This document shows, piece by piece, positions 1-64,000 of a DNA stretch of 64,000 nucleotides. The DNA is taken from the NCBI RefSeq assembly GCF_001458175.1, contig NZ_CYPW01000027.1, positions 128,390-192,389 on the forward strand. Reading direction: 5' to 3'. A program made the translations under genes and the position numbers. The notes under the pieces are model-generated. The model was not told the DNA's origin, did no database searches, and worked only from the letters and a program-made list of their open reading frames with translations. This stretch comes from Shimia marina (GTDB lineage: Bacteria; Pseudomonadota; Alphaproteobacteria; Rhodobacterales; Rhodobacteraceae). How positions within the stretch are numbered: position 1 is the first letter of the stretch; every line of letters starts with the position of its first letter.

Positions 1-60
1 AGAGGTGGGGCTGAAAAGGCCGGCGGATTCAAAGGCCAGCATATTCGGGGCTTGCAAAAT

Positions 61-75
61 GTTCCCTAAATGTTC
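61..75. promoter_or_regulatory. LexA (SOS) box upstream of mmcB
   Basis: The sequence is GTTC-CCTAAAT-GTTC, an exact match to the GTTC-N7-GTTC direct-repeat consensus of alphaproteobacterial LexA. It ends 11 bases before the mmcB start codon. mmcB is a known member of the SOS regulon in Caulobacter. Direct repression of this gene by LexA is inferred. Confidence 0.75.
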
Positions 76-86
76 ACATTTATCCC

Positions 87-566
87 ATGTTTGAGGAAAA
101 CCCGCTCACTCCACAGCCCTCTTTGCAACCCGGCCAACTGCTGGCGCGGGGTGTTGCGCGGCATCTGCGCGGCCATGGGTTTGTCTCAGTAGAAGAATTT
201 GTCCCCACGCGGGGTTTGCGGGTGGATGTCATGGCCTTGGGCCCCAAAGGAGAACTCTGGGTGATTGAATGCAAATCCAGCCGGGCGGATTTTCAATCTG
301 ACACAAAGTGGGAAGGCTATCTGGAGTGGTGCGACCGCTACTTCTGGGCGGTGGACACAGAGTTTCCCACAGATCTCCTGCCAGTGGGCAGCGGGCTGAT
401 CTTTGCGGACGCTTATGATGCGGAAATCATCCGCATGGCCCCTGAGGATAAGCTGGCACCCGCACGGCGCAAAAAGATCATTCAGAAATTTGCCACAGAT
501 GCCGCCCGCCGGCTGCAGCGTTACCGCGATCCCAAGCTTGCTCCAATGCCCGATGAGCAGACATAG
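87..566 (+). CDS. mmcB: MmcB family DNA repair protein
   Basis: This 159-residue protein matches the MmcB family, which has a restriction-endonuclease-like fold and was linked to mitomycin C resistance in Caulobacter. The core runs from the RGLRVDVMAL strand to WVIECKSS, giving the D...ExK arrangement of PD-(D/E)XK nucleases. The conserved DFQSDTKWEGY segment follows. No Shine-Dalgarno sequence precedes the ATG and the LexA box lies only 11 bases upstream, so the transcript may be leaderless. The gene is probably transcribed alone and induced by DNA damage. Family assignment is firm; the nuclease activity is inferred from the fold. Confidence 0.85.
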   Translation: MFEENPLTPQPSLQPGQLLARGVARHLRGHGFVSVEEFVPTRGLRVDVMALGPKGELWVIECKSSRADFQSDTKWEGYLEWCDRYFWAVDTEFPTDLLPVGSGLIFADAYDAEIIRMAPEDKLAPARRKKIIQKFATDAARRLQRYRDPKLAPMPDEQT

Positions 567-600
567 CTGCGCTGCGATGGAGGGGCTGACCCCTCCGATG
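567..600 (+). repeat. Partial copy of the 3'-end two-hairpin repeat
   Basis: Directly after the mmcB stop lies GCTGCGCTGCGATGG followed by the hairpin GAGGGGCTGACCCCTC. This matches only the 3' half of the longer repeat at 23551-23615 and 54802-54862. The AAATATCCC part is missing. Confidence 0.45.
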
Positions 601-613
601 CTTTTTGGCTTGT

Positions 614-802
614 TTACTTAGAGACCTGACGTGCGGTGGCTGCTGCGGCGCGGATTTCCTCGGCGATCTCTTCGGCTTCTTCGGGGTCAAAATCCATCGG
701 GATCTCAATGCCCTTTGCCTCAATGTAGATGCGCACAAAGCCCTGATCTGTTGGGCCGATCTGCAGGTTGGCTTCGATCTCGCTTTCGGTGTTGATGCCC
801 AT
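614..802 (-). CDS. Small conserved protein, DUF6324 family
   Basis: This 62-residue acidic protein contains ANLQIGPTDQGFVRIYIEA and an EEAEEIAEEIR helix. It resembles the small uncharacterised proteins named DUF6324 that are widespread in Rhodobacteraceae. An AGGAGA ribosome site six bases before the ATG supports the start. No signal peptide, metal motif or catalytic residue is visible. The function is unknown. It converges on mmcB and stands alone. Confidence 0.7.
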   Translation of the reverse strand: MGINTESEIEANLQIGPTDQGFVRIYIEAKGIEIPMDFDPEEAEEIAEEIRAAAATARQVSK

Positions 803-1042
803 GTGTTTTCTCCTGTGCTGCGCGCTCGCCTAGCCTGATCTGTCTTCAATAGCAAGAACTGCTGTTGAGGCATGGCTGCTCGCTTGCGCGGGCGTCGCGG
901 TTGGTGGGCTTTTTACGGGTGTGGTCCTGAGGATAAAGTCTGCAAAAGGCCGCTCTCCAAAAAACTTATCAAACAATCTGCCAAATTCCTGTTTTAGGCG
1001 CTTGCATTCCCTGTGAGGGGGCGGTAAATCGCCCCTCACAGG

Positions 1043-1119
1043 GCCGCCTTAGCTCAGTTGGTTAGAGCGCTGGATTGTGGATCCAGAGGTCCCCCGTTCA
1101 AACCGGGGAGGCGGTACCA
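1043..1119 (+). tRNA. tRNA-His (anticodon GTG)
   Basis: A complete cloverleaf is visible. The D arm contains AGCTCAGTTGGTTAGAGC, the anticodon stem CTGGA/TCCAG encloses the loop TTGTGGA, and the T arm is CCCCG-TTCAAAC-CGGGG. The discriminator is A73 and CCA is encoded. The first acceptor pair is G1:T72. The A73 identity fits alphaproteobacterial tRNA-His, which does not need the extra G-1. Confidence 0.95.
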
Positions 1120-1232
1120 TCACCCACCAAACAAACCCACGAATATAGCTTGTAGGCATGCCCGCACGCGTTTTGAGCATGTTGCGCGACAAGGTGGGCA
1201 CATCCTGCGATACGCCAAGCCAACATCCCACG

Positions 1233-1294
1233 TTCTTTTGACCTGAAATACTCTGGGGGAAGCGCAGCCTGCTGCGCTGGGGGCAAAGCCCCCT
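1233..1294 (+). repeat. Diverged copy of the 3'-end two-hairpin repeat
   Basis: The segment starts TTCTTTTGACCTGAAATA and continues to a first hairpin GCGCAGCCTGCTGCGC and a second hairpin GGGGGCAAAGCCCCC. The order and spacing match the copies at 23551 and 54802. It lies between tRNA-His and the 3' end of the DUF6476 gene. Confidence 0.55.
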
Positions 1295-1308
1295 CTAACA
1301 ATGTCCCT

Positions 1309-1632
1309 TTACTCCTCGACAGTCGACCCAAACGCGCCGGGGGACAGAGTGATTTCCTGTCGCTGCGCACCGGTGATACGATCATGGATCAGGATACGGT
1401 TGTCTGTGGTGACAATCGCCACCCAGCCATCTCCCATAGTCACGGCCTGCGCCACCGCGCCATCCTCCAGAGTAAGATTTTCCGGCAGGATCGGCCCATC
1501 GTCACGGAAGCGCATGACAAGCAGCACGACCAGCGTTACAAGCCCGACAACCATAATCCCCGTCATGCCCGTTACCAACAGGCGCAGGAAGCGCAGGTTG
1601 GCTGGCTCAATTGGTTCTGGAGACTCATCCAT
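1309..1632 (-). CDS. DUF6476 family membrane protein
   Basis: This 107-residue protein has a short acidic N-terminus, one membrane helix at about residues 16-41 (LLVTGMTGIMVVGLVTLVVLLVM preceded by FLR), and a small C-terminal beta-rich domain with DGWVAIVTTDNRILIHD. It resembles the uncharacterised DUF6476 family of Rhodobacteraceae. The ATG is preceded by AAGGG at eight bases, and that site lies inside the divergent RluA gene. The two start codons share bases in the tetramer CATG. Function is unknown; a single-pass inner-membrane anchor is inferred. Confidence 0.7.
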   Translation of the reverse strand: MDESPEPIEPANLRFLRLLVTGMTGIMVVGLVTLVVLLVMRFRDDGPILPENLTLEDGAVAQAVTMGDGWVAIVTTDNRILIHDRITGAQRQEITLSPGAFGSTVEE

Positions 1633-2659
1633 GGCTCAGGCCCTTGTAGAATTTGTGATTGCGGAAGATCCGCCCAAGCGCCTTGATAAGGCGCTTTCCC
1701 GTGATGTGCCAGTGGAAGCCAGTCTCAGCCGCACCCGACTGTCCAAGTTGATCGGGGAGGGGGCCGTCACGGTGAATGGTGTCGTTGTGGCTGATCCCAA
1801 GCACAAAGTGGTGGGTGGGGAGACCATCGCCATAACCGTGCCGCTGGCAGAGGAAAGCCACATTGGCCCCGAAGACATCCCGCTGGAGGTGATTTGGGAA
1901 GATGCCGATCTGATCGTCATCAATAAACCTGCCGGTATGGTCGTGCATCCGGCACCGGGCACCCCCAATGGCACATTGGTCAATGCGCTGCTGCACCATT
2001 GTGGCGACACGCTGTCCGGTGTTGGCGGCATGAAGCGGCCGGGGATTGTGCACCGTATCGACAAGGAAACCAGCGGGCTTTTGGTTGTGGCCAAAACCGA
2101 TGCCGCCCATCAGGGGCTTGCGGCCCAGTTTGAGGCACACACGGTGGAACGTTATTATCGTGCGGTCTGTTACGGGGTGCCTGACGCCAATGATCCACGT
2201 CTGCGCGGTGTGCGTGGGGTGAATTTTGAAACAGGCAACATCATGAAGGTCACCACCCATCTGGCGCGGCATAAAACCGACCGCCAGCGGCAGGCGGTGC
2301 TGTTTGAAGGCGGGCGTCATGCCGTCACGCGGGTGCGCATTGTGCAGCCTTTTGGCGCGCCTTCAGTGGCCTGCCTCGTGGAATGCTGGTTGGAAACCGG
2401 TCGCACGCATCAGATTCGCGTGCATATGGCCCACGCTGGGCATGGGCTGGTTGGGGATCCCGTCTATGGGGGGCGGCGCAAGCTGGCGGAGAAAGCCATT
2501 GGCGTCAAAGGCGCGGCTGCGGCCAAGGGGTTTGCCCGGCAGGCCCTGCATGCGGCGGTGCTTGGCTTTGAGCATCCCGTCACAGGAGAGCACCTGCGAT
2601 TTGAGGCCCCTTTGCCGCAAGACATGGCGCAATTGATCGAGGATCTTGGCGGCGCCTGA
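1631..2659 (+). CDS. RluA/RluD-family 23S rRNA pseudouridine synthase
   Basis: This 342-residue enzyme isomerises specific uridines of large-subunit rRNA to pseudouridine. An S4 RNA-binding domain covers about residues 17-64, and the catalytic domain carries HRIDKETSGLL at 141-151 with catalytic Asp144. The later GRTHQIRVHMAHAGHGLVGD motif is typical of RluC/RluD. GGAGA seven bases upstream fixes the ATG at 1631, although the frame stays open to about 1301. The start overlaps the start codon of the divergent DUF6476 gene. An RluD-type role is likely, but the exact target uridines cannot be read from sequence. Confidence 0.9.
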   Translation: MAQALVEFVIAEDPPKRLDKALSRDVPVEASLSRTRLSKLIGEGAVTVNGVVVADPKHKVVGGETIAITVPLAEESHIGPEDIPLEVIWEDADLIVINKPAGMVVHPAPGTPNGTLVNALLHHCGDTLSGVGGMKRPGIVHRIDKETSGLLVVAKTDAAHQGLAAQFEAHTVERYYRAVCYGVPDANDPRLRGVRGVNFETGNIMKVTTHLARHKTDRQRQAVLFEGGRHAVTRVRIVQPFGAPSVACLVECWLETGRTHQIRVHMAHAGHGLVGDPVYGGRRKLAEKAIGVKGAAAAKGFARQALHAAVLGFEHPVTGEHLRFEAPLPQDMAQLIEDLGGA

Positions 2660-2790
2660 CGTATCAACTGGCTTTGCAACAAACTGCACATGCCTGTGAA
2701 AAATCGCGACAGCCATTCCAACAGGCCTGAAAAAAACCTAGTCTTGGAGTCAGAAATTAACGTGCAACGGTTGAAATGCCGTTAGCGCAA

Positions 2791-2823
2791 CCTAAATGGA
2801 TGTTAACGAGATAAACATCTAGG
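2791..2823 (+). promoter_or_regulatory. Candidate leader hairpin at the rpoH ribosome site
   Basis: GATGTT at 2799-2804 pairs with AACATC at 2814-2819. After a four-base bulge, CCTA at 2791-2794 pairs with TAGG at 2820-2823, which is the 5' edge of the GGGAGG ribosome site. The structure could reduce translation at low temperature. It is short and only partly covers the Shine-Dalgarno, so this is speculative. Confidence 0.3.
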
Positions 2824-2835
2824 GAGGCAACTGAG

Positions 2836-3732
2836 ATGAGCAACTATCAGAATCTGCCGGCACCGACTCCAGAGGGCGGGCTGAACCGCTATCTGCAAGA
2901 AATCCGTAAATTCCCGCTGCTTGAGCCGGAAGAAGAATACATGCTGGCCAAACGTTGGGTCGAAGAGCAGGACGCCGATGCGGCCCACAAGATGGTCACA
3001 TCCCACCTGCGTCTGGCGGCCAAGATCGCCATGGGCTATCGCGGCTATGGTTTGCCGCAGGCGGAGGTGATCTCTGAGGCCAATGTGGGGCTGATGCAGG
3101 CCGTGAAGAAGTTTGACCCTGAAAAGGGCTTCCGTCTGGCGACCTATGCCATGTGGTGGATCCGTGCGAGCATTCAGGAATATGTGCTGCGCAGCTGGTC
3201 CATGGTGAAACTTGGCACAACCTCCGCTCAGAAAAAGCTGTTCTTCAATCTGCGCAAAGCCAAGGCGCGCATTGGGGCGCTCGAAGAGGGGGATCTGCGC
3301 CCTGAAAACGTAGAGCGCATTGCCAATGATCTTGGGGTGACCCAGGATGAGGTGATCTCTATGAACCGGCGCCTGTCTGGTGGCGACGCCTCTCTGAACG
3401 CTCAGGTTGGTTCTGAAGGCGAAGGCACCATGCAGTGGCAGGACTGGCTGGAGGATGAAACCGCAGACCAGGCAGGCGACTATGAAGCGCGTGACGAGCT
3501 TGAGGCGCGCCGCGAGTTGCTGGTTGAAGCGATGGAAGTGCTCAATGATCGTGAGAAGGATATTCTTACCCAGCGCCGTCTGGCCGAGAAAGCTGTAACG
3601 TTGGAAGATCTCAGCGGGCAATATGACGTGAGCCGGGAACGTATCCGCCAGATTGAAGTGCGTGCATTTGAAAAACTGCAAAAGCGCATGCGTGAGCTTG
3701 CAGGATCCCGTGGGATGCTTGCAGGCGCTTAA
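2836..3732 (+). CDS. rpoH: RNA polymerase heat-shock sigma factor RpoH (sigma-32)
   Basis: This 298-residue sigma factor directs RNA polymerase to heat-shock promoters. Region 2 shows LRLAAKIAMGYRGYGLP and RLATYAMWWIRASIQEY. The diagnostic RpoH box QKKLFFNLRK follows at 132-141, and region 4 ends with a DVSRERIRQIEVRAFEKLQ helix-turn-helix. GGAGG eight bases upstream supports the start. A possible promoter is TTGAAA at 2771 with TAAATG at 2793. Alphaproteobacteria often carry two rpoH genes, and which paralogue this is cannot be decided here. A terminator follows, so it is probably monocistronic. Confidence 0.95.
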   Translation: MSNYQNLPAPTPEGGLNRYLQEIRKFPLLEPEEEYMLAKRWVEEQDADAAHKMVTSHLRLAAKIAMGYRGYGLPQAEVISEANVGLMQAVKKFDPEKGFRLATYAMWWIRASIQEYVLRSWSMVKLGTTSAQKKLFFNLRKAKARIGALEEGDLRPENVERIANDLGVTQDEVISMNRRLSGGDASLNAQVGSEGEGTMQWQDWLEDETADQAGDYEARDELEARRELLVEAMEVLNDREKDILTQRRLAEKAVTLEDLSGQYDVSRERIRQIEVRAFEKLQKRMRELAGSRGMLAGA

Positions 3733-3765
3733 GCCGCTGACTGTGCGCCACGCTAAAAAGAAATC

Positions 3766-3796
3766 GCCCTGCAGCCTTTGGCTCCGGGGCTTTTTT
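3766..3796 (+). terminator. Rho-independent terminator of rpoH
   Basis: GCCCTG pairs with CCGGGGC around an inner AGCC-TTT-GGCT stem, followed by six Ts. Confidence 0.75.
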
Positions 3797-3865
3797 ATGT
3801 GCGGCTCTTGCCTGTGGTGTTGCGCGCCCATTAGGCTGCGAGCACCAGAGGGAGAGGGCGCTAAC

Positions 3866-4834
3866 ATGACAGATTCACCAATTCGCTGGGGCATATTGGG
3901 GGCCGCAAATTTTGCCCTGAAACACATGGGGCCTGCTCTTCATGCGGCTTCTGGGGCTGAGCTGGCAGCCGTTGCCAGCTCCAGCGCCGAGAAAGTGGCC
4001 AAATTCGCGCAATTTGCGCCGGGGCTGCGCCACCATGACAGCTATGACGCGCTTTTGGATGATCCTGAGATTGATGCGGTTTACATTCCGTTGCCCAACC
4101 ATCTGCATGTGGAGTGGGGCATAAAGGCGCTTGAGGCGGGCAAGCCTGTGCTGATTGAAAAGCCGGTAGGGATGAATGTGGCCGAAATTGACCGGCTGAT
4201 TGCGGCACGTGATGCGGCTGGCCTGCTGGCCGCTGAGGCCTTTATGATCATACATCACCCACAATGGCAGCGTGCCAAGGCTCTGCTTGAGAGCGGGGCC
4301 ATTGGCAATTTGTGCCACGTGAACGCGGTCTTCTCCTACTTTAACGACGACGCTGGAAATATCCGTAATCAGGCCGACATAGGCGGCGGTGGCCTGCGGG
4401 ACATCGGATGTTATGTGCTGGGCGGGGCGCGCTACGTGACAGGCCAAGAGCCCCTGTCATTGGACTACGCGCGCATTCAGATGCAGGATGGTGTCGATGT
4501 CTTTGCTGATATGGGGTTTGCCTTTGAAGGGTTCACGTTTCAGGGCTACACCGGCACTCGCATGGCGCCACGGCAGGAGGTGCATTTTCATGGAGACAGG
4601 GGTGTGATCAGTCTCAGCTGCCCCTTCAATGCAGGTGTGTTTGATCAGGCCGAGGTGGTCTTGTCGCGTCCGGATCTTACGCGGGAGGTCATGCGCTTTC
4701 CCGGCGTGAACCAATACGTGCGACAGGTTGAGGCCTTTGGCAGGGCGTTGCGGTCTTCTGAAAGCTATGCGTGGCCATTAGAGCAGGCGCGTGGCTTGCA
4801 GGCGATGATTGATCAGGTTCTGGCCCGCGCCTGA
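3866..4834 (+). CDS. Gfo/Idh/MocA family NAD(P)-dependent oxidoreductase
   Basis: This 322-residue protein has an N-terminal Rossmann fold beginning WGILGAANFA and the family EKP motif at 98-100, then the C-terminal alpha/beta domain with GGGLRDIGCYVLG. Family members oxidise or reduce sugars, inositols or related polyols with NAD(P). The start is the ATG after GAGGGCGC; the frame opens further upstream but overlaps the rpoH end. It is flanked by terminators and forms its own unit. The substrate cannot be inferred. Confidence 0.85.
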   Translation: MTDSPIRWGILGAANFALKHMGPALHAASGAELAAVASSSAEKVAKFAQFAPGLRHHDSYDALLDDPEIDAVYIPLPNHLHVEWGIKALEAGKPVLIEKPVGMNVAEIDRLIAARDAAGLLAAEAFMIIHHPQWQRAKALLESGAIGNLCHVNAVFSYFNDDAGNIRNQADIGGGGLRDIGCYVLGGARYVTGQEPLSLDYARIQMQDGVDVFADMGFAFEGFTFQGYTGTRMAPRQEVHFHGDRGVISLSCPFNAGVFDQAEVVLSRPDLTREVMRFPGVNQYVRQVEAFGRALRSSESYAWPLEQARGLQAMIDQVLARA

Positions 4835-4844
4835 TCCATAATAA

Positions 4845-4872
4845 AAACCCCCGATGGTATCATCGGGGGTTT
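4845..4872. terminator. Bidirectional terminator
   Basis: AAACCCCCGATG pairs perfectly with CATCGGGGGTTT around GTAT. It serves the oxidoreductase gene on the plus strand and DUF4167 on the minus strand. Confidence 0.85.
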
Positions 4873-4905
4873 CACAGCTTTTGTGAACGTCAAAGAGAGG
4901 GCTGC

Positions 4906-5535
4906 TTATTCAGCTGCTTTGCTCTCTTCTGCGGGCTTCGCCGGCTCGGCGCTGGCATTGCTTTTCTCTTCAGCTTTCGCGCTGGCCGCCGGGGCTTTTT
5001 TGCGTGGAGCACGCTTGCGAGGCGCTTTCTTCGGAGCCGGCTTGGGCTCTTCTGATTTTGCCTCCGGCGTTTCCACAAGGCCGCTCTCTGCTACATCGAC
5101 GATCAGATCCGGTTGATCGGCTTCCGATGGATCCACCGCAAGCGCCATGGCGTCCGCTTCGGCCGCAGGCTGTGGCTGATCGCCATTGGCCTCACGTTCC
5201 TGACGCTCCATGCGCTCCCGGCGCTCGCGATCACGCTCTGCCTGGCGTTCCCGGTTTTGGCGCTCCTGTTCTTCGCGGCGGACTTCTTGCTCGCGCTGCG
5301 CTTCATTTAGCATGCGTTGGTAATGCTCCGCGTGCTGTTGGAAGTTTTCAGTGGCGACACGGTCATTGCTCAACTGCGAATCGCGCGCGAGTTGATTGTA
5401 TTTGTCGATCACCTGCTGAGGGGTGCCGCGCACCTTGCCTTCCGGGCCGGAGCTGTCAAACACACGGTTGACGATATTCCCGGAGGGACGGTTGCGGTTT
5501 GACTTGTTCCGCGAACGTGACTTCGAAGATCTCAT
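4906..5535 (-). CDS. DUF4167 domain protein
   Basis: This 209-residue protein has the conserved alphaproteobacterial DUF4167 N-terminus, a basic SKSRSRNKSNRNRP stretch followed by VFDSSGPEGKVRGTP and a Q/H-rich helix. An Arg/Glu-rich coiled-coil segment and an Ala/Lys/Glu low-complexity tail with APRKRAPRKKAP follow. Its composition suggests RNA or nucleic-acid binding, but the function is not established. It follows prfA-prmC on the same strand, an arrangement common in alphaproteobacteria, with a gap of about 220 bases. Confidence 0.85.
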   Translation of the reverse strand: MRSSKSRSRNKSNRNRPSGNIVNRVFDSSGPEGKVRGTPQQVIDKYNQLARDSQLSNDRVATENFQQHAEHYQRMLNEAQREQEVRREEQERQNRERQAERDRERRERMERQEREANGDQPQPAAEADAMALAVDPSEADQPDLIVDVAESGLVETPEAKSEEPKPAPKKAPRKRAPRKKAPAASAKAEEKSNASAEPAKPAEESKAAE

Positions 5536-5759
5536 GTTTTCTGCAATCCAGCCTTGGTCAAATGCGGTCGCTCGTCCCGTTTCACGCCTCTTGCGCTCAA
5601 AATTTCCGGGGGCGACAAATTTTTGGCTTGATGTCTTTTCGGGACCGCCCGAAACCGGGCATCCACCAAAAGGACAGCAACTTGATATTGCGCCTTGGGA
5701 CTTCGCACAAGGCCTTTTCGCACCGGAAACTTTCTAAATTCGCAATTTTGATGCGGAAT

Positions 5760-6593
5760 TTACAGGTTTTGCCCGGTCACGACACGGTCACGCCCATCCA
5801 GATCCGGCAGAACGGCGATATTTTTCAGACCAGCGGCTTCAAAAAGCGCGGCCACATCGGTGCCTTGTTGCCAGCCAATTTCCACCATTAGCCAACCGCC
5901 GGAGGTGAGGTGAGCCGGTGCACCCGCTGCAATTTTGCGATAGGCCGTCAGCCCGTCCGCCTCATCGGTGAGGGCCATGCGCGGCTCATAAGACAGCTCC
6001 GGGGCCAGTGAGGGCATTTCCTCCAGTGCAATATAGGGCGGGTTGGAGACAATCAGGTCATAGGTGCCGCTGACATGTGCATACCAATCGCTTTGGATTA
6101 GTTCGACCCGATCCGCCACGCCCACTGCAACGGCATTTTCACGCGCCACGCTCAGCGCGCCCTGAGAGAGGTCGGTGGCAATGCCAGTGGCCGTTGGGCG
6201 CTCGGCAAGCAGTGAAAACGCGATTGCGCCCGTGCCTGTGCCAAGATCCAAAAGCCGAGAAAAAGGGCGCTCAAGTGCAGCTAAGATCAGCGCTTCGGTT
6301 TCCGGGCGCGGGTCCAGCGTGTCAGCAGTGACTTTGAAGTCATGTTTGTAGAATGCCCGCTGTCCAATGATATGCGACATTGGTTCGCGTGCCACACGGC
6401 GCGCCAGAAGCGAATTCAGTGTGGATTGTTGTTGCTCAGTGGCTGCTTCCCGCGCTTCCAGTGACAGCCTTGCGGCTGAAATCTCTGTGGCTTTTGCCAC
6501 CAGAAGCCGCGCCTCTCTTCCAGGATCCTCAAAACCGACGGATTTCAACCGCTCAACTGCTTGCGCGATCAGCGCCGCGATGGTGAGGCTCAC
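5760..6593 (-). CDS. prmC: Peptide chain release factor N5-glutamine methyltransferase
   Basis: This 277-residue SAM-dependent enzyme methylates the glutamine of the GGQ motif in release factors. The SAM-binding loop is DLGTGTGAI at 116-124 and the catalytic NPPY motif is at 184-187. The start codon is GTG and overlaps the prfA stop by four bases (GTGA), indicating translational coupling with its own substrate gene. Length and order are typical. Confidence 0.95.
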
Positions 6594-7639
6594 CCTTCCA
6601 TCTCCGCCAGTGCAGTTGCCTGCGCATCTGCGGTCAAGGCATCAATGGTTTCATCCAGATCTCCGGTCATCACCGCATCCAGCTTATAAAGTGTGAGGTT
6701 GATGCGGTGGTCGGTCATCCTGCCTTGCGGGAAGTTATAGGTGCGGATGCGCTCTGAGCGGTCGCCCGAACCAACCTGACCGGCGCGCTCAGCGGCGCGT
6801 TCATCCGCCAGACGTTGACGTTCCAGATCAAACAGGCGGGTTTTGAGCACCTGCATGGCAATCTCGCGGTTGCGGTGCTGCGACTTTTCCGAGCTGGTCA
6901 CGATGATGCCCGTGGGCAGGTGGGTGATGCGCACGGCAGAGTCGGTGGTATTCACGTGCTGTCCACCCGAGCCTGAGGCGCGCATGGTGTCTATGCGGAT
7001 GTCATTGGCATCAATCTGGATGTCCACATCTTCAGCTTCCGGCAGCACAGCCACAGTGGCGGCAGAGGTGTGGATACGCCCGCCGCTTTCCGTGGTGGGC
7101 ACGCGCTGTACCCGGTGCACGCCGGATTCATATTTCATGCGGGCAAAAACATTGTCACCGTTGATATGAGCGACAACCTCTTTGATGCCGCCCAGTTCGG
7201 TGGCGTTTTCTTCGAGGATCTCAAGCTTCCAGCCGCGCGCCTCTGCGTAGCGCTGATACATGCGCAGCAGATCTCCGGCAAAGAGCGCGGCCTCATCGCC
7301 GCCGGTGCCGGGCCGGATTTCCAAAATGGCAGGACGCGCATCTGCGGCATCTTTGGGCAAGAGCGCCAGTTGCAGCGCATGTTCGGCATCGGGCAGGGCG
7401 GCGCGCAATGCGGGCAGCTCTTCTTCTGCGAGATCTTTCATATCAGGATCGCCAAGCATGTCTTCGGCCTCGCCGATATCACTGACCAATTTCTGGTAGG
7501 CCTGCACCTGTTCCACCACAGGTTTAAGCTCAGCATATTCCTTGGCCAGCGCGGCAATATCGCCGCCGCCTTCGGCCATTTGCGCTTCAATAAACTCAAA
7601 ACGCTGGGTGATCTGGAGAAGTCGCTCTATCGGAACCAT
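6590..7639 (-). CDS. prfA: Peptide chain release factor 1
   Basis: This 349-residue factor ends translation at UAA and UAG. The stop-recognition tripeptide position reads PTT at 191-193, in the PxT form of RF1 and not the SPF of RF2. The catalytic GGQ motif is at 225-227 in GSGGQHVN. It is first in the prfA-prmC operon. No strong ribosome site precedes the ATG, but the [16 protein letters not shown]-terminus fits the family. It is divergent from the small secreted protein at 7701. Confidence 0.95.
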
Positions 7640-7700
7640 GTCGCTAAGTGGGACAATCCGCGGATTTGGTCAAGAGCGTGTTGTGGTGTAGGATCACCCC

Positions 7701-8015
7701 ATGACACGGTTTTTGGCGATGTTGGCACTCTTGGCCACGCCTGCTTGGGCGGATGGCGTCATTAATGGTGTGCCGGTGGATTGTTACTGCACCGACAAAC
7801 AGGGCCAACGTGTTGAGGTGGGGGAAATGATCTGCCTTCAGGTGGATGGGCGCATGTTCATGGCGCAATGCCAGATGTCGCTCAATGTGCCTATGTGGCG
7901 CGAAATTTCACCGGGATGTTTGAGTTCGGGGCTGCTCAAGCCTTCCCCTTCAGCGCCTTTACAAAGCTTCGATCCAGCCGTCCACCCGCGCGGCATTCAC
8001 GCCAAAATCCTTTAG
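7701..8015 (+). CDS. Small secreted cysteine-containing protein, unknown function
   Basis: This 104-residue protein has a signal peptide (MTRFLAMLALLATPAWA, cleavage after AWA) and a short mature part with Cys in DCYCTDKQG, EMICLQV, MAQCQMS and PGCLSS, suitable for disulphides in the periplasm. I do not recognise a named family. Its last 57 bases overlap the convergent DUF1499 gene in the opposite orientation, so the C-terminal end after CLSSG may not be conserved. Confidence 0.65.
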   Translation: MTRFLAMLALLATPAWADGVINGVPVDCYCTDKQGQRVEVGEMICLQVDGRMFMAQCQMSLNVPMWREISPGCLSSGLLKPSPSAPLQSFDPAVHPRGIHAKIL

Positions 8016-8354
8016 GCCAAACCGCGACCGCCCGAATATTTTGAGCAGTTCGCCATCTTGAATTGCGGTGGTGTAATCCGGGTATCCCATCACTTTCGTG
8101 CGGGTGATGAAGGTGATCATGCCCTCTTCGACAGATCCGGCCAGCACGCTGGTATTTGGTGTTTGGGCGGCGATCTCTGCAAATTTGGCCAGCCCATCAC
8201 TGCCCGTCACAACCATCCGGCGGACGCTGTTTTCAGAGTTGCTGTCATGGTTGATCTGGACATCGCGGTGCCATTTGGCCGGATCGCTTGGCGCCAGTCT
8301 CACATAGGCCAAGCCAGCTGCTAGGAATACAATCAGTCCAATTACGATCGCCAT
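7959..8354 (-). CDS. DUF1499 domain protein, membrane-anchored
   Basis: The protein is 131 residues from this start, with an N-terminal membrane helix (AIVIGLIVFLAAGLAYV) and a DUF1499 domain containing TRTKVMGYPDYTTA and FGRSRFGLKDFGVNAARV. The family is uncharacterised and tends to be envelope-associated. The ATG at 8354 has AGGG five bases upstream and is preferred; an in-frame ATG at 8366 would add four residues. It converges on and overlaps the 7701 gene. Confidence 0.8.
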   Translation of the reverse strand: MAIVIGLIVFLAAGLAYVRLAPSDPAKWHRDVQINHDSNSENSVRRMVVTGSDGLAKFAEIAAQTPNTSVLAGSVEEGMITFITRTKVMGYPDYTTAIQDGELLKIFGRSRFGLKDFGVNAARVDGWIEAL

Positions 8355-8465
8355 TTTTGCCCTCATTTCACAATACCCAGTGGTGAAGAATCATGAACAG
8401 TATACCCCACGGCGCGACAGAGCGGACGCCGTATCTGGCCGCAGGGTGGACAAACTCTTGCTGTT

Positions 8466-9446
8466 TCAGGTGGTTCCGTTGCGGCAGTTGCGACGGTTCC
8501 AGCCCCAAAGACAGATCAATTCAAGTGCCACATGCGCACCTGCAACGGCGGTGGCTCCGGTTGTGTCAAAGGGCGGGGAAACCTCGACAACATCGCCACC
8601 GACCATATTGATGCCAGCAATGTCACGTAAAATGATGCTGGCCTGCCCACTGGAAAGCCCGCCCCAGACCGGCGTGCCTGTGCCGGGCGCAAAGGCTGGA
8701 TCAAGCCCATCAATGTCGAAGGTCAGATAGGTCGGATGCTCCCCGAGAATGCCTTTGATCTTTTCTGCGACAGCCACGGGGCCGTTCACATGCACTTCTC
8801 GTGCATCAATAATGTTAAAGCCCAGCGTGTCGGGATTCTCCGTGCGGATGCCCACCTGAACCGAACGCGATGGATCGACCAGACCGTCTTTGACAGCTTT
8901 GTAAAGCATGGTGCCGTGGTCGATGCGGTTGGGTTCATCATCCGCCCAAGTGTCGGTATGGGCGTCAAACTGCAAAAGACTCATCGGCCCGTATTTCTCG
9001 GCATAGGCCTTCAGGATGGGGTAGGTGATGTAGTGATCGCCCCCCAAAGCAATGCTGGCCGTGCCGCTGTCGAGAATGGTGCGAATGTGGTTGGTCAGTG
9101 TTTCCGGAAATTCCATCACGCGGGCGTAGTCAAAGGCCAGATCGCCATAGTCCACAATGCTGAGTTCGGTCATGGGATCATAGCCCCAGCCATAGGGCGG
9201 ATCAAAAGCCTGAATGGCGCTGGCTTCGCGGATCGCACGGGGCCCAAGCCGGGTGCCCGGGCGATTGGTCACGGCCATGTCAAAAGGCACGCCAGTAACG
9301 GCGATATCCACGCCACTGAGATCTTTGCTATAGCGCCGTCGCAGGAAGGAAGTCGCCCCGCCAAAGGTGTTTTCAAAGCTCAGCCCGCGCCGCTTGTCGC
9401 GGGTGAAAGCATTGTCGACCTGGGTTTTGGCATCTTCGAGCGCCAT
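8466..9446 (-). CDS. speB: Agmatinase / ureohydrolase
   Basis: This 326-residue manganese enzyme of the arginase family probably hydrolyses agmatine to putrescine and urea. Metal ligands lie in GGDH (135-138), DAHTD (161-165) and FDIDGLD (243-249). The ATG has GAGGAC six bases upstream. A perfect palindrome sits 18 bases before the start. Related ureohydrolases act on other guanidino compounds, so substrate is inferred from family. No polyamine gene is adjacent. Confidence 0.85.
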   Translation of the reverse strand: MALEDAKTQVDNAFTRDKRRGLSFENTFGGATSFLRRRYSKDLSGVDIAVTGVPFDMAVTNRPGTRLGPRAIREASAIQAFDPPYGWGYDPMTELSIVDYGDLAFDYARVMEFPETLTNHIRTILDSGTASIALGGDHYITYPILKAYAEKYGPMSLLQFDAHTDTWADDEPNRIDHGTMLYKAVKDGLVDPSRSVQVGIRTENPDTLGFNIIDAREVHVNGPVAVAEKIKGILGEHPTYLTFDIDGLDPAFAPGTGTPVWGGLSSGQASIILRDIAGINMVGGDVVEVSPPFDTTGATAVAGAHVALELICLWGWNRRNCRNGTT

Positions 9447-9464
9447 GGGATGTCCTCATTTTCA

Positions 9465-9480
9465 AAATTTGATCAAATTT
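9465..9480. promoter_or_regulatory. 16-bp perfect palindrome upstream of speB
   Basis: AAATTT-GATC-AAATTT is fully self-complementary and lies 18 bases before the agmatinase start codon. It looks like an operator. The regulator is unknown. Confidence 0.45.
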
Positions 9481-9561
9481 CGCAAATGGGACAAAAAGGT
9501 CAAGCCCAAAGAGTTCCGATGCTTCGTTGAGCGACCTATTTGTTGGGGATAAAGGTCCTTT

Positions 9562-9591
9562 ACAGGGCGCTTCCTGTGCAAAGCGCCCTGT
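9562..9591. terminator. Strong stem-loop 3' of the M20 gene
   Basis: ACAGGGCGCTT pairs perfectly over 11 bp with AAGCGCCCTGT around CCTGTGCA. No T-run follows on the minus strand, so it may stop or protect the upstream transcript and is not a classic terminator. Confidence 0.5.
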
Positions 9592-9614
9592 GGTGTTTGG
9601 GGGGAGGTGTTTGC

Positions 9615-10775
9615 TCAACGCGGCTGGGCTGTTTCTACCAGTTTGGCAAAAAACGACGCGCCGATGGGGGAAATCTCATCGTTGTAGTCAAAGGCGGGGT
9701 GGTGCAGGCCAGCGCCTTCCCCTGCGCCGAGGAACAGATAGCTGCCCGGACGGGCCTCCAGCATATAGGAGAAATCTTCCGCACCCATTTCCATGGGCTG
9801 GTTGGCATCGACATTTTCCGCACCTGCAATGGCGCGCGCCACATCAGCGGCAAAGGCTGTCTGGTCAGGGTGGTTGACCGTTGCTGGATAATCAATTTCC
9901 AGATCAAGTTCCGCTGTCAGCCCATAAGCGGCGGCTGTGCCTTGGGTGATTTCATGCAGACGGCGGTGGATCATCGCCTGCACGTCTTTGTCAAACGTGC
10001 GGATGGTGCCGTTGATGAAGCCGTCATCCGCGATCACATTGTTTGCGCTGCCGACGTGTATTTGGGTGACAGACACCACGGCTTCGTCGCGGGTGTCATG
10101 GTTGCGGCTGACAATGGTCTGGATGGCGTTGACCATGGCCACAGCCGCCACAACCGGATCGATGGTTTCCTGCGGGTAGGCGCCATGCCCGCCTTTGCCC
10201 TGAAGGCGAATGGTGAAAGTGTCCACCGAGGCCATGATCGGGCCGGGGCGGGTGTGAAAGCTGCCAACCGGCACGCCGGGCACATTGTGCAAGGCATATA
10301 CCTCTTTCACATCAAAACGGTCCAGCGCGCCTTCTTGGACCATGATGTTGCCGCCGCCGCCATCTTCTTCGGCAGGTTGGAAGATCAACGCCACCCGGCC
10401 AGAGAAATTGCGGGTCTCCGCCAGATATTTTGCGGCCCCCAAGAGCATGGTGGTGTGCCCATCGTGGCCGCAGGCGTGCATCTTGCCATCAACAGTGCTG
10501 GCGTGATCCAATCCGGTGATTTCCTGCATCGGCAGCGCATCCATATCGGCGCGCAGGCCGATGGTGGGGCCGTCGCCTTGGCCGTTGATGAGGGCAACGA
10601 TGCCCGTCTTGGCGATGCCTTCATGGATTTCATCCACGCCAAATTCTTTCAGCCGCTCGACCACGAAGGCTGCGGTTTCAAAGCAATCAAATGCCAGTTC
10701 TGGATGCGCGTGCAGGTGCCGGCGCCATGTTTTCATCTCTTCTGCGTAGTCTGCAATGCGATTTACAATCGGCAT
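9615..10775 (-). CDS. M20-family amidohydrolase (hippurate-hydrolase-like)
   Basis: This 386-residue metallopeptidase-fold hydrolase cleaves N-acyl amino acids or similar amides. Metal-binding motifs are LRADMDALPM, ACGHDGHT (101-108) and the PAEEDGGGG acid pair. The start at 10775 is set by GGGGAG seven bases upstream; the frame extends to 10796 without ribosome-site support. It is divergent from mazG across about 60 bases. Substrate is unknown. Confidence 0.88.
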   Translation of the reverse strand: MPIVNRIADYAEEMKTWRRHLHAHPELAFDCFETAAFVVERLKEFGVDEIHEGIAKTGIVALINGQGDGPTIGLRADMDALPMQEITGLDHASTVDGKMHACGHDGHTTMLLGAAKYLAETRNFSGRVALIFQPAEEDGGGGNIMVQEGALDRFDVKEVYALHNVPGVPVGSFHTRPGPIMASVDTFTIRLQGKGGHGAYPQETIDPVVAAVAMVNAIQTIVSRNHDTRDEAVVSVTQIHVGSANNVIADDGFINGTIRTFDKDVQAMIHRRLHEITQGTAAAYGLTAELDLEIDYPATVNHPDQTAFAADVARAIAGAENVDANQPMEMGAEDFSYMLEARPGSYLFLGAGEGAGLHHPAFDYNDEISPIGASFFAKLVETAQPR

Positions 10776-10838
10776 GACTGGACTCCCCTCACTCATTTCG
10801 CTCAGATGCCGTCAAACCAAAGACTGGAGCGCAGCGCA

Positions 10839-11663
10839 ATGGCCGAAGATCCCCTTATCCTGAACCCGAATGGCGGCATGCCGCGTCTGCTTGAGATTAT
10901 GCGGCGTCTGCGCGATCCGGAAACCGGCTGCCCTTGGGACATCGAGCAGGATTTTGGCACCATTGCGCCTTACACCATTGAGGAAGCCTATGAAGTTGCC
11001 GACGCGATTGAGCAGGAAGCCTGGGGGGAGTTGAAAGGGGAACTGGGGGATTTGTTGTTTCAGACGGTGTTTCATGCGCAGATGGCGCAGGAAAAGGGGT
11101 TGTTCAGCTTTGATGAGATTGCCGACACCATGTCTGACAAGATGGTGGCACGCCATCCGCATGTCTTTGGCGATGAAGATCGGGAGAAATCCGCTGAGCA
11201 GCAGGTCCGGGATTGGGAAGCCGTGAAGGCTGCGGAACGGGCAGGGAAGGCACAGGGTGGCACGCTTGATGGGGTGGCGCTGGGCCTGCCAGCCTTGCTG
11301 CGGGCGGTGAAGTTGCAGAAACGGGCGGCACGGGTCGGCTTTGACTGGCCCGATGTGTCTCATGTGCTCGAAAAGATTGTCGAAGAGGCCGGGGAGCTGG
11401 TGGAGGCGCGTGAGACCTTGACGCAGGCAGAGGTCGAAGAAGAGTTTGGTGACATGCTCTTTGTGATGGCCAACCTTGCGCGGCATTTGAATGTGGAGCC
11501 TGAGGCGGCGCTTAGGGCGACAAACGCCAAGTTTGTCCGGCGTTTTGAAGGGGTGGAGGCCAAGCTTAAAGCAAGGGGGAAGACCCCGCAGGAAAGTGAT
11601 CTTGCCGAGATGGACGCGCTTTGGGACGTTGTGAAAGCAGAGGAGAAAGCGCGCCGCTCCTAG
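10839..11663 (+). CDS. mazG: Nucleoside triphosphate pyrophosphohydrolase MazG
   Basis: This 274-residue protein has two MazG all-alpha domains that hydrolyse NTPs to NMPs and pyrophosphate, a house-cleaning role. The first holds YTIEEAYEVADAIEQ and LGDLLFQTVFHAQMA; the second holds IVEEAGELVEA and EEFGDMLFVMANLARH, with the E-E-x-x-D metal ligands. TGGAGC before the ATG sets the start, although the frame is open far upstream through the antisense of the M20 gene. Its stop overlaps the convergent desaturase-like gene by four bases. Confidence 0.92.
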   Translation: MAEDPLILNPNGGMPRLLEIMRRLRDPETGCPWDIEQDFGTIAPYTIEEAYEVADAIEQEAWGELKGELGDLLFQTVFHAQMAQEKGLFSFDEIADTMSDKMVARHPHVFGDEDREKSAEQQVRDWEAVKAAERAGKAQGGTLDGVALGLPALLRAVKLQKRAARVGFDWPDVSHVLEKIVEEAGELVEARETLTQAEVEEEFGDMLFVMANLARHLNVEPEAALRATNAKFVRRFEGVEAKLKARGKTPQESDLAEMDALWDVVKAEEKARRS

Positions 11664-12679
11664 GCATCCTTGCGGGGGGCTGCCGGCGAAGAGCGTTTGG
11701 GCACTGTGTGCCACAAACGCGTGGCACGACGTTTGAAAAACCGCCCAATTTCTTTGAAAGGGCGGAAGTAGATCGTGCCAAGATCCGCTTCATAATCCGC
11801 ATCCCGTCCGTCCAATCCAAATGTCAGATCCTTTTCTCGCTCAGAGAGGTGCAGCGAGCCAAACAGCCAGTCCCAGACCGCGAGGGCCGCGCCAAAGTTT
11901 TTGTCATGATGTTCTTCGGCAACGGAATGGTGCAATTGATGTTGCGCGGGTGAGATCAGAATGCGCTCCAGCCATGGCCAGTAGTGAATATCCACATGGC
12001 TGTGGCGTAGGTTGGATCCGGTTACATGGAAGGCGAAGACCAGCACATTGACGCCAACCACTGTGTAAAGATCCACGGTATTACCAAAGAGAAAGATAAA
12101 CAGACCAATCGTGCTGCCCTGCGCCACGGCTCCGCGCGCGCCGTAGAGCACACCTTCAAGTGGATGCACACGGTAGACGGTGATGGGCGTCATGGTCGTT
12201 GCAGAGTGATGTACCTTGTGCAGTGACCAAAGCGCCGGCCAGCGGTGCATCCAGCGGTGCAGAAGGTATTTGGTGAAGTCATCCACCACAAACATGGTCA
12301 GTGAAAACAACGCCACAACCAAGGCTTTGGGCGTGTTGCCAAATGCGCCGGAGCGTATCCAGTCCTGATCGTGGAGCAGATAGAACATGCCTGTTGCAAT
12401 GCCGACCTGTGTCAGTAGCAGCGGCGAAATAAACCCGCTGAACAGGCGGTTGAGCACAAAGATCTTGTAGTCGGCTTTGGCGGAGTTTGAAAAAAAGATG
12501 CGCTTGTCAAAGAGGCGCCGCAAGGAGCTGCGCTTGGTATTGTCTGGATTTCTGCGCCCCACCCACCACATCCAGACAAAGGCGATGACCAGAGACAGGA
12601 AGAGGTATCCGACAAACACCCGTTTGCGAGGATCTACAAAATCCTGAACGATCCAGATCAGATTGTCCCAAACTTCCAT
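11660..12679 (-). CDS. Sterol desaturase / fatty acid hydroxylase family membrane protein
   Basis: This 339-residue polytopic protein carries the di-iron histidine motifs of the superfamily: HRWMH, HKVHH, and later HSHVDIHYWP and HQLHHS. Four or five hydrophobic segments are visible before and between them. Such enzymes hydroxylate or desaturate lipids. Bacterial members act on ornithine lipids, carotenoids or unknown lipids, and the substrate here cannot be told. It lies downstream of the DUF4856 gene, but a terminator separates them. Confidence 0.82.
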   Translation of the reverse strand: MEVWDNLIWIVQDFVDPRKRVFVGYLFLSLVIAFVWMWWVGRRNPDNTKRSSLRRLFDKRIFFSNSAKADYKIFVLNRLFSGFISPLLLTQVGIATGMFYLLHDQDWIRSGAFGNTPKALVVALFSLTMFVVDDFTKYLLHRWMHRWPALWSLHKVHHSATTMTPITVYRVHPLEGVLYGARGAVAQGSTIGLFIFLFGNTVDLYTVVGVNVLVFAFHVTGSNLRHSHVDIHYWPWLERILISPAQHQLHHSVAEEHHDKNFGAALAVWDWLFGSLHLSEREKDLTFGLDGRDADYEADLGTIYFRPFKEIGRFFKRRATRLWHTVPKRSSPAAPRKDA

Positions 12680-12712
12680 TGTCTATGTTCCCGCCAGTAA
12701 AGATCAGAAATT

Positions 12713-12741
12713 AAAAAAGGGCGCCCTGATGCAGGGCGCCC
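12713..12741 (-). terminator. Rho-independent terminator of the DUF4856 gene
   Basis: GGGCGCCCTG pairs perfectly with CAGGGCGCCC around a three-base loop. On the minus strand it is followed by six Ts. Confidence 0.88.
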
Positions 12742-12766
12742 TCACGTCTTGCCCTATTGGCGAAGA

Positions 12767-14173
12767 TTAGTCTGTTTCGGCATTGCTGTCAGAGGACAGT
12801 TTGCCAGCCAGAGACTCAAGATCTGCCGTTGCATCGTTGGTCAGGGATGCCAGACCAAAGGTGTCTTTAAGCAGTTTCTGTGCCTGCAGCATCTGCAGTT
12901 GGTAGTCGCTCCAGGTGGCGCGGCGCTCACGCAGGAAGTTGCCATCTGCGTCGATGCCGGTCACATAGGTGTTGTCCAGAGTGACAGGGCCGTAGCCGAT
13001 CAGCTTGTTGAGCTCGGTTGCGGTGCCACCGAGGTTGTTTTTGCCGGTCTGCAGCGCCATAGCGAAGCCTTTCAGCTCACCCCAGTGCTTCACGTAGTTG
13101 CGGTACGCTTTGGCCAGCTCTTCGCCTTCCAGGGACCCCATTTTGGCGATGTCTTTGTAGACCGAACCCGCATATTTGAAGGTTGCTTCCGCCAGCACTT
13201 TTTCCCAGTTGCTCTCAATCACTTCAGCGTAGGCTTTCAACTCGCTGCGCTGTGCATCGGTCAGAGCTTCGCCTTTGGCGTCTGCGATCAACTGACGACC
13301 GTCAATGAAGGCCTGCATGATGGTGTGCATGTAGTTGGTGGACTGTGTGCCACCTTTGTCTGCGCCCGCAGCGTAGTAAGCCGGGCCGAACACATGTTCG
13401 GATTTCAGGTCCACCACACCGTCGCCGTCCGCGTCAGCTGCGGCCAGATCCTTGCCTTTGGCAATGCCGTAAGCCTGCTTTGGCGTCAGGCTCATGGTGT
13501 GTGCCGGGCCACCCCAGTAACCGAAAGCTTCATCCCAGGAATGCTCTTTGCCAGTGTAATACGCGCCGTCTTTGTAAGGCTTGTCGTTTGGCTTGTTGTC
13601 CGCTTCCAGCTTTTCGTCGAGATAGTTGTCGACGGCTTGGTTATACATCATGGCGCCCATGGTGTACTTGGAGATGATCTGACCCCAGTCATAACCGTTT
13701 TCTGCGTCAAAGCCGCCGTTGGATTGTGCCGCGTGTTTGATCATGTGCAGCACGGCCTCTTGGCCGGAGACATTGCCAGGCCACGCAGGCATTGCGCCAT
13801 TGTAGAACTTGCCGGAGATGTTTTTGCCTTTGGAGATTTCGTTCACGGTGGATTGCTTTACCGGGAAACCGTCCTTGGAGGCAGGTGCCAGAATGGCGAG
13901 GTCTTCGTCGGAGCCGTTGAAGTAGGCCAGCAACATGGCTTCAACCTCTGCAGCGTTTGCGCCGCCGTCACCTTTGGCCGCGGCCTTCTTCAGGCTGTCA
14001 TGCAGCGCGTGGCGCGCGATCTGGCCGGTGTAGGAGACAGAGTTTGTCTTGTCGCCTTCGTAACCTTTCACGGTCACGGGGAAGGGGCCATAGGTGTCAG
14101 CTGCGGTGGCGGCGGTTGCAATAAACGCACCTGCGACGAGGCTGGTTGTGAGTTTCAAAAGTGTTTTGGACAT
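12767..14173 (-). CDS. DUF4856 protein, periplasmic, imelysin-like
   Basis: This 468-residue protein starts with a signal peptide (MSKTLLKLTTSLVAGAFIATAATA). The mature part matches DUF4856, with QIARHALHDSLK, PAWPGNVSGQEAVLHMIKHA and ADADGDGVVDLKSEHVFG, an EF-hand-like Asp-rich turn. DUF4856 proteins resemble imelysin-like iron-uptake proteins. Divergence from a ferric-iron binding protein across a possible iron box supports an iron role, which is an inference. GGGAGA seven bases upstream fixes the start at 14173. Confidence 0.8.
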   Translation of the reverse strand: MSKTLLKLTTSLVAGAFIATAATAADTYGPFPVTVKGYEGDKTNSVSYTGQIARHALHDSLKKAAAKGDGGANAAEVEAMLLAYFNGSDEDLAILAPASKDGFPVKQSTVNEISKGKNISGKFYNGAMPAWPGNVSGQEAVLHMIKHAAQSNGGFDAENGYDWGQIISKYTMGAMMYNQAVDNYLDEKLEADNKPNDKPYKDGAYYTGKEHSWDEAFGYWGGPAHTMSLTPKQAYGIAKGKDLAAADADGDGVVDLKSEHVFGPAYYAAGADKGGTQSTNYMHTIMQAFIDGRQLIADAKGEALTDAQRSELKAYAEVIESNWEKVLAEATFKYAGSVYKDIAKMGSLEGEELAKAYRNYVKHWGELKGFAMALQTGKNNLGGTATELNKLIGYGPVTLDNTYVTGIDADGNFLRERRATWSDYQLQMLQAQKLLKDTFGLASLTNDATADLESLAGKLSSDSNAETD

Positions 14174-14242
14174 GAACTGTCTCCCGTCTCCCAACTTGAG
14201 CGTTATACTCAAGTTTTATCCTGACTGTTTCACTCGACGAAC

Positions 14243-14257
14243 TGACGGGTTAAGTCA
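14243..14257. promoter_or_regulatory. Candidate iron-rhodo box (RirA-type site)
   Basis: TGA-CGGGTTAAG-TCA matches the TGA-N9-TCA iron box described for Rhodobacterales and Rhizobiales. It lies between the divergent DUF4856 gene and ferric-iron binding-protein gene. The motif is short and could occur by chance in a 276-base gap. Confidence 0.45.
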
Positions 14258-14449
14258 AGCAATTTTGTCGGAATTCTTCTCTTCACAAATCCGCGAGGTT
14301 GCACGGTTTCGATCAATAAAAGTTAATAATAACATAGCACTTATTCTGCGGGGCGCAGGCGTTTCGAGATGCGACAAGATAGATCAGTTGACCCGACAAT
14401 TCCTCTCAGGTTTAAGCGCCATAAGGATTTTGAAACGTGGAGATGTGAA

Positions 14450-15460
14450 ATGCGTTCCTTGAAGACCTTTGCCATGGCAGCCGCGCTTGGCGGTGTTGCG
14501 GTTCCGGCGCTGGCTGAAGAAGTCAATGTGTACTCCTATCGTCAGCCTGAGTTGATCAAACCATTGACGGATGCCTTTACCGAGGAGACAGGGATCAAGG
14601 TCAATGTGGCCTACCTCAAAAAAGGCATGGTTGAGCGTCTGGTGGCCGAGGGTGATCGTTCCCCTGCTGATCTGGTGCTGACTGTTGACATCTCCCGCTT
14701 GAATGCGGTGGTGGATGCTGGCGTGACACAGCCGGTCGTGAGTGATGTGATTGCGGCCAACGTGCCGGAAGCCTATCGCGATCCCGAAGGCCACTGGTTT
14801 GGTCTGACCACCCGTGCGCGCATCATCTATGCCTCTAAAGACCGTGTGGCTGACGGCGAAGTGACCACCTATGAAGATCTCGCAGACCCCAAATGGGAAG
14901 GCCGCATTTGCACCCGTTCGGGCACCCATGCCTACAACGTGGCGCTGACTTCTGCCGTTATTGAACATCATGGTGCGGAAGGGGCCAAAACATGGCTTGA
15001 GGGCGTGAAGTCCAACCTTGCGCGCAAACCGCAGGGCAATGACCGCGCGCAGGTCAAAGCGATCTGGGCCGGGGAATGTGACATCGCTGTGGGCAACACC
15101 TATTACATGGGCAAAATGCTCAAAGACAAAGAGCAGCAGGCCTGGGCGGATAGCGTGAACATCGTGTTCCCAACCTTCGAGGGCGCTGGCACACATGTGA
15201 ACATCTCTGGTATCGCACTCACCAAGGCGGCACCCAATAAGGACAATGCCCTCAAGATGATGGAGTTCCTCACAGGGTCCAAGGCGCAGGAAGTCTATGC
15301 TTCTGCCAACTTTGAATACCCGATTGCACCAAATATGGAAGCCGATCCGCTGGTGCAAAGCTGGGGTGAATTTACGCCGGATGATGTGAACCTGATGACA
15401 CTCGCAGGGCATCGCTCCGAGGCACTCAAGCTGATCGAAGAAGTTGATTTCGACGGCTGA
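14450..15460 (+). CDS. Fe(3+) ABC transporter periplasmic binding protein
   Basis: This 336-residue protein has a signal peptide ending AALGGVAVPALA and the ferric-binding fold of the FbpA/FutA family (EVNVYSYRQPELIKP, DLVLTVDISRL, GNTYYMGKM). The tyrosines of that last segment match the iron ligands of the family. GGAG eight bases upstream sets the start at 14450. No permease or ATPase gene is adjacent, so partners must lie elsewhere. A strong terminator follows at once. Confidence 0.9.
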   Translation: MRSLKTFAMAAALGGVAVPALAEEVNVYSYRQPELIKPLTDAFTEETGIKVNVAYLKKGMVERLVAEGDRSPADLVLTVDISRLNAVVDAGVTQPVVSDVIAANVPEAYRDPEGHWFGLTTRARIIYASKDRVADGEVTTYEDLADPKWEGRICTRSGTHAYNVALTSAVIEHHGAEGAKTWLEGVKSNLARKPQGNDRAQVKAIWAGECDIAVGNTYYMGKMLKDKEQQAWADSVNIVFPTFEGAGTHVNISGIALTKAAPNKDNALKMMEFLTGSKAQEVYASANFEYPIAPNMEADPLVQSWGEFTPDDVNLMTLAGHRSEALKLIEEVDFDG

Positions 15461-15482
15461 AAACACCGTTTCCAATCGGTGG

Positions 15483-15509
15483 AAAGGCGGCCCCTGTGGC
15501 CGCCTTTTT
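15483..15509 (+). terminator. Rho-independent terminator
   Basis: AAAGGCGGCC pairs with GGCCGCCTTT around CCTGT, with a five-T run. Confidence 0.92.
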
Positions 15510-15559
15510 GTTTTGTAATTCTCTGTAATTTCAGGGAGAGGTTGTGGGCATGTGGCGGA

Positions 15560-16000
15560 TTACAGTGCCGCAAGTGAAAGTAGGCTGCGGCGCAATTCTT
15601 CCTTACCCGCCTCCCCAAGGGTTTCGCTAATCTCTGTTTCAATCAGGCGAATTTGCTCTGCAGCGATGGAACGCCAGCGCTGACCCTTGGCTGTGATGGA
15701 GACGATCTTGTCGCGTTTGCTGTTGGGATCTACGGCGACGGCAACCATGTCATGGCGGATCAGACGCTCCACCGCCTGCTGCGCGGCCTGGCGTGAGAAC
15801 CCCATTTCCCGATGGATTTCAGACAACCGCACGGTGCGTCCGCGAAGTTGTGCAAAGAGGCGCATGTCCGCAGGGCGTACATCGGCAAACTCCGTATTGG
15901 CGCGGGCTGCATCCATTTGCCCGTTCCAGCGCGCGATTAATGTCATCATTATGCCTTTGATGTTTTGTCCCAGAAAGGCGCCGTCTTTTTTATCAATCAT
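15560..16000 (-). CDS. MarR family transcriptional regulator
   Basis: The protein is 146 residues from the ATG at 16000. The winged helix-turn-helix is LSEIHREMGFSRQAAQQAVERLIRHDMV followed by the wing DPNSKRDKIVSITAKGQRW. It is divergent from the multicopper oxidase and two matching operators lie between or on the starts. Autoregulation and control of the oxidase are therefore likely. An upstream in-frame TTG at 16009 is an alternative start. Neither start has a clear ribosome site. The inducer is unknown. Confidence 0.85.
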   Translation of the reverse strand: MIDKKDGAFLGQNIKGIMMTLIARWNGQMDAARANTEFADVRPADMRLFAQLRGRTVRLSEIHREMGFSRQAAQQAVERLIRHDMVAVAVDPNSKRDKIVSITAKGQRWRSIAAEQIRLIETEISETLGEAGKEELRRSLLSLAAL

Positions 16001-16008
16001 GGTTGACA
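15991..16008. promoter_or_regulatory. MarR operator 1
   Basis: TATCAA-TCATGG-TTGACA covers the MarR start codon. It matches operator 2 at 16 of 18 positions. Confidence 0.6.
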
Positions 16009-16028
16009 AACTATTCTCATTTCCGATT

Positions 16029-16046
16029 TATCAATCATAGTTGATA
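16029..16046. promoter_or_regulatory. MarR operator 2
   Basis: TATCAA-TCATAG-TTGATA has perfect inverted arms. It lies 16 bases before the multicopper oxidase ATG, and its centre is 38 bases from that of operator 1. Confidence 0.65.
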
Positions 16047-16062
16047 ATCCCCGGAGGGTGCA

Positions 16063-17547
16063 ATGAACCGCAGAAGCTTTCTTAAGTCCGCAGGGGCCAG
16101 CGTGTTGTTTGCAGGAGGGAGGCTTGCGGGCGCGAGAGCTGCGTTGGCGCAGACCGCGCCGGGCCCCTTGCCGCTCATTTCGATGACGGATTTGACTGGC
16201 GGCATCACCGAGCGGATCCCGCTGCATCTTAAGGTTGGTCGGCATGATTTTGGCAATGGCGTGTTGAGCGATACGTTTGGGATCAATCAAGAATATCTCG
16301 GCCCGGTTCTGCGGGTCAAACAGGGGCAAACGCTGCCTTTTGATGTGCAAAACAGTATCGCGGACACATCTACATTGCACTGGCACGGCCTGCATATTCC
16401 CGGCGATGTGGACGGCGGCCCGCATCAGGAGATTGAGCAGGACGGGCTCTGGTCGCCGGATGTGCCAATTGTACAGCACGCGTCTATGAATTGGTTTCAC
16501 TCCCATATGCACGGCAAGACTGCGCGTCAGACCTATACGGGGTTGGCTGGGGTGCTTCTGGTGGAAGATGACGCCAGCCTCTCGGCCGACCTGCCCAAAA
16601 CATATGGCGTGGACGATTTCACGCTGGTGTTGCAGGACAAGATGTTCGGCGGAGATGGTAAAATGTCCTATGAGCTCTCCGGCGAAGTGTTCGAGGATGG
16701 TTTTGAGGCGGACACACTTGTCATCAATGGGGCCATTGCCCCTGTAGCGCAGGAGGTGCCAACAGGGTTGATCCGTTTGCGCATTCTCAATGCCTGCAAT
16801 GCCCGGTTCCTGACGCTGTCCATGGCCACGGGGCCCGTCACGGTGATCGCATCTGATGGCGGTTTTCTTTCGGCTCCTGTGGAAACAGCCGAGATTTTGA
16901 TGTCTCCGGGAGAAAGATATGAGATTCTGGTGGATATGGGACAGGCCGAGCGCAATGCGCTGAACGTTGCCTATGATGAGGGGGGATTGGGTTTTCTGGC
17001 TAATCTGTTTGGCGGGTCCCAGACCCTTACGGCGCTCATCTTGCAGCGCTCATCGCAGAAAGGTTTCACCGGGAGTATGCCAAAGCAGTTGGCGAATCTC
17101 GCGCCGCCGCGCCCCTATGATGCCACTGTGACACGCTCCTTTGAATTGCAGATGGATGTCGGCGCCGATCTTGCTGCGCTGGCATTGGCGTGGGACAACT
17201 TCTGTGGCAATGCGGGTGCCATGGCGATCAATGGTCTGCCCATGCAGATGGAGCGCATCGACGAAGAGGTGCGCAAGGGTGATACGGAAATCTGGCGCAT
17301 CTCTGTGGATGACCAATTGCATCCGTTTCATATTCACGGCTGTTCTTTCCGCATCCTCACACAGAATGGCGCCCCGGCGCCGGCCTATGCGCAGGGATGG
17401 AAAGACATGGTGCATGTCGAGGAGGGCTGGTCGGAAGTCTTGGTGCAGTTTGACCATACTGCCCCTGCAGACGCGCCCTATATGTATCACTGTCATATTC
17501 TGGAGCATGAGGATTGTGGCATGATGGGGCAGTTCACGGTCAGCTAA
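16063..17547 (+). CDS. Tat-exported multicopper oxidase (CueO/bilirubin-oxidase type)
   Basis: This 494-residue three-cupredoxin oxidase oxidises Cu(I) or organic substrates and reduces O2 to water. A twin-arginine signal (MNRRSFLKSAG) exports it folded. Copper motifs are HWHG (106-109), HSHMH (146-150), HPFHIHG, and HCHILEHEDCGMM, giving type-1 ligands Cys477, His482 and axial Met487. The ATG follows GGAGGG. No Met-rich copper loop like that of E. coli CueO is obvious. It is divergent from the MarR gene. Confidence 0.92.
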   Translation: MNRRSFLKSAGASVLFAGGRLAGARAALAQTAPGPLPLISMTDLTGGITERIPLHLKVGRHDFGNGVLSDTFGINQEYLGPVLRVKQGQTLPFDVQNSIADTSTLHWHGLHIPGDVDGGPHQEIEQDGLWSPDVPIVQHASMNWFHSHMHGKTARQTYTGLAGVLLVEDDASLSADLPKTYGVDDFTLVLQDKMFGGDGKMSYELSGEVFEDGFEADTLVINGAIAPVAQEVPTGLIRLRILNACNARFLTLSMATGPVTVIASDGGFLSAPVETAEILMSPGERYEILVDMGQAERNALNVAYDEGGLGFLANLFGGSQTLTALILQRSSQKGFTGSMPKQLANLAPPRPYDATVTRSFELQMDVGADLAALALAWDNFCGNAGAMAINGLPMQMERIDEEVRKGDTEIWRISVDDQLHPFHIHGCSFRILTQNGAPAPAYAQGWKDMVHVEEGWSEVLVQFDHTAPADAPYMYHCHILEHEDCGMMGQFTVS

Positions 17548-17587
17548 CATATGCGGCTGTCTCATATGGCAGTGTCTGAGAAAATAT

Positions 17588-17615
17588 AAGCGCCCGAAGG
17601 AAGCTCCGGACGCTT
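17588..17615 (-). terminator. Stem-loop, probable terminator of the dipeptidase gene
   Basis: On the minus strand AAGCGTCCG pairs with CGGGCGCTT (one G:T), followed by a weak ATATTTT run. Confidence 0.5.
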
Positions 17616-17636
17616 TGCGCACTTTCGTAGTTCGCT

Positions 17637-18809
17637 TTATCCCAGCCGCGCGCGGAGCACCCGCAACATGTTTTGTCCCATGACTTTGCGAATTTGCGCC
17701 TCGCTCAAGTCCGCATCCATCAATGCTTGCGTCAGGGCTGCAAGCTCTGAGGTGTCAAAGGCTGTGGGCACGGAACCATCAAAATCCGACCCCAGCGACA
17801 CGTGGTCTTCCCCAAGAAGATCCACCGCCGCCTTCACCGTTTTCGCAACACCCGCGGGGCTGTCATCGCAGGTTACATCCGCCCAATATCCGATGCCGAC
17901 AACGCCCCCGGAGGCGACGATGTCTTGCATCAGAGCATCCTCATAGTTCCGTTTCACCGGGCAGTTGCCATAAATTCCCGTGTGGCTCACGATCAGCGGC
18001 ATATTGGTCATCTCGATGACCTCCCGTGCCACGCGGGGGCTGGAATGGGCCAGATCAAGCACCAGATTGCGTGCCTCTACTGCCTGCACCACCTCACGGC
18101 CAAAAGGCGTCAGCCCTTTGTTGCCAATCCCATGCAGCGAGCCGCCGAGCTCGTTGTCAAAGAAATGCTGCAACCCGATGACGCGGTAACCGGCATCTTG
18201 AAGGTGTTGCAGGTTTTCGAGCTTGCCTTCCAGCGGATGCGCGCCTTCTATACCGAGCATGCTTGCGGTCACATTCTGCCCTGCGGCGCGGTCCGACAGA
18301 ACCTGATCCAGCTCCGCAGCGGAGCGCACGATGCGCAATGCGCCCTCTGAGCCTGCTTCGGCCTTGTGCAGACGTTCCGCCTGATAGATCGCACGTTCAA
18401 AAATCGATCCCCATGTGCGGCTGGGCCAGAGCTGGCCAACCGCCAGCAGGGTGATGTTGTCGCGCGCATCGGCGGTGTTTTCGTCATAGTTTTGTCCAGC
18501 AGGCGATTTGGTCACTGCTGTGAAGACCTGTAGAGCTACATTACCCTCCTGCAGACGCGGCAGGTCCACCTGACCACGCTCGGCGCGTTTCAGAGGATCA
18601 CGTTTCCACAGCAATGTATCTGCATGCCAGTCCCCAATGATCAGGTCCTCATGCAACGCTTGCGCGGCCGGGCTGACCGGGTAGGGCGCATGGTCGGCCA
18701 CAGCGTTGCGAGATTTCTCTACATATCCGGGGGCGACAATCAAAAACAGGGCGACCGCCACCAAAGAGAGCAGCAAGAGCCGCCCCAGCCATTTCCCCAA
18801 AACGCGCAT
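17637..18809 (-). CDS. Membrane dipeptidase, peptidase family M19
   Basis: This 390-residue zinc dipeptidase has an N-terminal membrane anchor (LLLLSLVAVALFLIVAPGYV). Metal-binding signatures are GDWHADTLLW, MLGIEGAHPLEG, LDLAHSSPRV, IVSHTGIYG and LGSDFDG. It probably acts in the periplasm on dipeptides, possibly including D-amino-acid or cell-wall peptides. GGGGAGAG a few bases upstream supports the start. Confidence 0.9.
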   Translation of the reverse strand: MRVLGKWLGRLLLLSLVAVALFLIVAPGYVEKSRNAVADHAPYPVSPAAQALHEDLIIGDWHADTLLWKRDPLKRAERGQVDLPRLQEGNVALQVFTAVTKSPAGQNYDENTADARDNITLLAVGQLWPSRTWGSIFERAIYQAERLHKAEAGSEGALRIVRSAAELDQVLSDRAAGQNVTASMLGIEGAHPLEGKLENLQHLQDAGYRVIGLQHFFDNELGGSLHGIGNKGLTPFGREVVQAVEARNLVLDLAHSSPRVAREVIEMTNMPLIVSHTGIYGNCPVKRNYEDALMQDIVASGGVVGIGYWADVTCDDSPAGVAKTVKAAVDLLGEDHVSLGSDFDGSVPTAFDTSELAALTQALMDADLSEAQIRKVMGQNMLRVLRARLG

Positions 18810-18917
18810 TATCTCTCCCCCGCATGCCTGTATGTTGAGGACAGCCTAGAAGCGGCGCAGTGTTTCACAAAGGGTGACGTTGGGGGACTTGGCTGACGTT
18901 ACGGGAAGAGACCTGCC

Positions 18918-19361
18918 TCACTTCATTCGAACGCAGTTGATGGGGTCCCCACCGGGGGTGATCAACATGTAGTTTTCTGATGTGAACTGGACCTTGGCCG
19001 CACCTGCGGCCCCGTCCAGAAGGCTCATGCGCAGTCGTTCGGCATGGTCCGATTTGCGGGCGTCTTCCCCATCAATGGTGAAGGCATTGATGCTGGCGCC
19101 TACTGGTGTGTCGCTAAGTGTGCCCGCCTCAAAGACATAATCAGAGCGATAGCGAGCCTGTGCAAACACCTTCTGATCCACCCCAAGAAATGTGATGTTC
19201 ACCAAAGCGTTCAGGCGGCCATTGGCATCAAAGGTCACATTGGAAAGCGCGGTGCTTTGCACCGTGTCACGCGCGCAGGTCCAGGTGCCAATCAGCGATT
19301 GCGCGGCGCTGGCGGAAGCGGTGGCGCAGATCAGAGCGCAGGCGGTTATTGCGGCTTTCAT
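18918..19361 (-). CDS. Small secreted protein, paralogue of the 21109 gene
   Basis: This 147-residue protein has a signal peptide (MKAAITACALICATASASA) and mature start AQSLIGTWTC. It shares with the protein at 21109-21573 the pattern QSL.GTW.C, an AR.(K/Y).S.Y segment, L.DTP..A.I..FT.DGED and a terminal cysteine, over the whole length. That suggests a small lipocalin-like beta-barrel closed by one disulphide, which is inference. The start at 19361 is chosen for signal-peptide form and AGGAGA upstream. Function is unknown. Confidence 0.7.
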   Translation of the reverse strand: MKAAITACALICATASASAAQSLIGTWTCARDTVQSTALSNVTFDANGRLNALVNITFLGVDQKVFAQARYRSDYVFEAGTLSDTPVGASINAFTIDGEDARKSDHAERLRMSLLDGAAGAAKVQFTSENYMLITPGGDPINCVRMK

Positions 19362-19507
19362 GGATGTGACGTCTCCTGTGATGATACCCAAAAGCACTTG
19401 AAACGATGCTTCGTCACATCCAAGGGTAGTCTAGAGTGATGCGCGCTTCAACGTGGCTCTGCGTTTGTTTGCAGACTGTGGTGGCGCTGTCGCAGGAAGG
19501 GGACGCT

Positions 19508-19993
19508 ATGGCCGAAGTGCTGATCATTTATCATTCGCGCACCGGGGGCAGTCGCCAAATGGCACAGGCGGCTTTTGCGGGGGCTCAGCAAGAAGGGCAG
19601 GCCCGGCTATTGCGCGCTGAAGAAGCGCGTGCAGACGATCTCTTGTCAGCGCAGTGCTACCTCTTTGTGGCACCTGAAAATCTCGCCAGCCTCTCTGGCG
19701 CGATGAAAGAGTTTTTTGATCGGTGCTACTACCCGGTTTTGGGGCAGCTTGAGGGGCGCGCCTATGCGCAGATGATCTGTGCAGGCTCTGATGGGCAGGG
19801 GGCGGCACGGCAAGTGGCGCGTATTGCCACGGGCTGGCGCCTGAAAGAGGTGCAGCCGCCGTTGATCATCTGCACAAATGCGCAAACTGCCGAAGAGATC
19901 ATGGCCCCAAAGACACTATCTGAGAATGACGTGCAGAAGTGTTTTGATCTGGGGGCTGCCTTGGCCGCAGGTCTGACGATGGGCGTGTTTTAG
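19508..19993 (+). CDS. Flavodoxin-like protein (NADPH-dependent FMN reductase type)
   Basis: This 161-residue protein has the flavodoxin FMN-phosphate loop SRTGGSRQMA right after the first strand (VLIIYH) and FVAPENLASLSGAMKEFFDRCYYP, which resembles the second FMN loop of the family. It is probably a small cytoplasmic electron carrier or quinone reductase. AGGAAGGGGA before the ATG at 19508 sets the start. The neighbouring 2OG-Fe(II) oxygenase converges on it with six bases between. Confidence 0.8.
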   Translation: MAEVLIIYHSRTGGSRQMAQAAFAGAQQEGQARLLRAEEARADDLLSAQCYLFVAPENLASLSGAMKEFFDRCYYPVLGQLEGRAYAQMICAGSDGQGAARQVARIATGWRLKEVQPPLIICTNAQTAEEIMAPKTLSENDVQKCFDLGAALAAGLTMGVF

Positions 19994-19999
19994 CCAGTT

Positions 20000-20959
20000 T
20001 TACAGCCCGTAGGACTCCCGCATCAGGGTGCCGATGTATTCCGCTGCACTGATCGGAGCATAGCGTGCTGGGCGCTCGGGAGATTTACAGTTGTCTAAAA
20101 CGCCAAGCTCCCACAGTGGATTGGTGCTGGCAAAAAAGGGCAGGGAGTAGCGCTCCAACCCAGTGCGATTGACCACACGGTGAAAAGTGGAGCGATAAAG
20201 ATCGTTGGTCCAGCGCTGCAACAAATCGCCCACATTCACCACAAACCCTTCTGGCATCGGCGGCACGGCAATCCAGTCATCCGCGGCGTTCTGCACCTCC
20301 AGTGCGGGCACAGGGCCTGTCGCCACAACGGTAAAGACGTCGTAGTCAGAATGTGCGCCAATCCCCATGATTTTCTCGGGATCATAGACCGGTGTCTGCG
20401 GCGGATAATGTGCCAGACGCAGCTCGGCAATGGGTCTCGTGATATGGGGATCAAAGAAATCTTCCGGCAGATCCAGCGACAGGGCAAATCCCCGAAACAG
20501 CCGCGCGCTCAGGGCGACCATCTCGCGGTGATAGGCCATTACAGGGGGGCGGAAGTCTGGCAGATCTGGCCACTGGTTAGGGCCACAGCCATAGGTGCCG
20601 GCCAGTGTATCCGGGTCTTCCGGCCCCAGATCAAGGGCGAGATCAAAATGCTCATGCAGATCGCCGTCATTGTCCGGATCCGTATTTTCCTCAAGCAGCC
20701 CGCCATAGCCGCGCAGCAGTGGCGAGTTTTTCACAGAGACTTTGCGCTTTTCCGCCTCAGGCAGCGCAAAGAACCGTTTGGCGGCGGCAAAGGCGCCTGC
20801 CTGCACCTCCATGTCCACACCATGGTCTGTGATCTGAAAGAAACCCACTTGCATGCAGGCATCACGAATTTCATCGGCGACGGCCTGTTTGGCGTCGGTA
20901 TCGCCACCAAACAACGGCGCGAGGCTGATCACTGGAATGGAGGTGAACGTCTCGGTCAT
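20000..20959 (-). CDS. Isopenicillin N synthase-like 2-oxoglutarate/Fe(II) oxygenase
   Basis: This 319-residue enzyme has the DIOX_N region (IPVISLAPLF, GFFQITDHGV) and the 2OG-FeII domain with HxD (AHSDYD), the distal His in RSTFHRVVNR, and the RYS 2-oxoglutarate site. These proteins oxidise small molecules using O2, Fe(II) and usually 2-oxoglutarate. The family is common in bacteria without antibiotic clusters and none is present here. The ATG at 20959 fits family starts but lacks a good ribosome site; a GTG at 21019 is an alternative. Confidence 0.85.
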   Translation of the reverse strand: MTETFTSIPVISLAPLFGGDTDAKQAVADEIRDACMQVGFFQITDHGVDMEVQAGAFAAAKRFFALPEAEKRKVSVKNSPLLRGYGGLLEENTDPDNDGDLHEHFDLALDLGPEDPDTLAGTYGCGPNQWPDLPDFRPPVMAYHREMVALSARLFRGFALSLDLPEDFFDPHITRPIAELRLAHYPPQTPVYDPEKIMGIGAHSDYDVFTVVATGPVPALEVQNAADDWIAVPPMPEGFVVNVGDLLQRWTNDLYRSTFHRVVNRTGLERYSLPFFASTNPLWELGVLDNCKSPERPARYAPISAAEYIGTLMRESYGL

Positions 20960-21108
20960 TTCTGCGCCGGCCAGAAGTCGGGAGGCATTGCGGGATTTGA
21001 TATCAAGCTGTTCGTCCACAGGCGATCTCTTGTTTGGCGTTTGTTGTTGCGCGCACCCTATCTGGATGGCGCAGGGGGGCAAGTGGTCTGGCCTATGATC
21101 CGTGTGCG

Positions 21109-21573
21109 TCAGGAGCCCAGATAGGCCGCATCTCTGCTGCAGACGATGTCGCGCCCCTCTGCACGGATTATCAGATCGGTCGCTGTCAGCGTGGTCACCT
21201 TTGCTTGAACGTTGTCATCTTTCATCAGGAATTCCTTGAGCATTTTGGCTTCTTCGCCTTTGGAAATGTCCTCTCCGTCGGCGGTGAAGCTCAGGATGCG
21301 CGCACGCATTGGCGTGTCGGTCAGGATGCCCTCTTCGGTGAAATTATAGCGGCTCTTGTATTTGGCCCGAGCGCGCACATCGAATTCCGGCACAAAATAG
21401 GTGATCCGCATATCCGCGAGCATGATGCCGTTCTTTTTGAACTCGATCGTTGACACAGCCTGACCTTCGGTGTCCTTGTCCAGACAATGCCAGGTGCCCA
21501 GCAGGCTCTGAGCCGTTGCTGGCAGGGCCAAAGTCAAAGTGGTTGCAGCGGCGCAAACAGCCAATTTTATCAT
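21109..21573 (-). CDS. Small secreted protein, paralogue of the 18918 gene
   Basis: This 154-residue protein has a signal peptide (MIKLAVCAAATTLTLALPATA) and mature start QSLLGTWHC. It aligns end to end with the 18918 protein, roughly a third identical by eye, including RITYFVPEFDV, ILTDTPMRARILSFTADGED and a final Cys in DIVCSR. AAGGTGA five bases before the ATG supports the start. It follows a terminator. Function is unknown; a periplasmic one-disulphide barrel is inferred. Confidence 0.7.
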   Translation of the reverse strand: MIKLAVCAAATTLTLALPATAQSLLGTWHCLDKDTEGQAVSTIEFKKNGIMLADMRITYFVPEFDVRARAKYKSRYNFTEEGILTDTPMRARILSFTADGEDISKGEEAKMLKEFLMKDDNVQAKVTTLTATDLIIRAEGRDIVCSRDAAYLGS

Positions 21574-21589
21574 TACGTCACCTTTGAGA

Positions 21590-21617
21590 AAAAGCCGGGG
21601 ATCAGGCCCCGGCTTTT
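21590..21617 (-). terminator. Terminator of pepF
   Basis: AAAAGCCGGGG pairs perfectly with CCCCGGCTTTT around six bases. It sits five bases after the pepF stop, with a T-run on the minus strand. Confidence 0.88.
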
Positions 21618-21621
21618 GTCT

Positions 21622-23439
21622 TTACTCCATCGCTTCCAGCTCGTCGATCATATCTGAGATCATCGACAGGCCTTTGCCCCAGAAACTGGGATCTGAGGCA
21701 TCCAGCCCGAAGGGAGCGAGCAGCTCTTTGTGATGCTTGGATCCGCCCGCTTTGAGCATGTCAAAATACTTGTCCTCAAAGCCTTCGCCGCCTTCGGCAT
21801 AGACTGCATAAAGCGCGTTCACGAGACCGTCGCCAAAGGCATAGGCGTAAACATAGAAGGGCGAATGCACGAAGTGCGGGATATAGGCCCAGAAGGTTTC
21901 ATAGCCTTCCATAAAGTCAAAGGCTTCGCCAAGGCTTTCCGCCTGCACCGACATCCAGAGCGCATTGATATCTTCTGGTGTCAGCTCACTTTCACGGCGC
22001 GCGGCGTGCAGTTTGCATTCAAAGTCATAGAAGGCAATCTGACGTACCACGGTGTTGATCATGTCCTCCACCTTGCCCGCCAGCAGAATTTTGCGCTGCT
22101 CCTTGGTTTCGGCTTTGTCCAGCATGGCGCGGAAGGTTAGCATTTCGCCAAAGACGGAAGCGGTTTCTGCCAGCGTCAAAGGCGTGGAGGAGAGCATTTC
22201 GCCCTGTTCTGCGGCCAGCACCTGATGCACGCCATGGCCCAGTTCATGCGCCAAGGTCATCACGTCGCGCGGCTTGCCCAGATAGTTCAGCATCACATAG
22301 GGGTGCACGCTGGTCACGGTGGGGTGTGCAAAGGCTCCTGGCGCTTTGCCCGGCTTCACGCCCGCATCAATCCAGCCTTTGGTAAAGAACGGCTCTGCCA
22401 GCTCCCCCATGCGCGGATCAAAGGCGTTATAGGCCTCCATAACGGTTTTCTGCGCCGTGGCCCAATCCACAGTGGAGGGATCTTCCATCGGCAGCGGCGC
22501 GTTGCGGTCCCAGACCTGCATACGGTCCAGACCCAGCCACTTGCGCTTCAGCTCATAATAGCGGTGCGACAGTTTGGGGTAGGCGGCCACAACCGCATCG
22601 CGCAGCGCTTCAACCACCTCGGCTTCCACATCGTTGGACAGGTGGCGGCCTGTCTGTGCGCTGGGCATATTGCGCCAGCGATCCACAACTTCTTTCTCTT
22701 TGGCGGCGGTGTTGTGCACGCGGGCGAAGATTTTGATGTTGTCGTTAAACACGCGCGCCAGTTCATGGGCGGCGGCCTCACGCTTGCTGCGGTCCGGATC
22801 GGTCAGGAAGTTCAGCGTGCCTTCGATGTTGTACTCTTCGCCGAGCACGTCAAAAGTCAGGCCTGCGATGGTTTCATCAAACAAACGCTCCCAGGCGTCG
22901 CCCACCACGCCAAGATCATGCAGGAATTTCTCAAGCTCATCAGAAAGCTGATGTGGTTTCATTGCGCGAATGCGGCGGAACACCGGCTCATAGCGCGCCA
23001 GTTCTTCGCTTTCTGCAAAGGCTGCGGCCAGTTTTGCATCATCGATGCGGTTCAGTTCGAGTGTGAAAAACACCAGCGGCGTGGAGAAATTGGTGAGTTT
23101 CTCCTGCATATTGGCCATGAACTGTGCCCGCTCGGCATCTGTGGTGAGTTGATAGTAGCGCAGACCGGCATAAGACATGATGCGGCCAGAGACTTGCGAG
23201 ATTTTTTCGTTGCGCTGCACACAGTTCAGCAGGTCAGCCGCAGACAGATCCGCCAGCTTGCCCTCATAATCCGCTGCAAAGGCTGCGCATTCCCCTTCCA
23301 GCCACTCCAGATCCGCAATCAGTTCTGGCGCGTCGTCCCCGGCATAGAGATCGCTCAGATCCCATTCTGGCAGATCGCCAAACTCTTGGGAGCCTGCGGC
23401 GGCATTGGCATCGCGGACTGGGAAAGGAAGGTTGAGCAT
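21622..23439 (-). CDS. pepF: Oligoendopeptidase F, peptidase family M3
   Basis: This 605-residue zinc metallopeptidase cleaves oligopeptides in the cytoplasm. The HExxH zinc motif lies in MTLAHELGHGVHQVL, and a second-ligand region in ETASVFGEMLTFRAML. The full-length M3 alpha-helical fold is present. The ATG at 23439 is preferred over a TTG three bases earlier because AGGGGG lies at usual spacing. Confidence 0.93.
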   Translation of the reverse strand: MLNLPFPVRDANAAAGSQEFGDLPEWDLSDLYAGDDAPELIADLEWLEGECAAFAADYEGKLADLSAADLLNCVQRNEKISQVSGRIMSYAGLRYYQLTTDAERAQFMANMQEKLTNFSTPLVFFTLELNRIDDAKLAAAFAESEELARYEPVFRRIRAMKPHQLSDELEKFLHDLGVVGDAWERLFDETIAGLTFDVLGEEYNIEGTLNFLTDPDRSKREAAAHELARVFNDNIKIFARVHNTAAKEKEVVDRWRNMPSAQTGRHLSNDVEAEVVEALRDAVVAAYPKLSHRYYELKRKWLGLDRMQVWDRNAPLPMEDPSTVDWATAQKTVMEAYNAFDPRMGELAEPFFTKGWIDAGVKPGKAPGAFAHPTVTSVHPYVMLNYLGKPRDVMTLAHELGHGVHQVLAAEQGEMLSSTPLTLAETASVFGEMLTFRAMLDKAETKEQRKILLAGKVEDMINTVVRQIAFYDFECKLHAARRESELTPEDINALWMSVQAESLGEAFDFMEGYETFWAYIPHFVHSPFYVYAYAFGDGLVNALYAVYAEGGEGFEDKYFDMLKAGGSKHHKELLAPFGLDASDPSFWGKGLSMISDMIDELEAME

Positions 23440-23550
23440 CAAAGCCCCCTGTGTTGAGAAAAATCTTGATGCTCAGATAGGCAGAGCAGCGGGGGAGGTT
23501 CAAGAGGGGTGCGGGGTTTGAGTGGCAAAGAGCAGTTGTGAGCGGCAAGA

Positions 23551-23615
23551 AGGGGCCAGCCCCTCTGTCGCAGCAAGCTGCGCCATTCACCCCGGGATAT
23601 TTAGGATCAAATGAA
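23551..23615 (-). repeat. Full copy A of the 3'-end two-hairpin repeat
   Basis: Read on the minus strand, it begins TTCATTTGATC 12 bases after the alpha/beta hydrolase stop. It continues with AAATATCCCGGGGTGAAT, a hairpin GCGCAGCTTGCTGCG, and a hairpin AGAGGGGCTGGCCCCT. Copy B at 54802 has the same segments in the same order. Confidence 0.85.
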
Positions 23616-23626
23616 GCGGGCAGCGC

Positions 23627-24565
23627 TTATGTGTGAGAGGCAAAGAACTCTGCGGCAGCATCAAAAACATGACGTCTTGTCTGGGGCACTTCCATCATTA
23701 CTTCGTGCTCCCCTTTTGCGATCACGTCGAGCGTGCCGTTGGGCCAGCGCGCCATTCGGTCATGAATGTCCTGCGTGTCGACAATAGCTTCATCGGTGCC
23801 CAAGAAGGTCAGGCAGGGTGTGCCTGGAGAAGTCTGTGTGCGCAGGTCTAGGCATTCCTGGAGGGCAGCATTGAGCCAACGCAGGCTGGGGCCAGCGAGG
23901 CTGAGCGCTGGATAGCTGCGCATCTGACGCTGCATATAGGCATACATGTCGGCATCTTTGGTGAGGTCATTGTCCTGAAAGCTCTGATCCAGAACATAGG
24001 TGGTCGCGCTGGTGCCAGGGGCCAGCTGTGTGCCAAATCCAAAGGGCGTAGCAAGCGTGCTGAGCGCCCAGGCGGCGGGCCTTAGAAACGGGGATATGCG
24101 GATGCCCCACATCGGTGCGCTGAAGGCCGCAGCGGCCACAGGCAAATCTTGCAGAAGCGATCGCAGACCGATGCAGCCTCCCATGGAATGTCCCAGAAGA
24201 TAGAACGGTTGGGGCAGGTCCAGATCCCGTAGAGCGGTCATAACAGCGGCAACGTCACGCTGGTAATCGGCGAAATCGACCACATATCCTGCGTAGTCAG
24301 GCTTGACCAATCGATCCGCAAGCCCTTGGCCGCGCCAATCAATGGCCACCATGGCAAAACCGCGCGCCGCAAAATCTTGCGCCGCACGGCCATATTTTTC
24401 GATGTATTCCGTTCGGCCCGGAAAGAGCAAGACGGTGCCTTTCGCCGCCTCTTGCGGCCAAAAAGCAAAGCGCAGGCGCACCCCGTCATCTGCGGTTACC
24501 CAATATGCAGAGGCCTCAGGGCCCTCGGCAACGTCGTGATGATACGGTGCGCTCTGCAGGGGCAT
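23627..24565 (-). CDS. Alpha/beta hydrolase (monoacylglycerol lipase / lysophospholipase-like)
   Basis: This 312-residue serine hydrolase has the nucleophile elbow GHSMGG and a late Asp (GTDEAIVD) and His (KGEHEVMME) completing the triad. The LLFPGRTEYIEKYGRAAQDFAARG opening is typical of PldB-like lysophospholipases. Its start overlaps the stop of the SCP2 gene (TGATG), so the two are translationally coupled and may act in one lipid-handling step. That functional link is inferred. Confidence 0.88.
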   Translation of the reverse strand: MPLQSAPYHHDVAEGPEASAYWVTADDGVRLRFAFWPQEAAKGTVLLFPGRTEYIEKYGRAAQDFAARGFAMVAIDWRGQGLADRLVKPDYAGYVVDFADYQRDVAAVMTALRDLDLPQPFYLLGHSMGGCIGLRSLLQDLPVAAAAFSAPMWGIRISPFLRPAAWALSTLATPFGFGTQLAPGTSATTYVLDQSFQDNDLTKDADMYAYMQRQMRSYPALSLAGPSLRWLNAALQECLDLRTQTSPGTPCLTFLGTDEAIVDTQDIHDRMARWPNGTLDVIAKGEHEVMMEVPQTRRHVFDAAAEFFASHT

Positions 24566-24855
24566 CAGGACAGAACGCCGCCCAGTTTCATGGCTGCGCC
24601 CATGTCACCATCAATGGTCAGCTTGCCGGACATGAAAGCCGCAGTTGGGTTCAGTTCCCCTTCGAGAATCGCCTGGAAGGTTTCCACATCGGCGGTCATG
24701 GTCACATCGGCTTCGTCGTCGCTTGCACGCACGCCGTCGCTGTCAATGACAATCGCACCTTCACCTTCGATGGCAAACTTTGCAGAGCCGTCAAAACCTG
24801 CACCACCCAGTTTTTCAGTCAGGGCAGCCACAGCACCAGTTACGATATCGCTCAT
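24565..24855 (-). CDS. SCP2 sterol-binding domain protein
   Basis: This 96-residue protein is a single SCP2 domain, a small lipid-binding fold, with FAIEGEGAIVIDSDGV, ADVTMTADVETFQAILEGELNP and KLTIDGDMGAAMKLGGVL. It probably binds a lipid or acyl compound in the cytoplasm. It leads a two-gene unit with the alpha/beta hydrolase and is divergent from the TPR gene. Confidence 0.88.
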   Translation of the reverse strand: MSDIVTGAVAALTEKLGGAGFDGSAKFAIEGEGAIVIDSDGVRASDDEADVTMTADVETFQAILEGELNPTAAFMSGKLTIDGDMGAAMKLGGVLS

Positions 24856-24913
24856 ATACTTGATCCTTCACTTTGTTGTGCGCATCTTGGGTTTGTTACG
24901 CGCAAGGTCTACA

Positions 24914-25552
24914 ATGATTTACGTTATGGTCAACTTAAAGCAGCTTCTCAAACTTACCGTTGCGGCATCTGTTGTGACAACGGGTGTTTTTCTCCCTTTT
25001 GGGGGCTTCGGCAATGCCTTTGCACAAGAGGCAGTTGTCACGGAGCCTGAACACGATTCGAAGGGATCGGGCAAACAGCAAGAGGTGCAGGATATGCTGA
25101 GATCTCTGTCCTCAGTTGGGCCTGATCAGGCCGGGCATGTCGCCCAACGGATCCGGCATGTCTGGGACGCCTCCGGCTCTGCAACAGCGGATTACCTATT
25201 GCGTCGCACGCGCAAGGCTTTTGAAGCGGGTGATCTTGAGGCTGCGCTGGAACATGCAACTGCGCTGGTGGATCACGCGCCGGACTTTTCACAGGGGTGG
25301 GCGGAACGGGCGCGTATTTACTACATGTCGGATCTCTACGGACCTGCGCTGGGCGATTTGGAGCAGGTGCTCAGCCTCAACCCACAGCATTTTGACGCGA
25401 TTATGGGTTTGGCCATTTTACTGGAAGAAATCGGGAAGGCCAAAGATGCCTATGAAGCCTATCTACAGGTCAAGGCTATACATCCTCATCAGGCAGGCCT
25501 AACAGAAGCCCTGCAACGACTCGAGCCACAGGCGCGTGGTCAGGAGCTCTGA
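24914..25552 (+). CDS. TPR-repeat protein, exported or membrane-anchored
   Basis: This 212-residue protein starts with a signal or anchor segment (LLKLTVAASVVTTGVFLPFGGFGNAFA). Two to three tetratricopeptide repeats cover about residues 95-200 (LLRRTRKAFEAGDLEAALEHA, ARIYYMSDLYGPALGDLEQVL, GLAILLEEIGKAKDAYEAYL). TPRs mediate protein contacts. AAGG six bases upstream supports the ATG at 24914; an internal ATG at 24926 is possible. It ends 30 bases before the helicase gene and may be co-transcribed. Confidence 0.75.
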   Translation: MIYVMVNLKQLLKLTVAASVVTTGVFLPFGGFGNAFAQEAVVTEPEHDSKGSGKQQEVQDMLRSLSSVGPDQAGHVAQRIRHVWDASGSATADYLLRRTRKAFEAGDLEAALEHATALVDHAPDFSQGWAERARIYYMSDLYGPALGDLEQVLSLNPQHFDAIMGLAILLEEIGKAKDAYEAYLQVKAIHPHQAGLTEALQRLEPQARGQEL

Positions 25553-25582
25553 AGAACGGATAGAACGGACGCAGGCGATCAC

Positions 25583-28444
25583 ATGAGCCAGGAACGGCGG
25601 ATCACGGCGGTGTTGGGGCCCACCAACACGGGCAAGACCCATTACGCAATCGAGCGCATGCTGGGCTATCGCACGGGTGTTATTGGCCTGCCTTTGCGGC
25701 TTCTGGCACGGGAGGTCTATGACCGTATCGTGGCGGCGCGGGGCCCCTCTGTTGTGGCGCTGGTCACGGGTGAAGAGCGCATTGTGCCCCCACGTGCCCA
25801 ATACTGGGTGGCCACGGTGGAAGCCATGCCCGAGGCGCTGGGTGCAGATTTTGTTGCGATTGATGAGATACAGCTCTGTGCTGATCCAGAGCGCGGTCAC
25901 GTGTTTACAGACAGGCTGCTGCGCGCCCGAGGTACGCATGAAACGCTCTTTCTTGGCAGCGATACCATGCGTTCCACCATCGCAGAGCTGGTGCCGGAGG
26001 CGCAGTTCCTGCGCCGGGAACGCATGTCCACGCTCAGCTATTCCGGCAGCCGCAAGATCAGCCGGATGCAGCCGCGCAGCGCCATTGTCGGCTTTTCGGT
26101 TGATAACGTCTATGCCATCGCCGAATTGATCCGCCGCCAGAAAGGTGGCGCGGCTGTGGTGATGGGCGCGCTGAGCCCGCGTACGCGCAACGCACAGGTG
26201 GCGCTCTATCAGAATGGCGATGTTGATTATCTGGTGGCCACAGATGCGATTGGCATGGGGCTGAACCTTGATATTGATCACGTTGCCTTTGCCTCCACCA
26301 CCAAATTTGACGGCCGCCGCATGCGTCCGCTTGCGCCCAATGAACTCGCGCAGATTGCAGGTCGCGCCGGGCGGGGCATGAGCCATGGCACCTTTGGTGT
26401 CACAGGAGAGGCACCGCCGCTTGATGATGGCGTGGCGGAAGCCATTATGGAGCATCGGTTCACACCTGTGCGCAAGCTCAACTGGCGCAACCCTGCTTTG
26501 CAATTTGGCACGGTTGAGGCGTTGATCCGTTCATTGGAGATGGGCTCTGATGACGAGCTCCTGATCAAGGCGCGTGAAGCGGATGACCTGCTGGCGCTGA
26601 AAACACTGGCCGCTGATGCCGAAGCACGCGCGCGCGCCAGCGATGGGGCCTCTGTGCGCCTGCTGTGGGATGTTTGCCGTATTCCCGATTTTCGGGGTAT
26701 CAGCCACGCGGAACATGCGCAGATGATTGGTCAGATATTTGGCTATCTGCATCAGAGTGGCAAAGTGCCCGATGACTGGCTGGCGCGGCAGGTCAAACGT
26801 CTTGATCGCACAGAAGGGGACATTGACACATTGTCGAAACGTCTGGCCTTTATCCGGACGTGGACTTATGTCGCACAGCGTAAATCCTGGGTCAGTGACG
26901 AAAACCATTGGCGTGAAGAGACGCGCGCGGTAGAAGATCGCCTGTCGGATGCGTTACACGAGCGTCTGACACAAAGATTTGTGGATCGGCGCACGTCAGT
27001 GTTGTTGCGCCGGCTCAAGCAGAAGGAGGCCCTTTTGGCCGAAGTGAATGATAAAGGTGAGGTGACCGTCGAAGGAGAATTCGTCGGTCGTCTTGAAGGG
27101 TTCCGTTTCATCGCGGACAAAGAAGCCAGTGGACAGGAAGCCAAGACGTTGAAGTCGGCAAGCCTGCAAGCGCTCGCGCCGCAGTTCCATCTGCGCGCAG
27201 ACCGTTTCTACAACGCGCCGGATACGGAAATCGACTTCACCGAACAGGGTGGCCTCATGTGGGGCGAGCACGCCGTCGGTAAAATGGTGCCGGGGGATGA
27301 TCCGCTCAAGCCAGGCATTTCCGTTTTTGTCGATGACGAAGCCGGGGCCGATGTAGCTCAGAAGGTGCAGCGCCGTTTGCAGCACTTCGTGGATCGCAAA
27401 ATTGCAGCCCTGTTTGAGCCTCTGCTGAACCTGAGCCGTGATGAAGAGCTGAGCGGTCTGGCCCGTGGCTTTGCCTTCCGTATGGTGGAAGGTCTTGGCA
27501 TCATCCCACGTGGTGAAGTGGCCGCCGAAGTCAAAGATCTCGATCAAGACGCCCGCGGCGCTCTGCGCAAGCATGGCATTCGCTTTGGTCAGTTCACCAT
27601 CTTTATGCCGCTGTTGCTGAAACCCGCGCCAACCCGTTTGCGTCTGGTGCTCTGGTCGCTGGCGCAAGGGCTGCAGGAATTCCCCGAGGCGCCACCCCCG
27701 GGGCTGGTGACGGTGCCCTCCGGTACCAGCTTGCCGCGTGGCTATCATGCGATGGCAGGCTACCGGGCCGCAGGCGAACGTGCCATCCGTATCGACATGC
27801 TGGAGCGTCTGGCGGATATGCTGCGCGCCGAAGACAGCCGGGGTGGTTTTGAAGCCAAGGCGGATATGCTCTCGATCACCGGCATGACGCTGGAGCAGTT
27901 TGCCGATCTGATGCAGGGTTTGGGCTATGCCGCCGAAAAAGGCGAACGTGCCAAAGTGAAAGCCGTGGCCGAAGAAGCCTCAGCCGCAGAAGCAGAAGCC
28001 GCTGAGGCACCTGTAGAGGCTGATGCGGCCGCAGGTGAGACAGCTGCCGAAGCGGAGGCTGCTGAAGTGGCAGAGGTGCCAGCAGCAGAAGCTGAGATCG
28101 CAGTGGAAGTGCCTGCTGCTGATGCAGGTGACGCAGAGGTGTCTGAAGAGACGCCAGCAGAACCCGAGGTCGAGGTCTACTACACTTTCAAATGGGCCGG
28201 TCGTCAGGGTGGCAACCGCAATGCACAGCGTCGAGGTGGCAACCAGAGTGCTCCGGCGGGGCGTCGCAACGATACCAAGGGCGGTGACAAGCCGCGCGGC
28301 AAGGGCGGTAAACCCAAGGGCAAAGGCCCACGCCGTGACAATGGTCCAAAACAATTCCAAGCGCGTCCTCCCAAAAAGGAAAAAGCGATCGACCCGGATA
28401 ACCCCTTTGCCGCAGCGCTTATGGGGCTGAAAGGCAAGGACTAA
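25583..28444 (+). CDS. Suv3-like DExH-box RNA helicase with long tail
   Basis: This 953-residue protein has Walker A GPTNTGKTH (12-20), the DEIQ Walker B variant (94-97), SDTM, and motif VI QIAGRAGRG, as in Suv3/mitochondrial degradosome helicases. The mid part has predicted all-alpha segments. From about residue 795 it has an Ala/Glu-rich acidic stretch and then a Gly/Arg/Lys-rich basic tail (NRNAQRRGGNQ, KPRGKGGKPKGKGPRR). Such tails usually bind RNA. It is the first of a closely spaced run with the S4 gene four bases downstream. A role in RNA decay or ribosome work is inferred. Confidence 0.88.
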   Translation: MSQERRITAVLGPTNTGKTHYAIERMLGYRTGVIGLPLRLLAREVYDRIVAARGPSVVALVTGEERIVPPRAQYWVATVEAMPEALGADFVAIDEIQLCADPERGHVFTDRLLRARGTHETLFLGSDTMRSTIAELVPEAQFLRRERMSTLSYSGSRKISRMQPRSAIVGFSVDNVYAIAELIRRQKGGAAVVMGALSPRTRNAQVALYQNGDVDYLVATDAIGMGLNLDIDHVAFASTTKFDGRRMRPLAPNELAQIAGRAGRGMSHGTFGVTGEAPPLDDGVAEAIMEHRFTPVRKLNWRNPALQFGTVEALIRSLEMGSDDELLIKAREADDLLALKTLAADAEARARASDGASVRLLWDVCRIPDFRGISHAEHAQMIGQIFGYLHQSGKVPDDWLARQVKRLDRTEGDIDTLSKRLAFIRTWTYVAQRKSWVSDENHWREETRAVEDRLSDALHERLTQRFVDRRTSVLLRRLKQKEALLAEVNDKGEVTVEGEFVGRLEGFRFIADKEASGQEAKTLKSASLQALAPQFHLRADRFYNAPDTEIDFTEQGGLMWGEHAVGKMVPGDDPLKPGISVFVDDEAGADVAQKVQRRLQHFVDRKIAALFEPLLNLSRDEELSGLARGFAFRMVEGLGIIPRGEVAAEVKDLDQDARGALRKHGIRFGQFTIFMPLLLKPAPTRLRLVLWSLAQGLQEFPEAPPPGLVTVPSGTSLPRGYHAMAGYRAAGERAIRIDMLERLADMLRAEDSRGGFEAKADMLSITGMTLEQFADLMQGLGYAAEKGERAKVKAVAEEASAAEAEAAEAPVEADAAAGETAAEAEAAEVAEVPAAEAEIAVEVPAADAGDAEVSEETPAEPEVEVYYTFKWAGRQGGNRNAQRRGGNQSAPAGRRNDTKGGDKPRGKGGKPKGKGPRRDNGPKQFQARPPKKEKAIDPDNPFAAALMGLKGKD

Positions 28445-28448
28445 CTGC

Positions 28449-28841
28449 GTGGCGACGCAGCTACATCAAGCGTCAGCCCTCAAATTGCGGGCTGACAAAT
28501 GGCTCTGGCAGGCGCGGTTTTTCAAAACTCGCAGCCTGTCGGCCAAAGTCATCACCGGCGGGCACCTGCGTGTGAATGGCACCAAAGTGGCAAAAGCCAG
28601 TTACGGTGTAACCTCAGGCGACGTGCTGACCTTTCCTCAGGCAAAAAAAATCCGAGTCGTCAAAGTGCTTGCGCTGGGAGAACGCCGCGGGCCTGCACCG
28701 GAAGCCCAAAAATTATACGAAGATTTAACCCCTGAGGAGAAACCTGTTCCAAAAGCGCCCGGCGCGGACGGAAAAGGGCGTCCAACTAAGCGAGATCGTC
28801 GCAATCTCGATCTTATGAAAGCTTCCCGGGTTGAAGATTGA
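28449..28841 (+). CDS. S4-domain RNA-binding protein (Hsp15/HslR-like)
   Basis: This 130-residue protein has an S4 domain at about 12-60 (LRADKWLWQARFFKTRSLSAKVI, HLRVNGTKVAKASYGV) and a basic C-terminus. HslR-type proteins bind ribosomal large subunits carrying stalled nascent chains. The start is GTG, with AAGGA eight bases upstream at the end of the helicase gene. Coupling to the helicase suggests a shared rRNA or ribosome-rescue job, which is inference. Confidence 0.85.
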   Translation: MATQLHQASALKLRADKWLWQARFFKTRSLSAKVITGGHLRVNGTKVAKASYGVTSGDVLTFPQAKKIRVVKVLALGERRGPAPEAQKLYEDLTPEEKPVPKAPGADGKGRPTKRDRRNLDLMKASRVED

Positions 28842-28894
28842 CAGAGATTTATTTAATCAATCGAATGATCTGACCACAAGTGAGCTGACCCACA

Positions 28895-29233
28895 ATGACC
28901 TATGTTGTCACCGACAATTGCATTGCCTGCAAGTACACGGACTGCGTAGAGGTATGCCCGGTAGACTGTTTTTATGAAGGTGAAAACACACTGGTCATCC
29001 ACCCTGATGAATGTATTGACTGCGGCGTTTGCGAGCCAGAGTGCCCCGCAGATGCGATCCGTCCGGACACGGAGGCGGATATGGAAGAATGGGTGGAATT
29101 CAACCGTAAGTACTCCGAAATCTGGCCGGTGATCATCACCAAGAAAGACCCGATGCCAGGTTACGAAGAGCGCGACGGTGAAGAAGGCAAGCGGGAGAAA
29201 TATTTCTCGGAAGCGCCCGGTGAAGGCGGTTAA
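28895..29233 (+). CDS. fdxA: 7Fe ferredoxin FdxA
   Basis: This 112-residue seven-iron ferredoxin has cysteines at 9, 12, 17, 21 and 40, 43, 46, 50, which carry one [3Fe-4S] and one [4Fe-4S] cluster. The C-terminal extension ([19 protein letters not shown]) is typical of FdxA. It transfers electrons in the cytoplasm; the partner is unknown. The gene lies 53 bases after the S4 gene. Confidence 0.95.
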
Positions 29234-29255
29234 ACTGCATCGTAGAAACGATTCG

Positions 29256-29285
29256 ATTTTTGCCACGCGGATATGTGGCGAAAAT
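29256..29285. other. Stem-loop 3' of fdxA
   Basis: ATTTTTGCCAC pairs with GTGGCGAAAAT (one T:G) around GCGGATAT. No T-run follows, so an mRNA-stabilising hairpin is possible. Confidence 0.4.
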
Positions 29286-29407
29286 CCTGAAGAAACGCGG
29301 TCTAAAGAATTGGAATGTAAGCCAATTTTTCCTTTGTAAGCCAGCGGTGCTTTCAAGGGGGCGTTTTTTATGTTATAGTTTTGTCATAGAGGACATAACT
29401 GCCTGAG

Positions 29408-29442
29408 AGCCATCCCCGCGCAAACGCTGAGGGTGGCTTTTT
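29408..29442 (+). terminator. Terminator between fdxA and carD
   Basis: AGCCATCC pairs with GGGTGGCT (one T:G), followed by a T-run. The rest of the roughly 300-base gap before carD is A+T-rich and holds a TGTC-N6-GACA element at about 29384-29397. I see no gene in it. Confidence 0.6.
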
Positions 29443-29531
29443 CTACCAGAGGACATTCCGTTTCGGGAAACAGCCTTTCCCGAGCGAAATTTTTTGTCTG
29501 GCATGATGGGGGCTCACAAAGGAAGCACTGC

Positions 29532-30041
29532 ATGAGCAAAGCCAAGAAAAACGAGTTCAGCCCAAACGATTTTGTGGTCTATCCGGCCCATGGCGTTGGG
29601 CAAATTATCTCTATCGAAGAGCAAGAGGTTGCTGGGATGCAGCTGGAGCTTTTCGTGATCTCGTTTGAGAAAGACAAGATGACCCTGCGGGTGCCCACCA
29701 ACAAAGCCACAGAGATTGGCATGCGTGGTCTGAGCTCGCCGGATGTGATTGATCAGGCCATGAAAACTCTGAAGGGTAAGGCCAAGGTCAAGCGCGCCAT
29801 GTGGTCGCGTCGCGCTCAGGAATATGAACAGAAAATCAACTCCGGCGATCTCATCGCCATTGCCGAGGTCGTACGCGACCTGCACCGCACGGATGATCAG
29901 CGGGAGCAGAGCTATTCTGAGCGTCAGTTGTATGAAGCCGCGCTGGAGCGTCTGACCCGCGAAGTGGCCGCCGTGGCCGGTGGGGACGAAGCCGCCGCCG
30001 CCAAGCAGGTGGATGACGTGCTGGTTTCCCGCGCAGCTTAA
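29532..30041 (+). CDS. CarD family transcriptional regulator
   Basis: This 169-residue protein has a CarD/TRCF RNA-polymerase-interacting domain (DFVVYPAHGVGQIISIEEQEV, FVISFEKDKMTLRVP) and an alpha-helical DNA-binding C-terminus. CarD binds RNA polymerase beta subunit and stabilises open promoter complexes, including at rRNA promoters. AAAGGA upstream fixes the ATG at 29532; the frame opens earlier at 29433 without support. A terminator follows. Confidence 0.93.
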   Translation: MSKAKKNEFSPNDFVVYPAHGVGQIISIEEQEVAGMQLELFVISFEKDKMTLRVPTNKATEIGMRGLSSPDVIDQAMKTLKGKAKVKRAMWSRRAQEYEQKINSGDLIAIAEVVRDLHRTDDQREQSYSERQLYEAALERLTREVAAVAGGDEAAAAKQVDDVLVSRAA

Positions 30042-30077
30042 GGACTGCAAGCGGATCACGCATGATTCCTTTTTAAC

Positions 30078-30110
30078 AAAGGGATCGCAGGAAACTGCGG
30101 TCCCTTTTTT
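30078..30110 (+). terminator. Terminator of carD
   Basis: GGGATCGCAG pairs with CTGCGGTCCC (one T:G) around GAAA, then six Ts. Confidence 0.88.
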
Positions 30111-30184
30111 GTGCTTTTATTTGCCGGATCAAATTGTTGCAGGATGTGGAGGCTTGGCGTTTACTGGCGCAAGAGGAGATCCCC

Positions 30185-30955
30185 ATGGCCCATCTCAAAG
30201 CAACAGTTGAGGCGCTCTACACGGCGCACAGCCGCGGCGCGGTGCGCTTTCGCTACGCGCTGATCGTCTTTGATTTTGTCACCATTCTCTTTTTCATCGC
30301 AACGGCGCATGTGCCCTATGATGCGGGCCTTGTGCTCGCCAGCCGTTTGACCGGGGTGGTGATTGCGCTGGACCTTCTGGCGCGCTGGTGGATTGCACAA
30401 GATCGGCGCTTCTTTCTGACCCGCATCTACACGCTTGCGGATGTCATCGTGATCGGGTCGCTGTTTGTGGATCCCTGGCTGTTTGGCGATCTGGCGTTTC
30501 TGCGGGTACTGCGCGGGCTACGACTGATCCACTCCTACCATCTGCTCTATGATTTGCGCCGTGACAGCCATTGGTTTCGCACACATGAGGATGCGGTGAT
30601 TGCCACAATCAACCTTTTCGTTTTTGTGATGGTGACCTCGGCCACCTCCTTGGTGTTTTTCATCGACACCACAGCGAGCGCGACACCCTTTATCGATGCA
30701 ATGTACTTCACGGTCGCCACGCTCACCACCACGGGATACGGCGACATCACACTGACCACACCCGGTGGCAAGATCTTCTCGATCTGCGTAATGGTGGGGG
30801 GCGTTGCGCTGTTTGTGCAATTGGCGCAGGCGATCATCCGGCCGCAAAAAGTGCGGCACAAATGTGAGAGCTGCGGCTTGCTGCGCCATGATCCGGACGC
30901 CGTACATTGCAAACACTGCGGTGCTTTGCTGTGCATTGAAACAGAGGGCACTTGA
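30185..30955 (+). CDS. Voltage-gated-type K+ channel with C-terminal zinc ribbon
   Basis: This 256-residue membrane protein has six predicted helices. The fourth resembles a voltage sensor with spaced Arg (FLRVLRGLRLIHS, 105-117). The pore carries the K+ filter TTTGYGD (181-187). After the last helix a short tail holds C227-x2-C230 and C242-x2-C245, a zinc-ribbon or rubredoxin-like knuckle. GGAG before the ATG at 30185 sets the start. The metal-binding tail could gate or anchor the channel. Confidence 0.85.
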   Translation: MAHLKATVEALYTAHSRGAVRFRYALIVFDFVTILFFIATAHVPYDAGLVLASRLTGVVIALDLLARWWIAQDRRFFLTRIYTLADVIVIGSLFVDPWLFGDLAFLRVLRGLRLIHSYHLLYDLRRDSHWFRTHEDAVIATINLFVFVMVTSATSLVFFIDTTASATPFIDAMYFTVATLTTTGYGDITLTTPGGKIFSICVMVGGVALFVQLAQAIIRPQKVRHKCESCGLLRHDPDAVHCKHCGALLCIETEGT

Positions 30956-30994
30956 GCGCTGATTTTCTTAAGAAACCGCGATATTCGGATGCGG

Positions 30995-31762
30995 TTACAG
31001 GCCGTATTGCGCGGCAATCACCAGGCTATAAAGCAGTGCAATCTCGGTGATTTGCTGCGTTGCGCCCAGCACATCGCCGGTCTGGCCTCCGATTTTCACC
31101 TTGGCCGTGGCAGAGCAGAGCGCGGCCATGACAAAGGCCACGCCGGCCAGAATAGCACCTGAGACCCCCACACAGCCAAAGGCCACCACACTTGCCAATG
31201 CAAAGCCGGTCAGCGCCCCTGTGCGCGGCGCGCGCCCCTGTGAATGGCTCAGCCCATCTGCGCGCGCATGGGGCAGGGCAGTCATCACCAAAGTCATATT
31301 GGCCCGCGATAGCATGGCCACAGCGATGAGGCCAAACATCCAAACTTCTGCCTCAAGCAAAATCGCCACCGCGCCCCAGCGCGCCGCAAGCGAGAGGCAC
31401 AGGGCAATCACCCCATAGGCCCCAATACGGCTGTCGCGCATGATCTCAAGACGGCGCGCCTTTTCCCAGCCGCCCCAGAAGCCGTCCGCGGTATCTGCCA
31501 GACCATCTTCATGCATGGCCCCACTCATCACCACCATAGACGTCAGCCAGATCAGGGCCGACAGCATCGGCGGCAGGCCCAGCCACAGGACTGCCGCTGT
31601 TGGCAGTGCCGCCAGCAAGGCCAGCACGGCCCCGGCGATGCCATAGGCCCATGAGGCGCGCGCGCCCCGGCTGAAATCGGCCTTCACCGGCAATCGGGTC
31701 AACAGCGCCAAAGCTGTGTTGATGTCACGCGGACGAAACGGGGACGTGTCGGTGCTGGCCAT
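30995..31762 (-). CDS. cobS: Adenosylcobinamide-GDP ribazoletransferase (cobalamin synthase)
   Basis: This 255-residue polytopic membrane enzyme joins adenosylcobinamide-GDP and alpha-ribazole in the last step of vitamin B12 assembly. Signatures are MHEDGLADTADGFWGG and RMEIMRDS-like EIMRDSRIGAYG. It is divergent from cobT, whose product supplies alpha-ribazole phosphate. No cobalamin riboswitch is visible in the 82-base gap between them. Confidence 0.93.
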   Translation of the reverse strand: MASTDTSPFRPRDINTALALLTRLPVKADFSRGARASWAYGIAGAVLALLAALPTAAVLWLGLPPMLSALIWLTSMVVMSGAMHEDGLADTADGFWGGWEKARRLEIMRDSRIGAYGVIALCLSLAARWGAVAILLEAEVWMFGLIAVAMLSRANMTLVMTALPHARADGLSHSQGRAPRTGALTGFALASVVAFGCVGVSGAILAGVAFVMAALCSATAKVKIGGQTGDVLGATQQITEIALLYSLVIAAQYGL

Positions 31763-31844
31763 GTCTGCGTCTTTTTCCTCTCTTGCCGGGGGCTGGCAAT
31801 GAGGTAAACAGCGCTAACGTTAAAAATTCAACAGGAGCCCGCGC

Positions 31845-32855
31845 ATGTCCGTAGAATTTTCCACCCTGGCCGAGTTTGAAGCCCTCATCACTGCCGCACC
31901 CGCAGTGGACGAAAAAGCCATGGGTGAGGCCGAAGACCGCAATGCTCAACTCACAAAACCACCCGGTGCGCTGGGACAGCTTGAGGAAATGGCCATCTGG
32001 TATGCAGGCTGGCGCGGCACGGCGCGTCCGACCATTGAAACGCCACAAGTGATTATTTTTGCGGGCAACCACGGCGTGACCGCACAGGGCGTCTCAGCCT
32101 TTCCTGTTGAAGTCACCGAGCAGATGGTGCTGAACTTCCAGCATGGAGGTGCGGCCATCAACCAATTGAGCAAAGCCGCCGGAGCAGATTTGGATGTGAT
32201 TGCGCTGGATCTGGATAGGCCAACAGCGGATTTCACCCAAGGTCCCGCCATGTCCGAAGAAGAGGTTGTCACAGCACTTCAGGCTGGCTGGGACGCTGTC
32301 AAACCCACGGCAGATCTGCTGGTCGTTGGCGAAATGGGGATTGGCAACACCACCAGTGCGGCGGCCATCGCCCATGCGCTTTATGCGGGGGAGGCCGAAG
32401 AATGGGTTGGTCGTGGCACTGGCGTGGATGAAACCGGTCTGGCCACCAAAGCCCGTGTGGTGCGCGAAGGTGTTGCCATCAACAATGCGCCCAAGGGACT
32501 TGAGGCGCTGCGCTGCCTTGGTGGGCGGGAGCTGGCTGGTATGGTTGGGGCCATGGCACGTGCTCGTGTTCTGCGCCTGCCGGTCATTCTGGATGGCTTC
32601 ATTGCCACGGCTGCCGCCGCAACCTTGGGCGAAGCTGTGGACGGCGCATTGGATCACATCATTGCAGGCCACCAAAGTGCCGAGAGCGCCCATGGCGCCG
32701 TTCTGGCGCAGCTCGGCAAAGAGCCGATCCTGAGCCTCAATATGCGCCTTGGTGAAGGCTCCGGCGCGGCTGTTGCCATCAACATTCTAAAGGCGGCGGT
32801 GGCCTGCCATTCCGGCATGGCCACCTTTGCAGAAGCGGGTGTGGCTGACGGCTGA
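31845..32855 (+). CDS. cobT: Nicotinate-nucleotide:dimethylbenzimidazole phosphoribosyltransferase
   Basis: This 336-residue enzyme makes alpha-ribazole 5'-phosphate for the lower ligand of B12. Signatures are [43 protein letters not shown] and [10 protein letters not shown], with the catalytic Glu near the C-terminus ([11 protein letters not shown]). AGGAG upstream of the ATG supports the start. Confidence 0.95.
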
Positions 32856-32874
32856 TCGGCCTGTCTGAATGGGT

Positions 32875-34755
32875 TTATGTGTCGGTGTTGCCGTCCTCGT
32901 CAAACTGGGACAGCAACACCGCCTCAAGCTCACTTTCCAGCTCTTTGGCGCGGGCCACATAGGCCGCATTGCGGATTGGGGCCACATCCTCACGCCAGAG
33001 TTCCGCAAGTTCCTGAACAGCATAGCGGTCATGTTTGTAAAAGGCCTGCTCCGCGCGCGCCGCTTCATATTCGCTTAGCCCGATATTCTCCAAAACATAA
33101 CGTCCCGCCCGCAGGGAGCTGTCAAACATCTCGCGCACGATGTCATTGGCCCCCGCCTTATAGAGCTGAAACACTGCGCTACGGTCTTTGGCGCGGGCAA
33201 TGATGTGCAGATCGGGCCGCTCACGTCGTGCATAGCTCACCAGCTTGAGCGCCGCTTCCGGACTGTCCAGCGCCACCACCAAAACACTGGCCTCACCCAA
33301 TCCGGCGGCATGCAGCATTTCAGGCCGCGTAGGGTCGCCAAAAAAGCCTTTCACGCCAAAATGGCGCATATTCTCGATGGTCTGGATGTTGTGATCCAAC
33401 ACCACCGTGTCAAAGCCAGAAGCGCGCACCAGACGATTGACGATCTGCCCAAATCGTCCGATGCCTGCGATGATCACCGGCCCCTGTTTGTCGATCTTGT
33501 CTGGCTCTCGCTTCTCTGTGTCCTTTGTCTCGCCAAAGCGTTTGGATATCTGGTCATAAAGAATGAACAGCAGCGGCGTGATCAGCATGGTCATGGCCAC
33601 AACCAGCAAAAGCCGCTCGCCCACCGCTGGTGGGATCACGAATTGTCCCGTGGCCGTGGTGATCAGCACGAAGCCAAATTCCCCCGCCTGCGCCAGACCC
33701 AATGTGAACAGCCAGAGGCCCCGTTTGCGCAGGCCAAAGGCGCGCCCAAGAAAATAGAGGATCACCGCTTTGACCGCGATTACGGCAACAGTCAGACCAA
33801 GGATCTGTGTGGGGGCGGAAAACAGCACGTTCAAATCGATCTGTGCGCCCACGGTGATGAAAAACAACCCCAGAAGTAGCCCTTTGAAAGGCGCGATATC
33901 GCTTTCCAGTTCATGGCGGAATTCGGAGTTGGCCAAAAGCACACCGGCCAGAAATGTGCCCAAGGCTGGTGATAAACCCACAAGGCTCATCAGGAGTGCA
34001 ATGCCCACCACAATCAAAAGCGCCAGCGCCGTATACATCTCCGGCAGGCGTGCGGCGTGAATGAAGCGAAACACGGGGCGTGTCAGATAGCGCCCTCCGA
34101 TGACAATCGCAGCCACAGCTCCCAGAGTGACCAAGGCCACACCCCAGCCCGGCAGCCCTTCCACAAGGGAATAGCCATGGCTGGCATGGCTGTCATGGGA
34201 CAGCGGCATCGTGCCCTCTGCCATCATCTGGGGCAGGGCGGCGCCAGCAAACAGTGGCAGGATCACCAACATGGGAATGACGGCGATGTCTTGTGTGAGC
34301 AGAACCGAGAAAGTGGCCCGTCCCCCGCTGGTCTGCATCAGCCCTTTTTCGGTCAGCGTCTGCAGCACAATCGCAGTGGAGGAGAGCGCAAAAATCATGC
34401 CACAGGCCACCGCCACATGGAGTGGCAAGGCAAAGGTCAGTGTCAGGGCAAACACGGCAAGGCCGGTGATCCCAACCTGCAATCCGCCAAGGCCCACCAG
34501 CTTATGGCGCATCGCCCAAAGCGCGCGTGGGTCCAGCTCAAGCCCAATGATGAACAGCATCATCACCACGCCAAACTCTGCATAATGCAGAAGCTCATCC
34601 GCTTCATGGGTGCCCACAAGGCCTAGAACTGGCCCGATCAGTATCCCGGCGGCCAGATAGCCAAGCACCGACCCGAGCCCCAGACGGGCACTGATCGGCA
34701 CCGCAATCACGGCGGTCATCAGAAAGATCGTTGCGGTATAAAGGGCCTCTTGCAT
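32875..34755 (-). CDS. CPA2-family K+/H+ antiporter (KefB/KefC-like)
   Basis: This 626-residue protein has about 12 membrane helices of the Na+/H+ exchanger fold (HYAEFGVVMMLFIIGLELDP, GLAQAGEFGFVLI) followed by a cytoplasmic RCK/TrkA-N NAD-binding domain starting VIIAGIGRFGQIVNRL. It exchanges K+ for H+ and probably defends pH or against electrophiles. The Lrp regulator lies just upstream on the same strand with 29 bases between. Confidence 0.9.
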   Translation of the reverse strand: MQEALYTATIFLMTAVIAVPISARLGLGSVLGYLAAGILIGPVLGLVGTHEADELLHYAEFGVVMMLFIIGLELDPRALWAMRHKLVGLGGLQVGITGLAVFALTLTFALPLHVAVACGMIFALSSTAIVLQTLTEKGLMQTSGGRATFSVLLTQDIAVIPMLVILPLFAGAALPQMMAEGTMPLSHDSHASHGYSLVEGLPGWGVALVTLGAVAAIVIGGRYLTRPVFRFIHAARLPEMYTALALLIVVGIALLMSLVGLSPALGTFLAGVLLANSEFRHELESDIAPFKGLLLGLFFITVGAQIDLNVLFSAPTQILGLTVAVIAVKAVILYFLGRAFGLRKRGLWLFTLGLAQAGEFGFVLITTATGQFVIPPAVGERLLLVVAMTMLITPLLFILYDQISKRFGETKDTEKREPDKIDKQGPVIIAGIGRFGQIVNRLVRASGFDTVVLDHNIQTIENMRHFGVKGFFGDPTRPEMLHAAGLGEASVLVVALDSPEAALKLVSYARRERPDLHIIARAKDRSAVFQLYKAGANDIVREMFDSSLRAGRYVLENIGLSEYEAARAEQAFYKHDRYAVQELAELWREDVAPIRNAAYVARAKELESELEAVLLSQFDEDGNTDT

Positions 34756-34784
34756 TTTCGGTCCTGCCTGCTGCTGCGCGCGCC

Positions 34785-35240
34785 TTAGGTTGGCAGAGGC
34801 GCGTCTTTTTTGAGTTGATCCATGACAATCTGGCTTTGCACACGGCTCACCGCTGCATGTGGTAGCAATACTTCGTGAATCAATCGGTTGAGCGCATTTA
34901 AATCTTCACAGAAAGCGCGCAACAGATAATCCGCATCCCCCGTCAGGGTCCAGGCGCTGACAATCTCCGCACGGGTGCTGATCAGGCTGGCAAAACTCTG
35001 AGATTGCTCTGGTCCATGGGTGCCAAGCTGCACCTGTATGAAAGCCTGCACCGAGAGGCCAAGATGGCCGGGGCTCAGCCGGGCAATATAGCCTTCGATA
35101 TAGCCCTCTGCTTCGAGTCGCTGACGGCGACGCCCTGCCTGACTTGGCGAGAGATTGAGAATGTCTCCCAACTCCTGTGCGGTCAAATGGGCGTCTTTCT
35201 GGAGTGCGGTGAGCAGGCGCAGATCGGTGTCGTCAAGCAT
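34785..35240 (-). CDS. Lrp/AsnC family transcriptional regulator
   Basis: This 151-residue protein has an N-terminal helix-turn-helix (LTAQELGDILNLSPSQAGRRRQRLEAEGYI) and a C-terminal RAM effector domain (GLSVQAFIQVQLGTH, VVSAWTLTGDADYLL-like). It is divergent from the HPPD gene across 156 bases. Control of tyrosine catabolism by an aromatic amino acid is therefore likely but inferred. Confidence 0.9.
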   Translation of the reverse strand: MLDDTDLRLLTALQKDAHLTAQELGDILNLSPSQAGRRRQRLEAEGYIEGYIARLSPGHLGLSVQAFIQVQLGTHGPEQSQSFASLISTRAEIVSAWTLTGDADYLLRAFCEDLNALNRLIHEVLLPHAAVSRVQSQIVMDQLKKDAPLPT

Positions 35241-35396
35241 ATGCGGTTTTTCTGCGTAGATTTAAGTTCATGTGATCAGGATACGCGTCAAATGTAAATT
35301 TTGCACGTCACTTTGCGGTTATTACGCGGGTAGCACGCAGTATTCTGATGCTGAACAGGCATATGCCAAGTGGCTACCCAAAGGAGGAGACGCATC

Positions 35397-36494
35397 ATGG
35401 GCCCATTTCCCCACGACGCGCCGCGCGCAGAAATTTCCGATTATAACCCGGCAGGCACCGATGGTTTCGAATTTGTAGAATTCGCGCATCCAGAGCCCGA
35501 GGAGCTGCGCGCGCTCTTTGCAAAGATGGGCTATGCCCATGTGGCCAATCACAAGTCCAAGGCGATTGAGCTTTGGCAGCAGGGCGATGTGACCTACATC
35601 CTCAACAACGAACCGGACAGTTTTGCCGCGCGCTTTGTGCAGGAGCATGGCCCCTGTGCCCCCGCCATGGGCTGGCGCGTGGTAGATGCGCAGCAGGCTT
35701 TTGATCATGCGGTGGCCAAAGGGGCCGAACCCTATGAGGACGCTGATAAAACTTTGAACTGGCCCGCGATCAAAGGCATTGGCGGCTCTCTGATCTATTT
35801 CACCGATCAGTATTACGACAGCTCTCCCTTCAATGAGGAGTTCGACTGGCTGGCAACGTCTAAGCCGGAAGGGGATGGGTTTTTCTACCTCGATCACCTG
35901 ACCCACAATGTCTTCAAGGGCAATATGGACAAGTGGTTCAAGTTCTATGGCGATCTCTTTAACTTCCGTGAAATCCGCTTCTTTGACATTGAGGGCAAAT
36001 TCACCGGGTTGTTTTCCCGCGCGCTGACCTCCCCCTGTGGCAAAATTCGCATTCCCATCAATGAAGATCGCGGCGAAACCGGCCAGATAGTGAGCTATCT
36101 GAAGAAATACAATGGCGAGGGCATTCAGCATATCGCTGTGGGCAGTGACGACATCTACGCCTCCACTGATGCGATTGCCGAAAAAGGCATCACCTTTATG
36201 CCCGGACCCAACGATGCCTATTATGAGCTCTCCAAAACCCGGGTGGCGGATCACCAAGAACCGCTCGACCGGATGAAAAAACATGGGATTCTGATCGACG
36301 GCGAAGGGGTCCTTAACGGCGGTGAAACCAAAATCCTGCTACAGATTTTCTCCAAGACCGTGATTGGGCCGATCTTTTTTGAGTTCATCCAACGCAAAGG
36401 CGACGATGGTTTTGGGGAGGGTAATTTCAAAGCCCTGTTTGAATCCATTGAGCGCGAACAGATTGCCAGCGGCGAAATTCAGGCCGCTGAATAA
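35397..36494 (+). CDS. hppD: 4-Hydroxyphenylpyruvate dioxygenase
   Basis: This 365-residue Fe(II) dioxygenase converts 4-hydroxyphenylpyruvate to homogentisate in tyrosine breakdown. Two vicinal-oxygen-chelate domains are present. The iron ligands are His in LDHLTHNVF, His in GIQHIAVGSDD and Glu in PIFFEFIQRKGD. The AAGGAGGAGA ribosome site sets the ATG at 35397. A TCCAACC/GGTTGGA hairpin lies at 36512-36527 after the stop. Other homogentisate genes are not adjacent. Confidence 0.95.
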   Translation: MGPFPHDAPRAEISDYNPAGTDGFEFVEFAHPEPEELRALFAKMGYAHVANHKSKAIELWQQGDVTYILNNEPDSFAARFVQEHGPCAPAMGWRVVDAQQAFDHAVAKGAEPYEDADKTLNWPAIKGIGGSLIYFTDQYYDSSPFNEEFDWLATSKPEGDGFFYLDHLTHNVFKGNMDKWFKFYGDLFNFREIRFFDIEGKFTGLFSRALTSPCGKIRIPINEDRGETGQIVSYLKKYNGEGIQHIAVGSDDIYASTDAIAEKGITFMPGPNDAYYELSKTRVADHQEPLDRMKKHGILIDGEGVLNGGETKILLQIFSKTVIGPIFFEFIQRKGDDGFGEGNFKALFESIEREQIASGEIQAAE

Positions 36495-36622
36495 AACTGA
36501 CACAGAATCCTTCCAACCCCGGTTGGAGCGAGGGGAGCGTCGTCTGCCGAAAGGGAGGCGGCGCTTTCTTTTGGAATAAACAGGCTGCGCCGCACAGGTA
36601 CTATGCCAAGAGCAGCAGAGGA

Positions 36623-39286
36623 TCAGCCGTCTTTGGGCATCTTGAGTGTGACATTGCGCCCACCTTTGACATAACGCAGTTCACTTTCTCCAATGGCAGC
36701 GACCTTGCCGCCATCAATCCGGTCGCCCACCTGCACTTTCTTGTAGCGACCATTGGCCAGACGCACCAATGCGCGGCGGTTGGATGCCGTGCCGTAAACT
36801 CCAATCAAGCTTGTTTTCTTCAGGTTGATTGCGTTTTGGATGGTTGCCTGACGCGCCACAGAGGCGGTGGTTGGAATGCTTGGGGTTACCGTGGCTGGGG
36901 CTGGCGTAAGAGAGGTGGACAGGGACGGCACATTTTCGCTTGGTGTCGCCCGGCTCGCCAACTGGGCGATATTGGACGGCTTGATACGGGGCCGCAATGA
37001 GGTCTTCACCGCCAGTCGTGTGGGCGCTTGATCGGCGGCGCTGTCCTGTTGTGCGCTTTGTGGGCGCAGTTGCGGCCGAATACTCGCCAGTTCTTCCAGT
37101 GTGCGCCCGCCAAGCGTGGCGCGCTGGTTGTTTTCCACCAGATCGCTGGGGCGCAGTTTGGGGCGCACAGAGGCTAGGCGCGATGTGGCCGCCGGGCTCA
37201 GGACGCTGTCATCGACAACAATGCGCTTGGGGTAGGACGCAGGCACCACGGGCGGGCGTCCGGCAAAGACCCGCACACCTTCCGGCGACAGGGCCCCTTC
37301 GGGTACCGCCACCACCAGCCCGCGTTCATCCAGATCAAAGACGGTATCCGCAGCCACGGGATTGACCTGCGCACGGGGCAGAGCATCTGTGTTTAGTGAT
37401 CCTGTTGTGGGCAGAGCCACCGCATCAAAGGCGATGGTGTCACGGTCCACAGAGGCGATATAGATGTCATCGCTGGTCTCATCTGCAAGACCTGCTGGCT
37501 GTTCTGGTGCCCGCTGCCAGATCCCTGTCACCGCATATTGCGCCTCTGCCTCGGCCGGATCCAGTCGGTCATCCGCGGCTTGTGCATCCAGAAGCAACTC
37601 GACCTCTGTGCTGTCGGTGATCGCGTCTGTGCCAGACACAACGGTGTCAGCCTCAACTGCGCGCGACTCAACAGCAAGCGGCTCAAGCATCACGCCGCCC
37701 AGCTCTCCGCTTTCGTCGGGTGTCATTCCGTCGGGGCGGGTCACCACCAAAGAGAGTGCAGTCTCATCGGCATTCCCGGCGACAGCAGGCGCTGGCTCTG
37801 ATTCTGAGACGCCTTCAGGCACCGTCGCCATAAGTGTGGCAGTCTCATCCTCTGCGGCTGTCTCTGGGACAACCTCTGCCACCTCTGTGTCCTCCGGTTT
37901 GGAAAACAGTCCCGAAACACCCTCTTCCACAAACAACGAGGCCCAAAGTGCAACGCCACCCAGAAACACCAGAAGCAAGGCCATGAGTGTCAGGCCCAGA
38001 TAGCGGGGTTTGCCGCGCACTTCGCTCTGGCGGTTGCCAAAGGTGGTCAGCTTTTGGCGTTCATTGGCCTTGGCAGCTTTGCGGGCGGCTTTCTTGCCAA
38101 GGTTTTTTTTCTCAGCGTCACCCGCTGTCTCGGTTGTGCGTGGGGCAGGGGCCGCGCTGGCGGGTTTGCCCCGTGCGCTTGAAAATGTGCTCAGGGCAGT
38201 CTTGTTTGGGGCTTCTGCGTCTTTTGAGCGGGCTTGCGTCTCTTTGCCCAGTGTCTCTGTGGCCGGGGGCTCCTCTGACGTTAGCCCGGCAACCGCTTTG
38301 GTTGGGTCAAAGCGCAGCGCGGTCGCATTTTGGCGTGCAGTATCGCTGGGGATGCTTGGGGCGTTGGTGCCACTGACATCCGCCGCGCCTGATCGCGTGA
38401 CACCGGAGAGCCCGGTGCGGGCGGCGGCTGGCGCTTCTTTCTGGGCGCGAATGGAGGCAAAGGCCGCGGGAGCCTCAGGTTTGGCGCTTGCGGCATCGGC
38501 ATCCGGTTTATCAGGTCCTGCGGTTGGCGCATCTGGCGTTGTACCTTCTGCCTTTTCAGCCGTGCCCTTTTCTTCCGGCTCTTCTGGCGGTGCAGAAACC
38601 TCGTCCCCCGTCAGGAGCAGCGCGTCTTGATCTGATGCTGGCGTTTCTTCCTTGGCGGGGGGGGGCTCCGATGCGCCATCTTGCGCCTGCGGCGCCTCTG
38701 CAGGGGCTTCATTGGCTGGTTCAGGTGCTGCAACGATCGGCAGCGGGCCCTCACCGATGATCTCTATCACCGCCGGGTCATGGCGTATCTGAAGCCCCTG
38801 AGCCTCAGCGGCCTGTGTTGGCCCAAAGTCCGGCGCCGCGCCAAAATCCACCGGGCGGGGAATGGCTGAAAAATTCACCGGGTTGAAATCATGTTCCACT
38901 GCAAAAGCCTCGGCTTCCTGCAATGTGTCTCGTGCCACCGCAGCAACCTGTGGCGTGCCGCCCTGAATGCTGAGATCAAACACCAGTTCGTCAATTTTGT
39001 AAGGCGTGCTTGCTTCCAATGCATCCTGAGCGGCGAGGCGTCGTTTTTTCTCGTTCATCCGCGCCGTGGGCAGGTCCAGATATTTGATCTGATCGTTGGG
39101 CAGAAGGACAGTGGTCTGAAAATCTTCACCGCTCATATCAACGGCCATCTGGCGCAAGCCAGCAAGCGCTGCGTTCAGATCGTCACTTTCAAGCGCAACC
39201 TCGCTCAACAGATGCCAGCCGCCTTGAACGCGGGTCAGCAGACGAATGCCTTCAAAAGACAGGGTGAGCGCAAGATCCGGCGTCAT
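36623..39286 (-). CDS. Large single-pass protein resembling fused GspL/PilM-like and PilP/GspC-like parts
   Basis: The protein has 887 residues. Residues 1-150 look like a PilM/GspL actin-fold part (LALTLSFEGIRLL, TTVLLPNDQIKYLDLP, YKIDELVFDLS). A long Ala/Pro/Glu linker and a basic patch (KKAARKAAKANERQK) precede one membrane helix at 428-452. The periplasmic part is disordered, with three S-x-RP-x-(L/I)-x-P motifs at about 706, 736 and 763. It ends in a compact domain at 812-884 (LIGVYGTASNRRALVRLANGRYKKVQVGDRIDGGKV split here as GVYG and VQVGDRIDGG) like the homology region of PilP/GspC. No pilus or secretion gene is adjacent. The assignment is by resemblance only. Confidence 0.6.
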   Translation of the reverse strand: MTPDLALTLSFEGIRLLTRVQGGWHLLSEVALESDDLNAALAGLRQMAVDMSGEDFQTTVLLPNDQIKYLDLPTARMNEKKRRLAAQDALEASTPYKIDELVFDLSIQGGTPQVAAVARDTLQEAEAFAVEHDFNPVNFSAIPRPVDFGAAPDFGPTQAAEAQGLQIRHDPAVIEIIGEGPLPIVAAPEPANEAPAEAPQAQDGASEPPPAKEETPASDQDALLLTGDEVSAPPEEPEEKGTAEKAEGTTPDAPTAGPDKPDADAASAKPEAPAAFASIRAQKEAPAAARTGLSGVTRSGAADVSGTNAPSIPSDTARQNATALRFDPTKAVAGLTSEEPPATETLGKETQARSKDAEAPNKTALSTFSSARGKPASAAPAPRTTETAGDAEKKNLGKKAARKAAKANERQKLTTFGNRQSEVRGKPRYLGLTLMALLLVFLGGVALWASLFVEEGVSGLFSKPEDTEVAEVVPETAAEDETATLMATVPEGVSESEPAPAVAGNADETALSLVVTRPDGMTPDESGELGGVMLEPLAVESRAVEADTVVSGTDAITDSTEVELLLDAQAADDRLDPAEAEAQYAVTGIWQRAPEQPAGLADETSDDIYIASVDRDTIAFDAVALPTTGSLNTDALPRAQVNPVAADTVFDLDERGLVVAVPEGALSPEGVRVFAGRPPVVPASYPKRIVVDDSVLSPAATSRLASVRPKLRPSDLVENNQRATLGGRTLEELASIRPQLRPQSAQQDSAADQAPTRLAVKTSLRPRIKPSNIAQLASRATPSENVPSLSTSLTPAPATVTPSIPTTASVARQATIQNAINLKKTSLIGVYGTASNRRALVRLANGRYKKVQVGDRIDGGKVAAIGESELRYVKGGRNVTLKMPKDG

Positions 39287-39437
39287 GGAGCAGCCCCAGC
39301 AAGATGTTTAACAGAGAGCGCGAGCCCTCACAGAATGGCTGAATTTATAGCAAGTTATCGCCGAAGGGGAAGCGAAAGCAGAGCCAAGGCCCGCGTCGGC
39401 ATACAATCGCCAAACCAACAGGTGAGAAGTGCAAACA

Positions 39438-39470
39438 AAAGCGCCCCAAACCGCAAGGTTGGGGCGCTTT
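39438..39470. terminator. Bidirectional terminator
   Basis: AAAGCGCCCCAA pairs perfectly with TTGGGGCGCTTT around nine bases. It serves the metY-like gene on the minus strand, whose stop is 21 bases away. Confidence 0.88.
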
Positions 39471-39491
39471 CTTTTCAGATGCAAAGGCGTC

Positions 39492-40784
39492 TTATGCGTG
39501 TGCCGCTTTCAGCGCCTGATCCAGATCCGCAATCAGATCCTCACTGTTTTCAATGCCGATGGAGATCCGCACCACATTTGGACCGGCTCCAGCTGCTTCC
39601 TGCTGCTCGGGGGTCAACTGACGGTGGGTGGTGGAGGCAGAGTGGATCACAAGGCTGCGTGCGTCACCAAGGTTGGCCACATGCGAGAAGATCTCAAGGC
39701 TGTCCACAAACTTAACGCAGGCGTCATAGCCACCTTTCAGGGCCACGGTGAACAGACCTCCTGCACCTTTGGGGCAAATGCGCTCCACACGGTCGTGATA
39801 GGGAGAGCTCTCAAGCCCGGCATAGGTCACGTAATCCACCAGATCATGGCCTTCCAGCCAGCCCGCAACCGTTTTGGCGTTTTCCACATGGCGCTCCATA
39901 CGCAGCGACAGGGTTTCAATCCCCATCAGCGTATAATGCGCCGCTTGTGGGTTCATGGTCATGCCCAGATCCCGCAGACCAATCGCAATGCCATGGAAAG
40001 TGAAGGCCAACGGGCCGAAAGTTTCATGGAACTTCAGGCCGTGATAGGCGGGCTCTGGCTGGCTCAGGGATGGGAATTTATCGCTGGCGGACCAGTCAAA
40101 ATTGCCGCTGTCCACGATGCAGCCGCCGGTGACGGTGCCATTGCCGGTCAGATATTTGGTTGTGGAATGCACAACCAATGTGGCGCCCAGCTTGATGGGG
40201 TTGCACAGATATGGCGTCGCAGAGGTGTTGTCCACGATCAGAGGTACGCCTGCGCCATCGGCCACTTTGGCCAGCGCTTCGATATCGCTGATGTAGCCGC
40301 CGGGGTTCGCGATGCTCTCACAGAAGACCGCGCGGGTGTTCTCATCAATCGCCGCCGCAACCGCGTCCAGATCATCGGTGTCGACAAATTTCGCAGACCA
40401 GCCAAAACGTTTGATGGTCTGGCTGAACTGGGTGATGGTGCCACCGTACAGGCGGTTGGAGGCCACCACATTGCAACCCGGCTGCATCAGCGGGAAGAGC
40501 GCCATGATCTGTGCCGCATGGCCAGAGGAACAGCAGACGGCGCCAACTCCCCCTTCAAGCGTGGCGATGCGTTCTTGCAGCACTGCCACGGTCGGGTTGG
40601 TGAGGCGGGAGTAGATATATCCCACTTCCTGCAGATTAAAGAGTGCGGCAGCATGCTCTGCGTCGCGAAACACAAAGGCGGTGGATTGATAAATCGGGGT
40701 CTGCCGGGCTCCGGTGGCCGGATCCGGGCGGGCACCTGCGTGAATTTGCAACGTGTCAAAACCAAAATTGGCAGCTTCGGACAT
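39492..40784 (-). CDS. metY: O-acetylhomoserine sulfhydrylase (aminocarboxypropyltransferase)
   Basis: This 430-residue PLP enzyme of the Cys/Met metabolism family makes homocysteine from O-acetylhomoserine and sulphide. PLP contacts are visible in SSGHAAQI, VDNTSATPYL and the lysine of VHSTTKYLTGNG. GGAGG seven bases before the ATG at 40784 sets the start. The first 130 bases upstream could fold, but I could not match a SAM riboswitch. The gene sits alone between a terminator and an empty stretch. Confidence 0.9.
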   Translation of the reverse strand: MSEAANFGFDTLQIHAGARPDPATGARQTPIYQSTAFVFRDAEHAAALFNLQEVGYIYSRLTNPTVAVLQERIATLEGGVGAVCCSSGHAAQIMALFPLMQPGCNVVASNRLYGGTITQFSQTIKRFGWSAKFVDTDDLDAVAAAIDENTRAVFCESIANPGGYISDIEALAKVADGAGVPLIVDNTSATPYLCNPIKLGATLVVHSTTKYLTGNGTVTGGCIVDSGNFDWSASDKFPSLSQPEPAYHGLKFHETFGPLAFTFHGIAIGLRDLGMTMNPQAAHYTLMGIETLSLRMERHVENAKTVAGWLEGHDLVDYVTYAGLESSPYHDRVERICPKGAGGLFTVALKGGYDACVKFVDSLEIFSHVANLGDARSLVIHSASTTHRQLTPEQQEAAGAGPNVVRISIGIENSEDLIADLDQALKAAHA

Positions 40785-41016
40785 CTCTTTTCCTCCAATA
40801 ATTTCTTGGCTGTAAGTGTTAGGCACAGTCCATCGGCGGCGCAACCAATCACGCAGCTGTGAGCTCTGTTAAGGCGAAAATTCCCTTGCGAAGAGGAACG
40901 CCATAATTGTGTCCGCACTCAGCCTGCGATTTGAGATTGTTTTTGGCGCAGGGCGTCGGCTCTGAAGCCATAGGTTTTCCGCATGCCAATCTCATTCACT
41001 CTCTAGATTCAGTGAT

Positions 41017-42021
41017 CTATCGCAGCCAATAGCCGTTCTTTCTAAGGGTGTTCCGGATCACCTGTTCGCGACGCGGCAGGTTGTTCTGATCAAACAGCGC
41101 CCGCGCTTTGTGTCCGCGTTTCTGATAGATCATGCGTTTGAAAGGGTCATATTGCTTGAGCACTTTCTTGATCCGGTTGGGGGCAGTCACTTCTTCCAGT
41201 GTTGTAACCACAGCATCACTCTCACGTGCATAAAGCAGCGGCATCAAACGATAATGGCAGCTTGTAGCCCCATCCAGATACCCCGGAGCCAGCGCATCAC
41301 GCCCCCCGCCTAGTCCGTGAATGACCAACGGCAAGGCCACCTGATCCAGCCAGGGCGACAAGGTCTGGCTGGCCAACTCATCAGGTGGGTCATTGCGAAT
41401 GCTCGTGGCATACTCCAGAAAACGATCCCCAAAGAGCTTGGGGCATTTGTAATAGAAGAACCCGGCATTGAAGTAGAGATACCGCCGCCAGTATTCATCC
41501 GGTTGGCTGAGATCGAGAGAGCTCTCAAAATCCAGATCAAAGCGATCGTAGAGGGATTTCCAGATCGCGGCATAACCAGGCCCATAGAGCGGTGGCTCAG
41601 GCCATGTGCCTTCAACCCGAAGAGAGGCCGCTGGCCGGTCAAAATCAAACGGCACCGTACTCAGATCATCCAGGATCAGCGTATCGCTGTCAAAAAAGAC
41701 AAACGGCTCTCCCTCGGGCAATGCTTGTAGCAGCTCGATCTTGTTGCCAAAAGGGTAGCCTTCGCCAAACACATGATTTTCAAAAGGCAAAATTTCCGCG
41801 TCCAGCGCGGTGAGCAACGCACGTACATCGGGATTGCCGATCCGCACATCGCTTTCCCAGCGCGGTCCGGGCTGCGGTTCCGCCACAAAAAGGCGGCCTT
41901 TGAAGTTCGGAGATTTTGCCCTCAAAGAGGCGGCAAAAAGCGCGGCTTCATATTGCAGGCGGCCATTTTGGCCAACCACCACCACGTTGAAATTCTGCGC
42001 TATCGGGGCTTGTTTGGCCAT
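41017..42021 (-). CDS. Glycosyltransferase-like protein (GT-A type DxD motif)
   Basis: This 334-residue protein has a nucleotide-sugar-type core: an N-terminal Rossmann-like strand (FNVVVVGQNGRLQYEAALFAASL), then FVFFDSDTLIL with a DSD metal motif, FNAGFFYYKCPKLFGDRF and WLDQVALPLVI. The order matches GT-A glycosyltransferases of the GT8 or galactosyl type. I do not recognise the exact family. No signal peptide is seen. It has no polysaccharide genes around it. Confidence 0.6.
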   Translation of the reverse strand: MAKQAPIAQNFNVVVVGQNGRLQYEAALFAASLRAKSPNFKGRLFVAEPQPGPRWESDVRIGNPDVRALLTALDAEILPFENHVFGEGYPFGNKIELLQALPEGEPFVFFDSDTLILDDLSTVPFDFDRPAASLRVEGTWPEPPLYGPGYAAIWKSLYDRFDLDFESSLDLSQPDEYWRRYLYFNAGFFYYKCPKLFGDRFLEYATSIRNDPPDELASQTLSPWLDQVALPLVIHGLGGGRDALAPGYLDGATSCHYRLMPLLYARESDAVVTTLEEVTAPNRIKKVLKQYDPFKRMIYQKRGHKARALFDQNNLPRREQVIRNTLRKNGYWLR

Positions 42022-42353
42022 GTGTTCTGCTGCTCTGCACGATCAATTTTTGCAACTATACGCCCGCCACCATCCCGGCAAAAGCAGTCAATTGCATTTT
42101 TCTGAATTGATTTGAGGGGTTGGCGGTTAAATGCCGGTGGCTGCGGTGATGTCCGCGAAGGCAGGCGTGAGGATTTGACCATGTGCATGGACTCTTAGTT
42201 TGAGGGAGATGCATTACTTGGATTTGATCCGCATGACCCATTATTTTGACAAGACCGTTTGTCGAGGAGCACTCATTGGATCTGTGCGCTGGAAGCAAGA
42301 CAGCAGTGGTTCGCGCGAAATTGACCGCCCCCGTCAGTGACGCGGCCTGGTTT
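42022..42353. other. 332-base intergenic stretch, no gene seen
   Basis: Short open frames on both strands lack a usable ribosome site or a recognisable product. The best is 44 codons from 42209 on the plus strand, with GAGGGAG directly against the ATG. No hairpin or repeat stands out. Confidence 0.5.
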
Positions 42354-43625
42354 TCACCCGGCCTTCTCATCCTTCTCGGCCTTTAGCGAGAGGATCACCG
42401 CCGATAGAACTGTGGCCACGATCCCGGCGGCAAACCCATTATTGTACAGGTTCAGCCCAGCATGTAGCACCCCCACCGACTGCGCCACAGAGGCATGAAT
42501 CATCCCCGTCATCACTCCCCAGTGCCATCCAAATCGTCCCGCCATTGGGGCCAAGGAGGTGGAAAAGAGCGCCGCCAGTATAAGGCCCGGTGTCGTGAGA
42601 TCCGCGCCTTTCAATAGGCTCAGGGCCACAACTCCGGCCACGATAGGAGCGCAGTTCCACAGATGTTTGCCAAAGGCGCCGAACCCCACCACCGAGAAAA
42701 TCGCCGCCAGGGTTGGCCCGTTCAACACGCTGCCCATGCCCAGAATGACCCCCGTGGCACAAAGCCCCAGAAGCCCCATATTCACCAGCACCACGCCATC
42801 GCCCAGTTCTGCGGCAAAATCACTTGGCGCCAGCCCTGACCGCGCATGCAGATCCGGGAGCCTTTGAATGCACTCTGGCTCCACCACCAGACCAATCAGC
42901 AGAAAGCTCGCAAACATCCCGATGACAAAGGGGGCCAAAACGGCGGTCTGTTCTGTCTCCCAGAGAAACACCGGCTCAGGCACAAACCCGAAAGACAGAA
43001 ACAAAGACACCACCAGCACCCCGAGCATGCCTGCGGTAAACCCCATATTGTAAAGATTGTGCCCTTCATGCGCCTTAAAAAGCTGCGCCGCAATGGGCGG
43101 CATCACAAACCCCATAAGCGTGCCCACAGTCAGGGCCAAAGGCAGGCGAATGAACAGTTCCAGCCGACTGCTGAACAGAATTTCAGACACCACCGGTGCC
43201 AGCGCGCAGCCAAAAAATGCGGTGTTCAGATGATCGGCAAACGGCTGGCCTTTGAAGCGGGCGTGGAGAAACACCCCCGCCAGAATGGGCCAGATGTTGA
43301 GGAGGTTTTTGCCAAACAGGCCAAAGCCAAGCACCAGAAACAGACAGGCCACCGCCGCGCCGCCCACCGCAGCCCCTGTGCGCCAATAAAACATCGCGGC
43401 AATGCACAGCAGCAAACCGGCGTTGAGCATCGCGCCGCCAACCCCACCGACGGCCATATAGTCGGTCATCAGCATATCGCGCACCGTGAGGATCTGCCAA
43501 ACCCCTTGCAGCGCCTGTGCCGGTCCCGAAGTCACCAACCCATAAAGAATAAAACATCCAGCCAGCGCCGATATCATGCACAGCCGCATACCGCTGGACA
43601 GCACCTTTGGCGAAGACCGCATCAT
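42354..43625 (-). CDS. DUF1576 polytopic membrane protein
   Basis: This 423-residue protein has about ten hydrophobic helices in two similar halves. The FGKNLLNIWPILAGVFLHA segment near residue 104 is echoed by FGKHLWNCAPIVAGVVAL near 318, and HNLYNMGFTAGMLGVL by LNLYNNGFAAGIVATV. This internal duplication is typical of DUF1576, a family of unknown function that is probably a transporter. No partner gene is adjacent. Confidence 0.85.
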   Translation of the reverse strand: MMRSSPKVLSSGMRLCMISALAGCFILYGLVTSGPAQALQGVWQILTVRDMLMTDYMAVGGVGGAMLNAGLLLCIAAMFYWRTGAAVGGAAVACLFLVLGFGLFGKNLLNIWPILAGVFLHARFKGQPFADHLNTAFFGCALAPVVSEILFSSRLELFIRLPLALTVGTLMGFVMPPIAAQLFKAHEGHNLYNMGFTAGMLGVLVVSLFLSFGFVPEPVFLWETEQTAVLAPFVIGMFASFLLIGLVVEPECIQRLPDLHARSGLAPSDFAAELGDGVVLVNMGLLGLCATGVILGMGSVLNGPTLAAIFSVVGFGAFGKHLWNCAPIVAGVVALSLLKGADLTTPGLILAALFSTSLAPMAGRFGWHWGVMTGMIHASVAQSVGVLHAGLNLYNNGFAAGIVATVLSAVILSLKAEKDEKAG

Positions 43626-43893
43626 CGCTGCTCACATCCTCCCAGATCCCTGCGCAAGCCTGTCTAAATGCAAGTTTCCCTGCCGGCGCCCGGTCAATCA
43701 ACCACGCCGTAGCGGCAACCTGCGATAAAACGGGGGGGCTGCCTCCCCACTCGCAATTGCGGCCGAGTTTCCTGAAAATTTAGATCATTCTACGATAGTC
43801 ACCTGAGAAAGCGGGCTGGTTTTTCCCAATGAGCGTCGCTCCAAACCATGCGGAAAAAGCAGGCGTTTGACAGCTTCTTCCGCAATTGTGTTT

Positions 43894-45231
43894 CTAGTCA
43901 GTGATGCTGTCCACTTGATCTTCCCCTTGGCCTTCAATGTGTTTGATGCGCGGTGCGGGGCGCTGCCAAGCTTTCAGATCAGCACCAACTTCACCGTAGA
44001 AGTGGGGGACAATTGCCTCCAAATCCACGATAAAGTTACTCTGTTGCGTAAACCGCCCCCCGAGCCGTTTGCTGTAGAAGACATGGAAGCCATGGGAAAC
44101 CAGATGTTGCTTGCCTTCCTCGCAGATCTCTATGTTTTCGAGGAGGTCGGAGAGAAGATGCTGTGTTGGTTCACTTGCGCCCGGCCACAAGAGCCGCACG
44201 TATAGATCGTTTAGGTCTTCCGTTTTGATTTGCCGCAGCAGCCAGTTGAGGCGTGCCTTGGTGGTTCTTTTGTCGTCAGGTGCGCGCAACGTCATCCCGA
44301 CTTCGATTGTGCGGCGCATCAGGTCGGCAACAATGTCGACGTTTGCCGCTGCATCTGGGACACCTAGAGATAAGCTGAGGCGGTTGCGTTCCTTGAGTTC
44401 TGCAAATTCGTCCTTTTGACGCAATGCTGGATCGGCGGCGTGTTTGCGAGAAAGCTTCTCAACAACAACTGTCTCCGTCTTCCGACTTAAGATGAGTGTG
44501 AGGTCTCTGGTCTCCTGGTGCCAGGCGTAGATAACCTCCTTGGCCTCTTGAGACTTAGCCGGAATGACGCCGCCGCTGGAAACAAGCCTGTTCAACTCCG
44601 TCCACGCCTTGGGCATCTTGTCGAAGCCTTTGACGCCGGCACTCTCGTGGCTGAGGAACCTATGAAGCTCGTTCAGCAAGTAGTGTTGATCGTCATCGCC
44701 AATACCGCCTGTGTTCAGCAGTAGATCAGCTGTCGTAAGGATGTGCATCCACGACCAGTGATATACCGGTATCTTGGATCGGCTTTTGCGGACGTCTTCC
44801 AGAGGGTGCGCGTCCGGTGCCGTGGCGAACTGATTGGAAATGGTGATAACACAGTCGACGCCATTCTCTTTTGCCAAAGTCCGATAGCGTTCGATCTGAT
44901 CCGCATTTAGATCGGAGTTGCCCACCTTGGCTTCCACCAAAGCTTTCCATTCTCGGGACCCTACGCGCACGACTATTAGCCCATCCGGCCTGTCCGCTGA
45001 CTTGCCTGCCTGGCTTTTAAAGACCACCTCCGTGTAGGTGTTTATCTTTGCTCGCGTGCCCAGCCTTTGCCCAACTCCACTCAGCAATGTCGAAGCAAAC
45101 TCCCTCACTAAACTCAGACAGGAGAGTACGATTGCCGTGGTGCGTCCTTCTTTTGAGGTTGTCGCGAGAACTGGAAAGAGCCGGGCGTGGTCGCCTTGAA
45201 TGACGTTTTCGGGAAAATCGGTACGGAGCAT
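43894..45231 (-). CDS. PD-(D/E)XK nuclease-like protein of unknown role
   Basis: This 445-residue protein has a nuclease-type core in its first 130 residues: TYTEVVFKS (Glu68), RPDGLIVVR (Asp83), WKALVEAKVG (E100-x-K102) and DQIERYRTLA, the last a typical following helix. The remainder is helical and not assigned. Codons and flanks are richer in A+T than the neighbours, and the gene is beside tRNA-Tyr, suggesting horizontal gain. The start is uncertain: ATG at 45231 has GGAA upstream, and ATG 45243 is possible. A defence or DNA-processing role is inference. Confidence 0.65.
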   Translation of the reverse strand: MLRTDFPENVIQGDHARLFPVLATTSKEGRTTAIVLSCLSLVREFASTLLSGVGQRLGTRAKINTYTEVVFKSQAGKSADRPDGLIVVRVGSREWKALVEAKVGNSDLNADQIERYRTLAKENGVDCVITISNQFATAPDAHPLEDVRKSRSKIPVYHWSWMHILTTADLLLNTGGIGDDDQHYLLNELHRFLSHESAGVKGFDKMPKAWTELNRLVSSGGVIPAKSQEAKEVIYAWHQETRDLTLILSRKTETVVVEKLSRKHAADPALRQKDEFAELKERNRLSLSLGVPDAAANVDIVADLMRRTIEVGMTLRAPDDKRTTKARLNWLLRQIKTEDLNDLYVRLLWPGASEPTQHLLSDLLENIEICEEGKQHLVSHGFHVFYSKRLGGRFTQQSNFIVDLEAIVPHFYGEVGADLKAWQRPAPRIKHIEGQGEDQVDSITD

Positions 45232-45596
45232 AACAAATTCCATTTGGAAGAAATGCAATTATTCAATCCGCTGAACACTTCATGTGTCAACCTTTAGGGG
45301 AAATTGGGGTGAGGTCTTCGTTTGAAATCAAAAGTGGTGGCGCATAGATGCTTGAGATGATTTTGGGCCTTTGACCTCCAATGGGGTCGCCGTTGACGGA
45401 TGTGCGGATTGTTGACAATTGCTTTCCGCTCTTTGCCCTTAAGGTAAATTCGAATATCTGCATCGTTATCATCGATCGAAGGCGGGATGAGTAGGCAAGT
45501 TGCAGGATGCACAAACGCCCCAACCGAACTTTGCGATGTAAGGGGCGCTTTGCAAGTCACTTATAAGTTTGCGAAATAATGAGTTGGGTTGGAAAG
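45232..45596. other. 365-base A+T-rich stretch, no confident gene
   Basis: Two overlapping minus-strand frames of 78 and 88 codons (45287-45523, 45294-45560) lack a recognisable product and a good ribosome site. The stretch separates the nuclease-like gene from the 3' end of tRNA-Tyr. No integrase remnant was recognised. Confidence 0.5.
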
Positions 45597-45680
45597 TGGT
45601 GGGCGACCTAGGAATCGAACCTAGCGTGCGTCTCCGCGAGGGAGTTACAGTCCCCTGCCACACCTTGCGGCCTGTCGCCC
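45597..45680 (-). tRNA. tRNA-Tyr (anticodon GTA)
   Basis: On the minus strand the acceptor GGGCGAC pairs with GTCGCCC, the anticodon loop is CTGTAAC, and a long class II variable arm (CGCGGAGACGC area) precedes the T arm CTAGG-TTCGATT-CCTAG. CCA is encoded. Length is 84 bases. Confidence 0.95.
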
Positions 45681-45818
45681 ACTTTCCAGAGCAGCATCTG
45701 CTCTCGGTGTGAGGGGGTGATTACTGTGCCACGTGAGGGGCGTCAACCAGAAAAGTGGTTGCGCGAGGCGCTTCTTTTGCCCATTGGTGAAACCTCTTTA
45801 TTTTGAAGGTGCAGAGCG

Positions 45819-46610
45819 ATGAAAAAACCCAAATGGGTCGTGGAAAAAGAACAGGCCAAGCGCAAAGACGCGGCTGAAACCGTTTGGTTGTTCGGTTTGC
45901 ATGCGGTGCGAGACGCCCTGTCGAATCCCGCGCGGGAAAAATTGCGCCTGATCGTGACGAAAAACGCCTCCGACAAATTGTCAGAGGCCATTGCCGCCTC
46001 CGGCATCACGCCGGAAATTGTCGATCCGCGAAAGTTCAAAGCGCCGATTGATCCGCAATCGGTGCATCAGGGGGCCGCGCTTGAGGTCAAACCGCTCAAC
46101 TGGGGGCGTCTGGCGGATGTAGCCATTGCCTCGGATGACCGTCCCCAGCGTCTCATCCTGCTGGATCGGGTCACCGACCCGCATAATGTAGGCGCGATTC
46201 TGCGCTCCGCCGAGGTGTTTGGTGCGCTGGCGGTGATTGGCACGCGCCACCATTCTGCACCTGAAACTGGCGCGCTGGCCAAAACCGCCAGCGGCGCGCT
46301 GGAGCGTCAGCCTTACCTGCGCGAACGCAATCTCGCAGATACGATCACCGCACTGCAAAACATGGGTTATCTCGTGCTGGGCATGGATGGCGAAGCCGAG
46401 CATAGCATAGAACAGGCGCTCTGTGACAAGCGGGACATGCCCATTGCGCTTGTTCTGGGTGCCGAAGGGCCGGGGTTGCGCCAAAAAACCAAAGAAACGG
46501 TGGACGCTCTGGTCAAAATTAACTTTGCTGGCGCTTTTGGCTCTCTCAATGTCTCCAACGCTGCGGCAGTGGCGCTTTACGCCTCCTTGCCACAAAGCAC
46601 CGAGGCATAA
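45819..46610 (+). CDS. rlmB: 23S rRNA (guanosine-2251-2'-O)-methyltransferase
   Basis: This 263-residue SpoU/TrmH-family enzyme has an N-terminal substrate-binding domain (VWLFGLHAVRDAL) and the trefoil-knot SAM domain with motifs DPHNVGAILRSAEVFG, LVLGAEGPGLR and LNVSNAAAVALY. It methylates the ribose of G2251 in the peptidyl-transferase P loop. Other SpoU enzymes look alike, but the N-terminal domain favours RlmB. Confidence 0.92.
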   Translation: MKKPKWVVEKEQAKRKDAAETVWLFGLHAVRDALSNPAREKLRLIVTKNASDKLSEAIAASGITPEIVDPRKFKAPIDPQSVHQGAALEVKPLNWGRLADVAIASDDRPQRLILLDRVTDPHNVGAILRSAEVFGALAVIGTRHHSAPETGALAKTASGALERQPYLRERNLADTITALQNMGYLVLGMDGEAEHSIEQALCDKRDMPIALVLGAEGPGLRQKTKETVDALVKINFAGAFGSLNVSNAAAVALYASLPQSTEA

Positions 46611-46644
46611 ACCGGGGCATAAGAGCAAGGCTGCGCGCTTTCTC

Positions 46645-46661
46645 TTGATCAAAATATCCCC
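46645..46661 (+). repeat. Fragment of the 3'-end repeat
   Basis: TTGATCAAAATATCCCC, 34 bases after the rlmB stop, matches the 5' part of the repeat copies at 23551 and 54802. A different G+C-rich sequence follows. Confidence 0.4.
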
Positions 46662-46748
46662 GCCGGAGGCTCCCAAACCTGCGGCGCAGCGCCTAAGTAA
46701 AGGCAGTGTCGCAAGGCGGAGGGCAGGGCCATCGCAAAACGCTCGAAA

Positions 46749-47075
46749 ATGCAGGCAACCAAGATTGCCACCTGTTGCTACTGTGGCACCCGGGCGGCTT
46801 TGATTCTGCGGGGAGAGTCCCGCCATGAGCTGTCCTGTGCCAATTGCGGCGCGCCCCTGCACAATTTGAAGCATTTCCCCCGCGCGCCTGATCAGGCGGA
46901 GATGTTGCCTAAGAAACAGGGGCGCAAGCCAAAGGGTAAAACGATCCAGTCTGCCAAGACTGATTGGGAGAATGCTTCCCGCAAGCGTCCCAAAGACAAT
47001 CGGAAAAAACGCAAGGCGCGCTTCTCCGATTGGGTTGAGGATGTGTTTGATGTGATCGAAGATATCTTCGATTGA
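46749..47075 (+). CDS. Small zinc-ribbon protein, conserved, unknown function
   Basis: This 108-residue protein has a zinc ribbon CCYCGTR...CANCG (Cys at about 9, 10, 12 and 30, 33 in the first 36 residues), a strongly basic middle (KKQGRKPKGK, KRPKDNRKKRKA) and an acidic-aromatic end (DWVEDVFDVIEDIFD). Similar short proteins occur in other Rhodobacteraceae. Nucleic-acid binding is plausible from composition. It may be co-transcribed with rlmB, 138 bases upstream. Confidence 0.7.
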   Translation: MQATKIATCCYCGTRAALILRGESRHELSCANCGAPLHNLKHFPRAPDQAEMLPKKQGRKPKGKTIQSAKTDWENASRKRPKDNRKKRKARFSDWVEDVFDVIEDIFD

Positions 47076-47099
47076 GCGGAAATCTGCCCAGCTTGTTAA

Positions 47100-47250
47100 C
47101 CTTCTGTTCACAGGAATCTTACAGGCTCTGGATATCCAATTCTGCGAACCTAAGTAGTGATGCAAGAGACACGGCAAACGGAACTTCCGTGTTTCCCTTC
47201 ACTGTCCCTCGTTCCGAACCTGCGCCCAAGTTTTCTTGGGCGCTTTTTTT
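47100..47250 (+). ncRNA. Possible small RNA or structured 3' UTR
   Basis: The stretch between a protein gene and a very strong terminator holds an ACGGAA-C-TTCCGT palindrome and no open frame of note. A weak promoter (TTGTTA at about 47095 and AATCTT 16 bases on) could start a transcript of about 130 bases. It could equally be the 3' UTR of the 46749 gene. Confidence 0.3.
47222..47250 (+). terminator. Strong Rho-independent terminator
   Basis: GCGCCCAAG pairs perfectly with CTTGGGCGC around TTTT, followed by seven Ts. Confidence 0.93.
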
Positions 47251-47346
47251 GCAAGTATACTTTGCCTGTAGACGCGGATCCCCAATGGCCATAGCGCCGC
47301 CGTAAACAGCGCTTGCAACAGCGCTCACAGCCGCTAGCCTGACCGC

Positions 47347-47817
47347 ATGAACTACTCTGATGACCATTTGCGCAAGATCCTGCAGCGGACCAAAACCGTG
47401 GCTGTTGTGGGTGTCTCGATGAACACTGTGCGCCCAAGCTACTATGTGGCGCGCTATCTGGCTCTGAAGGGCTATCGGGTCATACCCGTCAATCCGGGCC
47501 ATGCGGGCAAATCGCTCTTTGGGGAAACTGTTGTGGCCCATTTGTCAGATATCACGGACCCGGTTGATATGGTGGACATCTTTCGCCGCTCTGAAGCGGT
47601 ACCCCCGATCGTGGAGGAGGCGCTGGAGCGCTTTGATGATCTGCAAACCATCTGGATGCAGATCGGCGTTGAGCATTCTGAGGCCGCATCGCTGGCAGAG
47701 GCACGGGGTGTGGATGTCATTCAGAACCGCTGTCCGAAGATTGAATATCAACGACTCTTTGGGGAGTTGCGCATGGGGGGCTTCGCCACGGGCGTCATTT
47801 CTTCCAAGCGCAGCTGA
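47347..47817 (+). CDS. CoA-binding domain protein (YccU family)
   Basis: This 156-residue Rossmann-type CoA-binding domain has VAVVGVSMNTVRPSYYVARYL, GYRVIPVNPG and IQNRCPKIEYQRL. Family members bind CoA or acyl-CoA, function unknown. It converges on the histidine kinase gene with 22 bases between and lies after a strong terminator. Confidence 0.88.
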   Translation: MNYSDDHLRKILQRTKTVAVVGVSMNTVRPSYYVARYLALKGYRVIPVNPGHAGKSLFGETVVAHLSDITDPVDMVDIFRRSEAVPPIVEEALERFDDLQTIWMQIGVEHSEAASLAEARGVDVIQNRCPKIEYQRLFGELRMGGFATGVISSKRS

Positions 47818-47839
47818 CACCGCTCTGCTGAGGCGCAGA

Positions 47840-49591
47840 TCACAGCCCGTGCGATCCGCGTTCCCCGATCAGAGAGGCCACAACCTTCGCCAGCTCATCT
47901 TTGCGGAATGGTTTGCCAAGACAGGCATTCATTCCAGCCTCAAGATAGGATTGTGTCTGCTGGGGCAGGATATTGGCCGACAGGGCCACAATCGGCGTGT
48001 TCTGATTGCGGCCCGGGGACTGGCGCAGCATTTCTGTCGCCCGGACACCGTCCAGATCAGGCAGATGGATATCCATCAGGATCAGGTCGTATTGATGGGT
48101 GGTACAGCGTTGCAGGGCAGGGCGTCCATCTTCCACCAGATCGACGCGCACCTCCATACTTTCGAGAAAGCGGCGCACAATCATCTGATTTGTGCGATTG
48201 TCTTCGACCACCAGAACCTTTTTTCCCGGAAATTTGTTTTGCACCGCTGGTGTCTCGGTTGGAGGCGCAGGCCTGCATTCAGAAGCCGCACAGGCCTCCA
48301 GCGGAAAGGTAAACCAAAACGTGCTGCCCGCAAGCGGGCGGCTGTCCACTCCGATTTCACCACCCATCAACTCCGCCAACTCCTTACTGATCGCCAGTCC
48401 AAGCCCCGTGCCACCATAGTGACGGCTGGTGCTGCTGCTGGCTTGTTCGAATTTCTTGAAAATTCGGGTCTGCGCCTCTTCGGTGAGGCCGATGCCTCTG
48501 TCGCTCACAGAGACTTTCACAAACGCCCCGGAGAGTTCCATGCGGCACTGCACGGGGGTGTTTCGGGAAAACTTGATCGCATTGCTCAGAAAGTTGGTGA
48601 TGATCTGATTGAGCCGCACTGGATCGGCCCTCAGCCAGAGGGGTAAAGTGGGATCGATGTGGGTGATGAGATCTACATCTTTGGCTTGTGCTGCCGGTCT
48701 TTGCGAATGTAGAGCGCTTTCCAAAATTGAGGCGGTGGCCACAGGAAGGATCTCCACGGTCACGCCATGCGCCGCAATTTTAGAATAGTCGAGCACGCCA
48801 TTGATCAACCGCATCAAGCCGCGCCCGGACTCGCGGCCGGTGGCGACAAGCTCTTTCTGATCCGGCGTAAGATCCGTTTCATCCAAAAGCTGAAGAACGC
48901 CGCTCAACCCATTGAGAGGCGTGCGAATCTCATGGCTCATTTTAGCAAGAAACTCAGATTTTTCTTGATCCGCTCGCTGTGCATTGTCTCGCAAGTCAAT
49001 CAGCCTCTTCTCTTTGCGCTCCAGCTCAAGCTTGAACATGGTCAGGCCACTCATGACCGCCAGCACCGTGGCGCTCAGGACAAAGGCTGCGCTCATATTG
49101 ATTGATGGTAAGCTCAGGGCCAGAAGAATCAGGTTGATCACCACCAAAGCCGTGACCAGCCAGGCTATACGCAATCCGGTCAATAGCGCCGCGACCATCG
49201 GTGGTCCAAGCAGGAACACCTCCTGCCGCCAGTTGTTGTCTGCCTCATGTATGACAATCACATTGGCGTAAAACAGCAGGAGCAGGCTCATCAAAACCGC
49301 AGCCCATCGGGGCTTCAATCCCACCCTGCAAAGCGCAGGAATAAACAGGCAAAGCATCGCGCTGATACCGGCGCTGAGCGCAAAAGCTGCGCCGGGTTTG
49401 GGGTGCATGAGAACGAGATAGAGAAAGTGCGTCGCGGCAAAGATCGTGATCAGCGCCGAAAACCCGCAAAGCAGCTGTTTGCGAGAGCCCTCAAAATATT
49501 CATCCTCAGGAGGACGTGGCCAAAAGTACCCCAAAAAGGCGGATTTGCCCCGCTGCCAAAACCCGTTTTGCATCAGTCCACATGCGTTCAA
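47840..49591 (-). CDS. Hybrid sensor histidine kinase / response regulator
   Basis: This 583-residue protein has about six membrane helices at 40-180 and a short linker. HisKA follows with phospho-His220 (SHEIRTPLNG), then HATPase with N337 and the DRGIG and GGTGLGLA boxes. A receiver domain carries acidic pair 463-464, phospho-Asp507 and Lys560. The input is the membrane region with no periplasmic sensor domain of note. The first codon is TTG with AGAGG eight bases upstream; an ATG at 49573 is the alternative. No response regulator gene is adjacent. Confidence 0.9.
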   Translation of the reverse strand: MNACGLMQNGFWQRGKSAFLGYFWPRPPEDEYFEGSRKQLLCGFSALITIFAATHFLYLVLMHPKPGAAFALSAGISAMLCLFIPALCRVGLKPRWAAVLMSLLLLFYANVIVIHEADNNWRQEVFLLGPPMVAALLTGLRIAWLVTALVVINLILLALSLPSINMSAAFVLSATVLAVMSGLTMFKLELERKEKRLIDLRDNAQRADQEKSEFLAKMSHEIRTPLNGLSGVLQLLDETDLTPDQKELVATGRESGRGLMRLINGVLDYSKIAAHGVTVEILPVATASILESALHSQRPAAQAKDVDLITHIDPTLPLWLRADPVRLNQIITNFLSNAIKFSRNTPVQCRMELSGAFVKVSVSDRGIGLTEEAQTRIFKKFEQASSSTSRHYGGTGLGLAISKELAELMGGEIGVDSRPLAGSTFWFTFPLEACAASECRPAPPTETPAVQNKFPGKKVLVVEDNRTNQMIVRRFLESMEVRVDLVEDGRPALQRCTTHQYDLILMDIHLPDLDGVRATEMLRQSPGRNQNTPIVALSANILPQQTQSYLEAGMNACLGKPFRKDELAKVVASLIGERGSHGL

Positions 49592-49664
49592 TCCCAGTAC
49601 CTCTCAGTGCTGGAATATGGTTAACAAAGCCTGAAAGGGTCGCCGCCTTAGGCTTAAAACCGCC

Positions 49665-50210
49665 TTACTGCCTTGCCTTTTTCAGGGCAAACACCTGCGC
49701 GCGCTCCTCCCAGTTGTAGCGGCTGTCCTCCACCACTTCACTCCAGTAGAGTCGTCCGCCATAGCGCCATGGATCAAGCACAATGCCCTCTGCCATGCTG
49801 TCACCTTTTGCACTGATCACGACGGTGCTGTGTTCGATGCGAATATTGTCATGGTTGGCGATCGCACGATGCAGTGTCAGCGTTTTCAAATCTTCCTGCC
49901 ACAGCCGGGCCTCCAGATCATCCGCCCATTGCCAGCATAGCCCGCGCGGGCGCAGGCCTTGATTGACCTTCGCGTTGTGCAGCAATGGCCCATCGGTCAC
50001 GTTGTATTCCTCGCGCAACTGCAGAGAATAGCTGTAAGAAATCTGCGCGACGCGTGCGGCCTCTTCGGGGTCAACCGCAGGATCCAGCGCCACAATTGCC
50101 TGCGCAAGCCCGACTTGGTCTGGCAAAAGCGCTTCATCAGGCACCGCGACGCATCCGGCCAGAAAAACTGCCGCAAGAACGCAGAGCAACCTATTCAAAA
50201 TACGCATCAT
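49665..50210 (-). CDS. Putative lipoprotein, unknown function
   Basis: This 181-residue protein has a lipoprotein signal with lipobox LAGC (LLCVLAAVFLAGCVAVPDE). The mature part shows ISYSYSLQLREEYNVTDGPLLHNAKVN and LCWQWADDLEARL, and GIVLDPWRYGGRLYW near the end. I do not recognise a named family. It follows hisE on the same strand with 66 bases between. The start is one of two adjacent ATGs, at 50210 or 50207. Confidence 0.75.
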   Translation of the reverse strand: MMRILNRLLCVLAAVFLAGCVAVPDEALLPDQVGLAQAIVALDPAVDPEEAARVAQISYSYSLQLREEYNVTDGPLLHNAKVNQGLRPRGLCWQWADDLEARLWQEDLKTLTLHRAIANHDNIRIEHSTVVISAKGDSMAEGIVLDPWRYGGRLYWSEVVEDSRYNWEERAQVFALKKARQ

Positions 50211-50276
50211 TTCAGCCCAATCAAATCGCACGTAGTGCCACTATAGGGGTGTCATGCCTTACGGCAAAGTCAGGTT

Positions 50277-50594
50277 TCAGGCCTTTGACCTTGCGGCTTT
50301 TTCCGCGATCCCGCTTATGCCCTGCCGCCGTGCAAGTTCCGTCAGCACATCGTCCAGCGCCACATTTCGCGCTTCCAGCATCACCAGCAGATGAAAAAGC
50401 ACATCCGCCGCTTCATAGGTCAGCTTTTCGCGATCCCCTTTTACGGCTTCAATCACCGCTTCAATGGCCTCTTCGCCAAATTTCTCGGCGCATTTCTCCG
50501 GACCTTTGGCCAAAAGCTTGGCGGTCCAGCTGCTCTCAGGGTCTGCTTTGGCGCGCTCCGCAATCGTGGCGGCCAGATTGTTTAAAACACTCAT
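50277..50594 (-). CDS. hisE: Phosphoribosyl-ATP diphosphatase
   Basis: This 105-residue MazG-fold enzyme hydrolyses PR-ATP to PR-AMP in histidine synthesis. The metal-binding motif is [14 protein letters not shown], followed by [17 protein letters not shown]. The start overlaps the hisF stop by four bases (ATGA), so it is translationally coupled. HisI is not seen in the window. Confidence 0.95.
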
Positions 50595-51388
50595 GTCAGC
50601 CTCATCGGGATACCGGCGTCATGCATATATTGTTTGGCTTCCTGCACGGTGTATTCGCCAAAGTGGAAGATCGATGCCGCCAGAACCGCGCTTGCGCCGC
50701 CTTTGGTGACACCTTCCACAAGGTGGTCCAGATTGCCCACGCCGCCCGACGCAATCACCGGCACATTCACCGCATCGCTGATCGCTTTGGTCAGAGGCAG
50801 GTTGAAGCCCGCCTTTGTGCCGTCGCGGTCCATGGAGGTCAGCAGGATTTCACCCGCGCCCTTGGCCACCACCAGCTTGGCAAATTCCACCGCATCAATC
50901 GGATTTCCGTCCTGATCCAGCGCCGCCTTGCGGCCCCCATGGGTGAAAATCCCCCATTGGTTGGGCACGCCGTTTTCATCATGGCCGATGGTCTTGGCAT
51001 CAATCGCGCAGACAATACACTGGCTGCCAAATTGCGCTGCCGCTTCGGCAATCACATCCGGATTGGCCACCGCTGCGGAGTTGAAGCTCACCTTGTCAGC
51101 TCCTGCCAGCAACAGCCGGCGTACATCCGCCACGCTGCGCACGCCCCCGCCCACGGTCAGCGGCACAAAGCACTGCTCGGCACAGCGCTGCACCATGTCG
51201 ATCATCACACCCCGGTTGTCATGGGTGGCATGAATGTCCAGAAAGCAGATTTCGTCCGCCCCCGCCGCGTCATAAGCGCGGGCGGCCTCCACCGGATCAC
51301 CGGCATCGCGCAGGCCAACAAAATTCACACCTTTGACCACACGGCCATCGGCAACATCCAGACAGGGAATGATGCGGGTTTTAAGCAT
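50591..51388 (-). CDS. hisF: Imidazole glycerol phosphate synthase, cyclase subunit
   Basis: This 265-residue (beta/alpha)8 barrel pairs with HisH. It cleaves and cyclises PRFAR to imidazole glycerol phosphate and AICAR. Conserved ends are [18 protein letters not shown] with catalytic Asp and [13 protein letters not shown] with the second catalytic Asp. A slightly long insert near [15 protein letters not shown] is present in many proteobacteria. Confidence 0.96.
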
Positions 51389-51533
51389 AGGTCACCTCTT
51401 TGCGTCTTCTTAACCGCTTGGCATGAGGACGCCAAGAGCGGGGTTTTCCCACCTATCGAGAAAACGTGATTGGAATGTGACCCCCGTCTGGCGTGACACA
51501 TATGTCGTAAACGTTATCTGGAAGGTCATGATT

Positions 51534-51977
51534 ATGAAAAACTATCTCATCGCAGGAGCCATTGCCATGTCGACAACACTCCCCGCTCAGGCAGAGCTTC
51601 TGTCCGTGCCGTCCAACAAACCCGTGGCCCAGACCATGGATGCGCTTCAGGCCGCCGTGGAAACCGCCGGTGCCAAGGTCTTTGCGCGTGTCGATCATGC
51701 CGGTGGCGCAGCCAATGTGGGCGCAGAGCTGGCCGATGCGGAGCTGCTGATCTTTGGCAATCCCAAGATTGGCACCCCCGCCATGCAGGCGGATATCAAG
51801 GCGGGTCTGTTTCTGCCCCTTAAAGTGCTGGCCTACGAGGATGCGAGCGGGGCGGTCTTCCTGACTTATGAAGACCCGGCACAGATGTTTGCGGAGCTGG
51901 ACATTGCCGAAGATGCCGATTTTGTCGCCACCATGCGCGGCGCTTTGTCCAAGCTGACAGCGGCAGCGGCGCAATAA
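51534..51977 (+). CDS. DUF302 domain protein, secreted
   Basis: This 147-residue protein has a signal peptide (MKNYLIAGAIAMSTTLPAQA) and a DUF302 domain (VAQTMDALQAAVETAGAKVFARVDHA, LLIFGNPKIGTPAM, LAYEDASGAVFLTYEDP). The family is uncharacterised and probably periplasmic. GGAAGG eight bases upstream sets the ATG at 51534. It lies on the plus strand between hisF and hisA and has its own terminator. Confidence 0.85.
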   Translation: MKNYLIAGAIAMSTTLPAQAELLSVPSNKPVAQTMDALQAAVETAGAKVFARVDHAGGAANVGAELADAELLIFGNPKIGTPAMQADIKAGLFLPLKVLAYEDASGAVFLTYEDPAQMFAELDIAEDADFVATMRGALSKLTAAAAQ

Positions 51978-51991
51978 AAACGCCCATAAAC

Positions 51992-52024
51992 AAAAGGCTC
52001 TGAAGCGATGCTCCAGAGCCTTTT
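51992..52024. terminator. Bidirectional terminator
   Basis: AAAAGGCTCTG pairs perfectly with CAGAGCCTTTT around 11 bases. It lies between the DUF302 gene and the end of hisA. Confidence 0.88.
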
Positions 52025-52046
52025 GCATGTTTGCAGATCGGTTGGC

Positions 52047-52769
52047 TTACGCTTTGAGCAGCGCAAGCGCCTCGGCCAGATCAATCGCCCCGTCATAAAG
52101 TGCGCGGCCCGAAATGGCGCCGTTTAACGTAGCACCACAGTCTTTGAGCGCCTGAAGATCGTCCAGAGAGCTCACCCCACCAGAGGCAATCACCGGGATA
52201 GACACCGCCTGCGCAAGCGCCGCAGTGGCTTCCACATTGGGGCCTTTCATCGCCCCATCCCGCGTAATGTCGGTGTAGATGATCGCAGCGACCCCGGCGT
52301 CCTCAAAGGATTTCGCCAGATCGGTGACCATCACATCGGTCTCTTCCGCCCAGCCTTTGGTCGCCACCTTGCCATTGCGGGCATCAATACCAACAGCCAC
52401 TTTGCCGGGGAATTCTTTCGCCGCTTCCCGCACTAGATCGGGGTTTTCAACCGCCACGGTGCCAAGGATCACCCGACTCAGACCTTTGTCGATCCAGCGC
52501 GCGATGGTGGCCATGTCGCGGATGCCGCCGCCCAGCTGCGCGGGCACATTGGTCTGTTTCAGGATTTCTTCCACCGGCGCGGCATTCACCGGCTCCCCGG
52601 CAAAGGCGCCATTGAGATCCACAAGATGCAGCCACTCACAGCCCGCGTTGACAAACTCCATCGCTTGCGCAGCCGGGTTTTCGTTGAACACGGTCTCTTT
52701 GTCCATTTCACCATGCAGCAGGCGCACGGCATTGCCGTCTTTCAGGTCAATTGCGGGATAGAGGATCAT
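52047..52769 (-). CDS. hisA: ProFAR isomerase (HisA)
   Basis: This 240-residue (beta/alpha)8 barrel isomerises ProFAR to PRFAR. Catalytic-face motifs are [19 protein letters not shown] and [14 protein letters not shown], with [10 protein letters not shown] and [13 protein letters not shown] as phosphate sites. It is the substrate supplier for HisF-HisH. Confidence 0.96.
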
Positions 52770-52975
52770 GGGGCAGGGGCCTTATCATAAGTTTGGTGCC
52801 TGTTCCCTATGTGCAGGCACAGACAGGAAATCTCCGCAGTGGTTTTGCATGGTGTCGCAGAAATTGCAACGCAACCGGCCTCGCAAGGCTTGAGAAACGA
52901 GATGACCCTAAGTCACGGTTGATGGGAATCACGCTCTGGCCCAAAGTTTTGGGCAATTGTTCAAGGGAGGACCTT

Positions 52976-53368
52976 ATGAAAAAGACACTTTTGGCCGCAG
53001 CCATGACGCTCGCAGCTGCCACAACCGCTCTGGCAGATCCGGTAGAAGGCATCTGGAAAACCGCCGCAAACGACGAAGGCAGCTATCTTCATGTGAAAGT
53101 CGCCGCCTGCGGCAGTGATATCTGCGGCACCATTCACAAGGCCTTCGATGCCAGCGGTTCTGCCAATCCATCTTATGAAAATCTGGGCAAAAAGATGATC
53201 TGGGACATGGGTGTTGATGGCGGTGGTGCCTACTCCGGCGGCAAGATCTGGGCCCCGGATGCGGACAAGACCTACAAGTCTAAAATGAGCCTGAGTGGCA
53301 ACACGCTGAAGGTGAAAGGCTGCGTCTCCGTGGTCTGCCGCAGTCAGAACTGGACACGCGTGAACTAA
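52976..53368 (+). CDS. DUF2147 domain protein, secreted
   Basis: This 130-residue protein has a signal peptide (MKKTLLAAAMTLAAATTALA) and a DUF2147 domain (VEGIWKTAANDEGSYLHVKV, CGSDICGTIH, IWAPDADKTYKSKMSLSGNTLKV, split by a conserved Cys pair). Family members are small periplasmic proteins of unknown role. AGGGAGGA before the ATG at 52976 sets the start. Confidence 0.88.
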   Translation: MKKTLLAAAMTLAAATTALADPVEGIWKTAANDEGSYLHVKVAACGSDICGTIHKAFDASGSANPSYENLGKKMIWDMGVDGGGAYSGGKIWAPDADKTYKSKMSLSGNTLKVKGCVSVVCRSQNWTRVN

Positions 53369-53390
53369 TCTCTCAGGCACCGAGACATGC

Positions 53391-53420
53391 AAAAGGCGCA
53401 GGAGATCCCCTGCGCCTTTT
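53391..53420. terminator. Bidirectional terminator
   Basis: AAAAGGCGCAGG pairs perfectly with CCTGCGCCTTTT around six bases. It serves the DUF2147 gene and the peroxiredoxin-like gene. Confidence 0.92.
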
Positions 53421-53442
53421 GTGTTTTAACGATGGGCTGTGT

Positions 53443-53979
53443 TTACACGGCGCCCGTGTATTCGCCGCGTGCCGGGTAGTTGTTCTTGATGGCAAAATCC
53501 AGCGCCCCGAGCAGCTCGGAGAAATGCGGACGCACAAAAGGCATGGTCTGCACAGAGCCATAATAGAGCGACTGATCCGGGCTCACCATGAACAGACCGG
53601 GCTCAGAGAAGAGCGCAGGCTCTTCGATGCCAATGGAGGTCTTGCCGCGCGAGGTGGAGATATAAAGCCCCCATTCCTTGGCCACGGTCAGCGGCAGATC
53701 ATACGCAATGCGCAGCCCTGTGGCTTCGATCTTCTCGGCCATGTCTTTGGCGCGCGCCTCGCCATCGCTGCTGACCGCAACGCAGGTCACGCCACGTTCG
53801 GCAAAGGCTTCCACCAGTTTCTCAAGTTCTTTGAGGTAAGTGGCGCAGATCGGGCAGTGCAGACCGCGGTAAAAACACACCACCGTGCCGCGCTCAGAGC
53901 CTTCGCTGGCAAGATCAAACGTGCCACCGCCCACAAGCGGCAGGGTGAGGTTCGGGGTCTTCTGACGTGGCAACAGCAT
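53443..53979 (-). CDS. Peroxiredoxin-like (AhpC/TSA fold) protein
   Basis: This 178-residue thioredoxin-fold protein has VVCFYRGLHCPICATYLKEL, a CxxC active site in the place of a peroxidatic cysteine, and GVTCVAVSSDGEARAKDMA. Family members reduce peroxides or act as thiol reductases. It is divergent from an AraC regulator with an inverted repeat between the genes, so regulated expression is likely. AAGGA before the ATG supports the start. Confidence 0.88.
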   Translation of the reverse strand: MLLPRQKTPNLTLPLVGGGTFDLASEGSERGTVVCFYRGLHCPICATYLKELEKLVEAFAERGVTCVAVSSDGEARAKDMAEKIEATGLRIAYDLPLTVAKEWGLYISTSRGKTSIGIEEPALFSEPGLFMVSPDQSLYYGSVQTMPFVRPHFSELLGALDFAIKNNYPARGEYTGAV

Positions 53980-54017
53980 GGAAGTATCCTTTTGTTTGTG
54001 CTTTCTGGACTTATCGC

Positions 54018-54041
54018 CGGATTTAATGTCAAATAAATCCG
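54018..54041. promoter_or_regulatory. Inverted repeat between peroxiredoxin and AraC genes
   Basis: CGGATTTA and TAAATCCG form perfect 8-base arms around eight bases. A third CGGATTT half-site is at 54061. It is a likely AraC operator. Confidence 0.55.
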
Positions 54042-54073
54042 ATTGATCGTGCTAAAACACCGGATTTGTGCTA

Positions 54074-54799
54074 ATGGATCGCCTCACCACGCTGGTTGAG
54101 AAATTTCACCTGACCGTGCAGCCCGCCCCGCTGAGCACGGCCAACCTGATTGCCATGGCGGGGGAGGATGGCACGCCTGCGCGCGTGGTTTTCCTGACAC
54201 GGGGCACCTCTCAGACCGCGCGCGCGGAGGAAGTCCTTTTTGCAGCCCATGTGGATTGGATGGGCATGACCAACCCATTGATGGCCTCTTTGCCCGATGA
54301 GGTTGGTTCTGATTTGAGCGGTGCCGAGGACAGTCGCGCGCTGGTGCGGCTGATGGCGGAGGAAACCACCGCCAACCGCTGTGGCGCGCAATCTGTAATC
54401 AATCGTCTGGGTGAAGCGCTGATGGTGCGCTTGCTGCGAGAGCAGATTTCTCAAGGCACCACAGATGTCGGCCTGCTGGCGGGGCTGGCAGATCCCCGGA
54501 TCAGCCGCGCGATTGTTGCAATGCATGATTTTCCTGGGCGGGTCTGGAGCAACGCGGATCTCGCGCAGGAGGCGGGGCTGTCTTTGTCGCGCTTTGCGGA
54601 ACTTTTTGCCCAAACCGTGGGTGAAACGCCGATGGGTTACCTGCGGCGTTGGCGGCTCATTCTGGCCCATCAGGACATCATGCGTGGGGATCGCGTGGAT
54701 GCTGTCGCACGCCGCTATGCTTACAACAGTCCGGAAAGCTTCACCCGCGCCTTTCGCAAGGCCCATGGCGTTGCCCCCACAGCCCTGCGCGCAGCCTAG
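54074..54799 (+). CDS. AraC family transcriptional regulator (Cupin_6 type)
   Basis: This 241-residue protein has an N-terminal effector part of the Cupin_6 type (TANLIAMAGEDGTPARVVF) and a C-terminal double helix-turn-helix (WSNADLAQEAGLSLSRFAELF, RVDAVARRYAYNSPESFTRAFRKAHG). The start is the ATG at 54074; a GTG at 54068 is possible. It is probably an activator or repressor of the divergent peroxiredoxin gene. Confidence 0.88.
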   Translation: MDRLTTLVEKFHLTVQPAPLSTANLIAMAGEDGTPARVVFLTRGTSQTARAEEVLFAAHVDWMGMTNPLMASLPDEVGSDLSGAEDSRALVRLMAEETTANRCGAQSVINRLGEALMVRLLREQISQGTTDVGLLAGLADPRISRAIVAMHDFPGRVWSNADLAQEAGLSLSRFAELFAQTVGETPMGYLRRWRLILAHQDIMRGDRVDAVARRYAYNSPESFTRAFRKAHGVAPTALRAA

Positions 54800-54801
54800 C
54801 C

Positions 54802-54862
54802 TTCATTTGACTAGAAATATCCCGGGGTGAATTGCGCGTCCGCGCAAGAGGGGCTGGCCCCT
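54802..54862 (+). repeat. Full copy B of the 3'-end two-hairpin repeat
   Basis: It begins TTCATTTGACTAG two bases after the AraC stop, then AAATATCCCGGGGTGAAT, a short hairpin GCGCGTCCGCGC, and AGAGGGGCTGGCCCCT. It matches copy A at most positions outside the first hairpin's loop. Confidence 0.85.
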
Positions 54863-54877
54863 CTCTTTTCTTTCCGC

Positions 54878-55516
54878 TTACGGCGCCCACTTCAGAAAGT
54901 TGCCAATCATCCGCAGGCCAATGTCCTGGCTTTTTTCCGGGTGGAACTGCATGCCCACCATGGTGTCGCGTCCGATAATGGCGGTCACATCGCCCCCATA
55001 CTCCACATGTGCCAGACGTTCTTCCGGCTTGGTTACATGAAACTGGTAGGAATGCACAAAATAGGTGTGATCACCGCTTTTGATCCCTTCCAGAAGCGCA
55101 TGGGGATGATCAATCACCAGATTGTTCCAGCCCATGTGCGGGACTTTCAGTGCGGCATCCGTGGGCATGATCTTTTCCACATCCCCTGCAATCCAGCCTA
55201 ACCCCTCGGTCAGTTGGTACTCATGTCCCCGGCTTGCCATCAGCTGCATGCCCACGCAGATCCCCAGAAACGGGCGGCCTTTTGTTTCCACGGCGTCCAC
55301 CATGGCGTCATAGATGCCCTTGTGGCCGCGCAGCTCCTCGGCACAGGCAGGAAAGGCCCCATCGCCCGGCAGCACCAGACGGTCCGCTCGAGCCACCACA
55401 TCCGCATCAGAGGTCACAACCACTTCGCCGCCATCCACTTCCACGGCCATACGTTGAAAGGCCTTCTCGGCAGAGTGCAGATTGCCACTTTCATAATCAA
55501 TGATGGCTGTGAGCAT
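54878..55516 (-). CDS. hisH: Imidazole glycerol phosphate synthase, glutamine amidotransferase subunit
   Basis: This 212-residue class I amidotransferase supplies ammonia to HisF. The nucleophile is Cys87 in FLGICVGMQLM and the triad is completed by His192 and Glu194 (MQFHPEKSQ). AGGAGG before the ATG at 55516 sets the start; the open frame runs further to 55666. Confidence 0.96.
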   Translation of the reverse strand: MLTAIIDYESGNLHSAEKAFQRMAVEVDGGEVVVTSDADVVARADRLVLPGDGAFPACAEELRGHKGIYDAMVDAVETKGRPFLGICVGMQLMASRGHEYQLTEGLGWIAGDVEKIMPTDAALKVPHMGWNNLVIDHPHALLEGIKSGDHTYFVHSYQFHVTKPEERLAHVEYGGDVTAIIGRDTMVGMQFHPEKSQDIGLRMIGNFLKWAP

Positions 55517-55728
55517 AGGGGCCTCCTGTGGTTGCCCTGCCCAAGTGCCGCCTATTCTTCGGCAGGTCAAGAGCGCGGGCACTGCCAGCCCCACCGAAGG
55601 GAGCCCTTGTGTCTTAAAGTCTTCTCTAAAGGGGACAAATTTCGGCAGACATGGAAACAGGCACACGTTTGTAGAATGTAAACCTTTGAGGGTCAGGTTT
55701 TCCTGACAATCAACTCAGGAGTGTGAAG

Positions 55729-56469
55729 ATGACTTTCATGAAACGCGCGATGACTGTGGCAGCTTTATCTGTCGGCCTTGCCTTTGGCGCCCAGGCCTCC
55801 GAACATCAGGTGATGTCGCTGGAATGGGCGCCATATGTGGGATCCGACCTGCCCGAAGGCGGTATCCTAATGTCCGTCCTTGAGGAGGCTCTTGCCAAAA
55901 GTGGTCATAGCCTGTCGGTGGAATATCTTCCTTGGGCGCGGTCTCAGAAAAAGGCGGCGGATGACCCTTCCGTTTTGGGTTATTATCCCGCTTGGCCCAG
56001 CGAGGTGCAGGAAGGCTTTTTTGCCTCCCCGGTGATCTACAGCTCTCCGGTTGGATTTGTTCAGCGGCAGGACAATCCGATCAACTGGACCACGCTTGAA
56101 GACTTGCACGGTCTGACCGTTGTGGTGGTGCGCTCCTACGCATATCCCGAGGAATTTGAAACCCTGATGGCCAGTGGTGCCATCGCAGTTCAGGAGGCCA
56201 GCGACGACGCCCAACTGTTAAAAATGGTGGCGGGTGGCCGTGGCGATATCGGTGTGATTGATCGCTTTGTGATGGCCGAGATGCTGACCACACCAGAGAT
56301 GGCCAAAGTGAAAGACAAAGTCGCCTATAATGAACGCAATCTGGTGGAGTACCCGCTGGTTCTGGCCATGCGCGACACGCCGGAAAATCAGGCGCTGGCT
56401 GTGGCGCTGGACAGCGCGTTGCAACAAATGCCTGTGGATGAGATGGTCAGGCAAGCTTTTGAGAACTGA
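55729..56469 (+). CDS. Periplasmic solute-binding protein, family 3
   Basis: This 246-residue protein has a signal peptide (MKRAMTVAALSVGLAFGAQA) and an amino-acid-type family 3 binding fold (WAPYVGSDLPEGGIL, LGYYPAWPSE, LVVVVRSYAYPEEFE-like and LKMVAGGRGDIGVIDRF). AGGAG seven bases before the ATG at 55729 sets the start. No ABC permease is adjacent, so it is an orphan receptor, or acts with a distant transporter or as a sensor ligand. It lies inside the histidine gene set on the opposite strand. Confidence 0.82.
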   Translation: MTFMKRAMTVAALSVGLAFGAQASEHQVMSLEWAPYVGSDLPEGGILMSVLEEALAKSGHSLSVEYLPWARSQKKAADDPSVLGYYPAWPSEVQEGFFASPVIYSSPVGFVQRQDNPINWTTLEDLHGLTVVVVRSYAYPEEFETLMASGAIAVQEASDDAQLLKMVAGGRGDIGVIDRFVMAEMLTTPEMAKVKDKVAYNERNLVEYPLVLAMRDTPENQALAVALDSALQQMPVDEMVRQAFEN

Positions 56470-56471
56470 AC

Positions 56472-56512
56472 AAAAAAGACGGGCACCGCTCTTGGATGTG
56501 CCCGTCTTTTTT
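56472..56512. terminator. Bidirectional terminator
   Basis: AAAAAAGACGGGCAC pairs perfectly with GTGCCCGTCTTTTTT around 11 bases. It lies between the binding-protein gene and hisB. Confidence 0.92.
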
Positions 56513-56557
56513 GAGTGAAGATCGCTTGGAGGCCCCTGTGAGAGTGGGCCTGTGTGT

Positions 56558-57145
56558 TTAGAGCGCGCCTTTGGTGGAGGGGATGGCATCCGCCTTGCGT
56601 GGATCGACCTCCACAGCCTCGCGCAGCGCCCGTGCCACGGCCTTGAAGGTGGCTTCGGCAATGTGGTGGCTGTTGAAGCCATGGATCTGATCCACATGTA
56701 GTGTGATGCCGCCATGGGTGGCAAAGCCCTGAAAGAACTCACGCACCAGCTCTGTGTCAAAGCTGCCAATCTTCTGGGTTGGCATATCGTTGTTCCAGAT
56801 CAGGAAGGGACGCGCCGACAGATCTAGACTTGCGCGCACCTGCGCGTCATCCATGGGCAGGTGGCAAGTGGCATAGCGACGGATGCCTTTCTTATCGCCC
56901 AGAGCTTGCGTAAGCGCCTGACCCAGCGCAATGCCCACATCTTCTACCGTATGGTGGTCATCAATGTGATAGTCCCCTTCGGCGCGGATCGTCATGTCAA
57001 TCAGGCTGTGGCGCGACAGCTGATCGAGCATGTGGTCAAAAAAACCCACGCCGGTCTGATTGTCATAAGTGCCGCTGCCATCAAGATTAATCTCAACGGA
57101 GATATTGGTTTCCGCGGTGGCGCGGGTCACGCTTGCCTTGCGCAT
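56558..57145 (-). CDS. hisB: Imidazoleglycerol-phosphate dehydratase
   Basis: This 195-residue manganese enzyme removes water from imidazole glycerol phosphate. Metal motifs are [13 protein letters not shown] and [16 protein letters not shown], with [13 protein letters not shown]. It is a monofunctional dehydratase lacking the phosphatase half of the E. coli HisB. The ATG at 57145 has GGA eight bases upstream; an upstream extension to 57259 is not supported. Confidence 0.95.
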
Positions 57146-57276
57146 GGGGAGATCCTTCACAGTAAGTGCCCCTGCCTTATAGGCAGCAGGGCGGGGCGGG
57201 CCAAGGGGGCGCAGTTTGCGATTGTGGTCAGGGTGGCATTTGTGCCAGCTTGGCGCCAAATCACTTGAGGGCTGTC

Positions 57277-57516
57277 ATGACCACCTGCGTCTTTATCCAG
57301 ATCCGCTGCAAACCCGGCACCACCTACCGCGTGGCCGAAGAGATTGCGCTGAAGGAAATTCACTCTGAACTGCATTCCACCAGCGGGGACTATGATCTGT
57401 TGATGAAGCTCTACATCCCCGATGGGGAGGATGTGGGCAAATTCATCAATCAGCATATGCTTGATATTCCCAATATCGAGCGCACGTTGACCACATTGAC
57501 GTTTAAAGCGTTTTAA
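57277..57516 (+). CDS. Stand-alone Lrp/AsnC effector (RAM) domain protein
   Basis: This 79-residue protein is a single RAM domain (VFIQIRCKPGTTYRVAEEIA, SGDYDLLMKLYIPDGEDVGKF, IERTLTTLTFKAF) with no DNA-binding helix-turn-helix. Such proteins may sense amino acids or modulate full Lrp proteins. GAGGG upstream supports the ATG at 57277. It is divergent from hisB. Confidence 0.85.
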   Translation: MTTCVFIQIRCKPGTTYRVAEEIALKEIHSELHSTSGDYDLLMKLYIPDGEDVGKFINQHMLDIPNIERTLTTLTFKAF

Positions 57517-57589
57517 AACGGTCTGCGCCATGGCGGCGCAGCCAGATGTCTCAGCCCGGCGCCTCCGGCGGCGGGCTTCGCGCAGGCCT

Positions 57590-57618
57590 GCGGCCTGAAT
57601 GGGCGGCGTTCAGGCCGC
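57590..57618. other. GC-rich stem-loop between convergent genes
   Basis: GCGGCCTGAA pairs perfectly with TTCAGGCCGC around nine bases. It lies 10 bases beyond the guanine deaminase stop. It lacks a T-run but probably marks the transcript ends. Confidence 0.5.
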
Positions 57619-57627
57619 GGTGTCAGC

Positions 57628-58926
57628 CTATTGGGCGTCGTGGTGGCGTCCACCAATCCACGTGGCCGCAATGGCGCGGTCATCCCCCATCATGAGTGTG
57701 GGAAACAGCGCCTCCCAGAGATCTTCGGCCCGCTTGCTGCGCTGGGCTATATCGGGCGTGCTGGCCAGATTCAGCACCACCAGATCCGCCTCCAGTCCTG
57801 GCGCGAGGTTCCCAATCTGATCCTGCAGATGCAGCACCTGTGCCGCGCCCTGTGTGGCCAGCCACATCAGCTCTGCGGCATGCAGCGGGTGATGGCGCAG
57901 CTGTGCCACCTCATAGGCCGTGGCCATGGTGCGCAGCATGGAAAAACTCGATCCGCCACCGGTGTCCGTGGCCAGCCCGACCCTGTGTCCATTGTCTATC
58001 AGCCCCTTCATGTCAAACAGACCAGAGCCAATAAAGGTGTTGGAGGTTGGGCAATGCACAAGCCCAGCGCCTATGTCGCGCAGCCGGTCTTTTTCACGTG
58101 GCTCCAGATGGATCGCATGGCCATAGATGCCACGCGCGCCCAGCAGACCAAACTGCTCATAGGTGTCCAGATAATCCCGCGCCTGCGGAAACAGCGCCTT
58201 CACCCAGGCAATTTCATCCAGCTGCTCGCTCAGATGGGTCTGCATCAGACAATCCGGCCGCTCCGCCCAGAGCGCGCCAAGCGCCTCAAGCTGCGCCGGG
58301 GTTGACGTGGGCGAAAACCGGGGCGTGATGGCATAGCTGAGCCGATCCACCCCATGCCAGCGGTCAATCAGGGTTTTACTGTCATCATAGGCGCTTTGGG
58401 CGCTGTCGCGCAGGCCCTCCGGGGCATTGCGATCCATGCAGGTCTTGCCCGCCACCACACGCTGACCACGCGCCTGCGCTGCGGAGAAAAACGCTGTCAC
58501 AGACTCCGGATGAATGGTGCAGTAGCTGGCCATGGTGGTGACGCCATGACGCGCACTAAGATCAAGGTAGCGGGTTGCAACCTCTGCGGCATAGACCGGA
58601 TCCTCAAAGCGCATTTCTTCGGGGAAGGTGTAGCTGTTGAGCCAGTCAATCAGCCGCTTGCCCCAACTCGCGATAATGCCTGTTTGGGGATAATGCACAT
58701 GCGCGTCTACAAAGCCCGCACAGATCAGCTTGTCACCATAGTTCACCACTTCCGCCTGCGGATGAGCGGCCTTCAGTGTTGCGCCATCACCCACCTCTGT
58801 GATTTTGCCAGCTGTGATCAAAACACCGCCATGGCGGTGATGACGCACGGCCTCTTCCAGCGGGGCCGCAAAGGGGTTTTTCACAAAAGACAGGGTCTGA
58901 CCCAGCAAAAGGGTGGGGGCGGGCAT
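57628..58926 (-). CDS. guaD: Guanine deaminase
   Basis: This 432-residue zinc amidohydrolase converts guanine to xanthine in purine recycling. Motifs are GFVDAHVHYPQTGIIASWG with His76 and His78, MQTHLSEQLDE, GHAIHLEPREKD and ATDTGGGSSFSML. The start at 58926 is ATG with GGAGAG upstream; a GTG three bases earlier is in frame. No other purine gene is adjacent. Confidence 0.93.
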   Translation of the reverse strand: MPAPTLLLGQTLSFVKNPFAAPLEEAVRHHRHGGVLITAGKITEVGDGATLKAAHPQAEVVNYGDKLICAGFVDAHVHYPQTGIIASWGKRLIDWLNSYTFPEEMRFEDPVYAAEVATRYLDLSARHGVTTMASYCTIHPESVTAFFSAAQARGQRVVAGKTCMDRNAPEGLRDSAQSAYDDSKTLIDRWHGVDRLSYAITPRFSPTSTPAQLEALGALWAERPDCLMQTHLSEQLDEIAWVKALFPQARDYLDTYEQFGLLGARGIYGHAIHLEPREKDRLRDIGAGLVHCPTSNTFIGSGLFDMKGLIDNGHRVGLATDTGGGSSFSMLRTMATAYEVAQLRHHPLHAAELMWLATQGAAQVLHLQDQIGNLAPGLEADLVVLNLASTPDIAQRSKRAEDLWEALFPTLMMGDDRAIAATWIGGRHHDAQ

Positions 58927-59131
58927 CACATCTCTCCAGTGCAGATCGGGCCGGGAGCGCAGAACAAGCAGACAATATCAAAAAGCGGCCTTTTTTGAGA
59001 GCAAAACCGTCGCATCCCATTGAGTTCCTTGTCAGCTTTAAACTATGGTCCGGCGCAAGTCCAAGCCCTTGCCGGGGCGATGTCCTTCCAGAGCAGATGC
59101 CCATTTGCGGCCAGACGAGAGAGCAGGTGTC

Positions 59132-60532
59132 ATGACCCAAGCCATCGATCAAACCGCGACAGATTTTATGGAAGATCAGGACGTGGAAGACTACGCGCTG
59201 AACAAACGTGTGGTGGCGGGCATTCTCTATGCGTTGGAAGCCGCAGACCGTGCCACGCTGCTGGAGCTGATGGATCCGCTGCACCCGGCAGACATCGCCG
59301 ACCTGATGGAGCAGATCAACCCGTTTGACCGGCGTCGTCTGGTACAGCTCTATGGCGCGGAGTTTGACGGGGAGATCCTCTCGGAATTGGATGAGGGCCT
59401 GCGCGAAGAGGTCATGAACATCCTGCGCCCGGATGTGCTGGCCGAAGCGGTGCGCGAGCTTGAGAGTGACGACATCGTGGATCTCGTGGAAGATCTGGAT
59501 GAACCGGCGCAGGAAGCCATTCTGGATCAGCTGGAAGACGCGGATCGTGTCGCCGTTGAACAGGCGCTGAGCTATCCGGAAAACACCGCTGGCCGTTTGA
59601 TGCAGCGCGAGACTGTCTGTGCGCCAGAGCATTGGTCCGTGGGGGAGGCGATTGATTTCCTGCGCAATGCTGAAGAGCTGCCAGAGCAATTCTATCATAT
59701 GATTCTGGTGGACCCGCGGATGAAACCTGTGGGCAATATCACATTGGGCAAACTGATGTCCTCACGCAGGACATTGCCGCTGCAATCCATTGTCGAAGAG
59801 GTGTTTCAGGTCATCCCCGTCACACAGGACGAAGAGGATGTGGCCTATGCGTTTAACCAGTATCACCTGATCTCTGCCCCGGTGGTGGACGCCGATGAGC
59901 GTCTGGTGGGGGTGATCACCATTGATGATGCCATGGCGGTGCTGGATGAGGAGCACGAAGAAGACATCCTGCGTCTGGCCGGGGTGAGCGATGAGGCCAG
60001 CCTGTCAGACACCATTTTGGATGCCGCCAAAGGCCGGGCCACCTGGCTTTTTGTGAATCTGCTCACCGCCATTCTGGCCTCTGGTGTGATCAACCTCTTT
60101 GCCGATACTGTCGATCAGATGGTGGCGCTGGCGGTGCTGATGCCGATTGTGGCCTCCATGGGGGGCAACGCAGGAACACAGACCATGACGGTCACGGTGC
60201 GCGCACTGGCCACCAAAGACCTGACCGCACAAAACGCCTGGCGGGTGATCCGCCGGGAGCTTTCCGTTGGCGCGCTTAATGGAGCGCTCTTTGGCTTTAT
60301 CATGGCGCTGGTGGCTGGGCTCTGGTTTGGCGTGCCCATGCTGGCTGTGGTGATTGGCGTGGCGATGCTTCTGACACAGATCGCCGCCGCGCTGGGCGGC
60401 ATTCTCATTCCCATGGCACTTGATCGAGCCAATATCGACCCGGCCTTGGCCTCTGGCCCCTTTGTCACCACGGTGACCGATGTTGTGGGGTTCTTCCTGT
60501 TCTTGGGGCTTGCGGCGCGTGTCTTGCTCTGA
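59132..60532 (+). CDS. mgtE: Magnesium transporter MgtE
   Basis: This 466-residue protein has the N domain (LHPADIADLMEQI), two CBS domains that act as Mg2+ sensors (FYHMILVDPRMKPVGNI, YHLISAPVVDADERLVGVI) and five membrane helices with the pore motif GGNAGTQTMTV. It carries Mg2+ down its gradient and is gated by cytoplasmic Mg2+. A weak ribosome site (GAGCAGG) precedes the ATG at 59132; the upstream frame lacks support. Confidence 0.95.
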   Translation: MTQAIDQTATDFMEDQDVEDYALNKRVVAGILYALEAADRATLLELMDPLHPADIADLMEQINPFDRRRLVQLYGAEFDGEILSELDEGLREEVMNILRPDVLAEAVRELESDDIVDLVEDLDEPAQEAILDQLEDADRVAVEQALSYPENTAGRLMQRETVCAPEHWSVGEAIDFLRNAEELPEQFYHMILVDPRMKPVGNITLGKLMSSRRTLPLQSIVEEVFQVIPVTQDEEDVAYAFNQYHLISAPVVDADERLVGVITIDDAMAVLDEEHEEDILRLAGVSDEASLSDTILDAAKGRATWLFVNLLTAILASGVINLFADTVDQMVALAVLMPIVASMGGNAGTQTMTVTVRALATKDLTAQNAWRVIRRELSVGALNGALFGFIMALVAGLWFGVPMLAVVIGVAMLLTQIAAALGGILIPMALDRANIDPALASGPFVTTVTDVVGFFLFLGLAARVLL

Positions 60533-60586
60533 TCTGCGCGCCCGTTGTCACACACACATTTTTTCCTACGATCTGGAGACTGCCTG

Positions 60587-61150
60587 ATGGATCTCATCGA
60601 ACAGAAAGCCGCCGCCCGTAAGGCGGCCTTTGCCCGTCGCAAAGAGGCTTTTGCCAATGCTGGCCCCGGGCAGTCCGCCCATCTCTCCGAAGTGCTTGCC
60701 GGTTATCGCGGCGTGCCGCTGGCGGGTTATATGCCGATCCGCACGGAGATCTCTCCGCTGGCCGCCATGGCCGAGGCAGCGGCACATGGCCCGGTGGGCG
60801 TGCCGGTCATTCAGGCCGAAGCCACGCCGCTGGAGTTTTCCCGCTGGGAGCCGGATGGCGCGCTTAAGGCAGGGCCTTTTGGGGCGCAGGTGCCGGTTGT
60901 GGATGACTATTTTGATCCGGAAATCGTGATTGTGCCGCTGGTGGGCTTTGACCTGAACGGCGGGCGACTGGGCTATGGCGGCGGCTTTTATGACCGCACG
61001 CTGGAGCGCCTGCGCGCCCGCCGTGCCACTTTGGCGATTGGCTTTGCCTTTGATGCGCAGGAGGCGGCCGGGCTGCCTCTGGAGGCCACCGACCAGCCTT
61101 TGAACATGATCATCACGGAAAGCCGTGTGATCGAGTTTTCACGCCCCTGA
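60587..61150 (+). CDS. 5-Formyltetrahydrofolate cyclo-ligase
   Basis: This 187-residue enzyme converts 5-formyl-THF to 5,10-methenyl-THF with ATP. Motifs are YMPIRTEI, PLVGFDLNGGRLGYGGGFYDRTL and DQPLNMIITE. TGGAGA before the ATG at 60587 sets the start. It is probably co-transcribed with mgtE 54 bases upstream. Its last 12 bases overlap the convergent DUF333 gene. Confidence 0.92.
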   Translation: MDLIEQKAAARKAAFARRKEAFANAGPGQSAHLSEVLAGYRGVPLAGYMPIRTEISPLAAMAEAAAHGPVGVPVIQAEATPLEFSRWEPDGALKAGPFGAQVPVVDDYFDPEIVIVPLVGFDLNGGRLGYGGGFYDRTLERLRARRATLAIGFAFDAQEAAGLPLEATDQPLNMIITESRVIEFSRP

Positions 61151-61426
61151 TGGAGCGTCCGGGGTGGCGCTCAGGTCCGGGTTTGCGCCCGTGGCATTTT
61201 CCCGGAAATACTGCCAGGCATCCTGCTCGCCGCCCTGTTTGAATTTGCAGACGCCATATTGATTGCCGTCTGCACCCTGACGGATCTCATAGCTGTGGCC
61301 CTGATTGACGCAAAAACTTGCAGCAGGATTGGCAGCACTCGTGGGGTCATTGGCATAGACCTGATCCTGACAGGCGCCCAGCACCAAAAGCCCACCCAGA
61401 GCGGCAATTGTCATCATCGCTTTCAT
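61139..61426 (-). CDS. DUF333 lipoprotein
   Basis: This 95-residue protein has a lipoprotein signal (MKAMMTIAALGGLLVLGAC) and a DUF333 motif (NPAASFCVNQGHSYEIR, NQYGVCKF, DAWQYFRENATG). Such small lipoproteins have unknown function, sometimes annotated as hemolysin-like. GAGGAC eight bases upstream sets the start at 61426. Confidence 0.85.
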   Translation of the reverse strand: MKAMMTIAALGGLLVLGACQDQVYANDPTSAANPAASFCVNQGHSYEIRQGADGNQYGVCKFKQGGEQDAWQYFRENATGANPDLSATPDAPSGA

Positions 61427-61571
61427 TTTATTTGTCCTCGGTTGAGATATTTCCCCCACGATAACGTCTTGGGGGAAAGGGACAAGTGCTGTGATCCTGA
61501 CGCATGATCATCCCTAAGATCTGAGGCCATGCCCTTGCCAAGCGCTGCGCCGGAGCCTAGGACCGTGTGCC

Positions 61572-62390
61572 ATGAAGATACTTTTCCTCGGTGATGTGAT
61601 GGGCCGCGCGGGACGTGCGGCTGTGATGGAACGCCTTCCCAAGCTGCGGGAAGCTTGGCGGTTGGATTTTGTCGTGGTGAACGGCGAGAACGCGTCCAAC
61701 GGCATGGGGCTCTCAGGGGCGCATGCCAAAGCGCTACTGGAGGCCGGGGCAGATTGCATTACACTTGGCGATCATGCCTTTGACCAGAAAGACATGATGC
61801 AGTTCATCCAATCTGAGCCACGTATCCTGCGCCCATTGAACTATGCGCGCGGCGATGTGCCCGGCAAGGGTTTTCGGGTGTTTGAGGCGCGCGGTGGCCG
61901 TAAAGTGCTGGTGACACAGGCGCTGGGACAGGTGTTTATGAAGCAGCCCTACAGCGATCCCTTCTCAGCGGTCGATCAAGTGCTGCGGGCCCATCCGCGC
62001 GGCGGGCTGGTGCAGGCGGCGATTGTAGATATGCACTGCGAAGCCACGTCTGAAAAAATGGGCATGGGTCATTATTGCGATGGCCGCGTGAGCCTTGTGG
62101 TGGGAACCCACACGCATGTGCCAACCGCAGATACGCAAATCCTGCCCGGCGGCACCGCCTTTCAGGCCGATGCTGGCATGTGTGGTGATTACAATTCGGT
62201 CATTGGCATGGAAAAGGCAGAACCCATGCGCCGCTTTGTCACCGGCATGCCCAAAGCGCGGTTCACCCCGGCATTGGGGGAGGCGACGCTTTCAGGTGTC
62301 TATGTAGAAACCGATGACCGCACCGGCGCGGCAACCCGTATCGAAATGGTGCGTCAAGGCGGGCGGCTGAGTCAGGCCGGGCCTGCCTGA
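61572..62390 (+). CDS. YmdB-like metallophosphoesterase (TIGR00282 family)
   Basis: This 272-residue calcineurin-fold phosphoesterase has FLGDVMGRAGR, VVVNGENASNGMGL, ITLGDHAFDQKDM, VVGTHTHVPTADTQILPGG and DADGM-like DAGMCGDY metal ligands. The family hydrolyses cyclic nucleotides or acts on RNA-associated signals. It follows the cyclo-ligase, an order common in alphaproteobacteria. Confidence 0.9.
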   Translation: MKILFLGDVMGRAGRAAVMERLPKLREAWRLDFVVVNGENASNGMGLSGAHAKALLEAGADCITLGDHAFDQKDMMQFIQSEPRILRPLNYARGDVPGKGFRVFEARGGRKVLVTQALGQVFMKQPYSDPFSAVDQVLRAHPRGGLVQAAIVDMHCEATSEKMGMGHYCDGRVSLVVGTHTHVPTADTQILPGGTAFQADAGMCGDYNSVIGMEKAEPMRRFVTGMPKARFTPALGEATLSGVYVETDDRTGAATRIEMVRQGGRLSQAGPA

Positions 62391-62452
62391 GCCTCCTGAG
62401 TTTCTGTCGCGGATCTTTCATCGATTCTTTCTTGCCAGGCCAATCACGACCA

Positions 62453-62477
62453 CGCGCGCCACGGATGTTGGCGCGCG
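62453..62477. other. GC-rich stem-loop after the YmdB-like gene
   Basis: CGCGCGCCA pairs perfectly with TGGCGCGCG around CGGATGT. No T-run follows. The remaining gap to 62620 holds nothing else clear. Confidence 0.45.
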
Positions 62478-62619
62478 ATGCCCGACTTATGCTCAAATCC
62501 TTCAGAGCACCGCATGCGCACCACCGTTGGACGTGCTTTGCTCCTGCGTCACTGCGAAAATGGCTTGTTCGACTTGAGGGCCATGGTAGAACTTCTCCGC
62601 TGACAAGAGCAGGACAACT

Positions 62620-64000
62620 ATGGATCTTTTTGCGTTTTCTCAAACCACACAGGCTGTTCTGGCCCTGCTGACCGTAGCGGGCATGTTTGTGCTCTTTCTG
62701 AAGGAAGTCTACCCGACTGAAGTGGTGGCCATCGGCGGCGTGGCGCTGCTCCTGTTTCTGGGGGTCTTGCCCTATGAGGCGGCGCTGGGTGTCCTGTCCA
62801 ACCCGGCACCTTGGACCATTGCGGCCATGTTCATCGTCATGGGGGCGCTGGTGCGGACTGGCGCGCTTTCGGCTTTCACGCAACTGGCTGATGGGCAGGC
62901 GCAGAAGCGCCCGGCCGTGGCCATTGTCATGTTGCTGGTGTTTGTGATCGTCGCTTCGGCCTTTGTGTCCAACACGCCGGTGGTTGTGGTGATGATCCCC
63001 GTGTTCACCCAATTGGCACGTACCTTGGGAACGTCTGCGTCCAAGCTTCTGATTCCACTCAGTTATGCCGCCATCTTGGGCGGCACTCTGACGCTGATCG
63101 GCACCTCGACAAACCTCTTGGTAGATGGGGTTGCAAGGGAGCAGGGGCTGACACCGTTCAGCATCTTTGAGGTCACCCCGCTTGGCATCATCCTTGTCGC
63201 TTGGGGCATGCTCTATCTTTATGTATTTGGTCGGCGGCTTCTGCCGGAACGGGCCAGCATGGCGGACATGCTCTCCAACCGCAGCCAAATGAAGTTCTTC
63301 ACCGAAGCGGTGATCCCGCCGGAAAGCAACCTTGTGGGGCGCGAAGTCTCCGGAGTGCAGCTTTTTAAACGCGACGGAGTGCGCCTGATTGACGTGATTC
63401 GTGGCGACACCTCGCTGCGCCGCAACCTCAAAGACGTAACGCTTCAGGTGGGCGACCGCGTGGTGCTGCGCACCAAAATGACCGAGCTTTTGAGTTTGCA
63501 GCGCAACAAATCACTCAAGCGACTGGATCAGGTGGGCGCTGTGGAAACCACCACGGTCGAAGCGCTGATCACGCCGGGCTGTCGTATGGTGGGGCGCCGC
63601 CTTGGCTCGCTGCGCCTGCGCCGTCGCTATGGTGTCTATCCGCTGGCCGTGCACCGTCGCAATCAGAACATCGGTCAGCAGCTTGATCAGCTGGTGGTGC
63701 GCGTGGGGGACACGCTGCTGCTTGAAGGCGCCCCGGAAGACATTCAGCGTCTGTCTTCGGATATGGATATGGTGGATGTCTCGCACCCGTCAGAGCGGGA
63801 ATACCGCCGCGGCCATGCGCCAATTGCGCTTGGTGCGATGGCAGGGGTTGTGGTGCTGGCCGGACTGGGGCTTGCACCCATTCTGCTCTTGTCCCTTCTG
63901 GCGGTGGCCGTTGTGTTACTGACGCGGTGTATTGATGCGGATGAGGCATTTTCGTTTGTGGATGGGCGCTTGCTGTCGCTGATCTTTGCCATGCTGGCCA
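62620..64000 (+). CDS. SLC13-family permease with RCK-C domains (partial, cut by window edge)
   Basis: At least 460 residues are present and the 3' end is missing. Six or more membrane helices are followed by the SLC13/CitT substrate motif (SNTPVVVVMIP, GGTLTLIGTSTNLLV). A soluble region with two RCK-C (TrkA-C) domains follows (ESNLVGREVSGVQLFKRDGV, GCRMVGRRLGSLRLRRRYGV) and then more helices. Such proteins carry anions such as sulphate, dicarboxylates or phosphate. The ion is not determined. A weak ribosome site (AGGA) precedes the ATG. Confidence 0.85.
   Translation, partial: MDLFAFSQTTQAVLALLTVAGMFVLFLKEVYPTEVVAIGGVALLLFLGVLPYEAALGVLSNPAPWTIAAMFIVMGALVRTGALSAFTQLADGQAQKRPAVAIVMLLVFVIVASAFVSNTPVVVVMIPVFTQLARTLGTSASKLLIPLSYAAILGGTLTLIGTSTNLLVDGVAREQGLTPFSIFEVTPLGIILVAWGMLYLYVFGRRLLPERASMADMLSNRSQMKFFTEAVIPPESNLVGREVSGVQLFKRDGVRLIDVIRGDTSLRRNLKDVTLQVGDRVVLRTKMTELLSLQRNKSLKRLDQVGAVETTTVEALITPGCRMVGRRLGSLRLRRRYGVYPLAVHRRNQNIGQQLDQLVVRVGDTLLLEGAPEDIQRLSSDMDMVDVSHPSEREYRRGHAPIALGAMAGVVVLAGLGLAPILLLSLLAVAVVLLTRCIDADEAFSFVDGRLLSLIFAMLA

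Follow-up and report, generated by a model that had tools for sequence, protein, structure and literature searches.

The repeat described here is, with a probability of roughly one half, a REP-like mosaic non-coding repeat of the Rhodobacteraceae that is positioned at stop codons and carries a head word read by a putative trans-acting factor. Replacement at orthologous sites has affected its heads and its tails separately, and many sites are old, since the element is encountered at orthologous sites of related species. More tentatively, a RAYT-independent system may be involved, in which one to three paralogous putative recognisers per genome would each have their own word of about 10 nt, and in which a shift of the recogniser would have caused in-place rewriting at dozens of old sites, with position, direction, and often the tail being kept, and a 22-nt head cassette being exchanged apart from the tail.

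Architecture, window copies, and distribution

The element consists of two modules, a head and a tail. The head comprises a word of about 10 nt, two to three free bases, and the core AAATA(TCC/CTC/CCC), i.e., AAATAYYC, and the tail comprises YGGGG followed by one or two hairpins with a conserved structure, or else a mini-hairpin. Two full copies are present in the window, i.e., the whole 64-kb stretch of DNA that was analysed. The first (54801..54863, plus strand) has an AraC-type gene (plus strand, ending at 54799) and hisH (minus strand, 54878-55516) as its neighbours, and contains the class A head CTTCATTTGACTAG-AAATATCC (54801..54822, plus strand; word, free bases, and AAATATCC core), CGGGGTGAAT, hairpin 1, and hairpin 2 (GAGGGGCTGGCCCCTC). 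The second (23550..23616, minus strand) is neighboured by a lysophospholipase-like gene (minus strand, ending at 23627) and an M3 oligoendopeptidase gene (minus strand), and contains the class A head CTTCATTTGATCCT-AAATATCC, CGGGGTGAAT, hairpin 1 (GCGCAG/CTGCG), and hairpin 2. By eye, an element adjoining hisH was also seen in Oceaniglobus and Pararhodobacter.

These two copies, which an earlier note on this DNA had already recognised, were recovered by a covariance model with scores of 81.0 bits (54801-54863) and 78.2 bits (23550-23616), the model having been trained on 17 copies that included both. Moreover, a search with up to three mismatches detected AAATATCCCGGGGTGAA twice in the window versus 0.10 times expected, with none of 100 shuffles reaching two, and AGAGGGGCTGGCCCCTCT in four rows versus 0.04 expected, two of these rows being both strands of a single palindrome. 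The diverged copy that had been proposed at 1233-1294 was likewise found (1232..1294, plus strand; 30.2 bits), and consists of GTTCTTTTGACCTG-AAATACTC followed by the hairpins AGCGCAGCCTGCTGCGCT and GGGGGCAAAGCCCCC, with a tRNA gene (1043-1116) on its 5' side. Two presumed fragments had a different fate: the one placed at 567-600 is indeed a headless tail (555..595, plus strand; 19.1 bits) with hairpin GGAGGGGCTGACCCCTCC, directly after a gene ending at 566, whereas the one at 46645-46661 is no broken fragment and represents a head, CTTTCTCTTGATCA-AAATATCC, with the mini-hairpin tail CCGCCGGAGGC (46638..46670, plus strand), starting 27 nt after the end of an rlmB-like gene. The reported adjacency of the full copies to stop codons holds, with distances of 1 nt (54801) and 10 nt (23616) by ORF calls instead of the 2-12 bases given earlier.

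The genome-wide search that the earlier note had called for yielded many copies. The source genome (4.0 Mb) contains 67 curated copies, this number representing heads in stretches reached via earlier matches and not an exhaustive genome count; five of 72 head-regex matches were excluded from the counts because they lie in genes or are tailless (C4:107120, C24:147702, C24:230442, C27:143689, and C32:18492). A pattern allowing up to two mismatches was found at 79 places, versus five for the reversed pattern, and the covariance model gave 71 matches at E<=1. At E<=1e-4, model matches were obtained in 24 of 25 genomes of the genus (16-85 copies each where present), in 8 of 11 genomes of other genera of the family, and, as a weak match, in 1 of 24 genomes outside the family. 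The remaining genus member, G018, has zero matches at this threshold, so the elements seem dispensable. Matches on named plasmids were found in Ruegeria, Tritonibacter, Salipiger, Thioclava, and Paracoccus; a Paracoccus saliphilus copy (L199), seen by eye, fell below the E 1e-6 threshold with model R1.

The earlier statement that no named family was known for the repeat is in agreement with the databases and literature searched. In Rfam 15 only a tRNA in the window passes its gathering cut-off, and the elements lie outside all 14 matches obtained up to E=10. The searches made, which covered literature other than subscription journals and preprints, returned no paper describing this repeat, and an exact-string search gave only papers that are unrelated by title.

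Position and structure at gene ends

The 67 copies are located in 43 co-directional, 19 convergent, and 5 divergent gaps, versus 4205, 964, and 2559 gap bases of these respective types in the window. Copies adjoin stop codons, with 26 of 39 sense heads located within 28 nt of the stop, and are scarce between divergent genes, which substantiates the non-random siting at gene 3' ends that had been suggested. This placement is that of REPs, in line with the earlier proposal of a small REP-like element. No direction is favoured: co-directional gaps hold 20 sense and 23 antisense copies, and the orientation in the direction of the preceding gene, although correct for both full window copies, does not extend genome-wide; the absence of an orientation bias is among the outcomes that the earlier note had listed as refuting its proposal. 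Of the genes that flank ten of the antisense sites, 19 of 20 are Pfam-supported on the called strand, and an antisense copy is also present in an annotated Paracoccus plasmid. With regard to a possible replication-type polarity, 41 minus-strand and 26 plus-strand copies were counted, the orientation of the contigs being arbitrary; both directions occur on most large contigs, and the six copies on C32 are all minus. Head-to-head element pairs are occasionally encountered.

Compensatory changes in hairpin 1 were as anticipated, with 74 both-side stem changes versus 19.5 in shuffled data, and a stem covariation of 0.400 versus 0.110. The window copies do not stand out in single-strand folding energy (z-scores of -0.96, 0.00, -1.41, and +1.19), and the structural claim therefore rests on covariation. 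One fold pairs TTCATTT with GGGTGAA; it is not general, because class B heads cannot form it.

These observations bear on the best surviving alternative, in which the repeat is a host 3'-end element (an intrinsic or factor-assisted terminator, or an mRNA-stabilising hairpin) that is selected per gene end and has its head read on RNA. This explanation is considered unlikely. It is consistent with the position of the sense heads shortly past stop codons, the compensated stems, the sites common to several species, a mild enrichment of T after the tail (2.26 versus 1.29 of 8), and the terminator-like classification of the 54847 hairpin in a scan of 46000-56000, this hairpin being the only one in the full window copies with a T-rich tail (the other copy was assessed by eye). 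However, just 9 of 65 scored tails have at least five T among the 8 nt that follow their last hairpin, which does not agree with an intrinsic (Rho-independent) terminator composed of a GC-rich hairpin and a U tract. The balance of sense and antisense copies, with the Pfam support for flanking genes at ten antisense sites and the antisense plasmid copy, further weakens the terminator reading, and the head words are left unexplained. The directional terminator or mRNA 3'-end element that the earlier note had considered is thus not supported. In the preferred reading of a REP-like repeat, the tail would tolerate or serve the 3' boundary of the gene on either side, possibly as an mRNA 3'-end hairpin or a weak two-way terminator, which would explain both the occurrence of either orientation at stop codons and the small number of divergent copies.

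Head words and their exchange at orthologous sites

A survey of 366 heads in nine genomes revealed that each genome contains one to three head words, which are mostly private or common to one relative. The class A word CTTCATTT occurs in 31 of 67 heads of the source genome and in none of the 299 others, and the word ACTTCTTG in 13 of 14 heads of G312 and in no other surveyed head. Related genomes may share an 8-mer and differ in the base that follows: the class B 8-mer TCCTCTTG, common to the source genome, G291, and G299, has A as its next base in 19 of 20 heads of the source genome, and C in 18 of 19 (G291) and 19 of 19 (G299) heads, and TCTTCTGT, present in 73 of 78 G313 and 18 of 19 G316 heads, is followed by different bases in these two genomes, which belong to different genera. 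Other shared 8-mers are TCTCAATG (G301 and G311) and CTTCTTCT (source genome, G313, and G316), and the AAATA core is present in all genomes listed. Among 396 loci, exact matches to TTCATTTGRCY were confined to loci of the source genome; an additional window match at 63283 lies within a called gene. In a set of 69 G313 copies, ten positions reach 2.0 bits, eight of them being fixed by the word used for selection, and the last two free bases have 0.11 and 0.36 bits. For G311, the heads are those of 24 of 57 matches listed, and G290, G298, G310, G304, G292, G303, G294, and G295 were counted only. The head pattern used across relatives misses copies because it excludes A at the position 15 nt before the core, and the heads of G291 (62) and G299 (39) were collected uncurated with a looser regex and include at least one spurious G299 row (L278, plus strand, 1724). 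Words that are constant within a genome and differ between species suggest a putative factor by which the word is read or rewritten. Neither this difference between genomes nor the separate exchange of heads and tails was visible to the earlier note, which was based on one genome.

Many element sites have orthologues in species with other words. For 25 orthologous pairs of the source genome (G000) and G291, the word score is 4.2 versus 3.8 for shuffled partners, while within one genome even the fifth-best other copy scores about 10 of 11. Word scores slightly exceed those of shuffles, which were as high in 84 of 2000 cases for the source genome and G291, and in 3 of 2000 for the source genome and G299. 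The tails at orthologous sites of the source genome and G291 score 14.7 versus 7.1, with 0 of 2000 shuffles as high. As for the full window copies, the orthologue of the 54801 element in G299 (L278) differs in its head word and has compensated changes in hairpin 1, and the orthologues of the 23550 element in G291 and G299 also differ in head word and show compensation in the stem. Between G291 and G299, the head class is kept in 18 of 22 pairs and switched over related tails in four (own tally). Orthologous pairs with both flanks have opposite orientations in 3 of 24 (G000-G291), 2 of 13 (G000-G299), and 3 of 25 (G291-G299) cases; of these eight, six come from loci where at least one of the two genomes has a head-to-head pair, and the other two are the spurious L278 row and L324/L290. 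As the G291 and G299 stretches were fetched around part of the model matches, these pair numbers come without a denominator for loss.

Within the source genome, 13 of 2211 pairs have tails that are about 92% or more alike, and nine of these 13 have different heads. Near-identical whole elements are rare, so that movement to new sites is at most presumed, a point against a REP-like repeat with a recogniser: a whole-element score of at least 46 of 58 is reached by 6 of 2211 pairs, and by a single pair at 57 of 58. The two members of the latter (C4:24764 and C24:149130) match at 57 of 58 nt although their flanks are unrelated, and the G291 orthologues of both members carry other heads and tails.

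The preferred reading accommodates these patterns by proposing that the head word is recognised at the DNA level by a putative trans-acting factor, of which each word class may have its own paralogue, in analogy to RAYT transposases and their REPs. A shift in the specificity of the factor would change the word genome-wide and leave positions as they are. Alternatively, short-tract copying between dispersed elements, by which copies overwrite each other, could produce the same outcome. Since the free bases vary under an invariant word, simple whole-head gene conversion is disfavoured, and selection or site-by-site change may act. The preferred reading is also weakened by the shared 8-mers, by word scores of the source genome with G291 and G299 that slightly exceed those of shuffles, and by the match-free genus member G018. 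It is improbable that the family is neutral debris, its stems compensated by template switching that perfects quasi-palindromes, without structural selection. Stems that are swapped whole and show no gradual drift, near-identical tails on different heads, and the unremarkable folding energies of the window copies could be explained in this manner, but word positions are invariant over dozens of copies next to freely varying bases, the AAATA core is common to all genomes listed, and sites have been kept though their flanks diverged, which is unlike debris.

Candidate factors and known repeat systems

DNA uptake sequences also have dialects, i.e., species-specific words of about 10 nt that often occur at gene ends. 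A DNA-uptake or recombination signal with such dialects (comparable to Neisseria DUS or Pasteurellaceae USS), doubling as gene-end hairpins, would resemble the present repeat in its words of about ten letters, which vary from species to species, its gene-end siting in both directions, and its occasional head-to-head pairs. This explanation is nevertheless very improbable, as uptake sequences have far higher copy numbers than the approximately one copy per 60 kb seen here and are not known to have a fixed core and hairpin tail, while the present repeat has both, with one to three words per genome. Rhizobial intergenic mosaic elements (RIME), palindrome mosaics in intergenic alphaproteobacterial DNA, may be comparable in kind.

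The rule for REP tags, an unpaired GTAG or CGTC at the hairpin end, does not describe the present elements: GTAG occurs in 1, CGTC in 5, and GGAG, a variant REP tag, in 29 of 67 elements of the source genome, counted anywhere in the head, core, and 45 nt of tail and not just at the hairpin foot, with TGTC and CCTC outside the count.

No trans-acting factor was found; two candidates for it were checked, RAYT and reverse transcriptase, and neither is required. For reverse transcriptase (PF00078), 10 of 19 genomes gave no match at E<=0.001, including the element-rich G299, G290, G298, G301, G304, G313, and G316, and the source genome gave two. Carriage by phages is not indicated as judged from the exact 18-mer AAATATCCCGGGGTGAAT, which is present in just one stretch of the viral collection. 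As regards a possible driving gene next to the elements, a self-BLASTP of 134 element-neighbouring proteins gave a few paralogue pairs. That RAYT (TnpA-REP) mobilises the repeat as a REP with a GTAG or CGTC tag is hardly credible: the placement matches that of REPs as described in PMC3733652, and the source genome encodes one RAYT (NF047646), but this gene has another repeat, a GTAG one, at its flanks (by eye), the tags are scarce, and RAYT has no match at E<=0.001 in 13 of 19 genomes, among which the element-rich G290, G298, G310, G304, G311, G313, and G316. If the preferred reading of a REP-like repeat holds, such gene-end repeats can abound without RAYT, the orthologous sites would provide a record of a recogniser and dozens of dispersed sites changing specificity together, and a new factor that binds DNA or RNA could be sought in a defined way in this family of ecological importance.

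Among alphaproteobacterial hairpin repeats, the CGTC-tagged REPs, which 'apparently lack a dedicated transposase', are defined in PMC3733652 by a CGTC/TGTC/CCTC motif, stems of 8-9 bp, and mostly CCA-like tails; the present repeat differs by the low frequency of CGTC given above, and the main text of that paper makes no mention of Rhodobacter, Paracoccus, Roseobacter, Ruegeria, Silicibacter, or Dinoroseobacter. With REP, BIME, and REPIN systems, short extragenic palindromes within tens of bp of gene 3' ends, whose TnpA-REP groups co-evolved with their REPs (PMC3733652 and PMC8266576), the repeat shares this position, the preference for convergent and co-directional gaps, the formation of head-to-head pairs, the presence of several classes in a genome, and a conserved unpaired motif at one hairpin end. 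Unlike these systems, it follows no GTAG/CGTC rule and does not need RAYT, it combines a genome-dependent word of about ten letters with free bases and an AAATA core, and it exchanges its heads and tails separately.

Modular anatomy and paired stems

Reading of the Shimia marina copies (4.0-Mb draft assembly, 45 contigs) resolved the element into two modules, a head and a tail. The head consists of a word, 2-3 free bases and a core, AAATATCC or AAATACTC, while the tail comprises YGGGG with one, two or tandem hairpins, or with the mini-hairpin GCCG(G/A)AGGC. In this genome, six tail types occur with heads of class A (CTTCATTTGRC), six with class B (CTTCCTCTTGA) and two with class C (CTTCTTCTGRC, core AAATACTC). 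Tails of tandem hairpin units (GTATGGGGGCTGGCCCCCATTT... or similar; 2-3 copies per displayed stretch) were observed at loci L113 (C1:158549; contig:position), L116 (C11:49815) and L055 (C1:59605). Head-to-head element pairs approximately 10-120 bp apart, reminiscent of REP dimers, occur at L105, L114 and L064/L065, and similar pairs are found in genome G313 (C12:95245/95283, C18:58561/58606 and C21:30009/30052).

In the window, the two full copies (23550-23616, minus strand, at the pldB-pepF site; 54801-54863, plus strand) and the diverged third (1232-1294, plus strand) described in the earlier note are present, and chance is ruled out. The fragments reported near 567-600 and 46645-46661 were redefined as a tail without a head (555-595, plus strand) and a head with mini-hairpin (46638-46670, plus strand). 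No Rfam family was found for the window elements; a sub-threshold selenocysteine tRNA match lies at 45599-45682 on the minus strand (38.1 bits versus a cut-off of 47). In the genome-wide search that had been proposed, R1, a covariance model built from 17 S. marina copies, gave 71 matches at E<=1, and the pattern CTTC-NTYT-N6-AAATATCC, allowing at most 2 mismatches, was found at 79 places, as compared to 5 for the reversed pattern.

In these 17 copies, hairpin 1 displayed both-side changes at 6 of 7 pairs and a covariation of 0.301 (0.129 in shuffles). Among 41 R1 matches from relatives, both sides changed at all 7 pairs, 97.7% of the cells pair, and the expected stem covariation was recovered (0.400 versus 0.110 in shuffles and at most 0.096 in slid controls), a value that leans towards structure because the alignment was fitted to that structure. 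The pldB-pepF stem reads GCGCAG/CTGCG in the window and GCACAG/CTGTG in the orthologues of genomes G291 and G299, and hairpin 1 of the 54801 site reads TTGCGCG-TC-CGCGCAA in the window and TTGGCCCAAGGGGCCAA in G299. Folding energy of the window copies, taken alone, was unremarkable.

Placement relative to genes and distribution

Placement was determined for 67 curated S. marina copies with a home-made ORF caller. The proposed shared direction with the preceding gene did not hold genome-wide, as co-directional gaps contain 20 sense versus 23 antisense copies; convergent gaps hold 19 and divergent gaps 5. The bases in window gaps of at least 30 bp (4205 co-directional, 964 convergent, 2559 divergent) predict approximately 36, 8 and 22 copies, by arithmetic from this one 64-kb window, and on this baseline divergent gaps are avoided and convergent gaps preferred. 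The suspected non-random position near stops was confirmed: 26 of 39 heads begin 0-28 nt past a stop on their own strand, and 30 of 42 element ends fall within 30 nt of an opposite-strand stop (one value, -11, being an overlap). At the 10 of 23 antisense sites that were checked, 19 of 20 flanking proteins had Pfam matches on the called strand. On annotated plasmids, an antisense copy separates iolC and iolD in Paracoccus, a sense copy lies between two co-directional genes in Salipiger, and the TM1040 copy lies upstream of a cytochrome gene and is not directly preceded by any annotated gene of the same direction. A T tract follows only 9 of 65 scored tails. The main rival explanation, a host 3'-end element, has the proximity to stops and the paired stems on its side and the antisense copies and infrequent T tracts against it, and is considered unlikely. 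The antisense mini-hairpin element of L112 (C40:222993) separates coaBC from dut, and GGGGAAG, the purine-rich reverse of its head, abuts the dut start codon.

At E<=1e-4, R1 matches were obtained in 24 of the 25 genomes searched within the genus (16-85 copies each), in 8 of 11 from other genera of the family and in 1 of 24 from outside it. G018, the sole genus member searched without an R1 match, gave one unconvincing pattern match and is useful for profiling a putative missing factor. A 76-base query yielded partial matches of 80-90% identity in 8 plasmid records (Thioclava 3, Tritonibacter 2, Salipiger 1, Ruegeria 1, Paracoccus 1). Inspection by eye of 35 hisH flanks (80 loci) revealed 4 element-like sequences, two per orientation, in Oceaniglobus, Paracoccus saliphilus, P. 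ravus and Pararhodobacter; whether a given gene end carries the element thus differs from genus to genus.

Head words and exchange at shared sites

A census of 8-mers in 366 heads from 9 genomes revealed one to three words per genome: CTTCATTT (31), TCCTCTTG (20), CTTCTTCT (10) and unassigned heads (6) among 67 in S. marina; TTCTCATT (32), TCCTCTTG (19) and CTTCATTC (6) among 62 in G291; TCCTCTTG (19) and TCTCATTC (13) among 39 in G299; CCTTTCGC (17) and CTCAATGT (6) among 29 in G301; TTTCTTTT (13), CTTTTGCC (7) and TCTCAATG (3) among the 24 heads listed for G311; TCTTCTGT in 73 of 78 in G313; CTTCTGTT in 18 of 19 in G316; ACTTCTTG in 13 of 14 in G312; and TTCTTCGT (23) and TTCATTGT (5) among 34 in G321. 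Some 8-mers are shared, including TCCTCTTG (S. marina, G291, G299), CTTCTTCT (S. marina, G313, G316), TCTCAATG (G301, G311), TCTTCTGT (G313, G316) and the G291 word TTCTCATT (also in 13 G299 heads). TCCTCTTG is followed by A in 19 of 20 S. marina heads and by C in G291 (18 of 19) and G299 (19 of 19), and the base after TCTTCTGT also differs (CTTCTGTT in 0 of 78 G313 heads versus 18 of 19 in G316). TTCATTTGRCY was restricted to S. marina among 396 loci. In seven sets, information content is 0.05-0.92 bits at the last two free positions; the eight word letters are at 2.0 because the sets were selected on them, and most adjoining word positions are also at or near 2.0.

Matching of flanks identified 25 orthologous element pairs between S. 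marina and G291, 13 between S. marina and G299, and 22 between G291 and G299. Word similarity of orthologues was barely higher than that of shuffled partners for S. marina-G291 (4.22 versus 3.78; 84 of 2000 shuffles) and slightly higher for S. marina-G299 (4.37 versus 3.70; 3 of 2000); the fifth-best match of a copy inside its own genome scores 9.2-10.5 of 11. Common descent remains evident in the tails (14.7 versus 7.1 and 21.7 versus 8.7; 0 of 2000 shuffles in both comparisons). The head word differs over a nearly unchanged tail at C6:360419, C6:371408 and C27:48674, and at C24:210644 differences are limited to the free bases and the final letter of the word. In the closer G291-G299 comparison, words (9.1 versus 6.3) and free bases (0.64 versus 0.37) follow descent, and the head class was switched over related tails in 4 of 22 pairs. 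Within S. marina, 13 of 2211 locus pairs have nearly identical tails, 9 of these with different head classes; for example, a 45-nt tail is common to the class A element C4:108093 and the class B element C24:246759, and in G291 the orthologue of C24:246759 carries a different tail. C4:24764 and C24:149130 are alike at 57 of 58 nt, with the mismatch at a free base and unrelated flanks, and at least one was overwritten, because both G291 orthologues carry other heads and tails. In pairs matched on both flanks, orientation was kept in 21, 11 and 22 (S. marina-G291, S. marina-G299 and G291-G299) and opposite in 3, 2 and 3, all but one of which are accounted for. The L051 element (C13:27581), with a G291-style TCCTCTTGC word, is identical to L291 of G291 including the free bases, with flanks 88% and 94% alike, possibly because the histidinol dehydrogenase region was transferred recently.

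Proposed mechanism and comparison with REP systems

The preferred reading of the modules, words, placement, shared sites and exchanges, to which we assign a probability of about one half, is a mosaic repeat of REP-like character whose words are each read by a specific, putative recogniser. Invariant words standing beside free bases suggest that the head word is read by something, and the finding of different words at sites that species share suggests that this reader differs from species to species. The exchanged heads and tails show that pieces are copied from one dispersed element to another, possibly by short-tract copying. The putative recogniser would act at the DNA level, and the hairpins may have a two-way role. 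RAYT (TnpA-REP) transposases and reverse transcriptases were both rejected as needed drivers, neither being matched in several element-rich genomes.

Our literature search found no description of this hairpin repeat family. S. marina has a second, ordinary REP system, in which a REP-associated tyrosine transposase (L129:1405-1884, G000:C40:295963-296397; NF047646, 178 bits) is flanked by GTAG-type repeats of its own (GTAGGGTGCGC...), distinct from the elements. Placement of the elements resembles that of GTAG and CGTC superfamily REPs as described in PMC3733652, from which they differ by the tag and RAYT criteria. The co-evolution of TnpA-REP and REPs (PMC8266576) offers the closest model for a joint change of word and putative recogniser.
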